Origin: Arthrobacter sp. CAN_C5
GTDB taxonomy: Bacteria; Actinomycetota; Actinomycetes; Actinomycetales; Micrococcaceae
Assembly: GCF_017875735.1 (NCBI RefSeq)
Contig: NZ_JAGGMZ010000001.1
Span: 1,736,001 to 1,800,000 of the forward strand
DNA length: 64,000 bases
Direction of reading: 5' to 3'
Shown: positions 1 to 64,000 of the stretch, in pieces
How the letters are laid out: every line of letters begins with the position of its first letter
Numbering within the stretch: the stretch's first letter is position 1
The notes under the pieces: model-generated
What the model was told of the DNA's origin: nothing
Database searches by the model: none
What the model saw: only the letters and a program-made list of their open reading frames with translations
Program-made: the position numbers and the translations under genes

Positions 1-393
1 CAGATCCTGGGCCGTGCCCTCGGCTTCGGCACGTACAAGCTCCGTTACGGCCACCGCGGCATCAACCAGCCCGTCCTGGACCGACGCACCGGCAAGGTGG
101 AGATCACCTCGCAGAACCACGGGTTCGCCGTCGACGCACCCCTCGACGGTCCCACCCTGGCGCCTGAGGCCCGGTTTGGGAGGGTCGAGGTCAGCCATGT
201 CAGCCTCAACGACGACGTCGTCGAGGGCCTGGCCTGCCTGGACCTGCCTGCTTTCTCCGTCCAGTACCACCCGGAAGCGGCAGCCGGTCCCCACGATTCG
301 GCGTACCTGTTCGACCGGTTTATCCAGTTGATGACCGACACCCGGTCCGGTCACCAGCTGAGCAGCGACGCAAACGATAAGGAAGAAAACTAG
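1..393 (+). CDS. carA: Carbamoyl-phosphate synthase small (glutaminase) subunit, 3' part
   Basis: C-terminal 130 codons of the glutamine amidotransferase subunit, which releases ammonia from glutamine for carbamoyl phosphate made by CarB. The frame is open from base 1. It shows the class I amidotransferase features [27 protein letters not shown] and the catalytic His-Glu motif QYHPEA. The upstream part, with the catalytic Cys, lies outside the window. The stop TAG is followed directly by the carB ATG, so the two subunits are probably translated together. Family identity is clear; only the truncation by the window edge limits it. Confidence 0.96.
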
Positions 394-3300
394 ATGCCAC
401 GCAGAACCGACCTCAAAAGCGTCATGGTCATCGGCTCCGGGCCGATCGTCATCGGCCAGGCCGCCGAATTCGACTACTCGGGAACGCAGGCGCTGCGGGT
501 GCTGAAGGAGGAGGGCCTGCGGGTCATCCTCGTCAACTCCAATCCGGCCACCATCATGACCGATCCCGAGTTCGCCGATGCCACCTATGTTGAGCCCATC
601 ACTCCCGAGGTGGTCGCCAAGATCATTGAGAAGGAGCGCCCCGACGCCCTCCTCCCCACCCTCGGCGGGCAGACCGCACTGAACGCCGCCATCGCCCTGG
701 ACAAAAACGGTGTCCTGGAGAAGTACGGCGTGGAACTGATCGGCGCGAACATCGCCGCCATCGAGCTGGGGGAGGACCGCGAGAAGTTCAAGGGTGTTGT
801 CGCCCGTTGCGGGGCCGAGTCGGCGCGATCCATGATCATCCACTCCATCGACGGCGCGCTCGAGGCGGCAGCCGACCTCGGCTACCCGATGGTGGTGCGC
901 CCCTCCTTCACCATGGGCGGGCTCGGCTCGGGTCTTGCCTACAACGAAAAGGATCTGCGCCGCATCGTGGGCCAGGGTCTCCAGTACAGCCCCACCACGG
1001 AGGTCCTCCTCGAGGAAAGCATCCTCGGCTGGAAAGAGTACGAACTCGAGATGATGCGGGACAAGAACGACAACGTGGTGGTTGTCTGCTCCATCGAGAA
1101 CCTCGACCCGGTGGGAGTCCACACCGGTGACTCGATCACCGTCGCCCCGCCTATGACCCTCACCGACCGTGAATACCAGCGGCTGCGTGACATCTCGATC
1201 GCGATCATCCGTGAGGTGGGCGTCGACACGGGCGGCTGCAACATCCAGTTCGCCATCGAACCCGACACCGGCCGCATCGTCGTCATCGAAATGAATCCGC
1301 GCGTCTCCCGGTCTTCGGCCCTGGCCTCCAAGGCCACCGGCTTCGCGATTGCGAAGATCGCCACCAAGCTCTCCCTCGGCTACACCCTCGACGAAATTCC
1401 GAACGACATCACCCAGAAGACCCCCGCCTCGTTCGAGCCGACCCTCGACTATGTCGTGGTCAAGGTGCCCCGGTTCGCGTTCGAGAAGTTCCCGGCGGCG
1501 GATCCCACCCTGACCACCACCATGAAGTCGGTGGGTGAGGCGATGGCGATCGGCCGCAACTTCACCGAGGCACTCCAGAAGGCCCTGCGATCCCTGGAGC
1601 AGAAGGGCTCCCAGCTGTCCTTCGACACGTCAGCGGACATCGATGTGCCGGCCCTCATCACCGCCGCCAAGCGGCCCACCACCGAACGCCTCGCCCAGGT
1701 GCAGCAGGCACTGTTGGGCGGTGGCACGATCGATGAGCTCTACCAGGCGACGGGCATCGACCCGTGGTACCTGGACCAGCTGGTGCTGCTCAACGAGGTG
1801 GCTGCGACCGTCCGGGAGGCGCCCGCGCTCACCGAGGAGATGCTGCGGCTGGCCAAACGGCATGGCTTCTCCGACGAACAGATCGGTGCTCTGACCCACA
1901 CCCCCGAAGCGGTGGTGCGTGGAGTCCGCCACGCCCTCGGCGTGCGCCCGGTCTACAAGACGGTTGACACCTGTGCCGCGGAGTTCGCGGCCTACACCCC
2001 GTACCACTACTCGTCCTACGACGAGGAGGACGAGGTGGGCCCGCACGCGAAGCCGTCCATTATCATCCTGGGCTCCGGTCCGAACCGGATCGGGCAGGGC
2101 ATCGAGTTCGACTACTCGTGCGTCCACGCCACCATGGCATTGCGCGAGGCCGGCTATGAAACAGTCATGGTCAACTGCAACCCGGAAACGGTGTCCACCG
2201 ACTACGACATCTCCACCCGCCTGTACTTCGAGCCCCTCACCCTCGAGGACGTCCTGGAGGTGATTGCGGCCGAGGACCGCAGCGGCGGCGTGCTGGGTGT
2301 CTTCGTGCAGCTCGGCGGGCAGACCCCGCTGAAGCTCGCGCAGGAACTGGCCGACGCCGGCATCCCGATCCTCGGCACGTCACCCGAGGCGATCGACCTG
2401 GCCGAACACCGGGGTGCGTTCAGCAGGGTCCTCGACGCGGCCGGACTGGTCTCGCCGAAGAACGGCACCGCCGTGTCCTTCGAGGACTCCAAGAAGATCG
2501 CCGACGAGATCGGTTACCCGGTCCTGGTCCGGCCGTCCTACGTTCTCGGCGGTCGCGGAATGGAAATCGTCTACGACGAGGCCAATCTCTCCCGCTATAT
2601 CGCCAACGCCACCGAAATCACCGAAGCCCACCCGGTCCTGATCGATCGGTTCCTTGAGGACGCCATCGAGATCGACGTCGACGCCCTCTACGACGGCACC
2701 GACATGTACCTCGGCGGCATCATGGAACACATCGAGGAGGCAGGAATCCACTCCGGCGACTCGGCGTGTGTCCTGCCGCCGATCACCCTGGGCGCCGACA
2801 TCCTGCAACGTGTGCGCGAAGCGACCCTCGCGATCGCCGATGGGGTAGGGGTCCGTGGGCTCATCAACATCCAGTTCGCGCTGGCCTCGGATGTGCTCTA
2901 TGTGCTCGAAGCCAACCCGCGTGCCTCCCGCACCGTACCCTTCGTGTCGAAGGCGACCGGAGTGCAGCTGGCCAAGGCTGCCGCCCTGATCGGCACCGGG
3001 GTGTCCATCGCCGCACTGCGCAGCGAGCACGGCCTCCTGCCCGCCCGCGGCGACGGCGGGGACCTCCCGCTGGACGCACCGGTTTCCGTGAAGGAGGCGG
3101 TCCTGCCCTTCAGCCGGTTCCGCACCCCCGACGGGACCGTCGTCGATTCGCTGCTGGGCCCTGAGATGCGCTCAACGGGCGAGGTGATGGGGATCGACAA
3201 GTACTTCGACACCGCTTTTGCGAAAAGCCAGTCAGCCGCCAACGCGGCCCTCCCCACTGAGGGCCGGGTCTTCGTTTCGGTGGCGAACCGGGACAAACGC

Positions 3301-3708
3301 TCGATCATCATGCCGGTCAAGCGGCTCGTCGATCTGGGCTTCGAGATCCTGTCGACCGGCGGCACCGCCGATGTGCTGCGCCGCAACGGCATCCAGGCCA
3401 CCACCGTGCGCAAGATCGCCGAGGGCACCGGTGAGCACGGTGAAGGCACCGTCGTTGACCTGATCACCGACGGCACCATCGACATGATTATCAACACCCC
3501 CTCGGGCGGTCAGGCCCGCGGCGACGGCTACGAGATCCGAGCGGCCGCGACCTCCTACGGGCTTCCGGTCATCACGACCGTCCCCGAGTTCGGCGCTGCC
3601 GTCCAAGCGATCGAGGCCATGCGCTCCTACGAGTGGTCGGTGACCAGCCTCCAGGAACACGCCGCCAACCTGCAGGCGGCAACCGAGGCCCGCGATGCCG
3701 CACGATAG
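394..3708 (+). CDS. carB: Carbamoyl-phosphate synthase large subunit
   Basis: 1104 residues, the usual full length. CarB makes carbamoyl phosphate from bicarbonate, two ATP and ammonia tunnelled from CarA, feeding pyrimidine and arginine synthesis in the cytoplasm. The two homologous halves each open with a signature: [17 protein letters not shown] near residue 11 and [17 protein letters not shown] near residue 560. Each half is followed by an ATP-grasp domain ([26 protein letters not shown]). A methylglyoxal-synthase-like allosteric domain starts around residue 960 ([11 protein letters not shown]). The start abuts the carA stop, and the 3' end overlaps pyrF by 14 bp, indicating a car-pyrF operon. 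No defect seen. Confidence 0.98.
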
Positions 3709-4588
3709 GCCTTCCTTCGGGGTCCGTCTGGCCTCCCGCATGCAGGAGCGCGGCAGCCTGTGTGTGGGAATCGACCCGCACCCGGCCCTGCTGCGTGACT
3801 GGGGACTGACCGACGACGCCGCAGGGTGCGAACGCTTCGCGCTGACCGTGCTGGCGGCCGTCGGCGAGACGGCGGCCATCCTCAAACCCCAGGTGGCGCT
3901 GTTTGAACGGCACGGCTCTGCCGGAATGGCAGCCCTGGAACGGCTGCTGGCCGACGCCGCTGACCAGGGGGTGCTGACCATTGCCGACGCCAAACGGGGA
4001 GACATCGGCTCCACCATGGCCGCCTACGCCGATGCCTGGCTCCGGGACGGGTCAGCGCTGGCGGCCGACGCGGTTACGCTCAACCCCTACCTGGGGTTCG
4101 AATCCCTGCGTCCCGCGTTGGACCTCGCGGCCGCCACCGGACGCGGTGTGTTCGTGCTGGCGTTGACCTCCAACCCGGAGGGCGCCGCCATCCAGCACGC
4201 GGTAGTGTCGGGCCAGACCGGCGAACCAGTGGCCGACAGGCCCAGCAACACCCCACCCAGCGGTCACGCGGTGGCCCGGCTGATCGCCGACGCGGCTGCG
4301 CGGGAGAACCGCGACGCCGTCGGGCTGGGATCGGTGGGCCTGGTCGTCGGAGCAACGGCCGGCACGGCCGTGCGCACCCTGGGCCTTGACCTTCAGAACC
4401 TCAACGGACCCATCCTTGCCCCCGGCATCGGCGCGCAGGGTGCCGGCGGGAAAGAAGTCGCCGACACGTTCGGGCCCGCATCCTCCCTCGTGGTCGGAAG
4501 CGCGAGCCGCAGCATCCTGCGGGCTGGACCCGACAGCGGCAAGCTTCGGGCGGCCGCGGAGCACGCGACGGCGGAACTGCGCAATTGA
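3695..4588 (+). CDS. pyrF: Orotidine 5'-phosphate decarboxylase
   Basis: 297 residues, matching the long actinobacterial/mycobacterial PyrF type. It catalyses OMP to UMP, the last de novo UMP step. Visible motifs are VGIDPHP near the N-terminus, the catalytic [17 protein letters not shown] block near residue 94, NPYLGFESL, and the phosphate-binding [13 protein letters not shown] near residue 242. The ATG lies inside the last codons of carB in another frame, so translation is coupled to carB. Identity is firm. Confidence 0.96.
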
Positions 4589-4692
4589 TTTTGTGCCACC
4601 TCTACAGATAGGTTCAGTGGAAGCCCATTCCACAAGAATTGCATCTACCCGAGCGTCCAGCGCGGCACGGTGCCAACTGCAGGGGAGCACTT

Positions 4693-5022
4693 GTGAGCTT
4701 GAAGCCGCTATCGGACTCCGAACGGACACAAGCGCGCGAGAAGGCCACCGCCGCACGTGCGGTCAGGGCAGATCTGAAGGTGAAGCTGAAATCGGGGGAA
4801 ACCTCGGTCAGCGACGTCGTCAACGGCATGTCAATGGATCCCGCGGTGGGTCGGCTCAAAGTGCTCGACCTGCTGAAGGCGTTGCCGGGCGTGGGGGACG
4901 TGCGTGCCTCGGGCATCATGAACGACGTCGGCATCGCCTCAACCCGCCGAGTGCGGGGGCTGGGTGTGCACCAGCGCCAGGCATTGATCGAACATCTAGC
5001 AAAGCAGGACCCTTCGCCCTGA
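4693..5022 (+). CDS. mihF: Integration host factor, actinobacterial type (mIHF)
   Basis: 109 residues from the GTG at 4693, chosen because GGGGAG sits just upstream and because this gives the family length; a longer frame back to 4639 has no ribosome site. mIHF is a nucleoid DNA-binding protein, unrelated to HU/IHF, that bends DNA and is needed for mycobacteriophage L5 integration. The protein has a basic N-terminal helix and the helix-two-turn-helix region LPGVGDVRASGIMNDVGI, followed by RRVRGLGVHQRQALIEHL. The position between pyrF and gmk is the standard actinobacterial location. Confidence 0.93.
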   Translation: MSLKPLSDSERTQAREKATAARAVRADLKVKLKSGETSVSDVVNGMSMDPAVGRLKVLDLLKALPGVGDVRASGIMNDVGIASTRRVRGLGVHQRQALIEHLAKQDPSP

Positions 5023-5059
5023 TCGGGGCAAGGCAGCAGACCTGTAAGTAAGGAACCAC

Positions 5060-5629
5060 GTGTCGCAGCCTCGGCTGACAGTACTCGCCGGGCCAACGGC
5101 CGTCGGTAAGGGAACCGTATCCACCTACATCCGTGACAACTACCCGCAGGTCTGGCTGTCCGTATCGGCCACCACCAGGCCCGCGCGGCCGGGCGAGGTG
5201 GACGGAGTCCACTACTTCTTCGTCAGCAACGAGGAATTCGACGACCTGGTCGCCACGGGCCAGATGCTGGAATGGGCGCTGGTCCACGGCCGCAACCGCT
5301 ACGGCACCCTCCGGCGGACCGTCGACGCGGCAATGGCCGACGGGAAATCGGTGCTGTTGGAGATTGACCTGCAGGGTGCCCGGCAGGTCAAGGAGTCAAT
5401 GCCCGAGGCGAATTTCGTGTTCCTGACACCGCCCAGCTGGGACGAGATGGTCCGCCGTTTGATCGGCCGGGGGACCGAAACGGAGCAGGAACAGCAGCAA
5501 CGGCTGGAAACCGCTAAACTAGAACTTGCCGCTGAGCCTGAATTCGACCACACGGTGGTCAACGACAGTGTTCAGCGCGCAGCGGACGAGCTTGTATCAC
5601 TGATGGGACTAAGCCCTCAGGCACGCTAG
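5060..5629 (+). CDS. gmk: Guanylate kinase
   Basis: 189 residues from GTG (5060), with AAGGA upstream. It phosphorylates GMP to GDP in the cytoplasm. The P-loop [10 protein letters not shown] lies at residues 11-20; the GMP-binding region includes [16 protein letters not shown] and HYFFV, and [12 protein letters not shown] follows around residue 97. Length and domain order are normal. It sits 37 bp after mihF and is followed by rpoZ, the conserved order in this phylum. Confidence 0.97.
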
Positions 5630-5685
5630 CGCGTGACCTGGTAGCCGCTGTCCCACCAACAATCTGAACCATTTACGGAGTATTT

Positions 5686-5949
5686 GTGTCAACACAGCCT
5701 GAAGGCATCATCAACCCGCCGATCGACTCCCTGCTGGAGGCATCGGATTCGAAGTATGCCCTGGTGATCTACGGTGCAAAGCGTGCCCGCCAGATCAACG
5801 CATACTACTCCCAGCTGCACGAGGGACTGTTCGAGTACGTTGGCCCGCTGGTCGACACCCGTCTGAACGAGAAGCCACTCTCGATCGCCCTGCGCGAGAT
5901 CAACGAGGGCATGCTCGTCGCCACACCGGTCGAATCAACCGAGCAGTAA
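5686..5949 (+). CDS. rpoZ: RNA polymerase omega subunit
   Basis: 87 residues from GTG (5686), preceded by a weak GGAG. Omega helps assemble and stabilise RNA polymerase by clamping the beta' subunit. The family core is visible: [20 protein letters not shown], then [14 protein letters not shown] and the C-terminal [14 protein letters not shown]. It lies between gmk and coaBC, the standard genomic neighbourhood. Confidence 0.96.
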
Positions 5950-5998
5950 TTTTCGCCGTCCTTGTGATTGCAGCCGAGCCGAACCGAATGCCGAGCAA

Positions 5999-7243
5999 GT
6001 GCGCGTAATTCTGGGAGTCGGGGGAGGGATCGCCGCCTACAAGGTGGCGTCCCTCCTCCGACTCTTCACTGAGGCGGGGCACAACGTCACCGTCATTCCC
6101 ACGGATGCCGCGACCCGGTTCGTGGGGACCGCCACCTGGGAGGCTCTCTCCGGCAACCCGGTCAGCAACAGCGTGTTCGACGACGTCGACAAGGTCAACC
6201 ACGTGCGCCTCGGCCAACTCGCCGACCTGGTGGTCATTGCCCCGGCCACGGCCGACCTGGTGGCCCGCGCTGCCGCCGGGATGGCCAACGATCTCCTGAC
6301 CGGGACCCTGCTGATGGCCCGCTGTCCGGTCCTCATGGCCCCCGCCATGCACACCGAGATGTGGGAGCACCCTGCCACCGTGGCCAACATTGCCACCCTC
6401 CGCAGCCGGGGCACGCTGGTGCTCGATCCCGCCTCGGGACGGTTGACCGGCACCGATTCCGGTGCCGGCAGGCTGCCCGAACCGGCCGACATCTTTGCCG
6501 CCGCGATGGCGGCCTGCGAGGGCGCCAATCACGACAGGTCTCCCACAGCGTCGGCACCCGGCTCGCTCGTTGGCCGGCATTTGGTAATCACCGCTGGTGG
6601 CACCCGCGAACCCATTGACCCCGTCCGCTACCTCGGCAACCGCTCGTCGGGCAAGCAGGGGATGGCGCTGGCCGCCGCAGCCCTCGCCGAGGGAGCCACC
6701 GTGGAGTTGATCGTCGCCCACGTGGAGGTGCCCGCTCCCGACGGCGTCGACCTGGTTCAGGTCGAAACCGCGGAACAGCTCAGGACCGCGACACTGCGTG
6801 CGGCGAAACAGGCCGACGCCCTCATCATGGCCGCAGCCGTCGCCGACTTCCGGCCAGCCGAGCCGGTGCTCACCAAGATCAAGAAGCGCCCCGACGGCGT
6901 CGACCCCGTGATTACCCTGGTCCGCAACCCCGACATCCTGCGAGAAGCCGTGGAGCAGCGTGACGCTGCGGGCGCGGGGCCGGTGATCGTGGGGTTCGCC
7001 GCTGAGACCGGTGACCCGACCGCCGACCCGCTCGACCACGCCCGCCAGAAGCTGGTCCGGAAGGGCTGCGACCTCCTGGTGCTCAACCAGGTGGGCGATG
7101 GCAAGGTGTTCGGACTCGATGACACGGTCGCAACCATCCTCGACGCCCACGGCGCCGAACCAGTTGAGGTTGCCGGTACCAAAACCGACGTCGCCACCGC
7201 AGTGGTGGCCCGGGTGGCAGCCGCTCTGACGGGCCGAGGCTAA
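5999..7243 (+). CDS. coaBC: Phosphopantothenoylcysteine decarboxylase / phosphopantothenate-cysteine ligase
   Basis: 414 residues, the usual bifunctional length. The N-terminal CoaC half is an FMN flavoprotein (GVGGGIAAYKVASLLR near the start; substrate motif PAMHTEMW around residue 117). The C-terminal CoaB half joins 4'-phosphopantothenate to cysteine using CTP (ITAGGTREPIDPVRYLGNRS around residue 197; KIKKRPDG near residue 293). Together they perform two consecutive CoA-synthesis steps. The start is GTG at 5999, 49 bp after rpoZ. No lesion seen. Confidence 0.97.
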   Translation: MRVILGVGGGIAAYKVASLLRLFTEAGHNVTVIPTDAATRFVGTATWEALSGNPVSNSVFDDVDKVNHVRLGQLADLVVIAPATADLVARAAAGMANDLLTGTLLMARCPVLMAPAMHTEMWEHPATVANIATLRSRGTLVLDPASGRLTGTDSGAGRLPEPADIFAAAMAACEGANHDRSPTASAPGSLVGRHLVITAGGTREPIDPVRYLGNRSSGKQGMALAAAALAEGATVELIVAHVEVPAPDGVDLVQVETAEQLRTATLRAAKQADALIMAAAVADFRPAEPVLTKIKKRPDGVDPVITLVRNPDILREAVEQRDAAGAGPVIVGFAAETGDPTADPLDHARQKLVRKGCDLLVLNQVGDGKVFGLDDTVATILDAHGAEPVEVAGTKTDVATAVVARVAAALTGRG

Positions 7244-7357
7244 CCAAGCACCGGTCCGCCAGTGCTGTTGGCGTCGCCGTCAGCAACCCCATCCAGCAGT
7301 CACACAGTCCGTCACACAAGCCGCAATTCTGTCGGTCGAACCAAGTAGAGTGATCAC

Positions 7358-8572
7358 GTGAAGTCAGCCAATCCCGTTCGCAGCGATCTGCGCCTGTTTA
7401 CCTCGGAATCCGTCACCGAAGGCCACCCCGACAAGATCTGCGACCAGATCAGCGACGCCATCCTGGACGCGATGCTTCGGAAGGACCCGAAGTCCCGGGT
7501 CGCCGTCGAGACCCTCGTGACCACGGGGCTGGTGCACGTCGCCGGCGAGGTCACCACCGAGGCGTACGTCGAAATCCCCGAACTGGTCCGCCAGACGCTC
7601 CTGAACATCGGTTACGACTCATCTGCGAACGGGTTCGACGGCGCACGCTGCGGCGTCTCGGTGTCCATCGGGCAGCAGTCGCCGGAAATTGCCAGCGGAG
7701 TGTTCAACTCGCTGGAGAACCGCCAGGGAACCAGCGCGGACCCCTACGACGCGCAGGGCGCAGGCGACCAGGGGATCATGTTCGGCTATGCCAGCGACGA
7801 GACCGCCGTGCTGATGCCCACCCCGATCTGGCTGGCCCACCGGCTGTCCGAGCGCCTGACTACCGTCCGGAAGGACGGCACCCTGGACTACCTCCGGCCT
7901 GACGGCAAGACCCAGGTGACCATCGGATACGACGGCGATGTGCCCGTCTCCGTGGACTCGGTGGTCGTCTCCTCCCAGCACGCGCAGGGCGTCAACCTCG
8001 ACGAGTTGCGCGCCGACCTTGTGACCCACGTGATCGATCCTGTGCTGGCGGCATCGGAGCTGGACATCAGCAATGTGCGCCACATCCTCAACCCAGGCGG
8101 CGACTTCGTCATCGGCGGCCCCGTGGGCGATGCGGGCCTGACCGGACGCAAGATCATTGTCGACACCTACGGCGGAATGGCCCGGCACGGCGGAGGCGCC
8201 TTCAGCGGCAAGGACCCGTCCAAGGTTGACCGTTCAGCGGCCTATGCCATGCGTTGGGTTGCCAAGAACGTGGTTGCGGCCGGCCTGGCCAAGCGCGCCG
8301 AGATCCAGATCGCCTACGCGATCGGAATGGCCCAGCCCGTGGGCATCTACGTGGAGACCTTCGGCACCGAGACGGTTGACCCTGCCGCCATCGGCGCCGC
8401 CATCCGCGAAGTCTTCGATCTGCGTCCGCTCGGCATCATCAACGCTCTGGACCTGCTGCGGCCGATCTACCAGAAGACCGCCGCGCACGGCCACTTCGGC
8501 CGCGAGGACGTCGGCTTCAACTGGGAACTGACCGACCGTGTGGACAAGTTGCGGAGCTATTTCAACGCCTAG
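7358..8572 (+). CDS. metK: S-adenosylmethionine synthetase
   Basis: 404 residues from GTG (7358). Makes S-adenosylmethionine from methionine and ATP. All three family signatures are visible: [17 protein letters not shown] near residue 15, [12 protein letters not shown] near residue 130, and the glycine-rich [19 protein letters not shown] near residue 268. A 114-bp gap after coaBC shows no recognisable SAM riboswitch. The upstream reading frame assigned to priA overlaps its 3' end by 35 bp. Confidence 0.97.
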
Positions 8573-10850
8573 CACGCGCCCGCCCGGCAACGGCAACGGG
8601 GACACTTCCGGCGGACGCGCGACCCGGCAGCACCCCGGCGCCACCCCGCGTTCGTCGACTGCCGGTACCCCGCCTTCGTCGACTGCCGGTACCGTCGGCG
8701 ATCACGGGGCGGTTCAGCTGTCGCTGCTGCAGGGATTCCCGGCGGCACCACGGGCCGCCGGGGCGCCGGTGCCCGCCGGAGAGTTGCCGGTGGCGCAGGT
8801 CCTGCTCGATTCTCCGCTGGCGCACCTGGACCGGGTGTTTGACTATGCCGTCCCCGAGGAGCTGGCGGACTCCGCCCAACCCGGGGTCCGGGTCAAGGTG
8901 CGCTTCAGCGGTAGGGAGTTCACCGGATTCATCGTCGCCCGGGCGGCCACCACCGACAGCACCACCCGGCTCCTGCCCCTCGGCAAGGTCCTCTCCGCGC
9001 AGCCCGTCCTCACTCCCGAGGTGCTGGCCCTAGGCCGTGCCGTCGCCGCCCGGTATGCCGGGACCGTCAGCGATATCCTCAAGGTCGCCATCCCGCCGCG
9101 GATGGCGCGGGTGGACGCGGGCTTCGATGAAACGGTCGCCGAACAGCCGGTCGCCGACGAGCCGGAGCATGACGAGAAGCCCAGCCCTGCAGGTGACAAC
9201 GATCCAGGGCAGCCCTCCGCACCGCTGCTGACCCGCTATGGCAACGGTGCCAGCTTCCTCAGGCATCTGGCAGCGGGGCACAGCCCCCGGGCGGTCCTCA
9301 CCAGCCTGGGAGGGTACGGCGCACGGGACTGGCCCGCAGAAATCGCTGAGGCGGTCGCCACTGTGTGGCATGCCGGCCGGGGCGCCGTCGTCGTCGTCCC
9401 CGACCAGCGGGACCTGGCTCGGGTTGAAGCCGCCCTGGCGCTGCGGCTGGGCTCCGACAACATGGTGCGGCTGACCGCTGAGGACGGGCCGACTCCGCGG
9501 TACCGCAACTTCCTGAAACTTCTGCACGGGCAGGTACGGGTGGCGGTCGGCACCCGGTCGGCTGCCTACGCACCGGTGCAGGACCTGGGGCTGGTCTGCA
9601 TCTGGGACGACGGCGACGACCTGCACCAGGAGCAACGGGCGCCCTACCAGCATGCCCGCGAAGTGTTGCTGCTCCGGGCAGAGCTCCAGGGCTGCGCCGC
9701 GCTGCTCGCAGCCGGATCGCAAAGCACCGAGGCGCACCGGCTGGTGGCTACTGGCTGGGCGCAGTCGGTCGCCGCGGACCGGGCCGAGGTCCGGCGCAGC
9801 AGCCCGCGGGTACTCCACACCGGGGACGAGTTCCAGACGGCCCGCGATCCACTGGCGGCCCGCGCACGGATCCCGCACGCAGCGTGGAAGGCTGCCTCCG
9901 ACGGGCTGGCCCGGGGGCCGGTGCTCCTGCAGGTGGCACGGACCGGATTCTCACCGGCACTGGCTTGCGAGGACTGCCGGGAACCGGCCCGCTGTACCGT
10001 GTGTACCGGCCCGCTGGCCCAGACCGGGCGGGGCGGACCTCCCGGGTGCCGCTGGTGCGGACGGCCTGACCCACGGTGGGCCTGCGCCAACTGCGGAAGC
10101 CACCGGTTACGTGCGACAGTCGCCGGTGCCATTCGGACCGCCGAAGAGTTGGGGCGCGCCTTTCCCGGGGCGACGGTCTATTCCTCTGCCGGCGAGCACA
10201 TCCTGGACTCAGTACCCGACCGTCCAGCCGTCGTCGTCGCCACGCCCGGGGCTGAGCCGCTCGCCCCGAACGGCTACGCGGCGGTGATCCTCCTGGACGG
10301 GTCGACGATGCTGTCCCGGGAATCCCTCCGGGCTGGGGAGGACACCCTGCGGCGCTGGTTTACCGCATCGCTGCTCGCGCGCCCCGCGAGCGACGGCGGC
10401 CTGGTGGTCATCACCGCTGATGATTCCACTGCGGTGGGTCACCTGGTGCGCTGGGATCCGCAGGGCGCTGCCGGGCGGGAGTTGTCCACCCGGACCGAAC
10501 TGGGTTTGCCGCCCGCCGTCCGCTTCGCCGCCCTGACCGGGTCCCGGGAAGCTCTGACCGCGTTCACGGCCGACCTCGATCCGGCCCTGCCCCTTCGCAC
10601 CGTGGGCCCCATGCCGGTTGCACCGCAGCCGGGCCGCGCCCCGGGGGGACGTCAGGGCGGACCCGGGGTGCGCCGCGACGCAGCCGAGACGCAGACCTCC
10701 AGCGCTGACCAGCAGCGGCTACTGGTGTTCTTCAGCTACCGCAGTGCACCGGCGGCGACCGCCTGGCTGAAGGCCCGCAAGGCGTCATTGTCAGCGAAGG
10801 GGACGTCCGAACCGGTCCACATCCGCTGTGATGCCGCGGACCTGATCTAG
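8538..10850 (+). CDS. priA: Primosomal protein N' (PriA), actinobacterial form without Walker A
   Basis: Up to 770 residues. PriA starts replication restart at stalled forks. The 3'-end-binding domain starts around residue 83 ([19 protein letters not shown]). The cysteine pairs of the zinc-binding domain are clear: CEDC, CTVC, CRWC, CANC between about residues 476 and 525. No GxGKT/S P-loop is present where helicase motif I should be, as is typical of actinobacterial PriA, so it is probably not an active helicase. The start is uncertain: the frame opens at GTG 8538 inside metK with a low-complexity leader, while in-frame GTG 8769 or TTG 8784 would remove it. Confidence 0.9.
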
Positions 10851-10863
10851 TAGCGGACCCGAT

Positions 10864-11391
10864 CTAGGGCAGCCACTTCGCGAGCACCGAGACCTGCGAT
10901 CTTTCGTAGCCAAGGTGCTCGTAGAACCTGATCACCTGCTCGTTCGACTCCCGCACCATCAGGTGGACCTTGACGGCTCCTCGTTCGGCGAGCCACCGTT
11001 CGCTGGCTGCCATCATCGTCCGGCCGAGCCCGGAGGTCCGGCGCCCGGGCTCCACCGCAACGTAGTAGACCCAGCCCCGGTGCCCGTCGTGGCCCACCAT
11101 CGCGGTCGCAGCGAGCCGGTCCTGGACAACACACGCCAGGACCGTGGACGCCGGCCCGACCAAGGAGCGGCGGATGTCCTCGAGCGGATCATTCCACGGC
11201 CGGGTCAACCCGGTCACCTCCCATAGGGCCGCTGCCTCGCCATAGCGATCAGGGGTCAGCGGGCCCACGTTCCAGTCAGTTCTTTCGGCAGGGGCCGTCG
11301 GGACGTCCCCGGACGTCGGGACCGCGCCTGCCGCAGGGTCGTTGCCAGCCGTCGGGAAAGCATCAGCCGTCGGGTCGTTGCCAGCCGTCAC
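10864..11391 (-). CDS. GNAT-family N-acetyltransferase
   Basis: 175 residues from a GTG whose GTGA overlaps the glycosyltransferase stop. The acetyl-CoA binding fold is seen in VYYVAVEPGRRTSGLGRTMM (motif A, around residues 108-127) and MVRESNEQVIRFYEHLGYER (motif B). The overall pattern resembles the YpeA-like subgroup. The substrate is unknown. The first 40 residues are a low-complexity repeat (TAGNDP, TAGNDP, TSGDVP) not part of the fold, possibly a linker or an over-extended start. Last gene of a translationally coupled minus-strand cluster; convergent with priA 14 bp away. Confidence 0.85.
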   Translation of the reverse strand: MTAGNDPTADAFPTAGNDPAAGAVPTSGDVPTAPAERTDWNVGPLTPDRYGEAAALWEVTGLTRPWNDPLEDIRRSLVGPASTVLACVVQDRLAATAMVGHDGHRGWVYYVAVEPGRRTSGLGRTMMAASERWLAERGAVKVHLMVRESNEQVIRFYEHLGYERSQVSVLAKWLP

Positions 11392-12497
11392 TGGCGCCGG
11401 AGTAGTCGGCCGAGGCCTGAGCGGCCCGCGTGTTCGACGGTGGCGATGGCGGCAGCCTCAAGCAGCTGGTCGGCTGAGCGGTCCCAGGAGTAGGAGCCTG
11501 CCTGCGCCTTGCCGGCATGCGAGGCCGCGTCCCACCGGTCAGGTGCGGCGAGGGTCTTTACCGCTGCGGTGAACGCCGAGGGGTCGTCGGGGTCCACATA
11601 CAGCGCGGCGTCGCCACCGACCTCCCTGAAGATCTGCGTGTTGGCGGCAATCACGGGGGTCCCGGCCGCCATCGCCTCGATCACCGGCAGGCCATAGCCC
11701 TCGGCCCGCGAGAGTGTCACCAAAGCCGCCGCGGACCGCAGCAGCTCCTGGTACCGCTCGTCGGTCACGCCGTTGTGGAAGATGACCCGCTGGCCCGGCG
11801 GGATCAACCGCTCCAACTCTGTCCGCCGGTCATCGGTGATCCGGCTGAGCAGATGCAGCGTGTACCCGTCGAGACCATTCGTGCCCGCCACCAGGGTCTC
11901 GACGTTCTTGTAGGGCATGAAGGACCCCATGTAGAGGAGGTCCTTGCCGGGTGGGACCCCCTCGGGGCGGACCTCGGTGTCCGCCTGGGGAGCGTTGCTC
12001 ACAAGCCGGACCGGACGACTGGTCAGCCGGTGCTCCTGCATCAGCCCCCGGGTGGTCTCCGAGATGGTGGCGACGACGTCGGCCCGGTTCAGCAGCAGGC
12101 GCTGCGGCCAGTAGGCAAGGTGGTAGAGCCGCCACAGCGCGCGGACCGGCCAGGGCAGGAAACCGGGTGGCTGGGGGTTCTGGTAATAGATCAGGTCATG
12201 CAGGGTGAGCACCAACGGGTACTTTCGTCCCCAGCTCCCCATGGTCTGCATCGGGCAGATCACGACGTCGGGCGCCAGTTGGTTGATTGTCGAGGCCACG
12301 AACAGTTCCCGGGGGGAGAGCGGCGAAGTGATCAGGACGGAGGGGACAGCGGGCAGGAGGGCAAGCTGTCTGGGGTCGGAAACGAGCATCGCCACGTCGG
12401 CCCGTTCTGCCACGGCGGCAATGAGGCTGGCACCATACCGGCTGATGCCGTCATGGTGGTCGAGGCGGGTGAACCGCGCATCAAACAGGATCCTCAT
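11388..12497 (-). CDS. Glycosyltransferase, GT4-like (group 1)
   Basis: 369 residues. A GT-B fold retaining glycosyltransferase: donor-binding half with LLYMGSFMPYKNVETLVAG around residue 188 and the signature SRAEGYGLPVIEAMAAGTPV around residue 262, ending with GDAALYVDPDDP. The family transfers a sugar from a nucleotide donor to a glycan or lipid acceptor; donor and acceptor cannot be told. It overlaps the hydrolase upstream (ATGA) and the acetyltransferase downstream (GTGA), so the genes are co-translated. A cell-surface glycoconjugate role is inference. Confidence 0.88.
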   Translation of the reverse strand: MRILFDARFTRLDHHDGISRYGASLIAAVAERADVAMLVSDPRQLALLPAVPSVLITSPLSPRELFVASTINQLAPDVVICPMQTMGSWGRKYPLVLTLHDLIYYQNPQPPGFLPWPVRALWRLYHLAYWPQRLLLNRADVVATISETTRGLMQEHRLTSRPVRLVSNAPQADTEVRPEGVPPGKDLLYMGSFMPYKNVETLVAGTNGLDGYTLHLLSRITDDRRTELERLIPPGQRVIFHNGVTDERYQELLRSAAALVTLSRAEGYGLPVIEAMAAGTPVIAANTQIFREVGGDAALYVDPDDPSAFTAAVKTLAAPDRWDAASHAGKAQAGSYSWDRSADQLLEAAAIATVEHAGRSGLGRLLRRQ

Positions 12498-13384
12498 TCG
12501 TGTGTCCCTCCCAGGAAACTCTCAATCAAGCGGGCCGCTACGTGGGGGGTCTCATAGTGCACCAGGTGGCCCACCCCGTCGATGATTTCGAGCCGCGCGT
12601 GTGGGATCAGGCCGGCAAGTGCATGCTGTCCGGCGACCGAGCCGAGGTCGTCCTTCTCGGCAGCGATCAGCAGAACGGGCATGGCGAGCCGCGCCGCACT
12701 GTCTCTGACCGTTCCCGTAATGGACGCCTGGAACGCTTCGAGCAGGACCCGGCGGCTGGCGTACTTGCTGAAGTAGCTGATGTGCTGGCCGTGAATGTAC
12801 TTCCGGAGTGCCCGGTCCCGGGTCTTCGCCATCATTGAACTCATGCCGAGCACAATGAGTGGATTCCCCAGCAGTGCCACTCCCAACCGCTCCGGGAGCG
12901 CAGCGCCGACCCGGTAGTACAGTGCGGCCGCTGTGGAGGCCAGCCGGTTGGAACCTTCCAACGCAGGCTCACAGATGGGATTAATCAGGATCAGGGCGGC
13001 AATCGCGGAGGGATGGTCTGCTGCCCACCGGGACGCGACGATCGACCCGAAGGAGTGGCCGAGCAGTACCGTGTCGGAGCCCAATCCGAGCTCCGCAAGG
13101 CTGAAACCGACAAACCGCGCGTACGCGTCGACGTCGTGCACGCCCTCCAGAGCCTCGGATTGGCCGAAACCGGGAAGGTCCGGCACCACAACCCGGTGCG
13201 TGGGCAGTTCCTCGATGATGCGGAGCAACCCGTGGTGGTCACCCCTGAAACCATGCACCATGAAGATTGTCGGCGAAGCGCCGCCGACGGCCAGGGACGG
13301 GAAGATCCAGTAGCGTTGAGCCGCTCGGAGATAGGTCATGGTCACCACCGAGGCCTGGCGGCGCACAGTTATCGGGGAAGGCAC
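12494..13384 (-). CDS. Alpha/beta hydrolase
   Basis: 296 residues. The fold is shown by the oxyanion-hole motif MVHGFRGDHHG near residue 43, the strand VVVPDLPGFGQSE, and the nucleophile elbow GHSFGS near residue 108. The acid is probably in AAEKDDLGS and the catalytic His in VGHLVHYETP near the C-terminus. No signal peptide. The substrate is unknown. It begins 3 bp after the aldo/keto reductase and overlaps the glycosyltransferase by 4 bp; an internal Met at residue 16 is a possible alternative start. Confidence 0.87.
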   Translation of the reverse strand: MPSPITVRRQASVVTMTYLRAAQRYWIFPSLAVGGASPTIFMVHGFRGDHHGLLRIIEELPTHRVVVPDLPGFGQSEALEGVHDVDAYARFVGFSLAELGLGSDTVLLGHSFGSIVASRWAADHPSAIAALILINPICEPALEGSNRLASTAAALYYRVGAALPERLGVALLGNPLIVLGMSSMMAKTRDRALRKYIHGQHISYFSKYASRRVLLEAFQASITGTVRDSAARLAMPVLLIAAEKDDLGSVAGQHALAGLIPHARLEIIDGVGHLVHYETPHVAARLIESFLGGTHE

Positions 13385-13387
13385 CAG

Positions 13388-14224
13388 CTAGTTCACCTTG
13401 TCCGGATGGGAACCGAACCGGGTGTCCCGTTCGAGCCCGCGGATTGCCGCGAGCTGCCCGGGAGTGAGCTCGAACCCGAAGATGTCGAGGTTGCCGGCGA
13501 TCCGGGCCCGGGTGCTCGCCTTGGGGATGACCAGATTGCCGGATTGCACGTGCCAGCGCAGTACCACCTGGGCTGGCGTCCGGTCGAGGTCGGTGGCGAT
13601 CCCACCGATCACCGGGTCAGCCAGGATGGCTCCCCGGCCGAGGGGGCTCCACGCCTGGGTGCGGATCCCGTGGGCGTCATGGAACTGCCGCAGCTCATCC
13701 TGTTGCAGGTACGGGTGCAGCTCGATCTGGTTCACGGCAGGAATTACCCCGGTCTCCGCCAGCAGTCGCTGCAGCTGGGTGACCTGGAAGTTTGACACCC
13801 CGATGGCCCGTACCCGCCCGTCGTGGTAGAGCTGTTCCAGGGCGCGGAAGGTGTCAACGTACTGGTCCTTGTCGGGGCAGGGCCAGTGGATCAGGTAAAG
13901 GTCGACGTCGTCCAGGCCGAGTGCCTGCTGGGAAGCGTCGAACGCGCGGAGCGTCGCATCGTAGCCGTGGTTGTCGTTCCACAGCTTGGTGGTGACAAAG
14001 ACGTCGTCGCGTTCCAGCCAGCCGTCGCCGACGGCATTCGTGACCGCCCGGCCCACCCCCGCCTCGTTGCCGTACATGGCGGCGGTGTCGATCGTCCGGT
14101 ACCCCACTTCGAGGGCCTGGGCGCAGAGGTCGGCCGTCGTCTCGGGCGGCACCTTGTACACACCGTAGCCAACCTGGTCGATCTGTACCCCGTTGTTGAG
14201 CGCGATTTTCGGTGCCTTATGCAT
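13388..14224 (-). CDS. Aldo/keto reductase
   Basis: 278 residues, a full-length single-domain NADPH-dependent aldo/keto reductase of the 2,5-diketo-gluconate reductase type. The catalytic tetrad is visible: Asp in TIDTAAMYGNE, Tyr in the same motif, Lys in VTTKLWNDNHG and His in LYLIHWPCPD. Cofactor-binding residues are in IPKASTRARIAGNLDIF near residue 228. The physiological substrate is unknown. First of four tightly packed minus-strand genes, starting 28 bp after the SorC-type regulator, so regulator control of the cluster is possible. Confidence 0.93.
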   Translation of the reverse strand: MHKAPKIALNNGVQIDQVGYGVYKVPPETTADLCAQALEVGYRTIDTAAMYGNEAGVGRAVTNAVGDGWLERDDVFVTTKLWNDNHGYDATLRAFDASQQALGLDDVDLYLIHWPCPDKDQYVDTFRALEQLYHDGRVRAIGVSNFQVTQLQRLLAETGVIPAVNQIELHPYLQQDELRQFHDAHGIRTQAWSPLGRGAILADPVIGGIATDLDRTPAQVVLRWHVQSGNLVIPKASTRARIAGNLDIFGFELTPGQLAAIRGLERDTRFGSHPDKVN

Positions 14225-14252
14225 ACCTCGACAATACCGAAGGGGCTCTGGC

Positions 14253-15272
14253 TCAGCGGGACCCGCCGTGCACCAGCCGTCGCGCCGACCCTTCGTCGAG
14301 GATGAGGTCCGTGGCCAGCCCAGCGGCCAGCGCCCCGCGCAACCCGTTGATCTTGGTTTCCCCCGACACTACGCAGATGCGCCGTCGTACCTGCCGGAGC
14401 AGATCCAACTCAGGGCCGGTGCTCCGCTGGTTGAGGAGGAGGTCGCTGTGGGTGCCGTCGGCGCGGAAGAACATGGTCGCGACGTCGCCCACCACCTGGT
14501 GCTCGTCCAGCGCACGCAGGTCGTCGTCGTCCAGGTATCCACCGGAGTAGACGTGGCTGGGAATGTTGGCGTCGATGGAGCCGACCCCGAAGATGGCCAT
14601 GGTCATCCGGCGTTGCAGGTCGAGGATTCGCAGGACACTGCGTTCGGCCCACATGGCCGTTTTGGTTTCTGCGTGGTCGAAGAAGGCCGGTACGGGGAAC
14701 TGCTCCACCCGGGCGCCGTAGGCCTGGCCGAACCGGCGCAGGATCTCGCTGGCGTAGGTGATCCCGGTGGTCTGGGTGTTGCCGGCGCCGTTCAGCTGCA
14801 CGATGGTGCTGTCATGGGTGACCTTGCGGGTCAGGTGATGGCTGACCGCGCTGAGGGTGGACCCCCAGGCGACGCCGATGATGGCGTTCGAATCGACCAG
14901 CGGCCCAATGGTCCGCGCCGCCTGGATCGCCACCCGGTCCAGCACCTCCGAGTCGCTGACGATGTCGGTGACCGGAACCACGTGGGCCTCCACACCGAAC
15001 TGTCGCCGGATCTGTTGCTCAAGGGACGGTGCCCGCTGCAGCGGATTGTTGACCTGGATCTGCACGAGCCCCGTGTCCCGGGCCATCGACAGTAGCCGGG
15101 AAACAGTCGATCGGGAGGTCCTCAGCTCCCGGGCGATGGCGTTCATGGTCAGGTCCTGCAGGTAATACATCTGGGCTGCCCGCAGCGCGTCCCCGCTCCG
15201 TGAACGCTTCAAGTCCTCAGCGGAAGATTGTGCAGCGGGGTCGGGCCTTTCAGCCTCGGGTCGAACGTTCAT
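14253..15272 (-). CDS. SorC/DeoR-type sugar-binding transcriptional regulator
   Basis: 339 residues from the ATG at 15272, chosen because GGAGG lies 8 nt upstream; a longer frame to 15314 has no such site. An N-terminal HTH (MYYLQDLTMNAIARELRTSR, then STVSRLLSMAR) is followed by a SorC-type effector domain resembling sugar-phosphate isomerases (GVAWGSTLSAV; NGAGNTQTTGITYASEI). It is divergent from glpD and upstream of the minus-strand cluster, so glycerol or glycerol-3-phosphate response is a reasonable inference, not shown. Confidence 0.9.
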   Translation of the reverse strand: MNVRPEAERPDPAAQSSAEDLKRSRSGDALRAAQMYYLQDLTMNAIARELRTSRSTVSRLLSMARDTGLVQIQVNNPLQRAPSLEQQIRRQFGVEAHVVPVTDIVSDSEVLDRVAIQAARTIGPLVDSNAIIGVAWGSTLSAVSHHLTRKVTHDSTIVQLNGAGNTQTTGITYASEILRRFGQAYGARVEQFPVPAFFDHAETKTAMWAERSVLRILDLQRRMTMAIFGVGSIDANIPSHVYSGGYLDDDDLRALDEHQVVGDVATMFFRADGTHSDLLLNQRSTGPELDLLRQVRRRICVVSGETKINGLRGALAAGLATDLILDEGSARRLVHGGSR

Positions 15273-15293
15273 AGCCAAATCCTCCGTCACATC

Positions 15294-15307
15294 TGCACGT
15301 ATGTGCA
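15294..15307. promoter_or_regulatory. Palindromic operator candidate in the regulator-glpD divergent region
   Basis: TGCAC-GTAT-GTGCA is a perfect 5-bp-arm palindrome lying 22 bp upstream of the regulator start and 88 bp upstream of the glpD start. Its position between two divergent units fits a binding site for the adjacent SorC-type protein. Only one copy was noticed, so the assignment rests on position and symmetry. Confidence 0.45.
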
Positions 15308-15395
15308 TCACCATTGACTATTATTCCCAGCATTTCAAGAATAGGTGGAACGGCTGCGGATCCAGTGCAGCGTGCAGACTGTTGAGGAGAATGTT

Positions 15396-17144
15396 TTGGC
15401 TGAGTCCGCTACCGGCAAAGGTGCCACAAGCACACCCGCTGAGCGAGCAGGGGTGACACGCCTCAGGGAGACCCCCCGCGCGTCTGTCCTCATCATTGGT
15501 GGCGGCATCAACGGCGTAGGCACCTTCCGCGACCTTGCGCTGCAGGGCGTCGACGTCGCGCTCGTAGAGCGGGGAGATTACTGCCAGGGCGCGTCGGGGG
15601 CGTCATCCCACATGATCCACGGCGGGATCCGGTACCTCGAAAACGGTGAGTTCCGGCTGGTCCGCGAATCAGTGGTCGAGCGGAACGCCCTCCTGAAAAC
15701 CGCACCCCACTATGTCAAGCCCCTCCAGACCACCATCCCCATTTTCAGCACCTTCTCGGGCATCCTGGCGGCGCCGCTGCGTTTCCTCACCCACCGCCAG
15801 CATGGCCAGCCCCGCGAACGCGGTGCCTTCCTGATCAAGGTTGGCCTGACCATGTACGACTGGTTTTCCCGCGACGGCGGAGCCGTGCCTCGCCACACGT
15901 TCGCCGGCCGCAAAGCTTCCCTCGCCCAGCTCCCGGATCTGCGCCCTGACGTGCGCTACACGGCCACCTACTTCGACGCGTCGGTTCACAACCCCGAGCG
16001 GATGACCCTCGACGTGCTCCGCGACGGCCTCGCCGCCAATCCAGAGGCGCGGGCCAGCAACTATGTCAGCGCGATCGGGCGCGACGGCGAGTCGGTGCTC
16101 CTCCGCGACGAACTGACCGGCGAGGAATTCACCTTCGCAGCCGACGTCGTCGTGAACGCAACCGGCGCCTGGGTGGACGGTACCAACGGCGCACTGGGCG
16201 AACGCAGCACCTTCATGGGCGGCACCAAGGGCTCCCACATTGTGCTCGACCACCCGGAATTGCTCGCCGCCTGCGCGGGCCGCGAGATCTTCTTCGAACA
16301 CACGGACGGCCGCATTGTTCTGGTCTACCCGATCGGCGACCGGGTACTGGTCGGCACCACCGACATCGACACCGATGTGGACGAGCCCGCTGTGTGCACG
16401 CCCGAGGAAGTCGACTACTTCATCGAACTGATCGGGCACGTCTTCCCGGCCATCACCGTCCAGCACGACCACGTCGTCTACAGCTTCTCCGGGGTCCGCC
16501 CGCTGCCACGGCACGACGACACCCAGCCCGGCTTCGTGTCACGCGACTACCGGATCGAGAAGCGCCAGGACAGCACCGGCACCAAGCCGGTGACCACGCT
16601 CAGCCTGGTCGGCGGCAAGTGGACCACCTTCCGCGCCCTCTCGGAGCACATGACCAACGATGTGCTCGAGATCCTGGGAAAACGACGGACGACGACGACG
16701 GCGGGGCTCGCCATCGGCGGCGGCCAGGGATTCCCCCGGACGCCGTCCGCGGAGAAAGCCTGGGTGAGCGCTCATGTGGAGCCGGGACTTTCAGCTGAGC
16801 GAGTCGAGGTGCTGCTGACCCGTTACGGGACCCGCGCCGTCGATGTCATCGAGTACCTGCGTGCGGGGGAGGACCGTCAGTTCTCCTCCACCCGTGAGTT
16901 GAGCCAGCGGGAGCTGGAGTACATGGTCGCGCACGAGCAGGTGGGGCACCTGGCTGATGTTCTGATCCGCCGGACGTCGATCGCCTTCCGGGGATTGGTG
17001 ACCGGTGAGTTGCTTCACGAGCTTGCGGAAACGCTGGCCCCGCTGCTGGGCTGGAGCGTCGAAAAAGTGTCGGCTGAGGTAGAACTGGCTGAGCAGGTGC
17101 TGCTTCAGTGGCATAACGTTCAGGTCGAAGATTTGGTGGCGTAG
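15396..17144 (+). CDS. glpD: Glycerol-3-phosphate dehydrogenase, respiratory FAD type
   Basis: 582 residues from TTG at 15396, chosen for the GAGGAGA 5 nt upstream; the frame opens earlier at GTG 15345 without such a site. Oxidises glycerol-3-phosphate to dihydroxyacetone phosphate and passes electrons to the quinone pool at the inner face of the membrane. The FAD Rossmann motif IIGGGINGVGTFRDLALQG is near residue 33; LVERGDYCQGASGASSHMIH and GIRYLEN follow. The C-terminal DAO_C helical domain covers about residues 440-575. Followed by glpF and glpK, completing a glycerol uptake and catabolism unit. Confidence 0.95.
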   Translation: MAESATGKGATSTPAERAGVTRLRETPRASVLIIGGGINGVGTFRDLALQGVDVALVERGDYCQGASGASSHMIHGGIRYLENGEFRLVRESVVERNALLKTAPHYVKPLQTTIPIFSTFSGILAAPLRFLTHRQHGQPRERGAFLIKVGLTMYDWFSRDGGAVPRHTFAGRKASLAQLPDLRPDVRYTATYFDASVHNPERMTLDVLRDGLAANPEARASNYVSAIGRDGESVLLRDELTGEEFTFAADVVVNATGAWVDGTNGALGERSTFMGGTKGSHIVLDHPELLAACAGREIFFEHTDGRIVLVYPIGDRVLVGTTDIDTDVDEPAVCTPEEVDYFIELIGHVFPAITVQHDHVVYSFSGVRPLPRHDDTQPGFVSRDYRIEKRQDSTGTKPVTTLSLVGGKWTTFRALSEHMTNDVLEILGKRRTTTTAGLAIGGGQGFPRTPSAEKAWVSAHVEPGLSAERVEVLLTRYGTRAVDVIEYLRAGEDRQFSSTRELSQRELEYMVAHEQVGHLADVLIRRTSIAFRGLVTGELLHELAETLAPLLGWSVEKVSAEVELAEQVLLQWHNVQVEDLVA

Positions 17145-17276
17145 CCGCTGTCAGGCACGCAACCATTGCCGCTCCCGGAGCGGATGCAGGACCAACGGCA
17201 GCTGTTGCCGGGGGGAGCAAGAGAGCCACAGCCGCAGGCTGGGTTCGCTAAAAATGAATAATTAAAGGAGTCAAAG

Positions 17277-18023
17277 ATGTCTCTGGAAGCATTCGTTGCC
17301 GAAATGTTCGGCACCATGCTGCTGTTGCTGCTAGGTACAGGTGTCGTTGCCAACGTCGCGCTGGCCGGTACCAAGGGCAATAATGGCGGATTCTTGATGG
17401 TGAACTTCGGTTGGGGGCTCGGCGTCTTCGCCGGTGTCTATGTGGCTGCGCTCTCCGGCGCCCACCTGAACCCGGCCGTGACGGTCGGCCTGCTGGTCAA
17501 CTCTGATGTTGCGACGCTCGGCCCCGATATCGACAAGACCTTCGTCAACGTGCTGGCCTATTTCGCCGCCCAGCTGATCGGCGCCATGCTTGGCGCCTTC
17601 CTCTGCTGGCTGGCATACAAGCAGCACTTCGATGCTGAGCCCGACCCCGCCAACAAGCTGGGCGTGTTCTCTACCGGTCCGGCCATCCGGTCCAATGCCT
17701 GGAACCTGGTCACCGAGGTCATCGGCACGTTCGTCCTGGTGTTCGTGGTCATTTCGTTCGCAGGGACGCCCTCGGGCCTCGGCCCATTGGCTGTCGCTCT
17801 GCTCGTTGTGGGTATCGGTGCATCCCTCGGTGGTCCCACCGGCTACGCCATCAACCCTGCGCGTGACCTCGGTCCCAGGATCGTCCACGCCTTGCTGCCC
17901 ATCAAGGGTAAGGGTGGCAGCGACTGGGGCTACTCCTGGGTGCCAGTGGTTGGCCCCCTCGTTGGTGGCGTTCTCGGCGGCCTCGTCGCCATGTTGATAA
18001 CCTTCCCGGCTGTCACCGGCTAA
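17277..18023 (+). CDS. glpF: Glycerol uptake facilitator (aquaglyceroporin)
   Basis: 248 residues, ATG with AAAGGAG upstream. Six-helix MIP channel for glycerol diffusion across the cytoplasmic membrane. The two pore half-helices carry NPA in HLNPAVTVG (around residue 64) and NPARD in INPARDLGPR (around residue 194); the Asp after the second motif marks the glycerol-conducting subgroup. Located between glpD and glpK. Confidence 0.96.
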   Translation: MSLEAFVAEMFGTMLLLLLGTGVVANVALAGTKGNNGGFLMVNFGWGLGVFAGVYVAALSGAHLNPAVTVGLLVNSDVATLGPDIDKTFVNVLAYFAAQLIGAMLGAFLCWLAYKQHFDAEPDPANKLGVFSTGPAIRSNAWNLVTEVIGTFVLVFVVISFAGTPSGLGPLAVALLVVGIGASLGGPTGYAINPARDLGPRIVHALLPIKGKGGSDWGYSWVPVVGPLVGGVLGGLVAMLITFPAVTG

Positions 18024-18107
18024 CAATCAGTACACCCCGGCAGCTCGGTCCTTCTACCGCGCAGGCTGGGACTATTCACGACGGAAATACTCAAAGAGGA
18101 GCACTAC

Positions 18108-19622
18108 ATGTCGAAGTACGTCATCGCAATCGATCAGGGCACCACCTCCAGCCGGGCCATTGTCTTCGATCACAGTGGGGACATCGTGTCCTCAGGCCAG
18201 AAGGAACACGAGCAGATTTTCCCGAAGGCCGGCTGGGTTGAGCACGACCCGATGGAAATCTGGAACAACACTCGGGAGGTCATCGGCAACGCGCTGTCGA
18301 AGGCGAACCTGACACGGCACGATATTGCCGCCGTCGGCATCACCAATCAGCGTGAGACTGCAGTGGTCTGGGACAAGAACACCGGCCAGCCTGTCTACAA
18401 CGCCATTGTCTGGCAGGACACACGGACCCAGTCCATCGTCGACGAACTCGCGGCCGATGGGGGAGTGGAGCGGTTCAAGCAGAAGGTCGGCCTGCCGCTG
18501 GCCACCTACTTCTCGGGCACCAAGATCAAATGGATCCTGGACAACGTCGACGGGGCGCGGGCGAAGGCGGAGGCCGGCGACCTGCTCTTCGGTAACACCG
18601 ACTCGTGGGTCACCTGGAACCTCACCGGCGGCACCGACGGCGGCGTGCACATCACCGACGTCACCAACGCCTCCCGGACCATGTTCATGGATCTTGAGAC
18701 CCTGTCCTGGGACGATGGAATCCTTGAGGCATTTGGAGTGCCACGTTCGATGATGCCGGAGATCAAGTCATCGTCCGAGGTCTATGGCACCGTCCACACA
18801 TCCCAGCTGCTGCGCGAGGTGCCGGTGGCGGGCATCCTCGGTGACCAGCAGGCGGCGACCTTCGGCCAGGCCGCGTTCGAGAAGGGCGGCGCCAAGAACA
18901 CCTACGGCACCGGTAACTTCATGATCGTCAACACCGGCGAGGAGATCGTCCACTCCAAGAACGGTCTGTTGACCACCGTCTGCTACAAGCTCGGCGATGC
19001 CAAGCCCGTCTACGCCCTCGAAGGTTCGATCGCGGTGACCGGGTCGCTGATCCAGTGGCTGCGCGACAACCTGGGCATCATCAAAACGGCTCCCGAGGTG
19101 GAGCAGCTGGCCGAGACCGTTGAAGATAACGGAGGCGTCTACATCGTGCCGGCGTTCTCCGGCTTGTTTGCCCCTTACTGGCGCGGCGAAGCCCGCGGCG
19201 CCATCGTGGGACTCACTCGCTTTGTGAACAAGGGTCACATTGCCCGTGCCGCGCTTGAGGCCACGGCGTTCCAGACCCGCGAGGTCCTGGATGCCGCGAA
19301 CGCAGACTCGGGTGTGGACATGGAGGACCTGCGGGTCGACGGCGGCATGGTCGCCAACGATGCGCTGATGCAGTTCCAGTCCGACATCCTCGGCATTCCG
19401 GTGATCCGCCCGAAGGTCACCGAAACCACCGCCCTCGGCGCGGCTTACGCAGCCGGTCTGGCCGTCGGGTTCTGGAAGGACACCGACGAGCTGGCAACCA
19501 ACTGGGCCGAAGACAAGCGCTGGACGCCTTCAATGGACGAAGGAGAGCGGGACCGCCAGTTGCGCCTCTGGAAGAAGGCTGTCACGCGCACGTTCGACTG
19601 GGTCGACGAGGACGTGAAGTAG
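18108..19622 (+). CDS. glpK: Glycerol kinase
   Basis: 504 residues, ATG with AGAGGAG upstream. Phosphorylates glycerol with ATP to glycerol-3-phosphate, trapping it for GlpD. FGGY-family features: [17 protein letters not shown] near residue 5, VWQDTRT near residue 101, the [10 protein letters not shown] region near 246, [13 protein letters not shown] near 266 and [15 protein letters not shown] near 409. Full length, last gene of the glp unit, followed by a strong stem-loop. Confidence 0.97.
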
Positions 19623-19700
19623 GTCTAGCTTCACCTGTGGTTGCTTGACCACTTGTGCAAGACCAGCAGGTATCTGCGACACATCAGGTATCTGCATCAC

Positions 19701-19745
19701 AGCAGGGGCGGCGGCTATCCGGAAGGATGGTCGCCGCCCCCTGCT
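19701..19745 (+). terminator. Stem-loop terminator after glpK
   Basis: Inverted repeat AGCAGGGGCGGCG ... CGCCGCCCCCTGCT, 13-bp arms with one extra C on the right and an 18-nt loop, about 80 bp after the glpK stop. There is no U-tract, which is common in actinobacterial terminators. Ends the glycerol operon. Confidence 0.75.
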
Positions 19746-20050
19746 GCGTGTTCGGGGTGAGTGCTTGGGGCTGCACCTTCCCGAGCGTTGTCTGGATCGG
19801 TGGATGTCACGTCCCGCCCACAGAGGAAGGGCCCGCGCATGTGCTGGTCTCATTCCGCCGCGACGGGTGAAGCTCGGTGTCTGTTCGGATATCCGGCGGG
19901 GTCGTTCAGGAGTGAGGGTGGAACTTCGGGTGGGCAAAGAGCCACGTGCTTGTCCTGGGAGCCATGGGGTGGAAGAGATGTACAGCGCCGAGTGGATGTC
20001 CCATGCCGTGCACCCGCAACACTCCAGTACAGAGTGTCTGGCTCAGGACT
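19746..20050. other. Intergenic, no gene seen
   Basis: About 305 bp between the glp terminator and the end of the HNH gene. Several open frames exist but none has family similarity, codon pattern or a ribosome site that would support a gene. Confidence 0.6.
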
Positions 20051-21766
20051 CTAAAAGGGTGGCGGGTCGTCTGGTGGTGCCGGTGGTGGGTCTGGTCGGG
20101 TGAGGTAGGTTTCGCCCATGGGTGAGATGGCGATGATCATTCCGGGTTCGGGTTGTCGGTAGTGCCAGTAGCCTTCGGATTTGAGTTTGTGGTGGCGTTT
20201 ACACAGTGCTGCGAGGTTGCCGTAGCTGGTTTTCCCGCCTTGTGACCAGGGTGTGGTGTGGTCGAGTTCGCAGAATACCGCCAACCGGTTACACCCCGGG
20301 TGCCGGCAGGTCCGGTCTCTGACCCGGACCGCGTCTTGGAGGTCTTGGGGGACCCGGTAGGTGGTGGCGTCGGCGCCGAGTCTGGCTCCGGTGATGGGGT
20401 GGGTGAGGATTCTGGTGAATGATGGTGCGTGCCCGGCGAGTTTCCTGGCGGTGTCGGGGTCGATCGGGCCGTACCCTTCGAGTTCCCCCGGTACATCTCC
20501 GCCGAGGAGGGTCATCACGGGGACGGTGACGAATACTTTCGCCTGCACACCCCAGTAGGCACCTGCACCACCACGGCTGACCAACTCACCCGCTGCATCG
20601 GCACCGTCGGCGGTGGCGCCGGCGCTGGTGAGGACGTCGGTGAGGACGTCGGCGCGGAGCTGGGTGAGGGTGCGGGGTTCGTCGGGGCCTTGTAATGCGC
20701 GGGCGGCGGTGTCGACGCGGTGGAAGATCCCGGCGGCCTGATCGACCGGGAGGTAGGCTTCGAGCCAGGCCATCCCGTCGTAGGAAGGGGTCAAGTACAC
20801 CCCGCGTTCCTTCACGGCTCTCTTGTGTCTGGTGGTGATCGTTTCGGGGTGGAGTTTTTCCCGGAGCCGGTTCGCCTGCTGCCGAAACTTCACCACGGTC
20901 GTCAGGGACGCCATTTCGATCAGCCGGTCCTCGAAGGCGGCGGTGACCGTCGGGTCGGTGTCGGGGATGCTGGTGGCTTCCTCCACCACGGCCCAGGCGT
21001 GCCGCCGGCTGAGTTTCCCGGCCTCCAACGCTTCCAGGGTGGCCGGGTAGTACCGGGTCAACAGGGTGCTGTGCTCGACCAGGAACCCCGCCGTCCGGTC
21101 CGGCAGGTGCAACGCCGCCCCAACCTCACTAGCGGTGAGGGTTGCTTCGTAACCCCAACCTCGGGGGTCGTGGCGGGTTTGTTCGGTTTGCAGGTTCAGG
21201 ACCCGGGTAACAATCTTGGCTTCCTGCGCGTCCAGCCAGGACCGTGCTTCGTCGATGTCTTTCAACGTGTCCAACGCCTGACAGGCATCCAAACCACCCA
21301 CCGCCGCCAGTTGAAGCTGCCCAGTCAGTGCGGGAGGCTCGCTACTGGAACGGACCCGTTCATCCGGGTCGCCTCCCAGGTGAAAGGAACCCCACGATTC
21401 AGAGAACAACCACGCCGAATCAGACTCTGTAGATTCAGACTCTGTTGAATCTGACTCCGTTGATTCTGGCCCTGTTGAATCGGACTCGGCAGTCTCCCCT
21501 TGGTTCGGATCAGCCTCAGCCGGGTCCGTGTCGGTCGTGGGCACCGGCGCCTCGATGACCGGGGCCGTCCACACCGACTCGACACCCAACGGACCAGCCG
21601 GCCCATACCCCGAGGAAGAGCCTGAGGAAGCCCCCGTGGACGTATCAGTGGACGTCTCCCCAGATGTCTCCGTGGAAGTATCCGGAGTCCCGCTATCGGA
21701 AGCAGAATCCGCGCCAGAATCGGGGGACGATCCCGGTCCGGGAGAAGAAGCTTCACTGCTTTCCAT
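20051..21766 (-). CDS. HNH endonuclease with DUF222 (13E12 repeat family)
   Basis: 571 residues. The first ~150 residues are a Ser/Asp/Glu/Thr-rich, low-complexity tail encoded by repeated ESTESDS-type codons. A DUF222 domain follows (around residues 160-450; LDAQEAKIVTRVLNLQTEQ, LSRRHAWAVVEEAT). The C-terminal HNH nuclease motif is CRHPGCNRLAVFCELDHTTP followed by NLAALCKRHHKLK. These proteins are multicopy in Arthrobacter-like and mycobacterial genomes; their role is unproven, though a selfish or mobile nuclease origin is often suggested. It flanks the left end of the large transposon, which inserted upstream of its start. Confidence 0.88.
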   Translation of the reverse strand: MESSEASSPGPGSSPDSGADSASDSGTPDTSTETSGETSTDTSTGASSGSSSGYGPAGPLGVESVWTAPVIEAPVPTTDTDPAEADPNQGETAESDSTGPESTESDSTESESTESDSAWLFSESWGSFHLGGDPDERVRSSSEPPALTGQLQLAAVGGLDACQALDTLKDIDEARSWLDAQEAKIVTRVLNLQTEQTRHDPRGWGYEATLTASEVGAALHLPDRTAGFLVEHSTLLTRYYPATLEALEAGKLSRRHAWAVVEEATSIPDTDPTVTAAFEDRLIEMASLTTVVKFRQQANRLREKLHPETITTRHKRAVKERGVYLTPSYDGMAWLEAYLPVDQAAGIFHRVDTAARALQGPDEPRTLTQLRADVLTDVLTSAGATADGADAAGELVSRGGAGAYWGVQAKVFVTVPVMTLLGGDVPGELEGYGPIDPDTARKLAGHAPSFTRILTHPITGARLGADATTYRVPQDLQDAVRVRDRTCRHPGCNRLAVFCELDHTTPWSQGGKTSYGNLAALCKRHHKLKSEGYWHYRQPEPGMIIAISPMGETYLTRPDPPPAPPDDPPPF

Positions 21767-21905
21767 ACCTCAATTCCATCACCCGGCACTGACAAAACAA
21801 GGGGGAAATCAGGGGTGCTCAAGAAACTTTTTCAACTAATTCTCGAGGCCTGACAAAAGCCAAGATTGCTGATGTTCGAAAGCTCGAGAACTGCCCTTAG
21901 AAACC

Positions 21906-21943
21906 GGGGTCTGAGGAGGATTGGTGCGGAAATTCACGCTAAG
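21906..21943 (+). repeat. Left 38-bp terminal inverted repeat of the Tn3-family element
   Basis: Begins GGGG and ends TAAG, the typical Tn3-family end pattern. It matches the reverse complement of 57542-57579 at 36 of 38 positions. The preceding pentamer AAACC is the target duplication. Confidence 0.95.
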
Positions 21944-22049
21944 GGGTCCGGCGGCTGTTGAATTGGTTGCATGGCGGTCGAGTCTCTAAGTGATGAGCGG
22001 CTCTCCGTGGTTCGTGGTGAAAGTCGGGTTCGTGTCGTAGACGTATAGG

Positions 22050-22112
22050 GGCTCGTGGCCCTGCTGGGATGGATGTTCTTGACGCATTCATCACTGACAG
22101 GGCCCACGAGCC
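22050..22112 (+). other. Hairpin directly before the ISL3 transposase start
   Basis: GGCTCGTGGCCCTG (22050-22063) pairs with CAGGGCCCACGAGCC (22098-22112) with a single bulged base. The stem ends at the base before the TTG start. Such structures in IS leaders limit translation of read-through transcripts from outside; that role here is inferred from position. Confidence 0.6.
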
Positions 22113-23402
22113 TTGATCGAGCCTACTGCTCAGCGCCCTGACGCTGCCACTACTGTTTTCAACCTGCCCGGTTACCGGGTAACTAGCGCGGAGGTCCTTG
22201 CCTGCGGGCAGCGTAGAATCCGGGTCGAATCAGTCCTGGAAGCTGGCTGCAGGGGCTGTGGCGTGATCAGTGCCCGCCGGCATTCACGCCGGTTCCAGCG
22301 GATTCGTGACATCCGGGTCGCTGGCCCGGTCGAGGTCATCTGGTCCAAACGCAGGTTCTTCTGCGACGAGGCAGAATGCGCCCGGAAAACCTTCGCTGAA
22401 TCTACCCCGCAAGTACCCGCATACTCGCGGTCCACGGCGAGGCTGCGGGAGGCCCTGACCGATGCGGTGATCGGATCCGGGCGTGCCGCGTCGGAGACCG
22501 CCACTGCGTTCGGCGTGTCCTGGTGGCTGGTCCAGCGGGCCCTGGATACCGCGGTGGTGAAACTACCTGACGTGGACTCCCTGGCACCGGTCAGGTTGGG
22601 TATCGATGAGCACCGGTTCCGGTCCGTGCGGTTCTTCCAGGACCCCGCCACGAAAGCCTGGACCCGGTACGAACCGTGGATGTCCACCCTTGTCGACCTG
22701 GACACCGGGCAGGTCCTGGGTGTCGTCGACGGACGCGACAGCACCGGGGTCGGCGACTGGCTCAAGGCCCGCCCACTGGGGTGGCGGCTCGGCGTGCAGG
22801 TCGTCGCAATCGACCCATCAGCGGCGTTCCGCAAGGCGCTACGGATGTGGTTGCCCCGCACCGCGGTCAGCGTCGACGCGTTTCACCTGAGCATGCTCGC
22901 GAACGCTATGGTCACCGAGGTCCGCCAACGCCTCTGCCAGGAAGCCAAGGGCCGCCGCGGGCGCGCCACCGACCCGGTATGGGCAAACCGGAGACTACTG
23001 CTCAAGGGTACGGAACGGCTCTCGGACCGGGCCCGAAACCGTCTCGAGGTGGTCTTCTCCGTTGATGATCCCACCGGCGGGCTGCAGGCCGTCTGGGAGG
23101 TGAAGGAACAGCTCCGGACACTGCTGCACACTGGGTCGATCGCTGAGGCCACCGCGGCGAAGACCGAGCTCGCAAGACTGGTCGACCGTGCAGGCCAGCC
23201 CGAGGCCAGAAGGCTCTACCGCACGGTCTGCCGGTGGTGGAACGAGATCGAAGTCCTCATCGTCACCGGCGCCACCACCGCGAAAGTCGAGGCCAACAAC
23301 ACCGCGATCAAGAACATCAAAAGGACCGGACGGGGATTCGTCAATAACTCCAACTACAAAACCCGTATCCTATTGAGAAGCGCCGCTAGAACAGCGGCCT
23401 GA
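22113..23402 (+). CDS. ISL3-family transposase
   Basis: 429 residues from TTG (22113). N-terminal zinc-ribbon cysteines (CRGCGVIS, FFCDEAECARKTF), HTH region (ASETATAFGVSWWLVQRALD), then the DDE catalytic domain: GIDEHRFRSVRF, VVAIDPSAAFRKA and, near the C-terminus, KVEANNTAIKNIKRTGRGF with the catalytic Glu. Appears intact, but its element lacks a right terminus so self-mobility is unlikely. Confidence 0.9.
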   Translation: MIEPTAQRPDAATTVFNLPGYRVTSAEVLACGQRRIRVESVLEAGCRGCGVISARRHSRRFQRIRDIRVAGPVEVIWSKRRFFCDEAECARKTFAESTPQVPAYSRSTARLREALTDAVIGSGRAASETATAFGVSWWLVQRALDTAVVKLPDVDSLAPVRLGIDEHRFRSVRFFQDPATKAWTRYEPWMSTLVDLDTGQVLGVVDGRDSTGVGDWLKARPLGWRLGVQVVAIDPSAAFRKALRMWLPRTAVSVDAFHLSMLANAMVTEVRQRLCQEAKGRRGRATDPVWANRRLLLKGTERLSDRARNRLEVVFSVDDPTGGLQAVWEVKEQLRTLLHTGSIAEATAAKTELARLVDRAGQPEARRLYRTVCRWWNEIEVLIVTGATTAKVEANNTAIKNIKRTGRGFVNNSNYKTRILLRSAARTAA

Positions 23403-26400
23403 ACATCTCCTCAGCAGCGGAATTCACCACGAAACGCGAAGAGCCTGATGAGCAGGCCGCTGGGTTCGGCCGGTTCCCTGACGAGGTATCGCGGGAGGAC
23501 CTGGAACGCTTCTGTTGGTTGGACGATACCGATCTGTCGATAGTGGGCCGCCGCCGGGAACTCATAACCGTCTGGGATTCGCTGTTCAACTGGCAACGGT
23601 CCGTGTCGTGGGCCGGTTCCTGACGGATCCGCTGGCTGTCCCGTGGCCGGTGGTCGAGTCCCTGGCCGGACAGTTGGGCATTGCGGACGCTTCCGTTCTC
23701 AAGCTTTACGCGCAGCGGGGACAGACCGGTTATGAGCATGCCGAGGAGATCGCCGCCGTGTATGGGTACGTGGACTTCGCTGATCCGGTCAAGTATGAGG
23801 AACTGAGACTGTTCTTTTCGGCCCGGGCGTGGACGTCCTCGGAGGGGCCGGTGCGCGTGTTCGAACGGGCTGCGGTCTGGTTGCGTGAGCGGAAGGTCCT
23901 CCTTCCAGGTGTCTCCACGTTGACGCGCCTGGTTTCAGAGGTCCGTACCGGCGCGAATGACCGGCTCTATTCCGTGCTGGTTGACGCGGCCGGCCCCGCG
24001 CTGGTCCAGGAACTGGAGGGCTTGCTCCGCGTTGAGGACGGCTCAAGGCTGACCGTGTGGGAAAGGCTGCGGACGGGGCCCTCGAGGGTATCGGTGCCAG
24101 AGTTGCTGCGGCAGCTGGACCGGCTGGTCCGCCTGCGTTTCCTCGGCGCGGGGACTATTGATGTGGAGACGGTACCCGCGGGCCGGATGAATGCCTTGGC
24201 CCGTTACGGGTTGGCAGGCAAGGCATCGGCGCTTCAGGGGTTGTCGGGCCAACGCCGGGGCGCGACACTGCTCTGCGCGGTGCGGGCTTTGACGGCCGAG
24301 GTTGCCGATGATCTGTGTGATGCCTTGGACGCGATCGTCTCTGAACGGGTGGTCCGGAAGGCGGCTAGGGAATCCACGGCCACCCGGCTGAAGTCTCTGC
24401 CCCGCCTGTCGAAGGCCTCGCTGAAGCTGGCAATGGCCGCGGAAACACTGGTTGAGGTCCTGGGCAACACAAAATTGTCCGGGGCAGATGCCGCGTCGGT
24501 GCTTGCCGAACAGATTTCCCTACCCGAGTTGCGCGCCGCGGTGGATGTGGTGACTGAGTTGGTCAATCCGGACGGCAGCGAGGGCGACACCGCGGCCGAG
24601 ATGATGCGCCGGTTCGCCACGGTTCGTTCGTTCCTGCCGGCGTTGGCATCGGCGGCACCTTTTGGGGCAACGGCAGGCGGTGCCCAGACGTTGGCGGCCC
24701 TGGCAGCTTTGCCGGACGTTTTGGACGGCCGCAAAACCGATCCGGGCCAGGTTGATCTGACTGTCCTGTCCCCGGCATGGCAACGCCTTGTCGAGGCTGC
24801 GGGAGAGATCAACCGCAAGGCCTACACGGTGGCCGTGATGGACGCCGTCCATAAGGCGCTACGGCGCAGGGACATTTTCGTTGTCGACGGGCGCCGTTGG
24901 GGAGACCCCAGGGCACAGCTGCTGACCGACCCGGCGTGGCAGGAGACCAAGACAGAGACCTTGACGGCACTCCAGCTGCCCGAAGATCCCGCGGCCCACC
25001 TTGACGGTGCCCGGGAGAGCCTGGACGCCCGCTACCGTGCGGCGGCCGATCAACTGGCAGATAATCCTGCGGTACGAATCGGCGATGACGGCAAGGTTCA
25101 TCTCTCTCCCCTGGAGGCCAGGACGGTACCCGAGTCCTTGACCGAGCTGCGGGGGCTCGTGTCGGCGATGCTGCCGCGGGTGGACCTGCCCGATGTGCTG
25201 TTGGAAGTGCATTCCTGGACAGGGTTCCTGTCAGAATTCAGCCACGTGTCGGAAGCCTTCGCACGGATGGGCCAGCTCAGCGTTTCCGTCGCCGCCATCC
25301 TGGTGGCCGAGGCGTGCAACGTCGGCCTGACACCGGTGGTCAAGGACGGCCACCCCGCGCTGACCCGTGGACGCTTGTCACACGTCGATCAAAACTATGT
25401 GCGCGCCGATACGCTCCGCGCGGCGAACTCCCGGCTGGTCCAGACCCAGTCCGATCTTGGGCTCGCTCAACGCTGGGGTACCGGCATGCTGGCCTCCGTT
25501 GACGGAATGCGGTTCGTGGTGCCGGTCGCCACCGTCAATGCCGGGGCGAATCCACGCTACTTCGGCCAGGGTCGCGGCCTGACTTGGCTGAACTATCTCA
25601 ACGACCAGGTGGCAGGCCTGGGCGCCATCGTCGTCCCGGGAACGGTCCGCGATTCCCTGCACGTACTAGATGGGCTGCTCGATCTTGACGGGGGCGAACG
25701 TCCCGAGATGGTCGCCACCGACACGGCCTCCTACTCGGACCAGATTTTTGGGCTCTTCACCTTGCTCGGATACCGGTTCTCGCCCCGCCTGGCCGGTCTT
25801 CCCGATCAACGCTTCTGGCGCATCGACACCACAGCTGACTACGGACAGCTGAATGCCGTCGCCGGACGCAACCGGATCAACCTGGGCCTCATCACGGCGA
25901 GCTGGCCGGACATGCTCCGCCTGGCGGGATCCTTGACTGCCGGGACTGTGCGCGCCTCGGAAGTTCTGCGGGTCACTCAGGGCGGCGGAACACCAACCCT
26001 GCTCGGAAAAGCGTTGGCGGAGTACGGCAGGATAGCCAAAACCCGGCATCTACTGGACTTCATCGACGTTGACGAGGGCTACCGCCGGCAAATTCATACC
26101 CAGTTGGCGCTACAGGAATCCCGGCACGCCCTGGCCAGACTCATTTTTCACGGCCGCCGGGGCCAGATACGTCAGTCCTACCGGGAAGGCCAGGAAGACC
26201 AGCTCGGAGCCCTTGGCCTGGTCTTGAACGCCGTGATCCTGTGGAACACCAGGTACCTGGACGCCACGCTCACGGAGCTCCGCGACCGTGGTGCCCGTGT
26301 TGCCGATGAAGACGTACAACGCCTCTCCCCGCTGGTCTCGGAACACATCAACATGATGGGCCGTTACACCTTCACGGACGCCCCCGCCGGAGCGCCGCTC

Positions 26401-26439
26401 CGGCCCTTCCGACACCCGGACGAGGACCGGGAGAGCTGA
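23402..26439 (+). pseudogene. tnpA: Tn3-family transposase, start lost and one frameshift
   Basis: DDE transposase of the Tn3 family. From about 23402 one frame reads EFTTKREEPDEQAAGFGRF, then REDLERFCWLDDTDLSIVGRR; at about 23557 the match moves to the next frame as THNRLGFAVQLATVR and continues to 26439. One missing base explains it. No ATG, GTG or TTG opens the first frame after the stop at 23387. The catalytic domain is otherwise complete: Asp in ATDTASYSDQIFG, Asp in LITASWPDMLR, Glu in YREGQEDQLGALG. A TTG at 23515 could give a 974-residue protein lacking the first ~50 residues, so residual function is possible but doubtful. Transcription runs away from the left terminal repeat. Confidence 0.88.
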
Positions 26440-26550
26440 ACGAGGCGCATTGCACTGAACGCAACCCGTCCCGTAGGCGGGACGCCTCAACGTTCCGATA
26501 GTCGATCTTCTAGCGAGGCCCCTTCCCTTGAGATCGTCGGTTCGCCTCCT

Positions 26551-27177
26551 CTAGTAGTAGAAGGGCCGCTTTTGATTCGCCTCGACCTGAACGACGTCGA
26601 GACGTGGTTCGGTCAGGAGCGGGTCGATCAGCGCCTGCTCAGCCCCGATGCCGGCCCAGTGGGGATCGACATCCTGGGTGATGCACCAGGCTCGGTCCGA
26701 GGGCCAAATGAACGCAGGGGGCGGCATGAAGCAATCCGTTTCCGCCTGCCACGAGTCTTCGATCGCCCCGGAGACAAAGTCCGGTAGCGAGACCCTGCAC
26801 AGATAGTACTCACGATTTGGGACCACCACACGGGGTGTGCGCAGCACGACGTCGGGGAACGCATGTTCGCCCCACCCGTCCCACATCAGCAGATACCCCT
26901 CGATAGGCGAGCCGGTGTGCCGCAGCAACGTCCCAACCGCGGCGCGGAGTTGATCAGTATCTGAAAGGACGTCGCTCTGGCGCGCACCCTCGTTCTCGGA
27001 CTGACCCTCATAGGCCGGATCAGGGATGAACCGCAGTCGCGCATACGCCGGGAACCCTGGAGGGCCCAGCGTCACCAGGGTCCACCAATGCTCATCGCTC
27101 GTCGCGATCCACTCCGCGGCTGCCAAGTCACTGCAAGGGACGAACATCACCCCTCCATTCTCCTGCGCGATAGCCAT
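26551..27177 (-). CDS. Conserved hypothetical protein
   Basis: 208 residues, no signal peptide or membrane segment. Aromatic- and proline-rich; notable stretches are WIATSDEHWWTLVTLGPPGF, YLLMWDGWGEHAF and the C-terminal WCITQDVDPHWAGIGAEQAL. The pattern recalls small uncharacterised actinobacterial proteins, but I recognise no domain. Located after tnpA and before the IS256 element; first clear cargo gene. The reading frame and composition look genuine. Confidence 0.6.
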   Translation of the reverse strand: MAIAQENGGVMFVPCSDLAAAEWIATSDEHWWTLVTLGPPGFPAYARLRFIPDPAYEGQSENEGARQSDVLSDTDQLRAAVGTLLRHTGSPIEGYLLMWDGWGEHAFPDVVLRTPRVVVPNREYYLCRVSLPDFVSGAIEDSWQAETDCFMPPPAFIWPSDRAWCITQDVDPHWAGIGAEQALIDPLLTEPRLDVVQVEANQKRPFYY

Positions 27178-27392
27178 AGCGGGTCGCGGGATGCCCGTCC
27201 CGCATCAGGATCCGCTTCCGGACGTCGACCCGCCGCGGTTACAAGCACCATCGCGCCAACGACGACTTGATCTCTTGGTTCCAGCCCACCTTCGATCAGG
27301 CTGCTACGCGTCGAGCGACCCCACTCGGCCACACTTCGATCACAAAACCGCCTCAAATATCATCGCTACTCACACGATGCGCCGTCTTCATG

Positions 27393-28762
27393 GGGTGTGT
27401 CAATAATTCGGTGTAACTAGTTGTGTTGTGGGTTAGCGTCCGACGCTGAGTCGGCCGTTGAAGGTGATGTCGAAGGCGTTAAGAGCAGCCTTCCATCGTT
27501 GGGTCCAGCGGGCCCGTCCCTGGCCTGTCGGATCCAGACTCATCACCGCGAGGTAGACACACTTCAGGGCGGCTTGCTCGTTCGGGAAGTGGCCCCGAGC
27601 CCGGACGGCTTTGCGGATCCTCGCGTTGACGGACTCGATCGCGTTCGTCGTGCACACGATCCGGCGGATCTCGGCATCGAACTTCAGGAACGGCACGAAC
27701 TCGGCCCATGCTGATTCCCAGAGCCTGACGATCGCCGGATACTTCTTCTCCCATGCCTCGCTGAACTCCAAGAACCGTTCCTCAGCCTGGTCGACCGTCG
27801 AGGCGGTATAGATCGGTTTCAGAGCTCTAGCGATCTTGTCCCAGTCCTGCCGGGCTGCATACCGGAAACTCGCCCGGATCAGGTGCACCACACAGGTTTG
27901 GGTGATCGCTTCTGGCCAGAGTGTCCCGATCGAATCGGGGAGCCCTTTCAGGCCGTCGCAGACGACCATGCAGACGTCCTCGACACCGCGGTTCTTGATC
28001 TCGGTGAGGACCTGCAACCAGTACTTCGCGCCCTCACCGCCGTCGCCGGCCCACAGCCCGAGAATATCCCGGTTCCCCTCGACCGTGACGGCCAGAGCCA
28101 CGTAGATGGGCCGGTTCGCCACCTGCCCGTCGCGGACTTTGACGTGGATGCAGTCAATGAAGATCACCGGATACACCGGGTCCAACGGCCGGTTCTGCCA
28201 CTCGGTCATGCCCTCGATGACCCGGTCGGTGATCGCCCCGATCGTCGTCTTTGACACGTCCGCGCCATACACCTCGGCCAGGTGGGCGCTGATGTCACCG
28301 TGGGTCAACCCTCGGGCCGAGAGCGACAACACCATCTCGTCGACCCCGGTGAGGCGGCGCTGGTGTTTGCGGACGATCTGCGGCTGGAATGACCCGTCCC
28401 GGTCCCCCGGGACCTCGATCGGGACAGGGCCGATCTCGGTCAACACCGTCTTGGTCCTCGACCCGTTCCGGGCGTTCGAGACGTCTCCAGCGCGTTCGTG
28501 TTTGTCGTAGCCGAGGTGGTCAGTGATCTCGCCCTCGAGCGCCGACTCCAGAACCATCTTCGTCAGCTGACCCAACAGGCCGGTCTCGCCGGTCAGTGCC
28601 AACCCCTTCTCCCGGGCCCTCCCGATGAGCTGCTCCACGAGCCGGCCGTCCACCACGTCATCCTGCTTCACCGTCGCCACGGCTTCACCCTCCACGTCGA
28701 TCTTCACGTCACTCATTACGGTTCCTCCTATTCAGGAGTTACACCGAAAATCGTACAGACCC
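27393..28762 (-). mobile_element. IS256-family insertion sequence
   Basis: 26-bp imperfect terminal inverted repeats: left 27393-27418 (reading GGGTGTGTCAATAATTCGG) and right 28737-28762, sharing TTCGGTGTAACT at the inner side. They enclose one transposase gene on the minus strand. The 8-bp flanks TCTTCATG and TCTACTGG do not match, so no target duplication is preserved; the right end abuts a truncated tnpB, suggesting a deletion next to the IS. Confidence 0.85.
27433..28716 (-). CDS. IS256-family transposase (mutator type)
   Basis: 427 residues. Conserved blocks: LGQLTKMVLESALEGEITDH and LGYDKHE near the N-terminus, IFIDCIHVKVRDGQV (first catalytic Asp), VVCDGLKGLPDSI (second Asp), HLIRASFRYAARQDW and IVCTTNAIESVNARIRKAV (catalytic Glu). 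Full length, no frameshift. Confidence 0.95.
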   Translation of the reverse strand: MSDVKIDVEGEAVATVKQDDVVDGRLVEQLIGRAREKGLALTGETGLLGQLTKMVLESALEGEITDHLGYDKHERAGDVSNARNGSRTKTVLTEIGPVPIEVPGDRDGSFQPQIVRKHQRRLTGVDEMVLSLSARGLTHGDISAHLAEVYGADVSKTTIGAITDRVIEGMTEWQNRPLDPVYPVIFIDCIHVKVRDGQVANRPIYVALAVTVEGNRDILGLWAGDGGEGAKYWLQVLTEIKNRGVEDVCMVVCDGLKGLPDSIGTLWPEAITQTCVVHLIRASFRYAARQDWDKIARALKPIYTASTVDQAEERFLEFSEAWEKKYPAIVRLWESAWAEFVPFLKFDAEIRRIVCTTNAIESVNARIRKAVRARGHFPNEQAALKCVYLAVMSLDPTGQGRARWTQRWKAALNAFDITFNGRLSVGR

Positions 28763-28784
28763 TCTACTGGAAGTTGTCGGGCCC

Positions 28785-30257
28785 ATGCTAGCCGGAGAGG
28801 TTAGGAGGGCACTGGACTTCGACGAACTTCAAAGCCAGTCGATACGGCGCCTACCAATCGCGGAAAAGCCACAATTGCGGGCGTTGGTAGAGGGCTTGCG
28901 GAAAGCCGGTGTAGCGGCTCCACGCTTATCTCGAGCCGGCATCGGCAAACGGAAGTCCCAGGGCTGGGACGTCACGGACCCCCTCGTTAGCTTGGCGTGG
29001 CACACAGTGGTGGTAACCGCCGTCGGTGCGATGGGGCATCGAAGTGACCTCGAGGAACTCCGGCCGGTACTCCTTGCATGGGTTCGTGAATGCGGTTTCG
29101 AAGAGCAATGGTGCCGCGACAGCGCCCCCGTCACCCGAGCGGACAACCAAGAGCAGATACCTTGGTCTCTTCCCGCCGACCGGGCGAGCCTCAATTCGAC
29201 CAAAACCGCCGTGGAGTCCGCCGCCTTCTTTCTTACGTCCGCGCTCTCGGGGATGAGATCCTCAGAATTGCAGGAGCTCCGATTTGGCAGTCGCATGCAC
29301 GAAGACATGGGAAACGGCATCTTCCGCTATCGGATCTCATCCCGGCGGATTAAGGGACAACGATTCGGCGGTATCGATGATTCGTGGGTCGTGATTGAAG
29401 ATGTTTACCGTGCCTTGGGGATAGTCGAGTCGCTGCAGAACGCTTCGTCAAGCGAGTTGCTCTTCACAAAGCAGTCGAATTCCGACTCGGTCCGGTACGA
29501 CCGCTTTCGCAGGTGGATGAACGGACCCAATGGGCAGCGCCTGGGGCTGGTACCGGTTCCCGAAGGGCCCGTTAATCCACGCGCGCTTCGCCGAACGCTG
29601 GCGCTATCCATTGCCCAGCGCCCACACGGACTGATGGCAGCGAAATATCACCTCAAACACATCAGCGTAGCGACCACGGAGGGGTATGCGGCACGCCCCG
29701 GGGGACACCAAGCAGCTCTCCAAGCCGAAATTTCGGCAGAAGAAGATGCGGAACATTTACGGCTCACCGTCGCCGCGTACGACGACTACAAGCAGGGAAA
29801 ACTTCCCGTTGGTCGCGGAGCGAAAGAACTGGTCACTCTGTTCATTGCCGTCGATGAAGCTTTGACAGGCCACCAACCCGGTCCCGCTATCGTTATCGAT
29901 GACCGCCGGGTTGAACGCCTCCTCAAGGTTAAGGCCGAGAGTCTGCACATCGGAGCAGCAAATTATTGCTGGTTCAGCGATCCCAAAAAGGCGTTATGCC
30001 TCCAACTGGCTGGGACGCCAAACGCAAAAGCACCACTCATCGGGCTCTGCGATTCGGGACGCTGTCCCCAAGCGACGCATCACGAGGTACACCGCGAAGC
30101 CTGGGCAAATCACGCCGAAGCGACCCGCACGGTCTTTCTGGGCAACCCTCGGATTTCCAAACCTGAACGCGGCCGAGCTCAGGCGACCTTGGACAGGGCC
30201 AATCGGATCCTCACTGAAATAGACAACGCGACAGTCGCTCAAGGACCCCTCACATGA
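28785..30257 (+). pseudogene. tnpB: Tn554-type TnpB tyrosine recombinase, N-terminus lost
   Basis: 490 residues remain of a protein whose family is usually over 600. It is a tyrosine recombinase: FLTSALSGMRSSELQEL holds the first catalytic Arg; NPRALRRTLALSIAQRP and TTEGYAARPGG hold the second Arg and the nucleophile Tyr. A cysteine-bearing C-terminal region follows (LCDSGRCPQATHH). The N-terminal DNA-binding part is missing because the frame begins at the right end of the IS256. The stop overlaps the start of a small DUF6262-like gene (ATGA), the Tn554 tnpB-tnpC arrangement; tnpA of that system is absent. Confidence 0.78.
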
Positions 30258-30670
30258 AATCGGAACGACTGCAGGTAGAGAACCGGATCCGTGCAGCTAT
30301 CCGACAGTTGCTGGAAGGGGAGGTCCCGCTCGGAATGAAACGCGACATTACCAGCCTCTGCTCCATAGCGAACGTGTCTCGCGCCACCATGTATCGGACC
30401 TATCCGCATCTCAAAGCCGAGTTCGAGCAACAGCGGTTTCTGAGGGACCAAGCAGGGCCGAGCCCCGGTAGCACACCGGAACAAGAGCAGAAGCTGCAAA
30501 CCGAAAGGGACAGGCTCCAATTCCGCCTCGCAGAAATGGCAAGTAAGGTCCGTGAACTGGAAAATTTCAAGGAACAGGCGCTTTCAAGGCTGGCAGCCCA
30601 GAACGAGGAACTTCTGCGTCTGCGATCCAACAGCACGAACGTAGAGAACAAGGTTCAGAGCATCCGGTGA
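30254..30670 (+). CDS. tnpC: Tn554-type TnpC / DUF6262-like protein
   Basis: 138 residues. N-terminal HTH (DITSLCSIANVSRATMYRTY, around residues 33-52) followed by a long coiled coil (KLQTERDRLQFRLAEMASKV and on to the end). Matches the small third protein of Tn554-type elements that influences integration orientation and frequency. Coupled by ATGA to the tnpB remnant. Intact, but its partners are truncated or gone. Confidence 0.75.
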   Translation: MKSERLQVENRIRAAIRQLLEGEVPLGMKRDITSLCSIANVSRATMYRTYPHLKAEFEQQRFLRDQAGPSPGSTPEQEQKLQTERDRLQFRLAEMASKVRELENFKEQALSRLAAQNEELLRLRSNSTNVENKVQSIR

Positions 30671-30727
30671 GCCCAGACACGTCGCAGTCCTGCTCTGATG
30701 GCGCTGCTATCTTCGGTTGACGACCCG

Positions 30728-31369
30728 CTATTCAGCGTTCTGCGTCGAGTCCTCTTCACGCAATGACACCAACGACCCGTCGGCCATCACCGATTCAGGG
30801 GGTCTTGGCGGCAGGTGCCTGTACAAGCTCGATCGAGTGATTCCTGTCTCGTCGACAATTTCGGTGATTGACCGTCCGGCGTCGCGTAAGTGTGCGGCAT
30901 AGGCAAGCTTGGACGGATCGACAACGGAGGGCCTGCCCACTCTTTTGCCTTGGCTCGTAGCCACCGACCGGGCATGAGATGCGCGCTCAATAGCGTAGGT
31001 TCGCTCCATTTGCCCGAACAACGCCAGCATGACCAGCGCTAGTTGCGACATTGGGTCATCCGGTTTAGCCGAATCCACCCTGATGGGATCGGCTAGGTTA
31101 CGCACCCCAATGCCCCGTTGGGCCAGATCGTGAATCATGTTCAGGGTATCGCGGACGGCGCGGCCGAGGCGGTCGAGGGTGTGTACTACGATGACATCTC
31201 CATCGCGGGCGTAGGCCAATGCTGTGTTGAGTCCTACCCTGTTGGTAGTTGACCCAGATTTCTTATCCACGTAAATGCGCTCACGAGCAATCCCTACAGC
31301 TCGGAGCGCATCTATTTGCCGATCGAGGTCCTGTTTGGCTGTCGAGACACGGGCGTAGCCGAGATCCAT
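30728..31369 (-). CDS. Serine recombinase (resolvase/invertase family)
   Basis: 213 residues. Catalytic Ser in YARVSTAKQDLDRQIDALR at residue 9; VVHTLDRLGRAVRDTLNMI contains the conserved DRLGR; the E-helix region is LALFGQMERTYAIERA; the C-terminal HTH is RSITEIVDETGITRSSLYRH. Looks functional. It differs clearly from the resolvase at 56911, so the transposon carries two unrelated small serine recombinases. An imperfect inverted repeat just upstream (about 31379-31400) might be part of a recombination site. Confidence 0.9.
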   Translation of the reverse strand: MDLGYARVSTAKQDLDRQIDALRAVGIARERIYVDKKSGSTTNRVGLNTALAYARDGDVIVVHTLDRLGRAVRDTLNMIHDLAQRGIGVRNLADPIRVDSAKPDDPMSQLALVMLALFGQMERTYAIERASHARSVATSQGKRVGRPSVVDPSKLAYAAHLRDAGRSITEIVDETGITRSSLYRHLPPRPPESVMADGSLVSLREEDSTQNAE

Positions 31370-31509
31370 CTGCCCACCGTACCGGATGTCAGTTCCGTAC
31401 GCACCATTTGGGACCTATTTATGGAATTAGTTGTGGAACAGCAAATGCCGCATACATTACGGGGAAAGCGTGATTGCTAAGAGTGTTCCACTTCTAAGGA
31501 AGTGGGACG

Positions 31510-31683
31510 CGCCTAATAAGGCCGTGGATTGCTTCACATGTGGTGAGCACCAATCCAGGCTGGGCTGCGCAGACCCGGAAGGAGTACCGTTTCCGGTCCA
31601 TCCACGTGGCCAAAAACCTGGGCTGGAATGGCAAGGTCAAAAGCGACGGCACGCGGCAGTGCCAAAGCGACGACTCGGTGCAT
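31510..31683 (-). pseudogene. GlxA-type regulator remnant (cassette copy 1)
   Basis: The minus strand from 31683 reads MHRVVALALP, then AVAFDLAIPAQVFGHVD, and after a frameshift RYSFRVCAAQPGLVLTT. This is nearly identical to the first 45 residues of the intact gene at 48609. It then ends without the rest of the domain or the AraC HTH. It is divergent from the alpha/beta hydrolase at 31784. Confidence 0.85.
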
Positions 31684-31783
31684 GGGGCCACTGAACTAAC
31701 GAATGCACCAGCGAGCAGGATCCTTTTCATATGAGGCGTTTTTGTTATGCCCCGCACCTACCGGTAAATGACAAAATGACAGC

Positions 31784-33115
31784 ATGGTGATTTCCGGTTG
31801 GAAAAGAATGACGGCTGCCGTTCCTTTAGGGCAGGATCGTCCGCGTGGCGTTGGTCCCGGGCGGGGGCGCCTCAGCTGGGTGGTCGCCGGCGCACTCATG
31901 GCCGGTTTCCTCGCCGCCCTCCTGCTGGCGGCGGCCCCCTTCATCCCCGCGACGGAGAGCGGCGTGACCGGGGGCATCCTGCTGGGGTCCTCCCTAGGGT
32001 GGGCCCTGCTGGCGGTGCTGTCCGTCCGATTCACGGACCAGCCGCAGCGGTGGGCCGCAGCTCCCGCATTGTTCCTGGGGTTGGGCGGCCTAGTCCTGGC
32101 GGTGTTCGGCGCCCCGCTGCAGGAGGCACTCGCCTGGGTGTGGCCTCCTGCCCTGCTGGTGCTCGTGGTCTGGATGATCGTCAGGATCCGCCGGCAGCTG
32201 CTCAACCGGAGCGCGCGCGTACTGCTCTATCCCGTGCTCGCGTTGCTTGTCCTCGCGTCACTGGCGAGCGGGTACGAGACCGTGCGCGGAGCCCTCACGG
32301 CCGGGACCTCTCCGGGGCAGGGGCGGTTGATCGACGTCGGCGGCCACCGCCTGTACCTGGACTGTACCGGCTCGGGCAGCCCTACCGTGGTGATCGAACC
32401 CGGTGCGGGTCTGACGTCTTCGGACCTCGCCCTGATCGCCCCGACCGTGGCCAGTGACACCCGGGTGTGCGTTTATGACCGGGCAGGGCGCGGGTCGAGT
32501 GATCCGGCAACCGCCCCGCAGGACGGCGCGCAGATCGCCGCCGACCTGCACACGCTCTTGGAGCGCGGCGACGAGTCTGGACCGTACGTGATAGCCGGTC
32601 ATTCCTTCGGCGGCCTCTACGCGCTTACCTTCGCTGCCCGCTATCCGGAGGAGGTTGCGGGGCTGGTGTTGGTGGACTCGACCGCCCCGGCGTCCGACCC
32701 GGCACCCGACACCGCAGAGCCCGCGCGACCCGATGACACCACGCGTCGTCTCTCCGCATTGGTCGGCGCCGCAGGACGGTTCGGTATCGGCCCACTCCTC
32801 GGGGTGGAATCGGGCGACCATCTGCGGAGCACGGTGGACGAATACCTCGTCGCGGGGTCCTCGGTCCAGCAGGGCGCCGCCCTGAAGACCTTTGCGGACA
32901 AGCCGCTGGTGGTCCTGACGGCGGGTAGCGGCACCAGACCCGGGTGGACTTCATCTCAAAACGCCCTCGCCACTCTGTCGACCAACACACTGCACCGTAC
33001 CGTCATCGGCGCCACGCACGGGTCCTTGCTCGACGATGACCAGGACGCCGCGGAGACCGCCCGGGGCATCCTCGACGCCGTGACAGCAGTACGGAATGAA
33101 GAGGGCCTGCAGTGA
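31784..33115 (+). CDS. Membrane-anchored alpha/beta hydrolase
   Basis: 443 residues. The first ~165 residues hold about four hydrophobic helices (WVVAGALMAGFLAALLLAAA; GILLGSSLGWALLAVLSV; LFLGLGGLVLAVFGA; LLVLVVWMIV), then a fifth before the catalytic domain. The domain shows DVGGHRLYLDCTGSGSPTVV, the nucleophile elbow GHSFGGLYAL near residue 273, and His in ATHGSLLDDD near the end. Substrate unknown; the topology suggests an external or periplasm-like catalytic domain. Stop overlaps the next gene's start (GTGA). Paralogous fragments lie at 41031 and 48263. Confidence 0.85.
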   Translation: MVISGWKRMTAAVPLGQDRPRGVGPGRGRLSWVVAGALMAGFLAALLLAAAPFIPATESGVTGGILLGSSLGWALLAVLSVRFTDQPQRWAAAPALFLGLGGLVLAVFGAPLQEALAWVWPPALLVLVVWMIVRIRRQLLNRSARVLLYPVLALLVLASLASGYETVRGALTAGTSPGQGRLIDVGGHRLYLDCTGSGSPTVVIEPGAGLTSSDLALIAPTVASDTRVCVYDRAGRGSSDPATAPQDGAQIAADLHTLLERGDESGPYVIAGHSFGGLYALTFAARYPEEVAGLVLVDSTAPASDPAPDTAEPARPDDTTRRLSALVGAAGRFGIGPLLGVESGDHLRSTVDEYLVAGSSVQQGAALKTFADKPLVVLTAGSGTRPGWTSSQNALATLSTNTLHRTVIGATHGSLLDDDQDAAETARGILDAVTAVRNEEGLQ

Positions 33116-34734
33116 ATGGCCTCAAAACATACACCCATAGGAATGACAGAGAACGCGAACGAGTTTCCGAGTCGGGCAGTCATTTACGAGTAAAGGATTA
33201 CCGTTTATCCGGCACCGGCTGGCAAAGAGCGGGGATGTGGCTAGTCGTAATTGGTGTACTGATCTGCGTTGCACTGACGTTTTCGACCACGAGAGCTCAC
33301 GCGGGCGCGCCGGACACCCTGGACATTGCTGCGATCGACGGGTTTCTCGAAAACCAGATGCGCTCGGCAGCGATCCCGGGTCTTGCTGTGGCAATTACGC
33401 AAGGTGATCGGGTAGTGCACGTCCGTGGGTTCGGCCATGACTCACAGGGACGGCCGGTAACGGGCGACACCCCGTTCCGGATCGCGTCGTTGAGCAAGTC
33501 GTTCACATCACTGGCGGTACTCCAGCTCGTCGACGCCGGTCTGGTCTCGCTGGACGACCCGGTTATCGCACATCTCCCTGAGTTCCGCTTGAACGACCCG
33601 CGCGGGTCCGACATCACCGTCCGGCAACTGCTCGACCACACGACAGGACTTGCCGACAGCACCAGTCCCGATCTCAGTCGCAACCAGCCGGACACTCTCG
33701 CCGAGGCAACTGCGGCCCTCACCGCTGTGGACCTCGTCGCCATGCCCGGAGCCCAGTGGAACTATCACAACCCGAACTACGAAATCGCCGCACGCCTCGT
33801 GGAGGTCGTCAGTGGAGAGACATTCGAACACTATCTTCAACGCCACGTTTTCCAACCCATCGGAATGATCTCAAGTGTCACGACGAAAACGGACAACGAA
33901 CGAGTCGAAGGGCTCGCAGACGGGCATGTCGCACTGTACGGGACGCCAGTCGGGATGCGGGGGCCAGGTCTATTTGCTGCGGGGTCCGGGGGCGTGGTCA
34001 GTACGGCCTCCGACATGGCTCGGTGGCTTGCGGTGCAAACGAATTACGGGATGTCTGCCGACGGCAGCCGTATTTTATCTAAGCAAGGGCTGATTTCGAT
34101 GCACACCCCGAGCGCACCAAACGGGTACGCTCTCGGTTGGGATACGGACGGACCAGTCGCGGCACCGACTCGTCTGGAACACAGCGGCAACTTGCTCACG
34201 TTTAGCGCTTTTCAGGTGCTGTTGCCTTCCGACGACATCGGTGTCGCGTTGCTGTTCAATAGCAGCACTGCATTCTTGGACGAGCAATCAGCCATCATCT
34301 CCCGCGTCATCGACCTTATTGAAGGCGCTGACGTCCCACCGAGCGATACGTTGACACGCACCAACGTTATGAATGCAATTCTTGCCCTGCTCACCGTCGT
34401 CGGCGTGGCTCTAGGAGCTCGACTTACAATGCTTTCACGGCGCTGGGCCAGTAGGAGCGGTGCATCCCGGACACGCTTGGCGCTAAGCACTGTCCCGTTT
34501 GTTGCGGTAGTGGGGCTATGCGCGGCGTTTCCGCGCCTAGCCGAGCTGGCTTACGGCCGGGAGGTGACCTGGGTCGCCGCCGCCTACGGCTGGCCGGCCC
34601 TGGTGATCTTCGTCCTTTCCACAGGACTGGCTGCGCTCATCGTTCTGAGCACTCGAGTGTTGCGCCTGCATCAACGCAGGCGCGCTTCGAAACACCCGGC
34701 AACGGCGGGGCGACCAGTGCCGCCGCCTATGTAG
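33112..34734 (+). CDS. Serine hydrolase of the beta-lactamase/class C PBP family, membrane-bound
   Basis: 540 residues, GTG start coupled to the preceding hydrolase. An N-terminal signal or anchor helix (MWLVVIGVLICVALTFSTT) is near residue 42. Active-site motifs of the penicillin-recognising fold are complete: SxxK in RIASLSKSFTS, YxN in WNYHNPNYE and HxG in LEHSGNLLT. Three hydrophobic helices close the protein (ILALLTVVGVALGA; FVAVVGLCAAF; WPALVIFVLSTGLAALIVL). Could be an esterase, peptidase or beta-lactamase; the family does not allow a choice. Likely works with the coupled alpha/beta hydrolase at the membrane. Confidence 0.87.
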   Translation: MNGLKTYTHRNDRERERVSESGSHLRVKDYRLSGTGWQRAGMWLVVIGVLICVALTFSTTRAHAGAPDTLDIAAIDGFLENQMRSAAIPGLAVAITQGDRVVHVRGFGHDSQGRPVTGDTPFRIASLSKSFTSLAVLQLVDAGLVSLDDPVIAHLPEFRLNDPRGSDITVRQLLDHTTGLADSTSPDLSRNQPDTLAEATAALTAVDLVAMPGAQWNYHNPNYEIAARLVEVVSGETFEHYLQRHVFQPIGMISSVTTKTDNERVEGLADGHVALYGTPVGMRGPGLFAAGSGGVVSTASDMARWLAVQTNYGMSADGSRILSKQGLISMHTPSAPNGYALGWDTDGPVAAPTRLEHSGNLLTFSAFQVLLPSDDIGVALLFNSSTAFLDEQSAIISRVIDLIEGADVPPSDTLTRTNVMNAILALLTVVGVALGARLTMLSRRWASRSGASRTRLALSTVPFVAVVGLCAAFPRLAELAYGREVTWVAAAYGWPALVIFVLSTGLAALIVLSTRVLRLHQRRRASKHPATAGRPVPPPM

Positions 34735-34829
34735 CACCACCACCTAAACGCATAACCCCACGATGGCTAACTTGCTCGCCGATGGGTTCAACAACCTAGG
34801 CCCACACCGCATCGATAGGGAAGAGCCAT

Positions 34830-35270
34830 ATGCCACCCAATGAAGTTCGAGCCACGCCACGACCGACCCGTTCACCGACAGACGTGCCAACGGCCGCCAT
34901 AGTTTGGGGAGCAGTCGTCGGAGTAGGGCAAACCGCCGCACCGCTGGCCGCATGGTGGCTCCCACCGTCCGCAGTCTATGCTTTGGCTCTTGCCGTGATC
35001 GCCTCGGCCTATATCGGATTTGCTGTGGCCGACGGGCGTATCCGCGTGCTCCTGATCGAAATTGGAGTCGCCGCAGCCTTCGTCGTGGTCGCTGCAACAG
35101 CGATCACGGGATCAGCATGGATCATAGTCGCCTCGCTGACCGCGCACGGACTGAAGGACCTGTGGCAACACCGCACGCAATTCGTACGTAACACACGGTG
35201 GTGGCCACCGTTCTGCGTCACTGTCGACTTCGTCGCCGCGACGATTCTTACAGTAATTCTCCTTAGGTAG
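34830..35270 (+). CDS. Hypothetical membrane protein
   Basis: 146 residues with about four predicted transmembrane helices (AAIVWGAVVGVGQTAAPLA; YALALAVIASAYIGFAVA; IGVAAAFVVVAATAI; FVAATILTVIL) and a basic stretch LWQHRTQFVRNTRWW. No family recognised. It follows the serine hydrolase by 95 bp on the same strand, so may be co-transcribed. Confidence 0.6.
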   Translation: MPPNEVRATPRPTRSPTDVPTAAIVWGAVVGVGQTAAPLAAWWLPPSAVYALALAVIASAYIGFAVADGRIRVLLIEIGVAAAFVVVAATAITGSAWIIVASLTAHGLKDLWQHRTQFVRNTRWWPPFCVTVDFVAATILTVILLR

Positions 35271-35583
35271 TAAGTACCGATGGGTGATCCCGCGTAGTCC
35301 CCAGGAGACTGGACTGCGATCTCCAAGAACAAGCGCTATTAGGACGACTCGTCATCGCCCCGAAGGGCTGCATCTCGTCACAGCACTTCGCGTGCTCGTT
35401 CCGTGTCACGACTCAGGCTTCGCTTGCGTGCCTGCTCGCCGTGGGAGCATCCTTCAACGTCGGTTCGTCGGTGCGAGCTGAATTGTTAAGGGGATAAGCA
35501 CGCGCCGTCACAATGGACTAAAGATCAGCACGTTAGATCAAGCAACACCAAAGAAAAGACTCAGCAGAATTGAGCACCATACC
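35271..35583. other. Intergenic, no gene seen
   Basis: Short broken frames only. No IS ends, repeats or recognisable protein remnants were identified. Confidence 0.5.
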
Positions 35584-35865
35584 GTGAAGTTCTTGGACCA
35601 GCATCTCTCCTGCATTGATGAGAGAAAGGAACATGGATATTCCCAAAAAAAGACTCAGGCCGACCAGGGAATTCAGTATACTCGGGCACTCCAGTTGGTA
35701 GCGCTCTGCCTTACTACTAACACCCAGGCACTCGAGCATATCCGTCACAATGGACTGTACGAGGACGACCTAAACGCACTCCGTTGGATGCAAACATCCC
35801 TCGATGACATGCTTGCCACCATTCACGGGCTCTTGCAGGCGCACGACCATCGCTATCCCCAGTAG
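35584..35865 (+). CDS. Small hypothetical protein
   Basis: 93 residues from GTG (35584). Predicted mostly helical and soluble; contains ALQLVALCLTTNTQALEHIR and ALRWMQTSLDDMLATIHGLL. No recognised family. Lower GC than neighbours and no strong ribosome site. It ends about 50 bp before an IS3 element. An opposing frame (35533-35748, minus) is no better. Weakly supported. Confidence 0.35.
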   Translation: MKFLDQHLSCIDERKEHGYSQKKTQADQGIQYTRALQLVALCLTTNTQALEHIRHNGLYEDDLNALRWMQTSLDDMLATIHGLLQAHDHRYPQ

Positions 35866-35986
35866 ATGCATACGTACGGCCTCTAAAGTCGATGTGTGTG
35901 CTCCGTCGCAAAGCGACTGGGCTGCCGCGGGGATTTCGGACAGTGGGCCCTCATAAAATGAGGGTCTACCGAAAGTAGAGATCAGC

Positions 35987-36277
35987 ATGACCGCATCACG
36001 TAGACGATTTACCCAGGAGTTCAAGGACGAGCTGTGCCGCGAGGTGATCAATACTTCCAAGCCGATTAAGGACGTGGCCACCGCGTACGGTGTCGGCCCT
36101 GAGACGCTCCGCAACTGGTTGATCAAGTACCGCGAGGCCAACGGCGGCACGGAGACGGATCTGACGGTAACGGAACGGGCAAGGCTGAAGGAGCTCGAGC
36201 GTGAAGTTCAAGAGCTGCGGGCGGAGACTGCGTTCTTGAAAAAAGCCAGCGCTTACTTCGCGCGGGAGCAGCGGTAG
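35987..36277 (+). CDS. IS3-family transposase OrfA (element A)
   Basis: 96 residues. HTH of the IS3 OrfA type (ATAYGVGPETLRNWLIKYRE, around residues 33-52) and a C-terminal leucine-zipper region (ELEREVQELRAETAFLKKA). Stop TAG overlaps the GTG of OrfB by one base; the active transposase is normally an OrfAB frameshift fusion. Confidence 0.93.
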   Translation: MTASRRRFTQEFKDELCREVINTSKPIKDVATAYGVGPETLRNWLIKYREANGGTETDLTVTERARLKELEREVQELRAETAFLKKASAYFAREQR

Positions 36278-37170
36278 TGAGCAAGTATGAATTCATCGAT
36301 TCCCAAAAAGCTGAGCGGGCCAATCTGAATTCGGTGGTGAGAATGTGCCGCTGGTTGGCCGTCTCGACGTCCGGTTTCTATCACTGGGCCACCCGTCCGC
36401 AATCGGCCACAGCGGCCCGACGCGAGGCCCTGACCGCCCGGATCCAGCACTACTTCGAGGACTCCGAGGGGACCTACGGGTACCGGCGCATCCACGCCGA
36501 TCTCGCCGCGGAAAAGACCGAGTGCTCTCCCGAGTTGGTGCGGCAGATCATGCGCTACGAAGGCCTGGTGGCCTGTCAGCCACGCCCGTTCCGGATCACC
36601 ACCGAAGCTGACGCCGACGCGGCCGCGGGCATGCCCGACCTCGTCAAGCGCGACTTCACCGCCGACCGCCCCGGGGTGAAGTTCGTCGGCGACATCACCT
36701 ACATCCACACCTGGCAGGGATTCGTCTACCTCGCCACCGTCATCGACTGCTACTCCAAGAAAGTTGTCGGCTGGTCCATCGCCGATCACATGCGCACCGA
36801 ACTCGTCGCCGACGCACTCAAGAACGCCGCCGCCACCACCCGGATCGAGCCGGCCGCAATCTGGCACTCCGACCGGGGCAGCGTCTACACCTCGACCGAT
36901 TTCAGGGCCCTGGTGATCGGTCTGGGCATGCGATCCTCGATGGGACGCACCGGTGTGTGCTGGGACAACAGCATGGCCGAATCGTTCTTCTCAGCCCTGA
37001 AAAACGAACGCGTCTACCGGACCGTTTACGCCACCAAATCCCAGGCCCGCAACGACGTCATTCGCTACATCGAAGGGTTTTACAACAGCCGGCGCCGTCA
37101 CTCCGCGCTCGGTTACCGGCGGCCCAACGAAGTCCACTATGGTTATCAACAGCCAACCTTGGCAGCGTAG
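36277..37170 (+). CDS. IS3-family transposase OrfB (element A)
   Basis: 297 residues, complete DDE integrase domain: Asp in VGDITYIHTWQGFVYL, Asp in IWHSDRGSVYTS, Glu in WDNSMAESFFSALKNE; ends with YNSRRRHSALGYRRP. The N-terminal HTH_21 region includes TYGYRRIHADLA. No lesion. Confidence 0.95.
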   Translation: MSKYEFIDSQKAERANLNSVVRMCRWLAVSTSGFYHWATRPQSATAARREALTARIQHYFEDSEGTYGYRRIHADLAAEKTECSPELVRQIMRYEGLVACQPRPFRITTEADADAAAGMPDLVKRDFTADRPGVKFVGDITYIHTWQGFVYLATVIDCYSKKVVGWSIADHMRTELVADALKNAAATTRIEPAAIWHSDRGSVYTSTDFRALVIGLGMRSSMGRTGVCWDNSMAESFFSALKNERVYRTVYATKSQARNDVIRYIEGFYNSRRRHSALGYRRPNEVHYGYQQPTLAA

Positions 37171-37729
37171 AAGAATCCACTAATTCCGCTGTCCGAAATC
37201 CCCGCAGCAGCTCAGACATACACCTACTTTGGGACTGCCCACGGTTTGGTTGACTCGTGGGATTGATAGTTTCTTAGGCGGCTAGCGCCACGTTGTTGAT
37301 TGTCTCAAACTCGATCGGGGTTAGTTTACCGAGGGCTTTCTGCCGGCGTCGGCGGTGGTAGGTGCGTTCGATCCAGGTGATGATTGCCAGCCGTAATTCT
37401 TGGCGGGTTTCCCACCTTTTCCGGTTCAGCACGTTCTTTTGCAGTAGCGAAAAGAACGATTCTATTGCTGCGTTATCGCCGCACGCGCCGACCCTGCCCA
37501 TCGAGCCGGTCAGCCCGTTGGCGTGCAGCGCGGAAACGAACTTCCTAGACCTGAATTGGCTGCCCCTGTCGGAGTGGACCACGGTCGCGGAAGGGGCCCT
37601 GAGCGCCACGGCGTGGGCCAGCGCCGCGACCGCGAGGGAAGCCTTCATCCGCCCGTCGATGGAGTAGCCCACGATCCGGTTCGAGTGCAGGTCTTTGATG
37701 GCGCAGAGGTAGAGCTTGCCCTCACCGGC

Positions 37730-39388
37730 TTGAATTCTAGGCATCGTCGCAACACCCTGAAATTTAGGGAGCATGTTGTGGTCGGTCGACCTCGTGGAAA
37801 GCGGAACCTGCAGTACATGGCGAAGGAGCGGGAGGAGTTCTTTCATCGTTTGGATCGTGGGGGCACGATTCGTGCTGTCGCAGCCGAGCTCGGGCTGAGC
37901 GTCGATTCTTGTTACCGGTGGCGCCGCGAGGCGCAGCTGTCCACACTTCGCGTGAAAAACCGGTCGTATACGGCTGCAGACAAGGCTGAGTTCTTCCGAC
38001 GGCTGAAGATTAGCGGGAACGTGTCGAGGGTGGCGAAGGAACTCGGCTTTGTCCGGGTCACCTGCTACAAATGGGCGCATCAGGCCGGGATCTTCACAGG
38101 CACGGATACCCGCGCCCAGCGGGCACGGTTTCTCGATCTCCGAGCTGCCGGGGTAAGTCGGACCGCGGCGGCCAGCGAAGTCCAGGTCGACAAACGGACC
38201 GCGGCAGACTGGGACAAGGGCATCACCCAGATCACTGGCGGACGCCGCTACCCGGACGGGCGTGTGGTCCGCTACAACCAAGCGGCGATACTGGCAAATG
38301 TGAAGTCACCGCGCACCACCTACACACGAGGGACACCAGTTGATTTGGTGCGCCTCGAGACCGTTGTCAATGCCCGCTACCTCAGCCTGGTTGAACGCGA
38401 GCAGATCCACGATCTCCGCAGGAGCGGCCAGTCGATGCGTGCCGTCAGCCGGGTGTTGGGTCGCAGCCCGTCGACGATCAGTCGAGAGTTAGAGCGCAAC
38501 GCGTCCCCAACGATTGGTTACCTACCTTACGCGGCGCACCGTACCGCTGCAGCACGCCGGCCGCGGCCCAGGTCCCGCAAACTCGACGATGGGGCTTTGC
38601 GCGCCTATGTTGAGGTGAAGCTTCGGAAGCGGTGGTCACCGGAACAGATCAGCCACCGGATGGTGAAGGAGTTCCCCGAGGATCGGAGGATGCGGGTGAG
38701 TACCGAGACGGTCTATCAAGCGATCTACATTCAGGGTCAGGGCGCACTCAAGCGAGAGATAGCAGCCTCGATGCGCCGCGGGCGGACGAGAAGGAAACCC
38801 CGCCGTGATTCCGCCCATCGAACCCGACGTTTCATGGATCCCATGATTTCCATCGCTGAGCGCCCAGCCGAGGCCGACGATCGGGCAGTGCCCGGGCATT
38901 GGGAAGGTGATCTCATTACCGGCACCCTGAACCAATCGGCGATCGGAACTCTTGTTGAACGCTCCAGCAGATTCGTCTCGCTCGTGCACCTCGAGCATGA
39001 CCACACCGCTGAAACCGTGCGCGACGGGCTGGTGAAGACAGTGATCCAACTGCCTGATGCCTTACGTCGATCGCTAACTTGGGACCAGGGCGCCGAGATG
39101 TCCGAACACGTCTCGTTTCAAGTCGCGACCGACATGAACGTCTATTTCTGCGATGCCGGAAGCCCCTGGCAGCGCGGCAGCAACGAGAACACCAACGGCT
39201 TGTTGCGCCAGTACTTCCCCAAGAGCACGAGTCTCTCGACCCACACAGCGGAAGATCTTCGAGCAGTTGCTGCTGAACTCAACGAGCGCCCACGCAAGTC
39301 CCTGGACTGGGACACCCCGGCAGAGCGACTGCATGCTTTACTGGAACTCACATAGCGAGCCGGTGTTGCGACGATGCCTAGAATTCAA
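37730..39388 (+). mobile_element. IS30-family insertion sequence nested in IS3 element B
   Basis: 1659 bp. Near-perfect inverted ends, TTGAATTCTAGGCATCGTCG at the left and its reverse complement at the right. Flanked by the dinucleotide GC on both sides, a 2-bp target duplication. Removal restores the IS3 reading frame exactly. Confidence 0.93.
37778..39355 (+). CDS. IS30-family transposase
   Basis: 525 residues from GTG at 37778, chosen for the GGGAG just upstream and because it lies inside the IS; the frame stays open back to 37523 into the interrupted IS3, which is coincidental. Three HTH-like segments lie in the N-terminal half (VAAELGLSVDSCYRWRREAQ; VAKELGFVRVTCYKW; MRAVSRVLGRSPSTISREL). 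The DDE core follows: HWEGDLITG, LTWDQGAEMSEH, and CDAGSPWQRGSNENTNGLLR with catalytic Glu. Intact. Confidence 0.94.
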   Translation: MVGRPRGKRNLQYMAKEREEFFHRLDRGGTIRAVAAELGLSVDSCYRWRREAQLSTLRVKNRSYTAADKAEFFRRLKISGNVSRVAKELGFVRVTCYKWAHQAGIFTGTDTRAQRARFLDLRAAGVSRTAAASEVQVDKRTAADWDKGITQITGGRRYPDGRVVRYNQAAILANVKSPRTTYTRGTPVDLVRLETVVNARYLSLVEREQIHDLRRSGQSMRAVSRVLGRSPSTISRELERNASPTIGYLPYAAHRTAAARRPRPRSRKLDDGALRAYVEVKLRKRWSPEQISHRMVKEFPEDRRMRVSTETVYQAIYIQGQGALKREIAASMRRGRTRRKPRRDSAHRTRRFMDPMISIAERPAEADDRAVPGHWEGDLITGTLNQSAIGTLVERSSRFVSLVHLEHDHTAETVRDGLVKTVIQLPDALRRSLTWDQGAEMSEHVSFQVATDMNVYFCDAGSPWQRGSNENTNGLLRQYFPKSTSLSTHTAEDLRAVAAELNERPRKSLDWDTPAERLHALLELT

Positions 39389-39800
39389 GCGGTGGGGTGT
39401 TCGGTGATGTCGGTAACCCACCTGGTATCCGCGGCGTCAGCGGTGAAATCCCGTTGCAGCAGGTCATCGTGGACCGGCGGCCCGGCCTTGCGTCCACCGA
39501 CTCGTTTGCGGTGGATGACCGAGAGGATCCCGTTGGTCGAGCAGAGCCGCCAGATCCGACGTTCACTGGCCGCCAGAACGTTGCCGGCGTTGAGTTCGTC
39601 GGTGATGAATCGGTACCCGAACGCGGGGTCATCAGCGTGCACGTCGATTGCGGCGTTGATCAGGTGCACCTCTTCCCAGTCCCGGGTCGAGACGGGGTTG
39701 GCCTTCCATTTGTAGAAGGCTTGTTTGGAGAAGTTCAATACCCGGCAGGTCACCGTGACGGGGACACCGTCAGCGGCCAGTTCGCGGACCAGCGGGTAGA

Positions 39801-40085
39801 TCATTTTGGGTTGACGTCCCGGGAAAGGTAAGCGACGGCTCTGCGCATCACTTCGGCTTCTTGTTCCAGGAGTTTGATCCGTTTCCTGGCCTCGCGCAGC
39901 TCTACTGATTCTTCCTTCGCTGCTTTGGCTTTGGGGTCGTCTTCTTCGTCGGCTTTCTTCAGCCACCGGTGCAGGGCAGCCGAGGAGACACCGAAGTCCT
40001 TAGCGATCGTGGACAGGGGTGCTTCGCCCTTACGGGCGACCGCGACCACGTCGCGGCGGAACTCTTCGGGAAAGGCTTTAGGCAT
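39801..40085 (-). CDS. IS3-family transposase OrfA (element B)
   Basis: 94 residues from ATG 40085 (MPKAFPEEFRRDVVAVARKG); an in-frame ATG further out at 40121 is less likely. HTH (LSTIAKDFGVSSAALHRWLK) and leucine-zipper tail (LREARKRIKLLEQEAEVMRR). The A-rich CCCAAAATGA at its end, where OrfB's ATG overlaps, is a plausible frameshift site. Confidence 0.88.
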   Translation of the reverse strand: MPKAFPEEFRRDVVAVARKGEAPLSTIAKDFGVSSAALHRWLKKADEEDDPKAKAAKEESVELREARKRIKLLEQEAEVMRRAVAYLSRDVNPK

Positions 40086-40154
40086 GATGAACATCCTTCC
40101 ACCCGCGAGGTTAATCCTCACAGGTCAGGAGTCAACCAAACCTTCAGCAGTCCC

Positions 40155-41030
40155 TTTTGCGAGGCGAGATGTGTGTGTGCTGTCACCGGGTGAGTCTGAT
40201 AGTCACTTACTTCGGAGCTTGTAGATGAAGCAATCGGATTGCTGGAAGTAGGGCTGGGAAGTAGGGCTGGGCTGGGAGCCGGCAAAGCCGGGCCACCCCA
40301 TCACGGGTTGGGACTGCTGCAGTATGGCTGATCCCGTTACGAAAGTTGTGGTTGCATCGGTTTGCGGGAAATCAAGGTGGCTTCCAGATAGTCACGAATC
40401 CGCTTACTCTTTCCTTGTGTCAGAAGGGCTGCAAGTGCACCCAAAAGTGCGATAGTCCCGTCGTATATAAAAGCGGCTGAGAAGCTGTCCGTCAGGGTAG
40501 ACACGTTCCCCAGCAAAGCGACGCAGATAATCTATATATCTTTGTATCCATAATCACTATGAACTGTGCTGTTGCGATGAGTTCATGCACAAAGCGCGAG
40601 CGAGCTGTACGAGGCTGACGGGGCAGCTAAGTATGAAATCTCAAACTCCGGCGGTTGGGTGCTTTGATGCTGAAGAAAGGTGGCTGAGATAGGCATTGAC
40701 GGCGCGAACCTCGTCGTCCAAAGTCCTTCGTGACACCGAATCAGGGCCTTTTGTAGTTTTTCACCATACCCCGTAGGTCACTCAAATGCTCAGCTGATTT
40801 CGTCAAGGACCTTACTGCTTCGAGCGCTTCGGTCCTCGCGCAGGACTTCATGTGCGTCGAAACAAATCTTTCGTCGGGAACAACTTCTTCTAAGTCATCG
40901 ACTCTCAGGGCATCCGGCCGCTACATGCGACACCCGTCGTCATCCGGCTGGCCGGGATGTGGCAGAATCCTTTTCGTACTAGGTGTTTTTACATTGCGCT
41001 TCCACTGCTGGCGAATGACAGCATGATCGC
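40155..41030. other. Gene-free stretch between IS3 element B and the truncated hydrolase
   Basis: No reading frame with coding character. From about 40940 the sequence resembles the region upstream of the hydrolase at 31784 (tracts such as AGAATCCTTTTCGTA and GAATGACAGCATG), so it is a decayed copy of that promoter region. The remainder (40155-40940) is of lower GC and shows nothing I recognise. Confidence 0.55.
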
Positions 41031-41372
41031 ATGATGATTTCCAGGGCGCAGAAGACGACAGCGGCCGCTCCGAGGGGGCCCGGTAGTCCCCTCGGCTCTG
41101 ATCCCTTAGGCAAGGGCCACATTGCCTCGCTGGTAGCCGGCGCCTTGATGGCATGGGTCGTCGCCGCGCTCCTGCTGGATGTGGCTCCCTTCATCGCGGC
41201 GACGGAGAGCGGCGTGACTGGGGGTTTCCTGCTGGGCTTCGCGGTGGGATGGGCCCTGGTAGCTGTGTTGTCGGTGAGGTTCACGGACCGGCCGCAGAAG
41301 TGTGCCTTGGGACCCCTCCCTTCCCGCATGGCAGCACGGCAAAACACCAGCGACGCCCTCCGCTACGAATGA
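41031..41372 (+). pseudogene. Alpha/beta hydrolase 5' fragment (cassette copy 2)
   Basis: The first ~88 codons match the membrane portion of the hydrolase at 31784: VAGALMAWVVAALLLDVAPF, ATESGVTGGFLLGFAVGWAL, VAVLSVRFTDRPQKC. The match then stops and 24 unrelated codons lead to a stop. No catalytic domain remains. Confidence 0.85.
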
Positions 41373-41434
41373 TGCATCCGGACATGCTTGCCGATTCACA
41401 ATCAAAAACCCCCAAAGTCCCCGAAAGGACCACA

Positions 41435-41821
41435 ATGACCGGAAATAGCAAACTCACCACAACCTACCTCCAGACCAGCCGCGACGCCCTCGCCAAAGAA
41501 CAAGCCACCAGTCTCGCCGCGACCAACGGATGGGCCCACGTTGACCGGGACAAGGTCCACGCCGACTGGGACGCGATCTATCGCGAACTCGCCGAGGGCC
41601 TCGAACAGCGCAGCCCCGACGATCAGTCCACCCAGGACCTGATCCACCGGCACTACCAAATCGCCTGCCGGTTCTACACACCAAGCCCGGAAGCCTACAT
41701 CGGCATGGCTTTGTTCTACCGCGAGAACGAGGACATGAACGCCTTCCACAACGGCTACCACAAGGACATGGTCGAGTTCTTGGTCTACGCCATGGCTGCC
41801 TACGCCCAGCACCGGCTCTAG
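41435..41821 (+). CDS. TipAS-domain protein
   Basis: 128 residues from ATG 41435 (GAAAGGA upstream). Resembles the antibiotic-recognition domain of TipA, which binds thiopeptides: DRDKVHADWDAIYRELAEGL, LIHRHYQIACRFYTPSPEAY, IGMALFYRENEDMNAFHNGY, ending VYAMAAYAQHRL. No MerR DNA-binding domain precedes it, so it would act as a stand-alone drug- or ligand-binding protein; some such proteins are linked to peptide-antibiotic tolerance. Ligand here unknown. Confidence 0.8.
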   Translation: MTGNSKLTTTYLQTSRDALAKEQATSLAATNGWAHVDRDKVHADWDAIYRELAEGLEQRSPDDQSTQDLIHRHYQIACRFYTPSPEAYIGMALFYRENEDMNAFHNGYHKDMVEFLVYAMAAYAQHRL

Positions 41822-42119
41822 AACAAGCCGTCGCTGGCCGAAGCTCCCCGGAACGAATCGACAATGGGGTACCTTAGCTCGTGGATGTCCGGCCGCATTC
41901 GTGGCCTATGGTCGGCAGGATGAGCGAATTCACTATGGCCCTGCCGGATGATCACCGTCTGGTTCTCACCTCAACCATGCTCCCTCGTAGGCTCGGTGCG
42001 CTGCTGATCAAAGGGGCCTTTGGGAGGTGAGCATTGTTGGGGCAATGTGAGTCCGACGCGGAATCCTGCGAGTTCGTCGTCTCGGCGGAGTCTGGGTGAA
42101 ACGAGTGAGGGCTTCTTCG

Positions 42120-42310
42120 AACTGGTAGTGCTTCAGCTCACCTTTAGCCACCGGAAGCAGTAACGAACAGCTTCTGCAGGGCATCATTGGGCCCGGGTTT
42201 TCATCCCCATTCCACGCGGAGGACCTCGAGGAGGTGGACTTGACAGGATCCAGTCGCTTCGGATGTCCCCTGCCCGCATGGGTTGGTGAAGCAGTCGCCC
42301 CCGTTACCTT
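42120..42310 (+). pseudogene. Serine hydrolase fragment
   Basis: The plus strand reads GSSNEQLLQGIIGPGFSSPF, HAEDLEEVDLTGSSRFGCPL and PAWVGEAVAP, closely matching GSSYGQLLRDVLGPGFSTPF and following residues of the intact serine hydrolase at 45225. Neither end of the gene remains. The opposite-strand frame over this stretch is only its shadow. Orientation is opposite to the intact gene. Confidence 0.82.
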
Positions 42311-42432
42311 TTTCGTAACCCGTTTCTGTTGCAGGATATGGGTGTGCTGGCCTGCTGGCCCCGGCATGATTGCCGCCCCCAGTCATCCATGATCCGGGGG
42401 GGGTGGTTGGGCCCCCGTTAGCAGTCCAGTGG

Positions 42433-43272
42433 CTATGTGATAGCTAATTGGTTCTCTGCGGTCCAGCGTTCCCAGTGTCTTGACGGTGTCAGTCCGTCGA
42501 GGGATCCGTGGGGCCGTTCATTATTGTAGATCTCTTTCCATTCGTCGGCCAAGTATTTCGCCTCGGCCATCGTGTCCATGATTTCTCCGGCGAGTTGTTC
42601 CCTCCTGAATTGGGCGTTGAATGATTCGGCGAATCCGTTCTGCCAGGGCGATCCCGGGTCGATGAACGCGGTATCGACTCCGGCGGTGGCACACCAGTCG
42701 ATCAGCGCGGCGGCGGTGAACTCCGGACCATTGTCCGAGCGCACATAGGTCGGCACGATGCCGGTTTCGGCGATGATGTCCTCCAGTGCCGCGACCACAT
42801 CGGTCGCAGTGAAGGACCGTCTCGGGATGATGGCCAGGGCGGTGCGGGTGTATTCATCGATGACGTTGAAGAACCGGATATGCCGACCGCAGGAAGTCAC
42901 GTCGGATTGGAAGTCGAAGCTGACCACGTGCATCGGGTACTCGGCCCGCAGGCGCTTGTGCTCGCCGGAGCCGGGACCGGTGCGGCGCTTCTTGCGCGCC
43001 TTGGGCTTGCACGTGAGTCCTTCGGCCCGCCAGAGCCGGCGGACGCGCTTCTTGTTCAGCGCCACGCCGTCCCACTGCGGTTGCTCGAGCAGGTGCCAGC
43101 GCGCCTTGCGCCACCCCCACGCCGGATACTTGCCGGCAACGGCGCGCAGATCAGAGCGCAACTGTGCCTCTTCAAAGCTGACCACGGGTCGGCCTTTGCG
43201 CAGCGCTGACCGGTTCTGCCCCAACACCTTGCAGGCGAACCTCTCGGACGCCCCGAACTTCTCCTGCGCCAT
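42433..43272 (-). CDS. IS3-family transposase OrfB (element C)
   Basis: 279 residues. Integrase core: Asp in VVSFDFQSDVTSCGRHIRFF, Asp in YVRSDNGPEFTAAAL, Glu in WQNGFAESFNAQFRREQL, end YNNERPHGSLDGLTPSRHWE. The IS407/IS2-like signature (SDNGPEF, NGFAESFN) is clear. Intact; expression probably needs frameshifting from OrfA. Confidence 0.93.
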   Translation of the reverse strand: MAQEKFGASERFACKVLGQNRSALRKGRPVVSFEEAQLRSDLRAVAGKYPAWGWRKARWHLLEQPQWDGVALNKKRVRRLWRAEGLTCKPKARKKRRTGPGSGEHKRLRAEYPMHVVSFDFQSDVTSCGRHIRFFNVIDEYTRTALAIIPRRSFTATDVVAALEDIIAETGIVPTYVRSDNGPEFTAAALIDWCATAGVDTAFIDPGSPWQNGFAESFNAQFRREQLAGEIMDTMAEAKYLADEWKEIYNNERPHGSLDGLTPSRHWERWTAENQLAIT

Positions 43273-43301
43273 ACGAACGGCGCGGTGACGTGGTTCGGGG
43301 C

Positions 43302-43580
43302 TCAGAATTTTCCCCGCGCCACCTCATTCAAAATGTCATTGGCCAGGACCTGATCGGCTAACAGCTTCTTCAGTCGCGCGTTCTCCTTCTCGAGGTCCTT
43401 GACGGCCTTGGCCTGGGTGGCGTTCTTCTCGGACCCGTACTGCTGCAGCCACCGATACCAGGTCGCCTCGGTCACCTGTAACTCTTTGATGACCTCGATC
43501 ATCGGTCGTCCGTCGTTGAGCATCTTCTGGCCCTGACGCACTTTCGCGATGACCTGATCCGGGGTATGTCTACGTGCCAT
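43302..43580 (-). CDS. IS3-family transposase OrfA (element C)
   Basis: 92 residues from MARRHTPDQV at 43580; an ATG nine codons earlier lies in the terminal region. HTH (IEVIKELQVTEATWYRWLQQ) and coiled coil (AKAVKDLEKENARLKKLLAD). Ends with LNEVARGKF, typical of IS407-group OrfA. Confidence 0.9.
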   Translation of the reverse strand: MARRHTPDQVIAKVRQGQKMLNDGRPMIEVIKELQVTEATWYRWLQQYGSEKNATQAKAVKDLEKENARLKKLLADQVLANDILNEVARGKF

Positions 43581-43831
43581 AATCTGTGAATTTCCTCCTG
43601 CATCCATTATCGGATGCGAAACTCACACAGTCACCGGACTCCTACCCGGGGACCCAACCAGGGGTGTTGTCACCGGGGTTGGTAGGTGCCAGAGAGACCG
43701 CTGATAGAGGCAGGACAGTTCGAAGGTCGTGCGTAACGTGGATGCCGGGCTCTGACACCATGGGACAGTCCAGCACTGAACTATGAGGTGCTGCGACTAG
43801 GAGGAACAGGGGAAAAGGCAATCACGAAAGC

Positions 43832-45015
43832 ATTGACGCGTTCATCGGCCTGGACGTCGGCAAAGGCGAACACCACGCAGTAGCTTTGGACCGGTCAGGG
43901 AAGAAACTCTTCGATAAAGCCTTACCCAATGACGAGGCCCGGCTGCGCGAAATCCTCCACGCGCTGAAACGACACGGCAGCCTGTTGTTAGTGGTTGATC
44001 AGCCGGCCACGATCGGGGCTCGCCGTCGGGTGGCCCAGGCCGCTGACGTCACTGTCGGCTACCTACCCGGATTGGGGATGCGCCGGATCGCTGACCTGCA
44101 CCCGGGCGAAGCGAAAACCGACGCCCGCGACGCGTTCATCATCGTCGAAGCCGCCCGATCTATGCCCCACACGCTGCGATCAATCCAGATCGCTGACGAA
44201 CAGCTCGCCGAGCTGACGATGCTTTGCGGCTTCGACGACGACCTGGCTAAAGCCACCGCCACGTCGAACCGGATCCGAGGATTGCTGACCCAGATCCATC
44301 CGGCCCTGGAACGAGTCCTTGGCCCACGCCTGGACCACCCCGCCGTGTTGGACCTGCTGCGTACCTGGCCTACCCCCGAAGCGTTACGCCACGCCGGTCG
44401 ACGCCGGATCGGGAACCGGCTAACAAAGCAGGCGCCCCGCATGGGTGAACGCCTCGCCGCGGACATCATCGCCGCCCTCGATCAGCAAACAGTCACCGTC
44501 GTAGGAACGAACGCGGCAACCATCGTGCCACCCAGCTGGCCAGGATGCTCGCCGACATCAGAGAATCCCGGGACACGGTCTTCGCCCAGGTCGAAGCACT
44601 CGTGGAGGCCCACCCTCTTCACCCGGTCCTGACATCGCTCCCGGCGGTCGGTGTCAGGACCGCAGCGCGAATTCTGACCGAGATCGTCGGGAAAGACTTC
44701 GCCTCCGCCGGACATCTGGCTTCCTACGCCGGACTGGCCCCAGTGACCTGGCGGTCCGGAACATCCATCCGCGGGGACCACCCGTCACGGAAGGGAAACA
44801 AGGTCCTCAAACGAGCCCTGTTTCTCTCCGCTTTTGCGGCACTCAAGGACCCGCCATCCAGGGCCTACTACGACCGAAAACGGGCCGAAGGTAAAAGACA
44901 TAACCAAGCCCTCATTGCACTCGCCCGCCGCCGCTGCGACACCCTCTTCGCCATGCTCAGAGACGGAACCTTCTACGAACCACGACCGGCCACAGCCGCT
45001 TGGCGAAAACCATAG
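43832..45015 (+). pseudogene. IS110-family transposase, frameshifted
   Basis: N-terminal DEDD (RuvC-like) domain: IDAFIGLDVGKGEHHAVALD, then LLVVDQPATIGARRR and GEAKTDARDAFIIVEAAR. The frame shifts near 44525: the first frame ends in unrelated codons, the next continues ADIRESRDTVFAQVEALVEA and LTSLPAVGVRTAARILTEI, with the transposase_20 motif YAGLAPVTWRSGTS to the end. The open frame runs back to 43802 with AGGAGG before it but offers no ATG/GTG/TTG; ATT at 43832 is the nearest candidate. IS110 elements lack clear inverted repeats, and I could not fix its ends. Confidence 0.85.
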
Positions 45016-45224
45016 AGGCACCCCCCGCGTCGGAGCGCCAGGGCTCGTCCAGGGATCCTGAGTTCGGTCAACTCCTCACGGATTGGCCCATCGTTCAAAA
45101 CCACGACCGTATGCCCGGCAATGACCTCCAGCTGGCCTAGGGTCTGGCACCGCCTGGTGTACCTCGGCCCCTTCAGCCGCCAAGGTACACCAGCAGCCCG
45201 GGGCAGGGGGCGCCGCCGGGGGAT

Positions 45225-46199
45225 TCAGCTCGTCGATTCCGACGTTGGAGTGAATTCTGTCAGGAGGCGGAACCCCAGGCGGTCGACGGACCTGTGAACC
45301 GCCGAGAGCACTACAACGCCGGTGCCGGCCTCCCGGTCGAGTCCGATCCAGCTGCTGAAGCCCCCACTGGCGCCATTGTGCCAGGTAATCGGGCGGCCCC
45401 GGTGCTCGAGTGTGATCCACCCGGCGCCGATACCGACCCGTGGGGTGAACTCGGCGACGGGATCGAGCGCGGAGAGACCCCGGGCTGTGCCGTCGAGAAC
45501 CGAACGAAGGAAGCCACGCATGGTGCTGATGTCCGCGCGTACGCCTCCCGCGGGCGCGACGGCTTCCCCGACCCACGCCGCCATGGGGCGCCCGAAGCGA
45601 CCGTATCCTGTCAGGTCCGCCTCGCCGAGGTCCTCCGCGTGGAAGGGGGTTGAAAAGCCGGGTCCAAGGACGTCCCGCAGGAGTTGTCCGTAACTGCTCC
45701 CGGCGGCTTTGGCGACGGCGTGTCCGAGTAATTGGAAACCAAGGTTCGAATACTTGGGCCGGGGGGCACCAAGGCGCAGGCCATGTGTCTGGTCCAGTAG
45801 CTCGACCAGCGAATCACCGTAAGGGTTCTCACCCCGGAGCAGGAATCTCAGGTTCCGACGAAGCGGTTGCATTCTCCGGGGCAGACCGGGCAGGCCGGAG
45901 CGGTGAATGGCCAGGGAACCCAGGCTCACGGAACCAACCTGCCCGTGATCTTCAAGGGGGAGTAGTTCGCGAAGGACTGTCGTCGGCGAGACGAGGCCGC
46001 GCTCCGTCGCGTCTCGATACGCCATGCCGGTAAGCGCCTTTGAGATCGACGCAATTTCGAAGAAAGAACCACGGCTTGCACCGATCGTCGCGGTCCTCTC
46101 CCGCTCTGGAGATATGACCGCCACAGCTGCCGCATGTGGTCGGAACGCGCGCTCCACGGAGCGCACAAGGTCGGCGTCCCCTGTCCAGTCAGTCTTCAC
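45225..46199 (-). CDS. Serine hydrolase, beta-lactamase/class C PBP family
   Basis: 324 residues from GTG 46199, chosen for GAGAGGGG upstream; the frame opens 25 codons earlier without one. Motifs: SxxK in EIASISKALTGMAY, YxN in PKYSNLGFQLLGHAVA, HxG in ITWHNGASGGFSSW. No signal peptide or membrane segment seen, so probably cytoplasmic or a non-classical location. Could be an esterase or beta-lactamase-like enzyme; substrate unknown. An array of palindromic operators sits 70-150 bp upstream. A fragment of a paralogue is at 42120. Confidence 0.87.
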   Translation of the reverse strand: MKTDWTGDADLVRSVERAFRPHAAAVAVISPERERTATIGASRGSFFEIASISKALTGMAYRDATERGLVSPTTVLRELLPLEDHGQVGSVSLGSLAIHRSGLPGLPRRMQPLRRNLRFLLRGENPYGDSLVELLDQTHGLRLGAPRPKYSNLGFQLLGHAVAKAAGSSYGQLLRDVLGPGFSTPFHAEDLGEADLTGYGRFGRPMAAWVGEAVAPAGGVRADISTMRGFLRSVLDGTARGLSALDPVAEFTPRVGIGAGWITLEHRGRPITWHNGASGGFSSWIGLDREAGTGVVVLSAVHRSVDRLGFRLLTEFTPTSESTS

Positions 46200-46269
46200 A
46201 ACAAATTTCCCCTCTCGGTGCGCAGTGCACGTGCGTTCAATACCGTAATCCGCCCGGCCTTCAGTCGGT

Positions 46270-46340
46270 GTCAACTACGGTTGACGGTCTCGCCGAGTCA
46301 ACCATAGTTGACGTCGACCGGAGGGTCAACTTTGGTTGAC
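46270..46340. promoter_or_regulatory. Three GTCAAC-N4-GTTGAC operators upstream of the serine hydrolase
   Basis: Perfect 6-bp-arm palindromes at 46270-46285 (spacer TACG), 46297-46312 (CATA) and 46325-46340 (TTTG), spaced 27 and 28 bp. The third is the core of a longer perfect palindrome (46315-46350, 16-bp arms, loop TTTG). A matching core lies in the palindrome before the HTH gene at 46644. The layout suggests a repressor-controlled promoter for the hydrolase. Confidence 0.72.
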
Positions 46341-46643
46341 CCTCCGGTCGGGGAAATCTGCATGGGTTTCCTAGTACACGCCGTGGAACGGCGGCGAGGG
46401 GAATGCCGTCCCAATTCCGGCTCTGCTGTGGAGACTGTCTCGAGGTTCGGGGTGGAGCGCTTGGGCGGCCGTGGCGGCTTCGAGGTCATGAACTCAGATT
46501 TTTAGTGCAGCAGAGGCCGGCCCGTGCCCGTGCATCTTCGGTCAGGGGCCTTGGGTCGAATTGACCGGTGAGACGGTTCGTGATGGTGCCTGGAGGCACG
46601 CACCCGGGCAGCTCCGCGCTTCGAGTGGGACCACGGTCGACGT

Positions 46644-46844
46644 TTACTGTTTGCCGTACTTCTTATGGACGGCCTGCTTGGTCACGCCCAGACTCTGGGC
46701 AATAGCTTCCCATGACAGGCCCGCCTGCCGAGCATTGCGGACGAGACCAGCTTCACTGCGCGCCACTTCCCGATGAAGCTCGGCAATGATCTGCAAAGCT
46801 TCGGCCGGCCCCTTGCTATCCATCGATGCAACAAGTGTTTTCAT
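46644..46844 (-). CDS. Small helix-turn-helix protein, candidate regulator
   Basis: 66 residues from ATG 46844 (GGAGGTGG 7 nt upstream; an adjacent ATG at 46847 is also possible). An N-terminal helix (LQIIAELHREVARSEAGLV) is followed by the HTH GLSWEAIAQSLGVTKQAVHK and the end KYGKQ. Too small for an effector domain; likely a dimeric DNA-binding protein. Its leader contains a 40-bp palindrome whose core resembles the three operators before the downstream serine hydrolase, so autoregulation plus control of the hydrolase is a strong inference. Confidence 0.78.
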   Translation of the reverse strand: MKTLVASMDSKGPAEALQIIAELHREVARSEAGLVRNARQAGLSWEAIAQSLGVTKQAVHKKYGKQ

Positions 46845-46849
46845 CATCT

Positions 46850-46889
46850 CCACCTCCATTCGTCAATACTAGTTGACGAATGGAGGTGG
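46850..46889. promoter_or_regulatory. 40-bp perfect palindrome at the HTH gene start
   Basis: Arms of 17 bp (CCACCTCCATTCGTCAA and its complement) around TACTAG. The core GTCAAT-ACTA-GTTGAC matches the operator pattern upstream of the serine hydrolase with one changed base. On the minus-strand transcript the 3' arm includes the gene's Shine-Dalgarno, so it could act both as operator and as an RNA hairpin blocking translation. Confidence 0.75.
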
Positions 46890-47197
46890 CACTCCATCCT
46901 GCACCCGAAGTTGCACTGCGCTTGTGTTTCTCTCAGCTGAATCAAGGGCGGCCGCGATAGTCTCATCACGACCCCGCCCCCCGCAGTGATCCACCAGTAT
47001 CGGCGCCGAATGTACGACGCTCGAGCACCGGGGGTCGGGCGATCACCCGGCACAACGGCGCCACAGGGGCACAACGACGCTCATCTGAGCCTTTACAGCA
47101 TCTTTCGGCGTTCGGAGGTGGATCGAGGTGAGGTTTTGGGGCTGACTGTGCGGTGGGTTCGATCAGAGGATGCGCCGCTGGCAGCTACGTCCTGTTC
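46890..47197. other. Intergenic, no gene seen
   Basis: About 308 bp between the palindrome and the small membrane protein gene. Open frames exist on the plus strand but without a ribosome site or coding pattern. The HTH gene promoter should lie near 46890. Confidence 0.5.
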
Positions 47198-47386
47198 TCA
47201 GTATTGGGGCGTCTTGGCGCTGCTCGTTTGCTCCCGTGTCGCCCGTGTTGCCAGGAACGCCAGTGGCAGCACAAAGATAATGACGACTATAGTGAGCTGG
47301 GGATTTCTCGCTGCTTTCGCTGCCCGTCTCGGCTCCAACCGTGCCAACGACTCACTAATTCCAGCAACCACCCGCTGGTTCAACAT
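47198..47386 (-). CDS. Small single-pass membrane protein
   Basis: 62 residues. The start ATG has an ideal AGGAGGTG 7 nt upstream, which decides the start. A basic N-terminal half (SLARLEPRRAAKAARNP) is followed by one hydrophobic helix (QLTIVVIIFVLPLAFLAT) and a short polar tail. No family recognised. Possibly an accessory membrane peptide or the end of a larger lost system; the ribosome site argues it is expressed. Confidence 0.6.
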   Translation of the reverse strand: MLNQRVVAGISESLARLEPRRAAKAARNPQLTIVVIIFVLPLAFLATRATREQTSSAKTPQY

Positions 47387-47544
47387 TGGCTTCACCTCCT
47401 AGGTCTGCCATGACGTCCCTCTCTAATCACCGAACATGGGGCCGGGTTCCTGTCAGTCGCCCCTCGCCCTCGAGCGACCAGTCCGCAACTCGGGTGCTCT
47501 TTGCAACGATCCACGGGACAAGCGAAAGCGGTCGCGGACCGACG

Positions 47545-48249
47545 TCATCCCATTTCTGCGAAGGCTCGAACTGGGAAAGTGCCGAAATCGATGATTTTCG
47601 GTGGGACCGCTGTGAAGCGAGAGCCCCTCTCCGGCAGATTGGCGAGGTTGGTGAGGTGTTCGACAATATGGATCCCAGCGCCCAGCAGAATGCTGTGGGC
47701 TGGCCGGTCACCCCCGGAATCCTTGTCATCAATGTTGAGGGAGTCGATGCCGACCAAAGTTACGCCCGCATCGGCCAGGAAACCTGCACCCTCCTCGGAC
47801 AAAAAGGGAGCGCCGGTCGCGTATGCAGCAGTGCCGAAGTGTCGATCCCAGCCGGTATGGAGGAGAACTGCCTTCCCCTTCAGGTCCCGTTTCCGGAAGG
47901 CTCCGGCGTGTATACCACGTCCAGAGCCCAGGGGTACGTGGACCACCTCGGCGTCTAGGCCGACAAGTGTTCTGAGTTCCAGTCCTGCGAGGTCGGCCCC
48001 GCCTGAGAAGCAGTGAAACGGGCTGTCGATGTAGGTGCCCGTGTTGCCGATCATTGTGATCGTGTCGAGCGTGAACTCCGAGCCGGGGGAGAACCGGGTC
48101 GGTGATTGCTCACGTGATAGATACGACGCGATCGTGGGCGCTGGTAATCCCGGATAGGTTACCGCCCCTGCGGCGATCGTATGGCTCAGGTCAACCACCC
48201 GGCGGGCGGGACGCTCAAAGGACGGTGCACTTGAGCTGGGTGTTGGCAT
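47545..48249 (-). CDS. Cyclase-family protein (kynurenine formamidase-like)
   Basis: 234 residues. The family hydrolyses formamides, lactams or related bonds with a divalent metal. The N-terminal RVVDLSHTIAAGAVTYPGLP and LLHTGWDRHFGT are conserved blocks. The usual metal motif HxGTHxDxPxH reads NTGTYIDSPFHCF, so two of the normal His ligands are Asn and Tyr; this belongs to a variant subgroup or has altered metal binding. Divergent from the GlxA-type regulator at 48609, with a hydrolase remnant between. Confidence 0.85.
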   Translation of the reverse strand: MPTPSSSAPSFERPARRVVDLSHTIAAGAVTYPGLPAPTIASYLSREQSPTRFSPGSEFTLDTITMIGNTGTYIDSPFHCFSGGADLAGLELRTLVGLDAEVVHVPLGSGRGIHAGAFRKRDLKGKAVLLHTGWDRHFGTAAYATGAPFLSEEGAGFLADAGVTLVGIDSLNIDDKDSGGDRPAHSILLGAGIHIVEHLTNLANLPERGSRFTAVPPKIIDFGTFPVRAFAEMG

Positions 48250-48262
48250 CAGTTCTTACCTT

Positions 48263-48508
48263 TCAAAGCGGTGAATAGCTGCAAAAGCATAGAGGCCGTT
48301 CTCGTGCATGGAACGGGAAAGACTCGTCGCTACCGACCCTCGAGCGCGTCACTGGTACGACAATGAGCTCCGCACCACCGTGACCACCGCTGCAGTGGTG
48401 AACGCCCGATGAACTCGGGGGACTGGGCGTCGGGCTAGGCTGCCGACGGCCATGCAGGATCAACCGCTGGACGGCCCCCGCCGTCTTCTGCCTGCCAAAA
48501 ACCATCAT
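48263..48508 (-). pseudogene. Alpha/beta hydrolase remnant (cassette copy 3)
   Basis: The minus strand opens MMVFGRQKTAGAVQRLI, matching the first residues of the hydrolase copies (MVISGWKRMTAAV; MMISRAQKTTAAA) and in the same divergent position relative to the GlxA gene. Only about 20 codons are comparable; the rest is scrambled and ends in a short unrelated tail. Confidence 0.6.
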
Positions 48509-48608
48509 GAAAACATGCTGTCACTCGTTGAAGTCGAGAGTGCATGGCAGAAATGTCCGGTAACGAAAGGATTCTGCTCACTTGATGTGGGGCCAGTACA
48601 GTGGCCCT

Positions 48609-49562
48609 ATGCACCGAGTCGTAGCTTTGGCACTGCCTGATGTGGTTGCTTTTGACCTCGCCATTCCAGCGCAGGTTTTCGGTCACGTGGACGAACGGAG
48701 TCGCTATTCTTTCCGAGTCTGCGCAGCGCAGCCGGGTCTGGTGCCTACGACTTCTGGATACTCCATCCAGGCCGCTGATGGGCTGGATGCCCTTCTGTCC
48801 GCGGACACCATCGTGGTACCAGGCTATGAACCACTCAATGATCCTCCGGCCGAAGTCTGCCAAGCGCTCCGTCAAGCCGCGGCCAATGGAGCCCGCGTTG
48901 TGTCGGTGTGTACGGGCGCTTTTGCTCTTGCAGCATCAGGCCTTCTGGACGGTAAACGAGCAACCACCCACTGGAGAAACGCCGCCCGCCTTCAAACCCT
49001 GTACCCGGAGATTACCGTCGATGCGGACGTTCTGTACGTAGACCAAGGGAACGTCAGCACCAGCGCCGGCGTCGCAGCAGGCATCGATCTATGCCTTCAT
49101 TTGGTTCGTAAGGATTTCGGGACCGAAGCGGCGAATAGTATTGCGCGGCGGATGGTCGTGGCCCCGCATCGCGAAGGAGGTCAGGTCCAATTCATGGAAA
49201 GACCAGTAGCCGCTCCCCTAACTCTCTTCTCCGACACGTGCGAGTGGGCTAGGCAGAACCTGACTCAACCGCTCACAGTAGACGAAATGGCTGACCATGC
49301 AGGTTGGGCATCCAGAAGCTTCACCCGCAAATTCACCGCCGAAGCAGGAACGACGCCCCTGAAATGGTTGAACGATCAACGCATAGCTGAAGCCTGTCGG
49401 CTCCTAGAGACCACCGATCTAACAGTGAGTGCTATTGCATCCAAGACAGGTCTGGGAACGACCGCGAATTTTCGCCTTCACTTTACCCGAAAACTCAATA
49501 CGACGCCCTCGAGCTACCGCCGCCTCTATCAAGGTAGGAACCGGCAAGCTGCACCGGCGTAA
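48609..49562 (+). CDS. GlxA-type AraC-family transcriptional regulator
   Basis: 317 residues from ATG 48609; an earlier in-frame ATG (48582) precedes the region conserved with copy 1. The N-terminal DJ-1/PfpI-like domain has VVPGYEPLNDPPAEVCQALR and the elbow VVSVCTGAFALAASGLLDG, with Cys in place. The C-terminal double HTH is LTVDEMADHAGWASRSFTRK, AGTTPLKWLNDQRIAEACRL and SAIASKTGLGTTANFRLHF. Such regulators sense small metabolites. It faces the cyclase-family gene, a likely target. Intact; a frameshifted paralogue is at 31510. Confidence 0.92.
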   Translation: MHRVVALALPDVVAFDLAIPAQVFGHVDERSRYSFRVCAAQPGLVPTTSGYSIQAADGLDALLSADTIVVPGYEPLNDPPAEVCQALRQAAANGARVVSVCTGAFALAASGLLDGKRATTHWRNAARLQTLYPEITVDADVLYVDQGNVSTSAGVAAGIDLCLHLVRKDFGTEAANSIARRMVVAPHREGGQVQFMERPVAAPLTLFSDTCEWARQNLTQPLTVDEMADHAGWASRSFTRKFTAEAGTTPLKWLNDQRIAEACRLLETTDLTVSAIASKTGLGTTANFRLHFTRKLNTTPSSYRRLYQGRNRQAAPA

Positions 49563-49799
49563 ACCTTACCTATTTGGCAGTGGCCTGAGCCGGGTGACCA
49601 CAGGTTCCTTATCGGTTGGTCCGTCTTCGCTGCACTCCAGTACCTGCAAGGGCCGCTCTACAGCCCGGTCGCTGTAAAGGGTGCTTGCTCGCTGAGAATA
49701 CCAACCAATTGCTGCGCCTCGAACATCAAGGCAGTGGAACTCCCAAGAACCATAATGGCTCCCGGAGGTTCCCTAAGTCAGCGGATTCCGACCTCTATG

Positions 49800-50430
49800 A
49801 GCCCCCGTTCGGGTTCAGTCGCTTTTCGGTCCCAGCTCTTTGGACGAGCCAGGTTGCTGCCTTCGACGTCGAGGTCTGGAAGGATGCGTGACAGCCAGTC
49901 CGCACACCATCAGGCAGCGCGGCCGAAGAGATGCATGAATGCAGGGAGGAGAGTCATGCTGACAATGAAAGCTTCGACAAATACCGACCGCAAGGGCGAA
50001 CCCGTTGGCAGAGATGTTCGGGACCTCAGAGAAAACGAATCCACCAAAAACGGCCATCATGATGATTGCAGCGCCGATAACGACCCGTGCTCCATGGCTG
50101 TAGCCATCCGGACTAGCGCGGCGCGCGTCGCCGCTCTGAATATAGGATTCACGCATGCCGGACACCACGAACATCTGGTAATCAATGGCCAGGCCAAACA
50201 GGACGCCGTCCACCGGGATGACCTACTCGATGGCAGAGGTCCCGTCGTCGCTAATACCTGCTGGATTCACAGCCGAGACGTACTCAGCCTCGGCGAACTC
50301 TTGAGCCAGGGCGGCCACAGCTGTCTCCGCGTTGATCCCCTCCGGCACCGCGGCCGCCACTGAAGACGGGCCGTTCGCACCCGCCCCAAAGCCGTCAGAG
50401 ATGAGCTTGTAGTCCCCTTCCATACATTGC
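49800..50430 (-). pseudogene. MmpL/RND-type transporter remnant
   Basis: Reading leftward on the minus strand: YKLISDGFGAGANGPSS and AETAVAALAQEFAEAEYV from an extracytoplasmic loop, a stop, then GLAIDYQMFVVSGMRESY and HGARVVIGAAIIMMAVFGGF from the membrane domain, then in another frame FIVSMTLLPAFMHLFGRAA, a stop, and ILPDLDVEG. The membrane helices between the two segments are deleted. Clearly a dead lipid/drug exporter gene. Confidence 0.85.
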
Positions 50431-50864
50431 TGTCGGCATGAGACAAATTGACTAACGGACATGTCTCGTGCCCACATATCTGACATATCCGATTCGCATC
50501 ATCAAAATGTATCACTAACCGGGTTGGGCGTTACATTGTCGAGTACACGGAAAGCGTTACAAAATAAGGCGCTTGATTCCGCGGTTTCCAACACCGGGTT
50601 GGAAGTGTCTCGCTAACGATCGTTTGCGGCCGTCAACAGGCTCGTCCCTTCTGCCGTTTCATTCATCCCAGTCACCATCCGAAACGCAATACGGTATCTT
50701 GATCAAAGGACGGCCTCGGTTACCGTTTTTCGCTGTTTACGACACTTTCCGTCTGACCGCACGGCGAGCTACCACCAAAGGGCACTCGTTATGAACAGAC
50801 ACGACGGCGCACACTTCAACACCGCCGACTACGCAGATCCGATCCCCATACACCACACAAGGCT
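50431..50864. other. Leader region of the sigma-factor operon
   Basis: 434 bp without a supported gene. A 28-codon frame starts at ATG 50791 and runs into the sigma-factor start, but has no clear ribosome site. The promoter of the sigma operon should be here; I cannot assign boxes with confidence. Confidence 0.45.
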
Positions 50865-51479
50865 ATGGATCAGCTGATTTTGAACGCGTCCGAACGTAGA
50901 TCCGCCGGAGTGAACTTTCAGGCAGATCACAAACCACTAGCCGAGCTTCTTCACCGTGCGGGCGAAGGAGACCGGGATGCTTTCACCACGTTCTACCAAC
51001 TCACATCTCACCGGGTCTATGGTCTTGCGCGCCGGGTCACCGTCGACGCTGAGATAGCCCACGACGCCACCCAGGAAATCTTCCTCATCGTCTGGCAGGA
51101 CGCCCACAAATACAACCCCACAATCGGTAATCCCATGGCCTGGCTGATGACCATCACCCACCGCCGAGCCGTTGATAAAGTCCGCTCAGAACAAGCCAGA
51201 ACCGACCGGGACGCGCTCTGGGGTGTCGCGAACCACAGCCCGGACTACGACGTCGTAGCCGAAACCGTTACCACCAGAATAGAAGCCCAATCCGTCACCG
51301 CCTGCCTGGGAAGCCTCTCTGCCGCCCAACGAGAAGCAATCAGCCTCGCCTACTACAACGGCCTGACCTACCGTGAAGTCGCCGAACGTCTGTCCATCCC
51401 GCTACCGACCATCAAAACCAGAATCCGAGACGGACTCAAACACCTGAGAACCTGCCTAGACGAGGGCCCAACCAAGTGA
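50865..51479 (+). CDS. ECF sigma factor, SigK-like group
   Basis: 204 residues. Region 2: LLHRAGEGDRDAFTTFYQLT, AHDATQEIFLIVWQDAHKY, GNPMAWLMTITHRRAVDKVR. Region 4: LGSLSAAQREAISLAYYNGL and TYREVAERLSIPLPTIKTRI. The pattern is like actinobacterial SigK. A SigK partner would usually be the membrane anti-sigma RskA, but the next gene shows no membrane helix. GTGA overlap with the following gene implies coupled translation. Confidence 0.92.
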   Translation: MDQLILNASERRSAGVNFQADHKPLAELLHRAGEGDRDAFTTFYQLTSHRVYGLARRVTVDAEIAHDATQEIFLIVWQDAHKYNPTIGNPMAWLMTITHRRAVDKVRSEQARTDRDALWGVANHSPDYDVVAETVTTRIEAQSVTACLGSLSAAQREAISLAYYNGLTYREVAERLSIPLPTIKTRIRDGLKHLRTCLDEGPTK

Positions 51480-51769
51480 CCCCTCTCCTTCAAAACCAGA
51501 CAGCAAACATCGAGCAGACCCCCTCGATGGAAGAACCGGCACGACGGCTCGCCGATCTTCAGTCAGCCCGCGCCCACCTGGCACGCACCGTGCTTAGCTT
51601 CTTGGCAGGATGTGTAAACACCGATTCGATCTGCGACCCCAGCGCGCACATCACACCAAACACACAACGACTACTCAGCGCAGCAATACGTGACTTAGTG
51701 GCCATAGACGATCAACTAGATGAAGCCCGCAATCCGCTCACCACGCCCTTTCCCGAACGCGTGCAGTAG
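51476..51769 (+). CDS. Hypothetical protein coupled to the ECF sigma factor
   Basis: 97 residues from GTG overlapping the sigma stop (GTGA). Predicted helical and soluble (ARRLADLQSARAHLARTVLS; LLSAAIRDLVAIDDQLDEA), one Cys pair in GCVNTDSICD. No family recognised and no membrane segment. Being coupled to the sigma gene, it could be a soluble anti-sigma or co-regulator; this is positional inference only. Confidence 0.65.
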   Translation: MTPLLQNQTANIEQTPSMEEPARRLADLQSARAHLARTVLSFLAGCVNTDSICDPSAHITPNTQRLLSAAIRDLVAIDDQLDEARNPLTTPFPERVQ

Positions 51770-51781
51770 AAAGTAGAACCG

Positions 51782-52018
51782 ATGGACCACAACAGTAGGA
51801 TCACGCCAGAAGAGCTATTTCCGGCGGACCTAACCATCCTGGATGACACCGAGGTGGAAGTGCTCAACAGCAAGGTTCGCCGTGAACTGGACGCTGAATA
51901 CCTCGATTCAAATCCTGAACCTGAAACTGAAGGACGCCTAGAAGAACTCACTACCGAGCTCAACCGACGAGACCTGGTCACAGCACAACCACCCCACGAA
52001 ACGGGCGACCCGCTGTAA
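51782..52018 (+). CDS. Small acidic hypothetical protein
   Basis: 78 residues, strongly acidic (many Asp/Glu), with EVEVLNSKVRRELDAEYLDS and GRLEELTTELNRRDLVT suggesting helices. No family recognised. It begins 12 bp after the previous gene, the third of a likely sigma-factor operon, and ends 250 bp before an IS1380 element. Confidence 0.6.
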   Translation: MDHNSRITPEELFPADLTILDDTEVEVLNSKVRRELDAEYLDSNPEPETEGRLEELTTELNRRDLVTAQPPHETGDPL

Positions 52019-52270
52019 CCCACTACTCCCGATCGATAACCATCGTTCGCAAGACCGTTTGAGACCCCTCACAGCCCAAGGAATACAAGGGCTCGCCGTG
52101 TAACGGTTGCCGCGGCGTACGCACCATCGCAAGGGGTACCTCCCTTCGCGACACACCAAATTGGCGAAGGACTTCTTGGCTACAAACCGGCCCGGTCGCC
52201 CCGGCCGACGGCTGATTTCTGGTGAATATTCGCGCTAACGTCGCATATTTCACTTTTTCACAAGCCACCC

Positions 52271-53977
52271 CTAGCCTCGATCTTTCATGAGGCGGTCTCG
52301 TCGGTGTGATCGGGGCTTACTGGCTGCCTGATGGTGTTGATTCTGGCATGTGGGTACGACATTGTTGCCGCTGACCGGTGGCGGTGGTCGGTGATGGTTC
52401 CACGTCCATCACGTCGAGACTGCTTTTCCTGCTCGGGGTCGGTCGGCGATGGTGGCTTTTACGGCGGGTCCAGGGCTCTGATGCGGGTGAGGGCTTTGAT
52501 GAGCAGCGGCGTGTCAGGGGCTCTGGCGGCGAGATGCACGGTCAGGCGTCGGGCGTGCCAGCTGGTCGTCCCGGCGATCTCGAAGATCCTCGCCCGGAGC
52601 CTTTTTGGCTCCCAGCGTCTGGCTTTCGTGCCGTGGAGGCCGAGCATCTGTGCCCAGGCCATGATTTCGGCGGCGAGCATGACCAGATGACACCAGAGCG
52701 TGTTTCCCGCGAAGGAGTGCAGGGGCAGGTTCGCCAGGCCGGTGTCTTTGGCGTTACGGATCCTGTCCTCGCACCGGGCCCGTAACCGGTGGCGGACCTC
52801 GAGGTCCGCGAGCTGGCCATGGTCCTGGTTCGTGGCCAGGGCCGTGTAGCGCATCCCGTCGACATCAGTGATCCTTAATTGCGCGCCGACATGGGGTACT
52901 TCCTTGCGGACGATGACCCGCATCCCGGCCGGCCAGGAAGATAGATCCAGCATCCCGGTAATATCGGCGACCCATGCCCCGTCGCGTTCGATCCCGTCAC
53001 TGTTATAGGCGCGGGTCCACGCGGTCTTCGGGACCTGGGGCAGGACCGCTTCGACGGCCCCGTGGAGCGGGAACCCCACCGAATAGGCGAGGTTCCGGCG
53101 TGGGTGGGTGAGCCAGTCAAGGTATTCGTGGGTGCCGCCGGCGGAATCGGTGCGGATCATCACCTTCCGGCCTGACCGGAATCCTGCCGGCAACTGCTTC
53201 AGGGCGTCCCTGGTGACCTGGATGTGATCGGAGGCGGTGTTGGATCCGGCGTTCCCCGGGCGGAGTAGTACCGCCAACGGTTCCCCGCTGCCCTCGGCCC
53301 CGTGATCCACGAACGCAGCCAGCGGGTGGAAGCCGAAGCCTTTCTTCCAGGTCGGGCGGGCGTCCTCCTTCTCCGAATGCGAGCTCAGCAGCGTCGCGTC
53401 CAGATCCACTACCAACGGCGCGTCCCTGCTCACCCCGTGCAACGGTGACTGGTCACCGGCTAAACCCCACACCTGCGCCCTGGCTGCGGAACGGGTCGTG
53501 TTGATCGCCGCCAACGCCTTCTTCGGGGCCGTGGTGGATAAGGTCGTTACCAGCCGGCTTACCGTCGGGTCGGAGGCGACGCGGCCGTAAACCTGTGGTT
53601 GGGCGCGGAGCCTGTCCACATCGGATAAGCAGTCGCCGCCGGTGGCCAGGGACAAACCAGGTCGGTGAGGATCTTCCCCGGATCGTGCACCGCGAAAGGC
53701 TTACGCCACAGCGATAAGGCCTCCGACAAGCCCGACCCGATCCCGGACACCCGGACCGTATCCGTCAGGATCAACCCGCCGGCCTGGGACACCACCCCGG
53801 ACCCTACCGAATCAACACGGACGGACGGGTAGAAACCGGTAAAGTTACTCACCAGAAAGGTGCTCCTTTTGACGCGGTACAAATGATGCCTAGACAACAC
53901 CATTTTCCCACGTCAGGAGCACCTTTCGCCGTTCAACGCACCGCTCTGAGACCACCTTCATGAAAGCCCGAGGCTAG
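52271..53977 (-). mobile_element. IS1380-family insertion sequence
   Basis: Imperfect inverted ends: left CTAGCCTCGATCTTTCATGA (from 52271) and right TTCATGAAAGCCCGAGGCTAG (to 53977, here 52271-like when reversed), both followed inward by GGTCTC. One damaged transposase gene inside. The flanks show no matching 4-bp duplication. Confidence 0.8.
52459..53852 (-). pseudogene. IS1380-family transposase, frameshifted
   Basis: Starts at GTG 53852 (AAGGAGC upstream; VSNFTGFYPSVRVDSVG). Near 53655 the frame must change: PGKILTDLV is followed in the next frame by SLATGGDCLSDVDRLRAQPQ. The rest is whole: LVVDLDATLLSSHSEKED (catalytic Asp region), RTDSAGGTHEYLDWL, ALATNQDHGQLADLEVRHR, and the C-terminal AGNTLWCHLVMLAAEIMAWA. 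One missing base explains the break. Confidence 0.88.
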
Positions 53978-53986
53978 TATGGCGGC

Positions 53987-54487
53987 ATGGGGACCCTCTT
54001 GGATGAGCAGCAGCGGCAGATCGTTCCGATCATAGTGATTGGGATCCTGACGACCGTGGCGTATGCGTTGATCGGCGCGTTCCAGATCTTGGTTTGGAAC
54101 CCGATGGCAGCCGTTCCAGGAATGAGCCTCCAAGAGATCAAATCTGCTATGTCCTCTGCGAATGAACCGCTAGTGGAAGCACCGGTCTATGTGTGGGCAC
54201 TAGCCGGTCCCATCATCGCCCTTGCCGTCGGTGCCTTCTCCATCGTGAGATTCCCCGACTTGCCATGGACGATTACCCGCCTCTTCCTCATCCTCATCGT
54301 CCTCGGGACGCCTACCTACTTCTTTGCCTCCTTCAACCCCGGGATGAGCATCGCCGATGCCTTCGCCACCTCAGGTGGAGACCACGCCCCATGGAGCAGG
54401 ATTCTCTATGCCATGAGCCTCCTCTCATTGGTCGTCCTCCTGGTGACTCTCACAAGAAAGGATCAGATCCATAGGGAAGTCGACTGA
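53987..54487 (+). CDS. Hypothetical membrane protein
   Basis: 166 residues with four predicted helices (IVPIIVIGILTTVAYALIGA; VYVWALAGPIIALAVGAF; TRLFLILIVLGTPTYFFA; ILYAMSLLSLVVLLVTL). No family recognised. The ATG lies 10 bp from the IS1380 right end, so the original promoter and perhaps a few N-terminal codons may have been cut by the IS. Confidence 0.6.
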   Translation: MGTLLDEQQRQIVPIIVIGILTTVAYALIGAFQILVWNPMAAVPGMSLQEIKSAMSSANEPLVEAPVYVWALAGPIIALAVGAFSIVRFPDLPWTITRLFLILIVLGTPTYFFASFNPGMSIADAFATSGGDHAPWSRILYAMSLLSLVVLLVTLTRKDQIHREVD

Positions 54488-54644
54488 ATCTCACCTCGGC
54501 GCGTCGATCAGGTGCGGTAGCCCTACGTGTCAGGGTGAGTTGAGGCCAGTGGCTCATAGCAAGTCCGTCTAATTCGTAGGGCGAGAATCAGGATCAGAAC
54601 CAATGTCTATCTCCACAATTTCCCGGGTGCGGGAAGATGGGTCC

Positions 54645-55040
54645 ATGAGTAATTCTGGCCCTCGTGCCGGCGGTCCAAGGCCTCGAAGGTCGTTTACCCC
54701 GGCGCAGAAACTAGCCCATCTGGCCGCTTACCAACAGGCCTGTGACGATGGCTCCGGAGGCGGGGCGTACCTTCGTCGTGAGGGCATCTATTCCTCCCAG
54801 ATCACTGAGTGGCGCAAACTCCGTGATGCAGGTGTGCTCGAGGGTAGGAAGCCCGGGGAGAAGATCGGCAAGCTTACCGCTGAGCAGGCCGAAATCGCCC
54901 GTCTACGCCGGCAACTGGAGGTGAATGAACGCACGCTGGCACGGACTCGGGCAGCGTTGGACATCATGGGAAAAGCACGGCAGCTTTTGGAGGAAATCTC
55001 CGAAAGCGAGGAGCAGCAGCAGTGGTACAGGAAACCCTGA
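54645..55040 (+). CDS. IS3-family transposase OrfA (element D)
   Basis: 131 residues from ATG 54645 (MSNSGPRAGGPRPRRSF); an in-frame ATG at 54603 lacks a ribosome site. HTH region FTPAQKLAHLAAYQQACDDG with GIYSSQITEWRKLRDAGVLE, then coiled coil EIARLRRQLEVNERTLART. Overlaps OrfB by 19 bp. Confidence 0.85.
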   Translation: MSNSGPRAGGPRPRRSFTPAQKLAHLAAYQQACDDGSGGGAYLRREGIYSSQITEWRKLRDAGVLEGRKPGEKIGKLTAEQAEIARLRRQLEVNERTLARTRAALDIMGKARQLLEEISESEEQQQWYRKP

Positions 55041-56041
55041 TGGGGGTTTATGCCGAACTCACAGGTGCGCATATCCCCACGCGGGAAGCGGCGGTCTTGG
55101 CCGGGATACCGCGGGCGACCGCAACCCGCAGCCCGCGGATCCCGCAGGCCGGGCCGATGCCCGTGTCTGTCCCGGCAAACAAGCTCGACCCGGACGAACG
55201 CGCCGGTATCCTCGCTGCCGTGAACTCTGCCCGCTTCGTGGATCTAGCCCCGGTCCAGATCTACGCGCAGCTGCTGGACGAGGGGACCTACCTGTGCTCA
55301 ATCTCAACGATCTACCGGATATTGACTGAGAATAAGCAGGTCAAAGAGCGCCGCCGGCAGGCACGCCATCCGCCCAGGACCGTTCCGGAATTGACAGCGG
55401 CTGGCCCCGGGCAGGTCTACAGCTGGGACATTACCAAGCTTGCCGGCCCGGTCAGGGGTAAGTACTTCGATGCCTACGTGATGCTCGATATTTACTCCCG
55501 CTACATCGTGGGCGCATACGTCCATGCCCACGAATCCGGGGAGTTGGCGGTGGAGATGATGAAGGAAATCTTCGGTATCCACGGCATCCCGGAAATCGTG
55601 CACGCGGACCGCGGGACTTCTATGACGTCCAAGACCGTAGCTGTACTGCTCTCCGATCTGGAAGTCACCAGGTCACACTCCAGGCCCCGCGTATCCAATG
55701 ACAACCCCTACAGCGAGGCGTGGTTCAAGACCTTGAAATTCGCTCCCGTGTTCCCTGAACGATTCGGCTCCCTGGCCGATGCGAGGGCCTTCATGGCGAC
55801 TTTTGTCGAAGGATACAACCACAGCCACCGCCATACCGGAATCGGACTAAACACCCCGGCAGACGTCCACTACGGTCTTGCCGCGACGAAGGCCACCGAA
55901 CGCTCCATCACTTTGGCCGCCGCACGGCAGAAGAATCCCGAACGATTCAGCACCGAAACGGACCCAAAAATACTCACCGTCCCCGGCGCGGCATGGATCA
56001 ACAAACCATCCCAGGAAACCCAGACAGAAGCAGCCGCCTAA
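55022..56041 (+). CDS. IS3-family transposase OrfB (element D)
   Basis: 339 residues from GTG. Integrase core: Asp in GQVYSWDITKLAGPVRGKYF, Asp in IVHADRGTSMTSKTVA, Glu in DNPYSEAWFKTLKF; then YNHSHRHTGIGLNTPADVHY. Longer C-terminal tail than element A. Intact. Confidence 0.92.
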   Translation: MVQETLMGVYAELTGAHIPTREAAVLAGIPRATATRSPRIPQAGPMPVSVPANKLDPDERAGILAAVNSARFVDLAPVQIYAQLLDEGTYLCSISTIYRILTENKQVKERRRQARHPPRTVPELTAAGPGQVYSWDITKLAGPVRGKYFDAYVMLDIYSRYIVGAYVHAHESGELAVEMMKEIFGIHGIPEIVHADRGTSMTSKTVAVLLSDLEVTRSHSRPRVSNDNPYSEAWFKTLKFAPVFPERFGSLADARAFMATFVEGYNHSHRHTGIGLNTPADVHYGLAATKATERSITLAAARQKNPERFSTETDPKILTVPGAAWINKPSQETQTEAAA

Positions 56042-56068
56042 CTCCCACTGGCCCCATTCACCTTGACA

Positions 56069-56385
56069 ACTTCCGTAGCGCGGTCGTGGATCTCCCACAG
56101 CGACACTTGGGGTGAAGGATCTGTTCGTTTTGCGTTGTTCACTGATTGATCGAGTGGTGTACTTCACCTATGCCGTATCCGAGACAGGGTAGGCGTCCAG
56201 CCTGATTAAGTGCTGCACGATTGTTTGGACGGTGACGGAACCGCGAACGAATCTACACGCTGTATTGCGACGGGGGGCAAAAAGTGTTTGTTCCGGCCCG
56301 AGTGCCAACTGATGCCTTGTTCGTTTACCTGTATGGATACCCGTTCTATGTCATGAGCCCTGTGATTGGATGAGAGGAAGACTCA
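56069..56385. other. Intergenic, no gene seen
   Basis: 317 bp after IS3 element D; only short frames. GAGGAAG near its right end is the ribosome site of the next gene. Confidence 0.5.
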
Positions 56386-56730
56386 TTGAGCGCACCGTTA
56401 AATTCAGATGAATTGCTTGAGGCCATAAAGGCCGTGTTTCGAATCCAATCGGTCGAGACATACTTTGAAGTGCGCTCCGTTGAGATCGCCGGAAGCGACG
56501 TACTGGTCCTATTTGAGTGGGCAAACCCTGGCGTGCTCTACGGCGTCAGGATCGAGATCCCGGACACCACGGACCATCAGAGCTGGCAAGAATGGTGTCC
56601 ACAAACGCTTGAAGAATGGGCCACTTACGCAGTGAAGTGGAGAATGCTCGAAGAGTTAGAGACAGGCTTATTGGGGAGGACTTCTCAAAGTTTTGATGGG
56701 CACGTTACTTGGCTCGAACTTCCTGAGTAG
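56386..56730 (+). CDS. Hypothetical protein
   Basis: 114 residues from TTG (56386) with GAGGAAG upstream. Soluble, acidic, Trp-rich C-terminal half (QSWQEWCPQTLEEWATYAVK; VTWLELPE); N-terminal LNSDELLEAIKAVFRIQSVE. Possibly a small immunity-like or uncharacterised cytosolic protein, but I recognise no family. Lies between IS3 element D and the transposon resolvase. Confidence 0.6.
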   Translation: MSAPLNSDELLEAIKAVFRIQSVETYFEVRSVEIAGSDVLVLFEWANPGVLYGVRIEIPDTTDHQSWQEWCPQTLEEWATYAVKWRMLEELETGLLGRTSQSFDGHVTWLELPE

Positions 56731-56910
56731 CCCCATGTTCTCCCGGGCCGGTACCGTCTCAGCCCGCCCGTTAGCCGGTCCCCCGGCGGTGCAAGCATCA
56801 CCCAAATTTTACGGATCAAAAATCGGCGCGTTTCCGCAGCTCTTCGATTCCCGTAAGACCCGCCCGCAAAAATGCCCGGTGAAGGGGGTGCAACCGGTAC
56901 ATTCAAAACC

Positions 56911-57495
56911 ATGACCGGACTGCTGATCGGATACGCGCGTGTATCCACCAACGACCAAGACCTCACCGGCCAAAAGAATGCCTTGGTTGCCCTTGGGGTG
57001 GCGCCGGAGAAGACATTCACCGACCAGGGCCTCACCGGCGCCAACCGGGCGCGTCCCGGACTCAGGGAAGCGTTGGCTGCCTGCCGGGACGGGGACACCC
57101 TGATTGTGACCAAACTCGACCGCCTTGCCCGGTCGCTGCGCGATGCGAAGGATATTGTCGATGAGCTCACCCGCCGTGAAGTCAAGCTCAGCATCGGCGG
57201 CTCCGTCCATGACCCGACCGATCCCGTGGGCCGACTCCTCTTCAATGTCCTGGCCATGGTCGCGGAATTCGAAGCCGACCTGATCCGGGCCCGTACCCGG
57301 GAAGGCATGGCCGTTGCCAAGGCGAAGGGCCGGCTGCGGGGGAAGCAACCCAAGCTCTCCAAGAAGCAGGAAGCCCACCTGGTCTCGGTCCACCGAGCCG
57401 GGACACACACGACGGCGGAACTTGCCGAACTCTTTGCCGTCGCCCGTTCAACCGTTTACCGTGCCATCAAACGCGCGGGCGACGCCACCGGTTAG
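56911..57495 (+). CDS. tnpR: Tn3-family resolvase (serine recombinase)
   Basis: 194 residues from ATG 56911; the frame opens 13 codons earlier. Catalytic Ser in LIGYARVSTNDQDLTGQKNA at residue 10; VTKLDRLARSLRDAKDIVDE; long E-helix NVLAMVAEFEADLIRARTRE; C-terminal HTH TTAELAELFAVARSTVYRAI. Resolves the cointegrate made by TnpA by recombining two res sites. It lies 46 bp inside the right terminal repeat, over 30 kb from tnpA. The res site is expected in 56731-56910; I could not delimit the subsites. Confidence 0.93.
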   Translation: MTGLLIGYARVSTNDQDLTGQKNALVALGVAPEKTFTDQGLTGANRARPGLREALAACRDGDTLIVTKLDRLARSLRDAKDIVDELTRREVKLSIGGSVHDPTDPVGRLLFNVLAMVAEFEADLIRARTREGMAVAKAKGRLRGKQPKLSKKQEAHLVSVHRAGTHTTAELAELFAVARSTVYRAIKRAGDATG

Positions 57496-57541
57496 ATCCG
57501 CAAAATTTCACCGTTCACGCCGGAAACCACACCAACCCACC

Positions 57542-57579
57542 CTTAGCGTGAATTTCCGTACCGATCCTCCTCAGACCCC
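57542..57579 (-). repeat. Right 38-bp terminal inverted repeat of the Tn3-family element
   Basis: Begins CTTAGCGTGAATTTCCG and ends CAGACCCC, the inverted counterpart of 21906-21943 with 2 mismatches. The next five bases are AAACC, identical to those before the left end. Confidence 0.95.
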
Positions 57580-57615
57580 AAACCTCAACGCGATCCAAAG
57601 TCGGCTGAACCCAGC

Positions 57616-58335
57616 CTAGGACTCGGGGATGACCCATTCCCAAGCGTCTTCGCCAAGATAAGACAAAACCAGCGTTCCCTCGAGGGCGGGCGCATCGAGG
57701 AGAACCGTTCCGGAAGCTGTCTCTCCGGGTCCGATTGACTGCGGCAGGATGGTTGTTTCGGGTAGGCACCCGTAAGAGTTTCCGTACAACATGCCGTTGA
57801 ACGTGGTCCCGTCTGCCTGAATGAGCTTCCAGGTACCCGCATCGGCGTAGAAGCTGCCACTGAACTCATCTTTCAGCTCAGGTTGGGTAACGACGTCCAT
57901 TTGAACAGCCAAGTAGTGACCGTTGGCTGGCGGTTGAGCGTACTCCTCGGTGCATTCCGCGGGGGCGATCGAAGTGACGGTGAAGTCGATGACGTTCGTG
58001 CTGCGATCTTCGGTATTGAAGATGCCTGCAGGTTCACCAATGTCTTTGACCAGGTTCCCGCGGACGCTTGTCTCGGCCTCCTCGGCCTCCTCGGCCTCCT
58101 CGGCCTCCTCGGCCTCCTCGGCCTCCTCGGCCTCCGCAGGCGTCGATGTCACAGAAGGCGCGAGCGATGATGTCGCGGACGGTGTCGCCACAAGCTCCGA
58201 TGGCGGAGTCGAATCGACCGGCGAGGTCGAGCTTACAGCTGCTGTCTCCGGCGTCTCTGCTGTATCGGACTCCGCGGTCGAACAGCCGGTGAGCGCAAGT
58301 AGTCCGACTGCGTAGATTGCCAAGTTAATTTTCAT
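57616..58335 (-). CDS. Lipoprotein with Glu/Ala repeat, conserved actinobacterial type
   Basis: 239 residues from ATG 58335 (MKINLAIYAVGLLALTGCST), chosen because it gives a proper lipoprotein signal with lipobox LTGC; an earlier ATG adds an unlikely leader. A Ser/Thr/Pro-rich linker and a (Glu-Glu-Ala) run from seven 9-bp repeats follow. The C-terminal domain resembles DUF4352-like surface domains: VIDFTVTSIAPAECTEEYAQ, NGHYLAVQMDVVTQPEL, YGCLPETTILPQSIGPGET. Anchored outside the membrane; function unknown. Its stop is 36 bp from the transposon end. Confidence 0.82.
   Translation of the reverse strand: MKINLAIYAVGLLALTGCSTAESDTAETPETAAVSSTSPVDSTPPSELVATPSATSSLAPSVTSTPAEAEEAEEAEEAEEAEEAEEAETSVRGNLVKDIGEPAGIFNTEDRSTNVIDFTVTSIAPAECTEEYAQPPANGHYLAVQMDVVTQPELKDEFSGSFYADAGTWKLIQADGTTFNGMLYGNSYGCLPETTILPQSIGPGETASGTVLLDAPALEGTLVLSYLGEDAWEWVIPES
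58072..58134. repeat. Perfect tandem repeat, 9 bp x 7
   Basis: CTCGGCCTC repeated seven times without error, inside the lipoprotein gene. The unit is a multiple of three, so copy-number change alters only the length of the Glu/Ala linker. Confidence 0.95.
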
Positions 58336-58423
58336 TGCAAGATCCTTCTGAAGAGAGTGCTGTTGGGAGGAAGCGGTTGGAAGCGGCCCCCATGCCGCTT
58401 CCAACCGCAGACTGTGGGTTTGC

Positions 58424-58705
58424 TCAGTACGTGGGAAGACTCAGCAGATTGTTGGTCTCCCGTCCGTCGCTGACAGTGGCGATGTACTTGATTCCGAGTC
58501 CGCTGGTCCTCACCACCACCGGGGCCTCGGCGCCGTTGGTGTTACGGCTGCAAAAGGTCTCCGTACCGGACGCGATTTGCTGCACGATCTTTGCTCTGGA
58601 TGATTCGGACAATGGACCGGTAGGGGTATCCGAATGATTCACGCGGGAGATATGTTCGCTCCGTGTCCCCGGGCTATCAAGGTGAATCTGGCGTATGTAC
58701 TTCAT
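58424..58705 (-). CDS. DUF3892 protein
   Basis: 93 residues from ATG 58705 (AAAGGA upstream), not the longer frame. Pattern of the DUF3892 family: MKYIRQIHLDSPGTRSEHIS, VNHSDTPTGPLSESSRAKIV, and the C-terminal LGIKYIATVSDGRETNNLLS. The family is small, widespread and uncharacterised. It is divergent from the type I restriction operon. Confidence 0.82.
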   Translation of the reverse strand: MKYIRQIHLDSPGTRSEHISRVNHSDTPTGPLSESSRAKIVQQIASGTETFCSRNTNGAEAPVVVRTSGLGIKYIATVSDGRETNNLLSLPTY

Positions 58706-58880
58706 GATGATCCTTTGATCGGTGGTTGTAGAGCTCGTCGAATGAACGCTAGGGTCCGCAACAACGTTGTCTCTGTGTTTCAAGCGATAACCCCCTTTAT
58801 CAAGTGCTGACGGGCCTGCGTTGAGTAAGCAGGTAGGGTCAGGTCCTAGGACCCCGGATTGAAGAGGAGGCATGCCGAGT

Positions 58881-60932
58881 ATGACCACAGCCGATATGTC
58901 CCTTGCCGACGTAGCCCGGCTGGCCCAGGTTGCGCGTCCGGTGGTCTCCATGTGGCGCCGCCGCTATCGAGACGCCGATCTCCCTTTTCCAGCGCCGACC
59001 AACAGCTCATCAAGCCAACCGGCATTCGACGCCTCGGAGATTGGCCGATGGCTCCACGACACGGGTCGTGGCAACAACCCCTCCGCTCATCTCGACGCCG
59101 ACGCATTTCGCTCGGGCATATCAGCCGACCAGTCAGAGACTGACGCGTTGACGGCCCTCTTGTGCCTGATGGTTCTCAGCGGTGAGCGACTCAACGGACT
59201 GTCCAACGTCGAGCTGCTGGATCTGGCTGACGACCACGATCCGCACAACCAAAGCCTCTATCGCGAAATGGAAGCGGCAGGCGACCAGCTTGCCTTCCTC
59301 GCGGCGACGGCCGAGGCACTGGCGGACGCTGCCTACAGCCCGGCGGCAGCATTCGACCTGCTGCTCACGTCCGAGCGGCGGCTCGGACTGCAAAGTGAGG
59401 AAATTCACCAAGATGCCGTCAGCCTGGTTTCTGCCGCGGTAGCCGCGCTGCTCAGCCCGCGAGACGGTCCAAGGTTGGTCGTGGATCACTCCCCGGGAAA
59501 CAGCGACATTCTGCTGCGGCTGAATGAAGGCGACGGACCCGTTCGGTGTGCCCTCGCCTGGAAGGGAAGCGACTCAGCAGCATCTCGGCGTGGTTTGCGT
59601 CGTCTGTACACTCACGGCCTCGTGCTTGAGACAACGGACGACGCCGACGGCCTGTTTGGCGTGCAAACTTCGGGACTTCATCTGGCGCAGTTCCCTCACG
59701 CGGAGCACCAGGACCCGGACGACGTCGCGGTCCTGAATACCATCGATACGATCTGTCTGCAGCTCACCAATGATGAACGCGCCATTGTGTTCGGTCCCGC
59801 GAGTGCGCTCTGTGATCCGTTGAGTGTGGACGGGCCGGCGGGGGAGGGGGACGCTATCCGGTCAGCCATTTTGCGTACGGGTCGGTTGCGCGCCGTCGTC
59901 CGCTTGCCTCAAGGTTTGCTGAAGTCGAAACCGCGCCGGGCAATGGCTCTGTGGGTACTCGGGCCCGCGCACGCCGAGGTGGCCTTGGCTGATCGGTGGA
60001 CGATGGTGTCCGACCTCTCCGGATCGAGACTGTCCACGACTGATATCGATGATCTGGTCAGCGATCTTGCCGCTGCCATGGGGAATCGGCGATCGGTGGA
60101 GAGCCATGCGTTTCGGTTTGCGCGACTCGTGAAGACGTCGTCGATGCTCGCGGCACGCGGTTCGCTGGTCAGGGCTCGGCCACTTCCACGCAACAGGATC
60201 GCTCAGCCAGCGGACGCGGTGCTAGCCATCGAGCAACTCCTGTCATCACTCGAACTTCCGGAGACCGCTCGGAGTCTGGATGTGTCGGTGAGTCCAACGC
60301 CGAACCCGGAAAGCCCGGTCGAGAGGGTTCTCGGAGATCTGGCCGCCGCCGGAGTGGTGGCCTACCTCCCCGGAAACCGGATCGAAGTAGCTGACCTTTT
60401 GGAGAGAGAACCCGCCGCGCCCGGCACCATCAGGGTGTTCACCGTAGGGTCTCTGCTCGACGCCGGTCCGCTAGCGACAATGGATCGGTTCAGGTTCGCT
60501 ACACAATACCCGGCGGGCCGACTCACCGAGCCGGGCGACGTCGTCTTCTGCACCGGACCGAAGCCGTGGGCAATCGTCGACTGTGAGGGCGCGGCCGCTG
60601 TTGCATATCCAGCCCGCATCCTCCGGATTGTTGACGGGGGACAACCCGGTCGAGGTCAGCCGGGACTGGTAGCCAGACTGCTCGCTGAAGACATCAACAG
60701 CCAGGCGTCGACAGCGCGGCGGTGGAGGTCGTGGACAGTGCGCGCGGTCGACGTCGACCAGCGAGATCTTCTCAGCCGCACTCTCGACGCCGTCGAGCAG
60801 GAGCGGCTCGCCGCGCTGGAACGCGTCAACCAACTCACTCAACTCGCTACGCTGATCATGGACGGCGTAGCGAGCAACACCGTGACCCTCGGCGAACACA
60901 CACCCGCCGCCCCGATGGAAGGAACACCCTAG
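58881..60932 (+). CDS. Methylase-like accessory protein opening a type I RM operon
   Basis: 683 residues from ATG 58881, chosen because GAGGAGG is 10 nt upstream; ATG 58872 is too close. Domains: HTH at the N-terminus (SLADVARLAQVARPVVSMWR), then an adapter part (FDASEIGRWLHDTGRGNNPS), a middle region resembling an N6-adenine methylase without its catalytic motifs (VFGPASALCDPLSV; SAILRTGRLRAVVRLPQGLL; RAMALWVLGPA), and a C-terminal part like half of an HsdS recognition domain (AGRLTEPGDVVFCTGPKPWA). No NPPF or FxGxG motif is visible, so no methyl transfer is expected. Its stop overlaps the hsdM start. Confidence 0.72.
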   Translation: MTTADMSLADVARLAQVARPVVSMWRRRYRDADLPFPAPTNSSSSQPAFDASEIGRWLHDTGRGNNPSAHLDADAFRSGISADQSETDALTALLCLMVLSGERLNGLSNVELLDLADDHDPHNQSLYREMEAAGDQLAFLAATAEALADAAYSPAAAFDLLLTSERRLGLQSEEIHQDAVSLVSAAVAALLSPRDGPRLVVDHSPGNSDILLRLNEGDGPVRCALAWKGSDSAASRRGLRRLYTHGLVLETTDDADGLFGVQTSGLHLAQFPHAEHQDPDDVAVLNTIDTICLQLTNDERAIVFGPASALCDPLSVDGPAGEGDAIRSAILRTGRLRAVVRLPQGLLKSKPRRAMALWVLGPAHAEVALADRWTMVSDLSGSRLSTTDIDDLVSDLAAAMGNRRSVESHAFRFARLVKTSSMLAARGSLVRARPLPRNRIAQPADAVLAIEQLLSSLELPETARSLDVSVSPTPNPESPVERVLGDLAAAGVVAYLPGNRIEVADLLEREPAAPGTIRVFTVGSLLDAGPLATMDRFRFATQYPAGRLTEPGDVVFCTGPKPWAIVDCEGAAAVAYPARILRIVDGGQPGRGQPGLVARLLAEDINSQASTARRWRSWTVRAVDVDQRDLLSRTLDAVEQERLAALERVNQLTQLATLIMDGVASNTVTLGEHTPAAPMEGTP

Positions 60933-62539
60933 TGCCCCCGAAAGTGAAGGTGGATGCCCTGCCGTCCACCATGAAGGAACTCAAGGACACCCTGTGGAAG
61001 GCCGCGGACAAGCTGCGCGGCTCCATGGACGCGTCCCAGTACAAGGATGTAATCCTGGGGCTGGTGTTCCTGAAGTACGTATCGGACGCGTTCGATGAAC
61101 GCCGGGAGCGGATCCGGGCCGAACTCGGGGCCGACGGATTCGGTGAGCACCAGATTACTCAGATGATCGACGACGTCGACGAGTACACCGGGCGGGGGGT
61201 GTTCTGGGTGCCGACGCAGGCACGCTGGACCTACCTCGCACAGAACGCCAAGGGCACGCAGGCAGTGGACGGCGAGGCGGCCAAGACCATCGGCGAGCTG
61301 ATCGATGACGCGATGGACGCCGTCATGGGCGCCAATCCGTCGCTCGCGGCAACGCTGCCGCGGATCTTCAACCGGGACAACATTGACCAGCGCCGTCTCG
61401 GTGAACTGCTGGACCTCTTCAACTCCGCGCGGTTCACCGGACAGGGCGCTAAGAAGGCCCGCGACCTGCTCGGTGAGGTCTACGAGTACTTTCTGGAGAA
61501 GTTCGCCAAGGCCGAGGGCAAGCGGGGAGGCGAGTTCTACACGCCGGCCGACGTCGTCCGCGTGCTCGTTGAGGTGCTGGAACCCGATCACGGCCGCGTC
61601 TATGACCCGTGCTGTGGGTCGGGCGGCATGTTTGTGCAGACGGAGAAGTTCCTTGAGTCGCACAACAAGGAGGGGTCGAGCATCTCCGTCTACGGGCAGG
61701 AGTTGAACGAGCGCACCTGGCGGATGGCGAAGATGAACCTCGCCATCCACGGGCTGAACGGGAACCTGGCCAGCCGCTGGGGCGACACGTTCGCGCGCGA
61801 CCAGCACCCGGAGTTGGAAGCCGACTTCATCATGGCCAACCCGCCCTTCAACATCAAGGACTGGGCGCGCTCCGAAAGCGACCCCCGCTGGAAGTATGGT
61901 GTCCCGCCCGTAGGCAACGCCAACTACGCATGGATCCAGCACATCATCTCCAAGCTCGCCCCGGGCGGCAGCGCCGGTGTGGTGATGGCGAACGGTTCCA
62001 TGTCGTCGAATTCCGGCGGCGAGGGTGACATCCGTGCGCAACTGGTGGAGGCCGACCTGGTTTCCTGCATGGTCGCCCTCCCCACTCAGCTGTTCCGCAG
62101 CACCGGCATCCCGGTGTGCCTGTGGTTCTTCGCTAAGGACAAATCGGCAGGCGCCGTCGACCGGTCCGGTGAGGTGCTCTTCATTGACGCGCGGAACCTG
62201 GGTTACATGGTGGACCGGGCCGAGCGCGCGCTGGCGGACGAGGACATCGCAAAGATCGCCGAGACGTATCACGCGTGGCGCGGGTCAGCGTCGGCTCAGG
62301 GTTCGGGCATCGAGTACGACGACGTCGCGGGGTTCTGCAAGTCAGTCTCGCTGGCGGAGATCAAGGCAGCCGACTACGCGCTGACGCCGGGCCGGTATGT
62401 CGGCGCGGCTGACGTGGAGGACGACGGCGAGCCGATTGAGGAGAAAATCGCCCGGCTGTCGGCCGAGTTGTTTGAGCAGTTCGCTGAGTCGGGGCGGCTG
62501 GCCGCGGTCGTGCGAGAGCAGCTGGGGCGGGTTTCGTGA
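60932..62539 (+). CDS. hsdM: Type I restriction-modification system methylase subunit
   Basis: 535 residues from GTG 60932 (GGAAGGA upstream, TAGTG junction with the previous stop). The HsdM N-terminal domain is LKDTLWKAADKLRGSMDASQ, YKDVILGLVFLKYVSDAFDE. The N6_Mtase domain has the SAM motif VYDPCCGSGGMFVQTEKFLE and the catalytic motif IV in DFIMANPPFNIKDW. Adenine N6 methylation in complex with HsdS. Overlaps hsdS by 4 bp. Confidence 0.96.
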   Translation: MPPKVKVDALPSTMKELKDTLWKAADKLRGSMDASQYKDVILGLVFLKYVSDAFDERRERIRAELGADGFGEHQITQMIDDVDEYTGRGVFWVPTQARWTYLAQNAKGTQAVDGEAAKTIGELIDDAMDAVMGANPSLAATLPRIFNRDNIDQRRLGELLDLFNSARFTGQGAKKARDLLGEVYEYFLEKFAKAEGKRGGEFYTPADVVRVLVEVLEPDHGRVYDPCCGSGGMFVQTEKFLESHNKEGSSISVYGQELNERTWRMAKMNLAIHGLNGNLASRWGDTFARDQHPELEADFIMANPPFNIKDWARSESDPRWKYGVPPVGNANYAWIQHIISKLAPGGSAGVVMANGSMSSNSGGEGDIRAQLVEADLVSCMVALPTQLFRSTGIPVCLWFFAKDKSAGAVDRSGEVLFIDARNLGYMVDRAERALADEDIAKIAETYHAWRGSASAQGSGIEYDDVAGFCKSVSLAEIKAADYALTPGRYVGAADVEDDGEPIEEKIARLSAELFEQFAESGRLAAVVREQLGRVS

Positions 62540-63687
62540 GTGGTTGGCCAGAAATGAGTCTGGGCAGTGCACCGGTGCAGATAATAGACGGCGATCGCGG
62601 CCGGAATTATCCGTCAAGCGGTGACCTGTTGGAAACCGGTCACTGTCTTTTCCTAAGCGCTCGAAACGTAACCAAAAGGGGTTTCGACTTCACCGATCAG
62701 GTTTTCGTCACCCACGAAAAGGATCGGCAGCTTCGGGCGGGCAAATTACAACGGGAAGACGTTGTGCTGACTACCCGTGGCACTGTTGGGAATGTCGCCT
62801 ATTTCGGGGAGACTGTGGTTGAAGATCACATGCGAATCAATTCTGGGATGGTCATTCTTAGGGCAGATGGCAAGCTCATTGACTCCTCATTTCTTTATTC
62901 ATTCATGAGATCCACCAGTTTCACAGATCAGGTGGAGTCGTTGACGTCTGGAAGTGCACAGCCCCAACTTCCAATCCGAGAGCTACGCCAGGTCCTCATT
63001 CCTGTTCCCGATTTTGCGCAGCAGCGAGCAATTGCGGAGATGCTGGGGGCACTTGACGACAAGATCGTCGCCAACGCCAAACTCGCTCGATCGGCTTCTG
63101 ACTTAGCCGAGCTGGAGTTTCGCCGCTTGATGCTTCGATCTCATGAATCTGTCACCTTGGCAGAAGTACTCACTCTCGAGTACGGAAAATCACTACCTGC
63201 AGGCAAGCGAACGAACGGACCGGTGAAGGTCTATGGCAGTGGCGGAATTGTTGGTAAACATACTGAAGCACTGTGTGATGGGCCGGGAGTCGTAGTCGGA
63301 CGCAAGGGCACCGCGGGTGCCGTTCACTGGGCATCGGGGCCTTTCTTCCCGATTGACACGACGTTTTGGGCGAAACCAAGCGCCGAATGGATCAGCCCAA
63401 TCTTCTCGTACTTCCTTTTAAAGTCTCTTCGACTCCACGAAATGAACTCAGACTCAGCTGTTCCCGGCTTAAACAGAAATGAGGCACATGCAATTGCGGT
63501 CCGGCGTCCAGACTCGGACCAGCTTCGCGAATTTACGACGATAGCCATGGAGCTATTCGACGTTACATCACAGATGGACCGAGAGAACGAGATGCTCGCC
63601 ACCACGCGCGATACGCTCCTGCCCCAGCTCATGTCCGGAAAACTGCGGGTCAAAGAAGCCGAAATGCTGGTCGAAGAACTCGTCTAA
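62536..63687 (+). CDS. hsdS: Type I restriction-modification system specificity subunit
   Basis: 383 residues, GTG overlapping the hsdM stop (GTGA). Two target-recognition domains: the first holds LSARNVTKRGFDFTDQVFVT and LQREDVVLTTRGTVGNVAYF, the second VYGSGGIVGKHTEALCDGPG and VVVGRKGTAGAVHWASGPFF. Central and C-terminal conserved helices are FAQQRAIAEMLGALDDKIVA and DTLLPQLMSGKLRVKEAE. The sequence of the recognised bipartite site cannot be predicted. Lower GC than hsdM, as usual for hsdS. Confidence 0.94.
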   Translation: MSGWPEMSLGSAPVQIIDGDRGRNYPSSGDLLETGHCLFLSARNVTKRGFDFTDQVFVTHEKDRQLRAGKLQREDVVLTTRGTVGNVAYFGETVVEDHMRINSGMVILRADGKLIDSSFLYSFMRSTSFTDQVESLTSGSAQPQLPIRELRQVLIPVPDFAQQRAIAEMLGALDDKIVANAKLARSASDLAELEFRRLMLRSHESVTLAEVLTLEYGKSLPAGKRTNGPVKVYGSGGIVGKHTEALCDGPGVVVGRKGTAGAVHWASGPFFPIDTTFWAKPSAEWISPIFSYFLLKSLRLHEMNSDSAVPGLNRNEAHAIAVRRPDSDQLREFTTIAMELFDVTSQMDRENEMLATTRDTLLPQLMSGKLRVKEAEMLVEELV

Positions 63688-63988
63688 GAATGTCGATGCC
63701 GCGGGATAGGTTCGAAACGACTTCGACCTATCAAGTGGAAGGCAGCGGCGATGCCATCCTCAAATGACCGGTCAGGGATGGACACCGCCGACGAGGGAGC
63801 TTCCTTCCGACCAGCTCCAGTAGACACCCGACTTTAAAGGGCTGGCACTCACGCCGGACTAACTTCGCGGGGTTGGCAGGAGCCTCGATCTGGTGGAGGG
63901 CCGCGGTGGGTTCGGTAGCGACTACCGGTCCCACAACGACACGGCGGTTATCGATTGACCTGCCGCACCAAGGGACGAGGGAAGGTCC
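63688..63988. other. Region between hsdS and the next gene, no gene seen
   Basis: 301 bp. A 67-codon minus-strand frame (63731-63934) is not supported by any family or ribosome site. GAGGGAAGG at the right end is the likely ribosome site of the next gene. Confidence 0.5.
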
Positions 63989-64000
63989 GTGAGCATCGCT
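63989..64000 (+). CDS. Start of a further gene, cut by the window edge
   Basis: GTG AGC ATC GCT preceded by GAGGGAAGG 4 nt upstream. Only four codons are visible. Given the operon, the restriction subunit hsdR is a plausible identity, but nothing in the visible codons shows it. Confidence 0.4.

What the first reader, a model, noticed from the sequence alone, without database searches (positions are those of the whole stretch)
21901..57584. Complete 35.7-kb Tn3-family transposon with 38-bp inverted repeats and an AAACC duplication
The two ends are 38-bp inverted repeats (36 of 38 identical, GGGG...TAAG form), each flanked on the outside by AAACC. That is a textbook Tn3-family signature, at 35.7 kb an unusually large unit for a chromosome. 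It carries its own tnpA and tnpR at opposite ends and a mixed cargo of hydrolases, regulators and a sigma factor, with no standard resistance genes seen. The empty site can be reconstructed as an intergenic gap between the lipoprotein and HNH genes.
Basis: partly seen in the sequence, partly recalled or inferred. Interest (0 to 1): 0.85.

Follow-up and report, generated by a model that had tools for sequence, protein, structure and literature searches.

The report
Worn-out large Tn3-family transposon
A real 35.7-kb jumping DNA unit of a well-known family sits in this bacterial chromosome, but its own jumping gene has been broken by another mobile element and about a third of its length is other mobile elements, so it is mostly an ordinary, decaying passenger.

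Summary
38-bp inverted ends (36/38) lie at 21906-21943 and 57542-57579, each flanked by AAACC. In 2 of 38 same-genus genomes a match runs straight through the uninterrupted junction. The unit belongs to a Tn3-family lineage of Micrococcales: 29 of 395 family genomes searched (own included) hold a near-match to the end. Of ten units I could delimit, window included, 8 have tnpA starting at one end and tnpR reading out through the other, and 7 have matching 5-bp duplications. The published Arthrobacter transposon Tn6517 has the same layout.

Two corrections. It is complete only as a structure: tnpA is broken near its start by an ISL3 insertion (own 8-bp duplication) and by a frameshift, and the genome has no other match to the Tn3 transposase family, so it is probably immobile. 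Its size is accretion: nine IS copies make 12.9 of 35.7 kb. The rest is a broken-up mosaic of hydrolase and regulator genes with 75-98% identical relatives elsewhere in the chromosome. New member of a known kind.

The parts
21901..21905 (.). left copy of the 5-bp target duplication AAACC
21906..21943 (+). IRL, 38 bp
21971..21998 (+). first nine codons of tnpA, up to the ISL3 insertion
   Evidence: relatives
21999..23445 (+). ISL3-family IS inserted in tnpA; 8-bp duplication TGATGAGC at 21991-21998 and 23446-23453
23446..26439 (+). rest of tnpA; frameshifted within about 40 codons after the insertion, so the listed 974-aa frame starts at an internal TTG (23515) and lacks the native N-terminus
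27393..28762 (-). IS256-family copy, 99.6-99.8% identical to two other copies in the genome; no flanking duplication of 3-11 bases found
28785..30670 (+). tail of a tyrosine-recombinase module: 490 aa related to part of a 736-aa plasmid protein, then a 138-aa frame
30728..31369 (-). second serine resolvase, 33% identical to the terminal tnpR
31518..34734 (+). fragment of an AraC/DJ-1 gene (31518-31695, - strand), alpha/beta hydrolase (31784-33115), beta-lactamase-fold protein (33112-34734); collinear, with gaps, with G000:C1 2.276-2.281 Mb
35918..40154 (.). two IS3-type copies: 35918-37214 (duplication GAC) and 37231-40154 (duplication TTT), the second split by an IS30-type copy at 37729-39389 (duplication CGG); this block is absent from the chromosomal paralogue L084
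41153..42302 (+). TipAS-domain protein (41153-41821) and a beta-lactamase-fold gene fragment (42147-42302)
42404..45029 (.). IS3-type copy (42404-43660; 97-99% identical at seven other sites in the genome) followed by an IS110-type copy in two frames (43661-45029)
45225..49562 (.). second beta-lactamase-fold gene (45225-46274 -), cyclase-family gene (47545-48249 -), AraC/DJ-1 regulator (48582-49562 +)
50607..52026 (+). segment with an ECF sigma factor (50865-51479), 98% identical to G000:C1:232804-234223
52275..53973 (-). IS1380-type copy, duplication CTAG
54517..56075 (+). IS3-type copy (frames 54603-55040 and 55022-56041); ends taken from own-genome homologues, no terminal repeats found
56767..56910 (+). 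putative res region: blocks conserved upstream of tnpR in relatives
   Evidence: alignment read by eye; subsites not shown
56872..57495 (+). tnpR, serine resolvase (start perhaps 56911, as annotated in the U41 plasmid relative)
57542..57579 (-). IRR, 38 bp
57580..57584 (.). right copy of AAACC

Best explanation
A Tn3-family transposon of a Micrococcales lineage inserted once between the DUF222/HNH gene and the gene to its right, copying 5 bp of target (AAACC). Shown: ends, duplication, empty site in two relatives, family relationship. In this lineage tnpA usually starts at the left end, tnpR reads out through the right end, and cargo lies between them (8 of 10 delimited units). By established Tn3 biology TnpA would have joined donor and target as a cointegrate and TnpR would have split it at res (inferred; not tested here). 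Before or after the insertion the interior filled with IS copies and was rearranged (IS copies and several of their duplications shown; timing inferred). One ISL3 copy and a frameshift broke tnpA, and with no other Tn3 transposase found in the genome the unit is probably stuck (inferred).
For: Ends and duplication. tnpA hits PF01526 at 449 bits and NF033527 at 895 bits, cut-off 500; the only solved relatives found are Tn4430 transposase chains, E about 1e-117. tnpR next to IRR. The relatives with ends share with the window essentially the stretches 21906-22014, 23446-26484 and 56831-57582. Empty site in G015 and G024. ISL3 with an 8-bp duplication inside tnpA, and a frameshift against all seven relatives aligned. 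One match to the Tn3 DDE family in the genome.
Against: Of nine delimited relatives, two do not show the layout: in G027 the only resolvase found lies beside tnpA, and in L116 no tnpR was found at E <= 1e-10 and tnpA is in pieces. The outer five bases differ in three of the nine (L018, L115, G027). In L115 tnpA and tnpR are themselves in pieces. That the cargo travelled with the insertion is not shown; no second copy of the whole unit was found in the searches made. The empty-site relatives are 77-82% identical over the matched flanks, with small gaps at the junction.
Confidence: 0.93

Rival explanations
1. Compatible with a single insertion, but a different history: a small unit of about 5 kb (tnpA-tnpR) inserted first and almost all the 30 kb between was added in place by IS activity and recombination with other loci of this chromosome, so the 35.7-kb unit never moved as a whole.
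For: The other delimited units are 3.9-12.3 kb (eight) and about 13.5 kb (G027). Nine IS copies inside, two of them matched at 97% or more elsewhere in this genome. Cargo pieces match several other loci of the same chromosome.
Against: Apart from the 98% segment 50607-52026, the cargo matches are 75-92% identical, too diverged for recent copying from those loci. The relative L024 carries about 9 kb between tnpA and its right end with matching outer five bases, so cargo can travel in this lineage.
Confidence: 0.45
2. The two ends come from separate insertions of related transposons, with chromosomal DNA caught between them.
For: Two different resolvases inside; tnpR with the right end has a 97% relative on an Arthrobacter plasmid in whose fetched 30 kb no tnpA was found.
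Against: Matching AAACC, and two relatives join left and right flanks directly.
Confidence: 0.04
3. tnpA still works from the internal start, so the unit is mobile.
For: A 974-aa open frame with the whole DDE domain remains.
Against: Against relatives it lacks about 46 native N-terminal residues and begins with about 16 out-of-frame ones; the DUF4158 match starts at profile position 40. Relatives have open frames of 1007-1008 aa.
Confidence: 0.07

Closest known systems
Tn6517, Arthrobacter sp. ANT_H40 plasmid pA40H2 (PMC6305408, passages seen)
   Same: Tn3 family; 38-bp ends beginning GGGGTCTGA and ending GCTAAG, 5-bp duplication TGGTA; tnpA at one end and a recombinase gene reading out through the other, cargo between
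Unnamed units of the same lineage, such as those in Arthrobacter sp. H5 (L015), Paeniglutamicibacter (L019, L024) and Brevibacterium aurantiacum (L017)
   Same: TnpA 84-88% identical in seven of nine delimited relatives (pieces of 70-93% in L115 and L116), same kind of ends, layout shared by seven of the nine, matching outer five bases in six of nine
   Different: 3.9 to about 13.5 kb; different cargo, for instance an E1-E2 ATPase and a pyridine-nucleotide disulphide reductase in L024
Tn4430
   Same: TnpA homologous over residues 17-966 of the window frame
   Different: Encodes the tyrosine resolvase TnpI (PMC7157771, passages); this unit has a serine resolvase at its end
Tn3 itself
   Same: Serine resolvase; 38-bp ends (recalled)
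   Different: tnpR and tnpA are divergent with res between them (PMC7157771, passages)

Membership tests
Tn3 family | about 38-bp inverted repeats of GGGG...TAAG form | tested here: met
Tn3 family | 5-bp target duplication | tested here: met
   empty site
Tn3 family | Tn3-type DDE transposase of about 1000 aa | tested here: met
   by homology; the gene itself is broken
Tn3 family | resolvase gene | tested here: met
Tn3 family | res site beside the resolvase | tested here: inconclusive
   conserved blocks upstream of tnpR, subsites not demonstrated
Tn3 family | replicative transposition through a cointegrate | not testable with these tools
   needs an experiment
Autonomous (self-moving) Tn3 transposon | intact transposase gene | tested here: not met
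   ISL3 insertion and frameshift near the start
A named Tn3 subgroup (Tn3, Tn21, Tn163, Tn4430 and so on) | place in the TnpA tree | not tested

The most novel reading that the evidence does not exclude
The lineage has a split transposition module with one cargo slot between tnpA and res/tnpR, and recombination at or near res exchanges cargo and even the resolvase end: tnpR next to the right end ranges from 99% (U41 plasmid) to 36% (L024) identity to this one, while TnpA stays at 84-88% in seven of nine delimited relatives, and sequence conservation begins at the presumed outer edge of res.
Probability: 0.25. Interest if true: 0.4.

Novelty: new member of a known kind. Interest (0 to 1): 0.28.

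Why it matters
It documents a widespread Tn3 lineage in Micrococcales, with an unambiguous insertion site and a clear record of how a transposon bloats with insertion sequences and loses its transposase. The set of relatives offers a way to ask how Tn3 cargo is exchanged. No known resistance gene was recognised and no new mechanism is shown.

Tried and rejected
Plasmid copies of the unit: no record holds 80% of either half searched (21906-40000, 40001-57579). Close relatives of the 540-aa beta-lactamase-fold protein at E <= 1e-60: own genome (two copies, 92%) and one genome at 36% among 295 of the family; own genome and four at 36-38% among 396 of the order. Hydrolase in plasmids: 95 records, none covering 80% of it, all below 60% identity. 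Rfam (gathering threshold) and tRNA scans of the window: nothing. A further end-like sequence in the window with up to 13 mismatches: none. PHROGs for proteins of unknown role: no strong match apart from resolvase and a weak integrase hit, and the gene right of the insertion matches families without a known function.

Left out of the count of delimited units: L013, L016, L021, L022, L023 and L025 (left end and tnpA, no right end within the stretch fetched); loci without an end; G197 (two ends 180 kb apart) and G059 C14 (ends facing outward), as well as the other single ends of that call. Not checked against the own genome as DNA queries: 22001-26439 and 52271-57579.

Literature: no paper held all four terms or all five; searches led to PMC7157771, PMC6305408 and PMC7765201, of which I saw listings and passages only. 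I make no claim that the split layout is absent from print; Tn6517 shows it.

Full report
Observation. A 151-base query over the left end finds only the two ends in the 3.86-Mb genome. The element is 35,674 bp, G+C 61.0% against 64.9% for the rest of the window.

Single insertion. A query joining the flanks with one AAACC was searched in 38 genomes of the genus, own included; 17 have some match, many of them to repeats or to paralogues of the HNH gene. In two, G015 and G024, one match runs through the junction (81% and 77%), and alignment shows the left and right flanks joined with small gaps at the junction. My typed query held one extra 9-base repeat unit in the right flank, far from the junction; the script used the true sequence.

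Family. The tnpA frame matches the Tn3 DDE domain over its full length (449 bits) and NCBI's Tn3 transposase model (895 bits, cut-off 500). Its only solved relatives found are Tn4430 transposase chains. A scan of genome contigs returned 16 loci at 64-90% identity in the best segment, in Arthrobacter, Paeniglutamicibacter, Paenarthrobacter, Pseudarthrobacter, Specibacter, Brevibacterium and Cryobacterium. In the genus, 7 of 38 genomes, own included, have a TnpA match, and only G027 and G018 besides the own genome have a close one (88 and 87%). The end pattern with up to 2 mismatches occurs in 29 of 395 family genomes, own included; the reversed control shows 0 in the rows listed.

Layout. By blastn the relatives that have an end share with the window essentially three stretches, 21906-22014, 23446-26484 and 56831-57582: ends, tnpA, tnpR. 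Other matches in that call are short or partial: a piece of an IS3-type copy in L025, of ISL3 in L009 and L012, 78 bases in L007, resolvase-region pieces in L028, and a second diverged TnpA in L022. I could delimit ten units counting the window: L015, L017, L018, L019, L024, L115, L116 (same contig as L026), L117 and G027 (L014 with L085). Eight of ten have tnpA beginning at one end and tnpR reading out through the other; in L115 both genes are in pieces. The exceptions are L116, with no tnpR found at E <= 1e-10 and tnpA in pieces, and G027, where the resolvase found lies beside tnpA. The outer five bases match in seven of ten; L018, L115 and G027 do not match. Sizes are 3,889 to 12,309 bp for eight relatives and about 13.5 kb for G027. 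Tn6517 has the same layout on its plasmid record: ends at 6822-6859 and 13864-13901, tnpA 6887-9979, recombinase 13260-13841, both on the + strand of L120. PMC7157771 (passages) says that tnpR may be co-oriented with or divergent from tnpA and that passenger genes generally lie away from the transposition and resolution genes; here they lie between the two.

The transposase is broken. In three relatives read the TnpA frame opens 56 bases after the start of the left end and a shared ATG follows at about 65; open frames of 1007-1008 aa are listed for L015, L018, L019, L024 and L117. In the window the shared ATG is at 21971; nine codons later comes an ISL3-family IS (21999-23445) flanked by the 8-base duplication TGATGAGC, and tnpA resumes after it. 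A frameshift follows within about 40 codons against all seven relatives aligned. The 974-aa frame thus begins at an internal TTG and lacks about 46 native residues; its DUF4158 match starts at profile position 40. The right end of this IS agrees, by eye, with the 24 bases printed for the right end of ISArsp7 (PMC6305408). The genome has one match to the Tn3 DDE family, so no helper is visible. That the unit is immobile is inference.

Accretion. Nine IS copies were mapped: ISL3, IS256, four IS3-type, IS30, IS110 and IS1380, in all 12,922 bp, 36% of the element. Family names rest on Pfam domains and on plasmid annotations. Flanking duplications were found for ISL3 (8 bp), IS3a (GAC), IS3b (TTT), IS30 (CGG) and IS1380 (CTAG); the flanks of IS3c are runs of G and not informative; none was found for IS256, IS110 or IS3d. 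Duplications of 3-4 bases are weak evidence one by one. The IS30 sits inside IS3b, an uninterrupted 90% relative of which lies at 2.608 Mb. The IS256 copy is 99.6-99.8% identical to two others, and IS3c 97-99% to seven others.

Cargo. The hydrolase and beta-lactamase-fold genes (31538-35917) and the TipAS region (40154-42303) are collinear, with gaps, with one chromosomal locus at 2.276-2.283 Mb, 80-92% identical, which lacks the IS block 35918-40154. Other pieces match other loci: 45216-46883 at 0.267 Mb (84-86%), 47553-48213 and 49855-50208 near 2.21 Mb (75% and 80%), 48472-49549 at 2.2755 Mb (79%), 50607-52026 at 0.233 Mb (98%). Fragments of the AraC, hydrolase and beta-lactamase-fold genes recur inside the unit, so the cargo is rearranged. 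The beta-lactamase-fold proteins fall far below the curated cut-offs listed for resistance enzymes; I take them for esterase- or peptidase-like enzymes of unknown substrate (inference).

res. Upstream of tnpR, blocks near 56767-56790, 56847-56856 and 56874-56911 are shared with L015 and L117, and in part with L017 and L018, whose tnpR is 69% identical; the U41 plasmid relative lacks the first block (read by eye). I read these as res; the subsites are not shown. That conservation begins there, while tnpR identity ranges from 99% (L029) to 36% (L024), suggests exchange of cargo and end modules near res. A known alternative is insertion of other elements into res, described for Tn6603 (PMC7765201, passages). 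This most novel reading is not proven.

Verdict. A genuine Tn3-family insertion, well spotted: structurally complete, its transposase gene broken, and large in good part because it is filled with insertion sequences. New member of a known kind.

Noticed in passing
28785-30670: Tail of a tyrosine-recombinase module; on a Microbacterium plasmid (L087) the related genes follow two more long frames, so the window seems to hold the end of a four-gene mobile element cut near the IS256 copy.
   Followed up: partly
50607-52026: ECF sigma-factor segment 98% identical to 0.233 Mb, much closer than the other cargo pieces; in L104 it abuts a homologue of the IS3-type copy 54517-56075.
   Followed up: partly
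58063-58144: 9-base tandem repeat (CTCGGCCTC) inside the gene right of the insertion.
   Followed up: no
20051-21766: The 5' part of the DUF222/HNH gene to the left has four long matches of 77-90% elsewhere in the genome.
   Followed up: no
62536-63687: Type I restriction specificity subunit close to the right flank.
   Followed up: no
L022 12909-15872: A second, 48% identical Tn3 transposase directly after a tnpA of this lineage that matches only to residue 886, as if one Tn3 unit had inserted in another.
   Followed up: no
L029 15001-15771: Plasmid of Arthrobacter sp. U41 carries tnpR plus the right end at 97%, with no tnpA found in the 30 kb fetched.
   Followed up: partly
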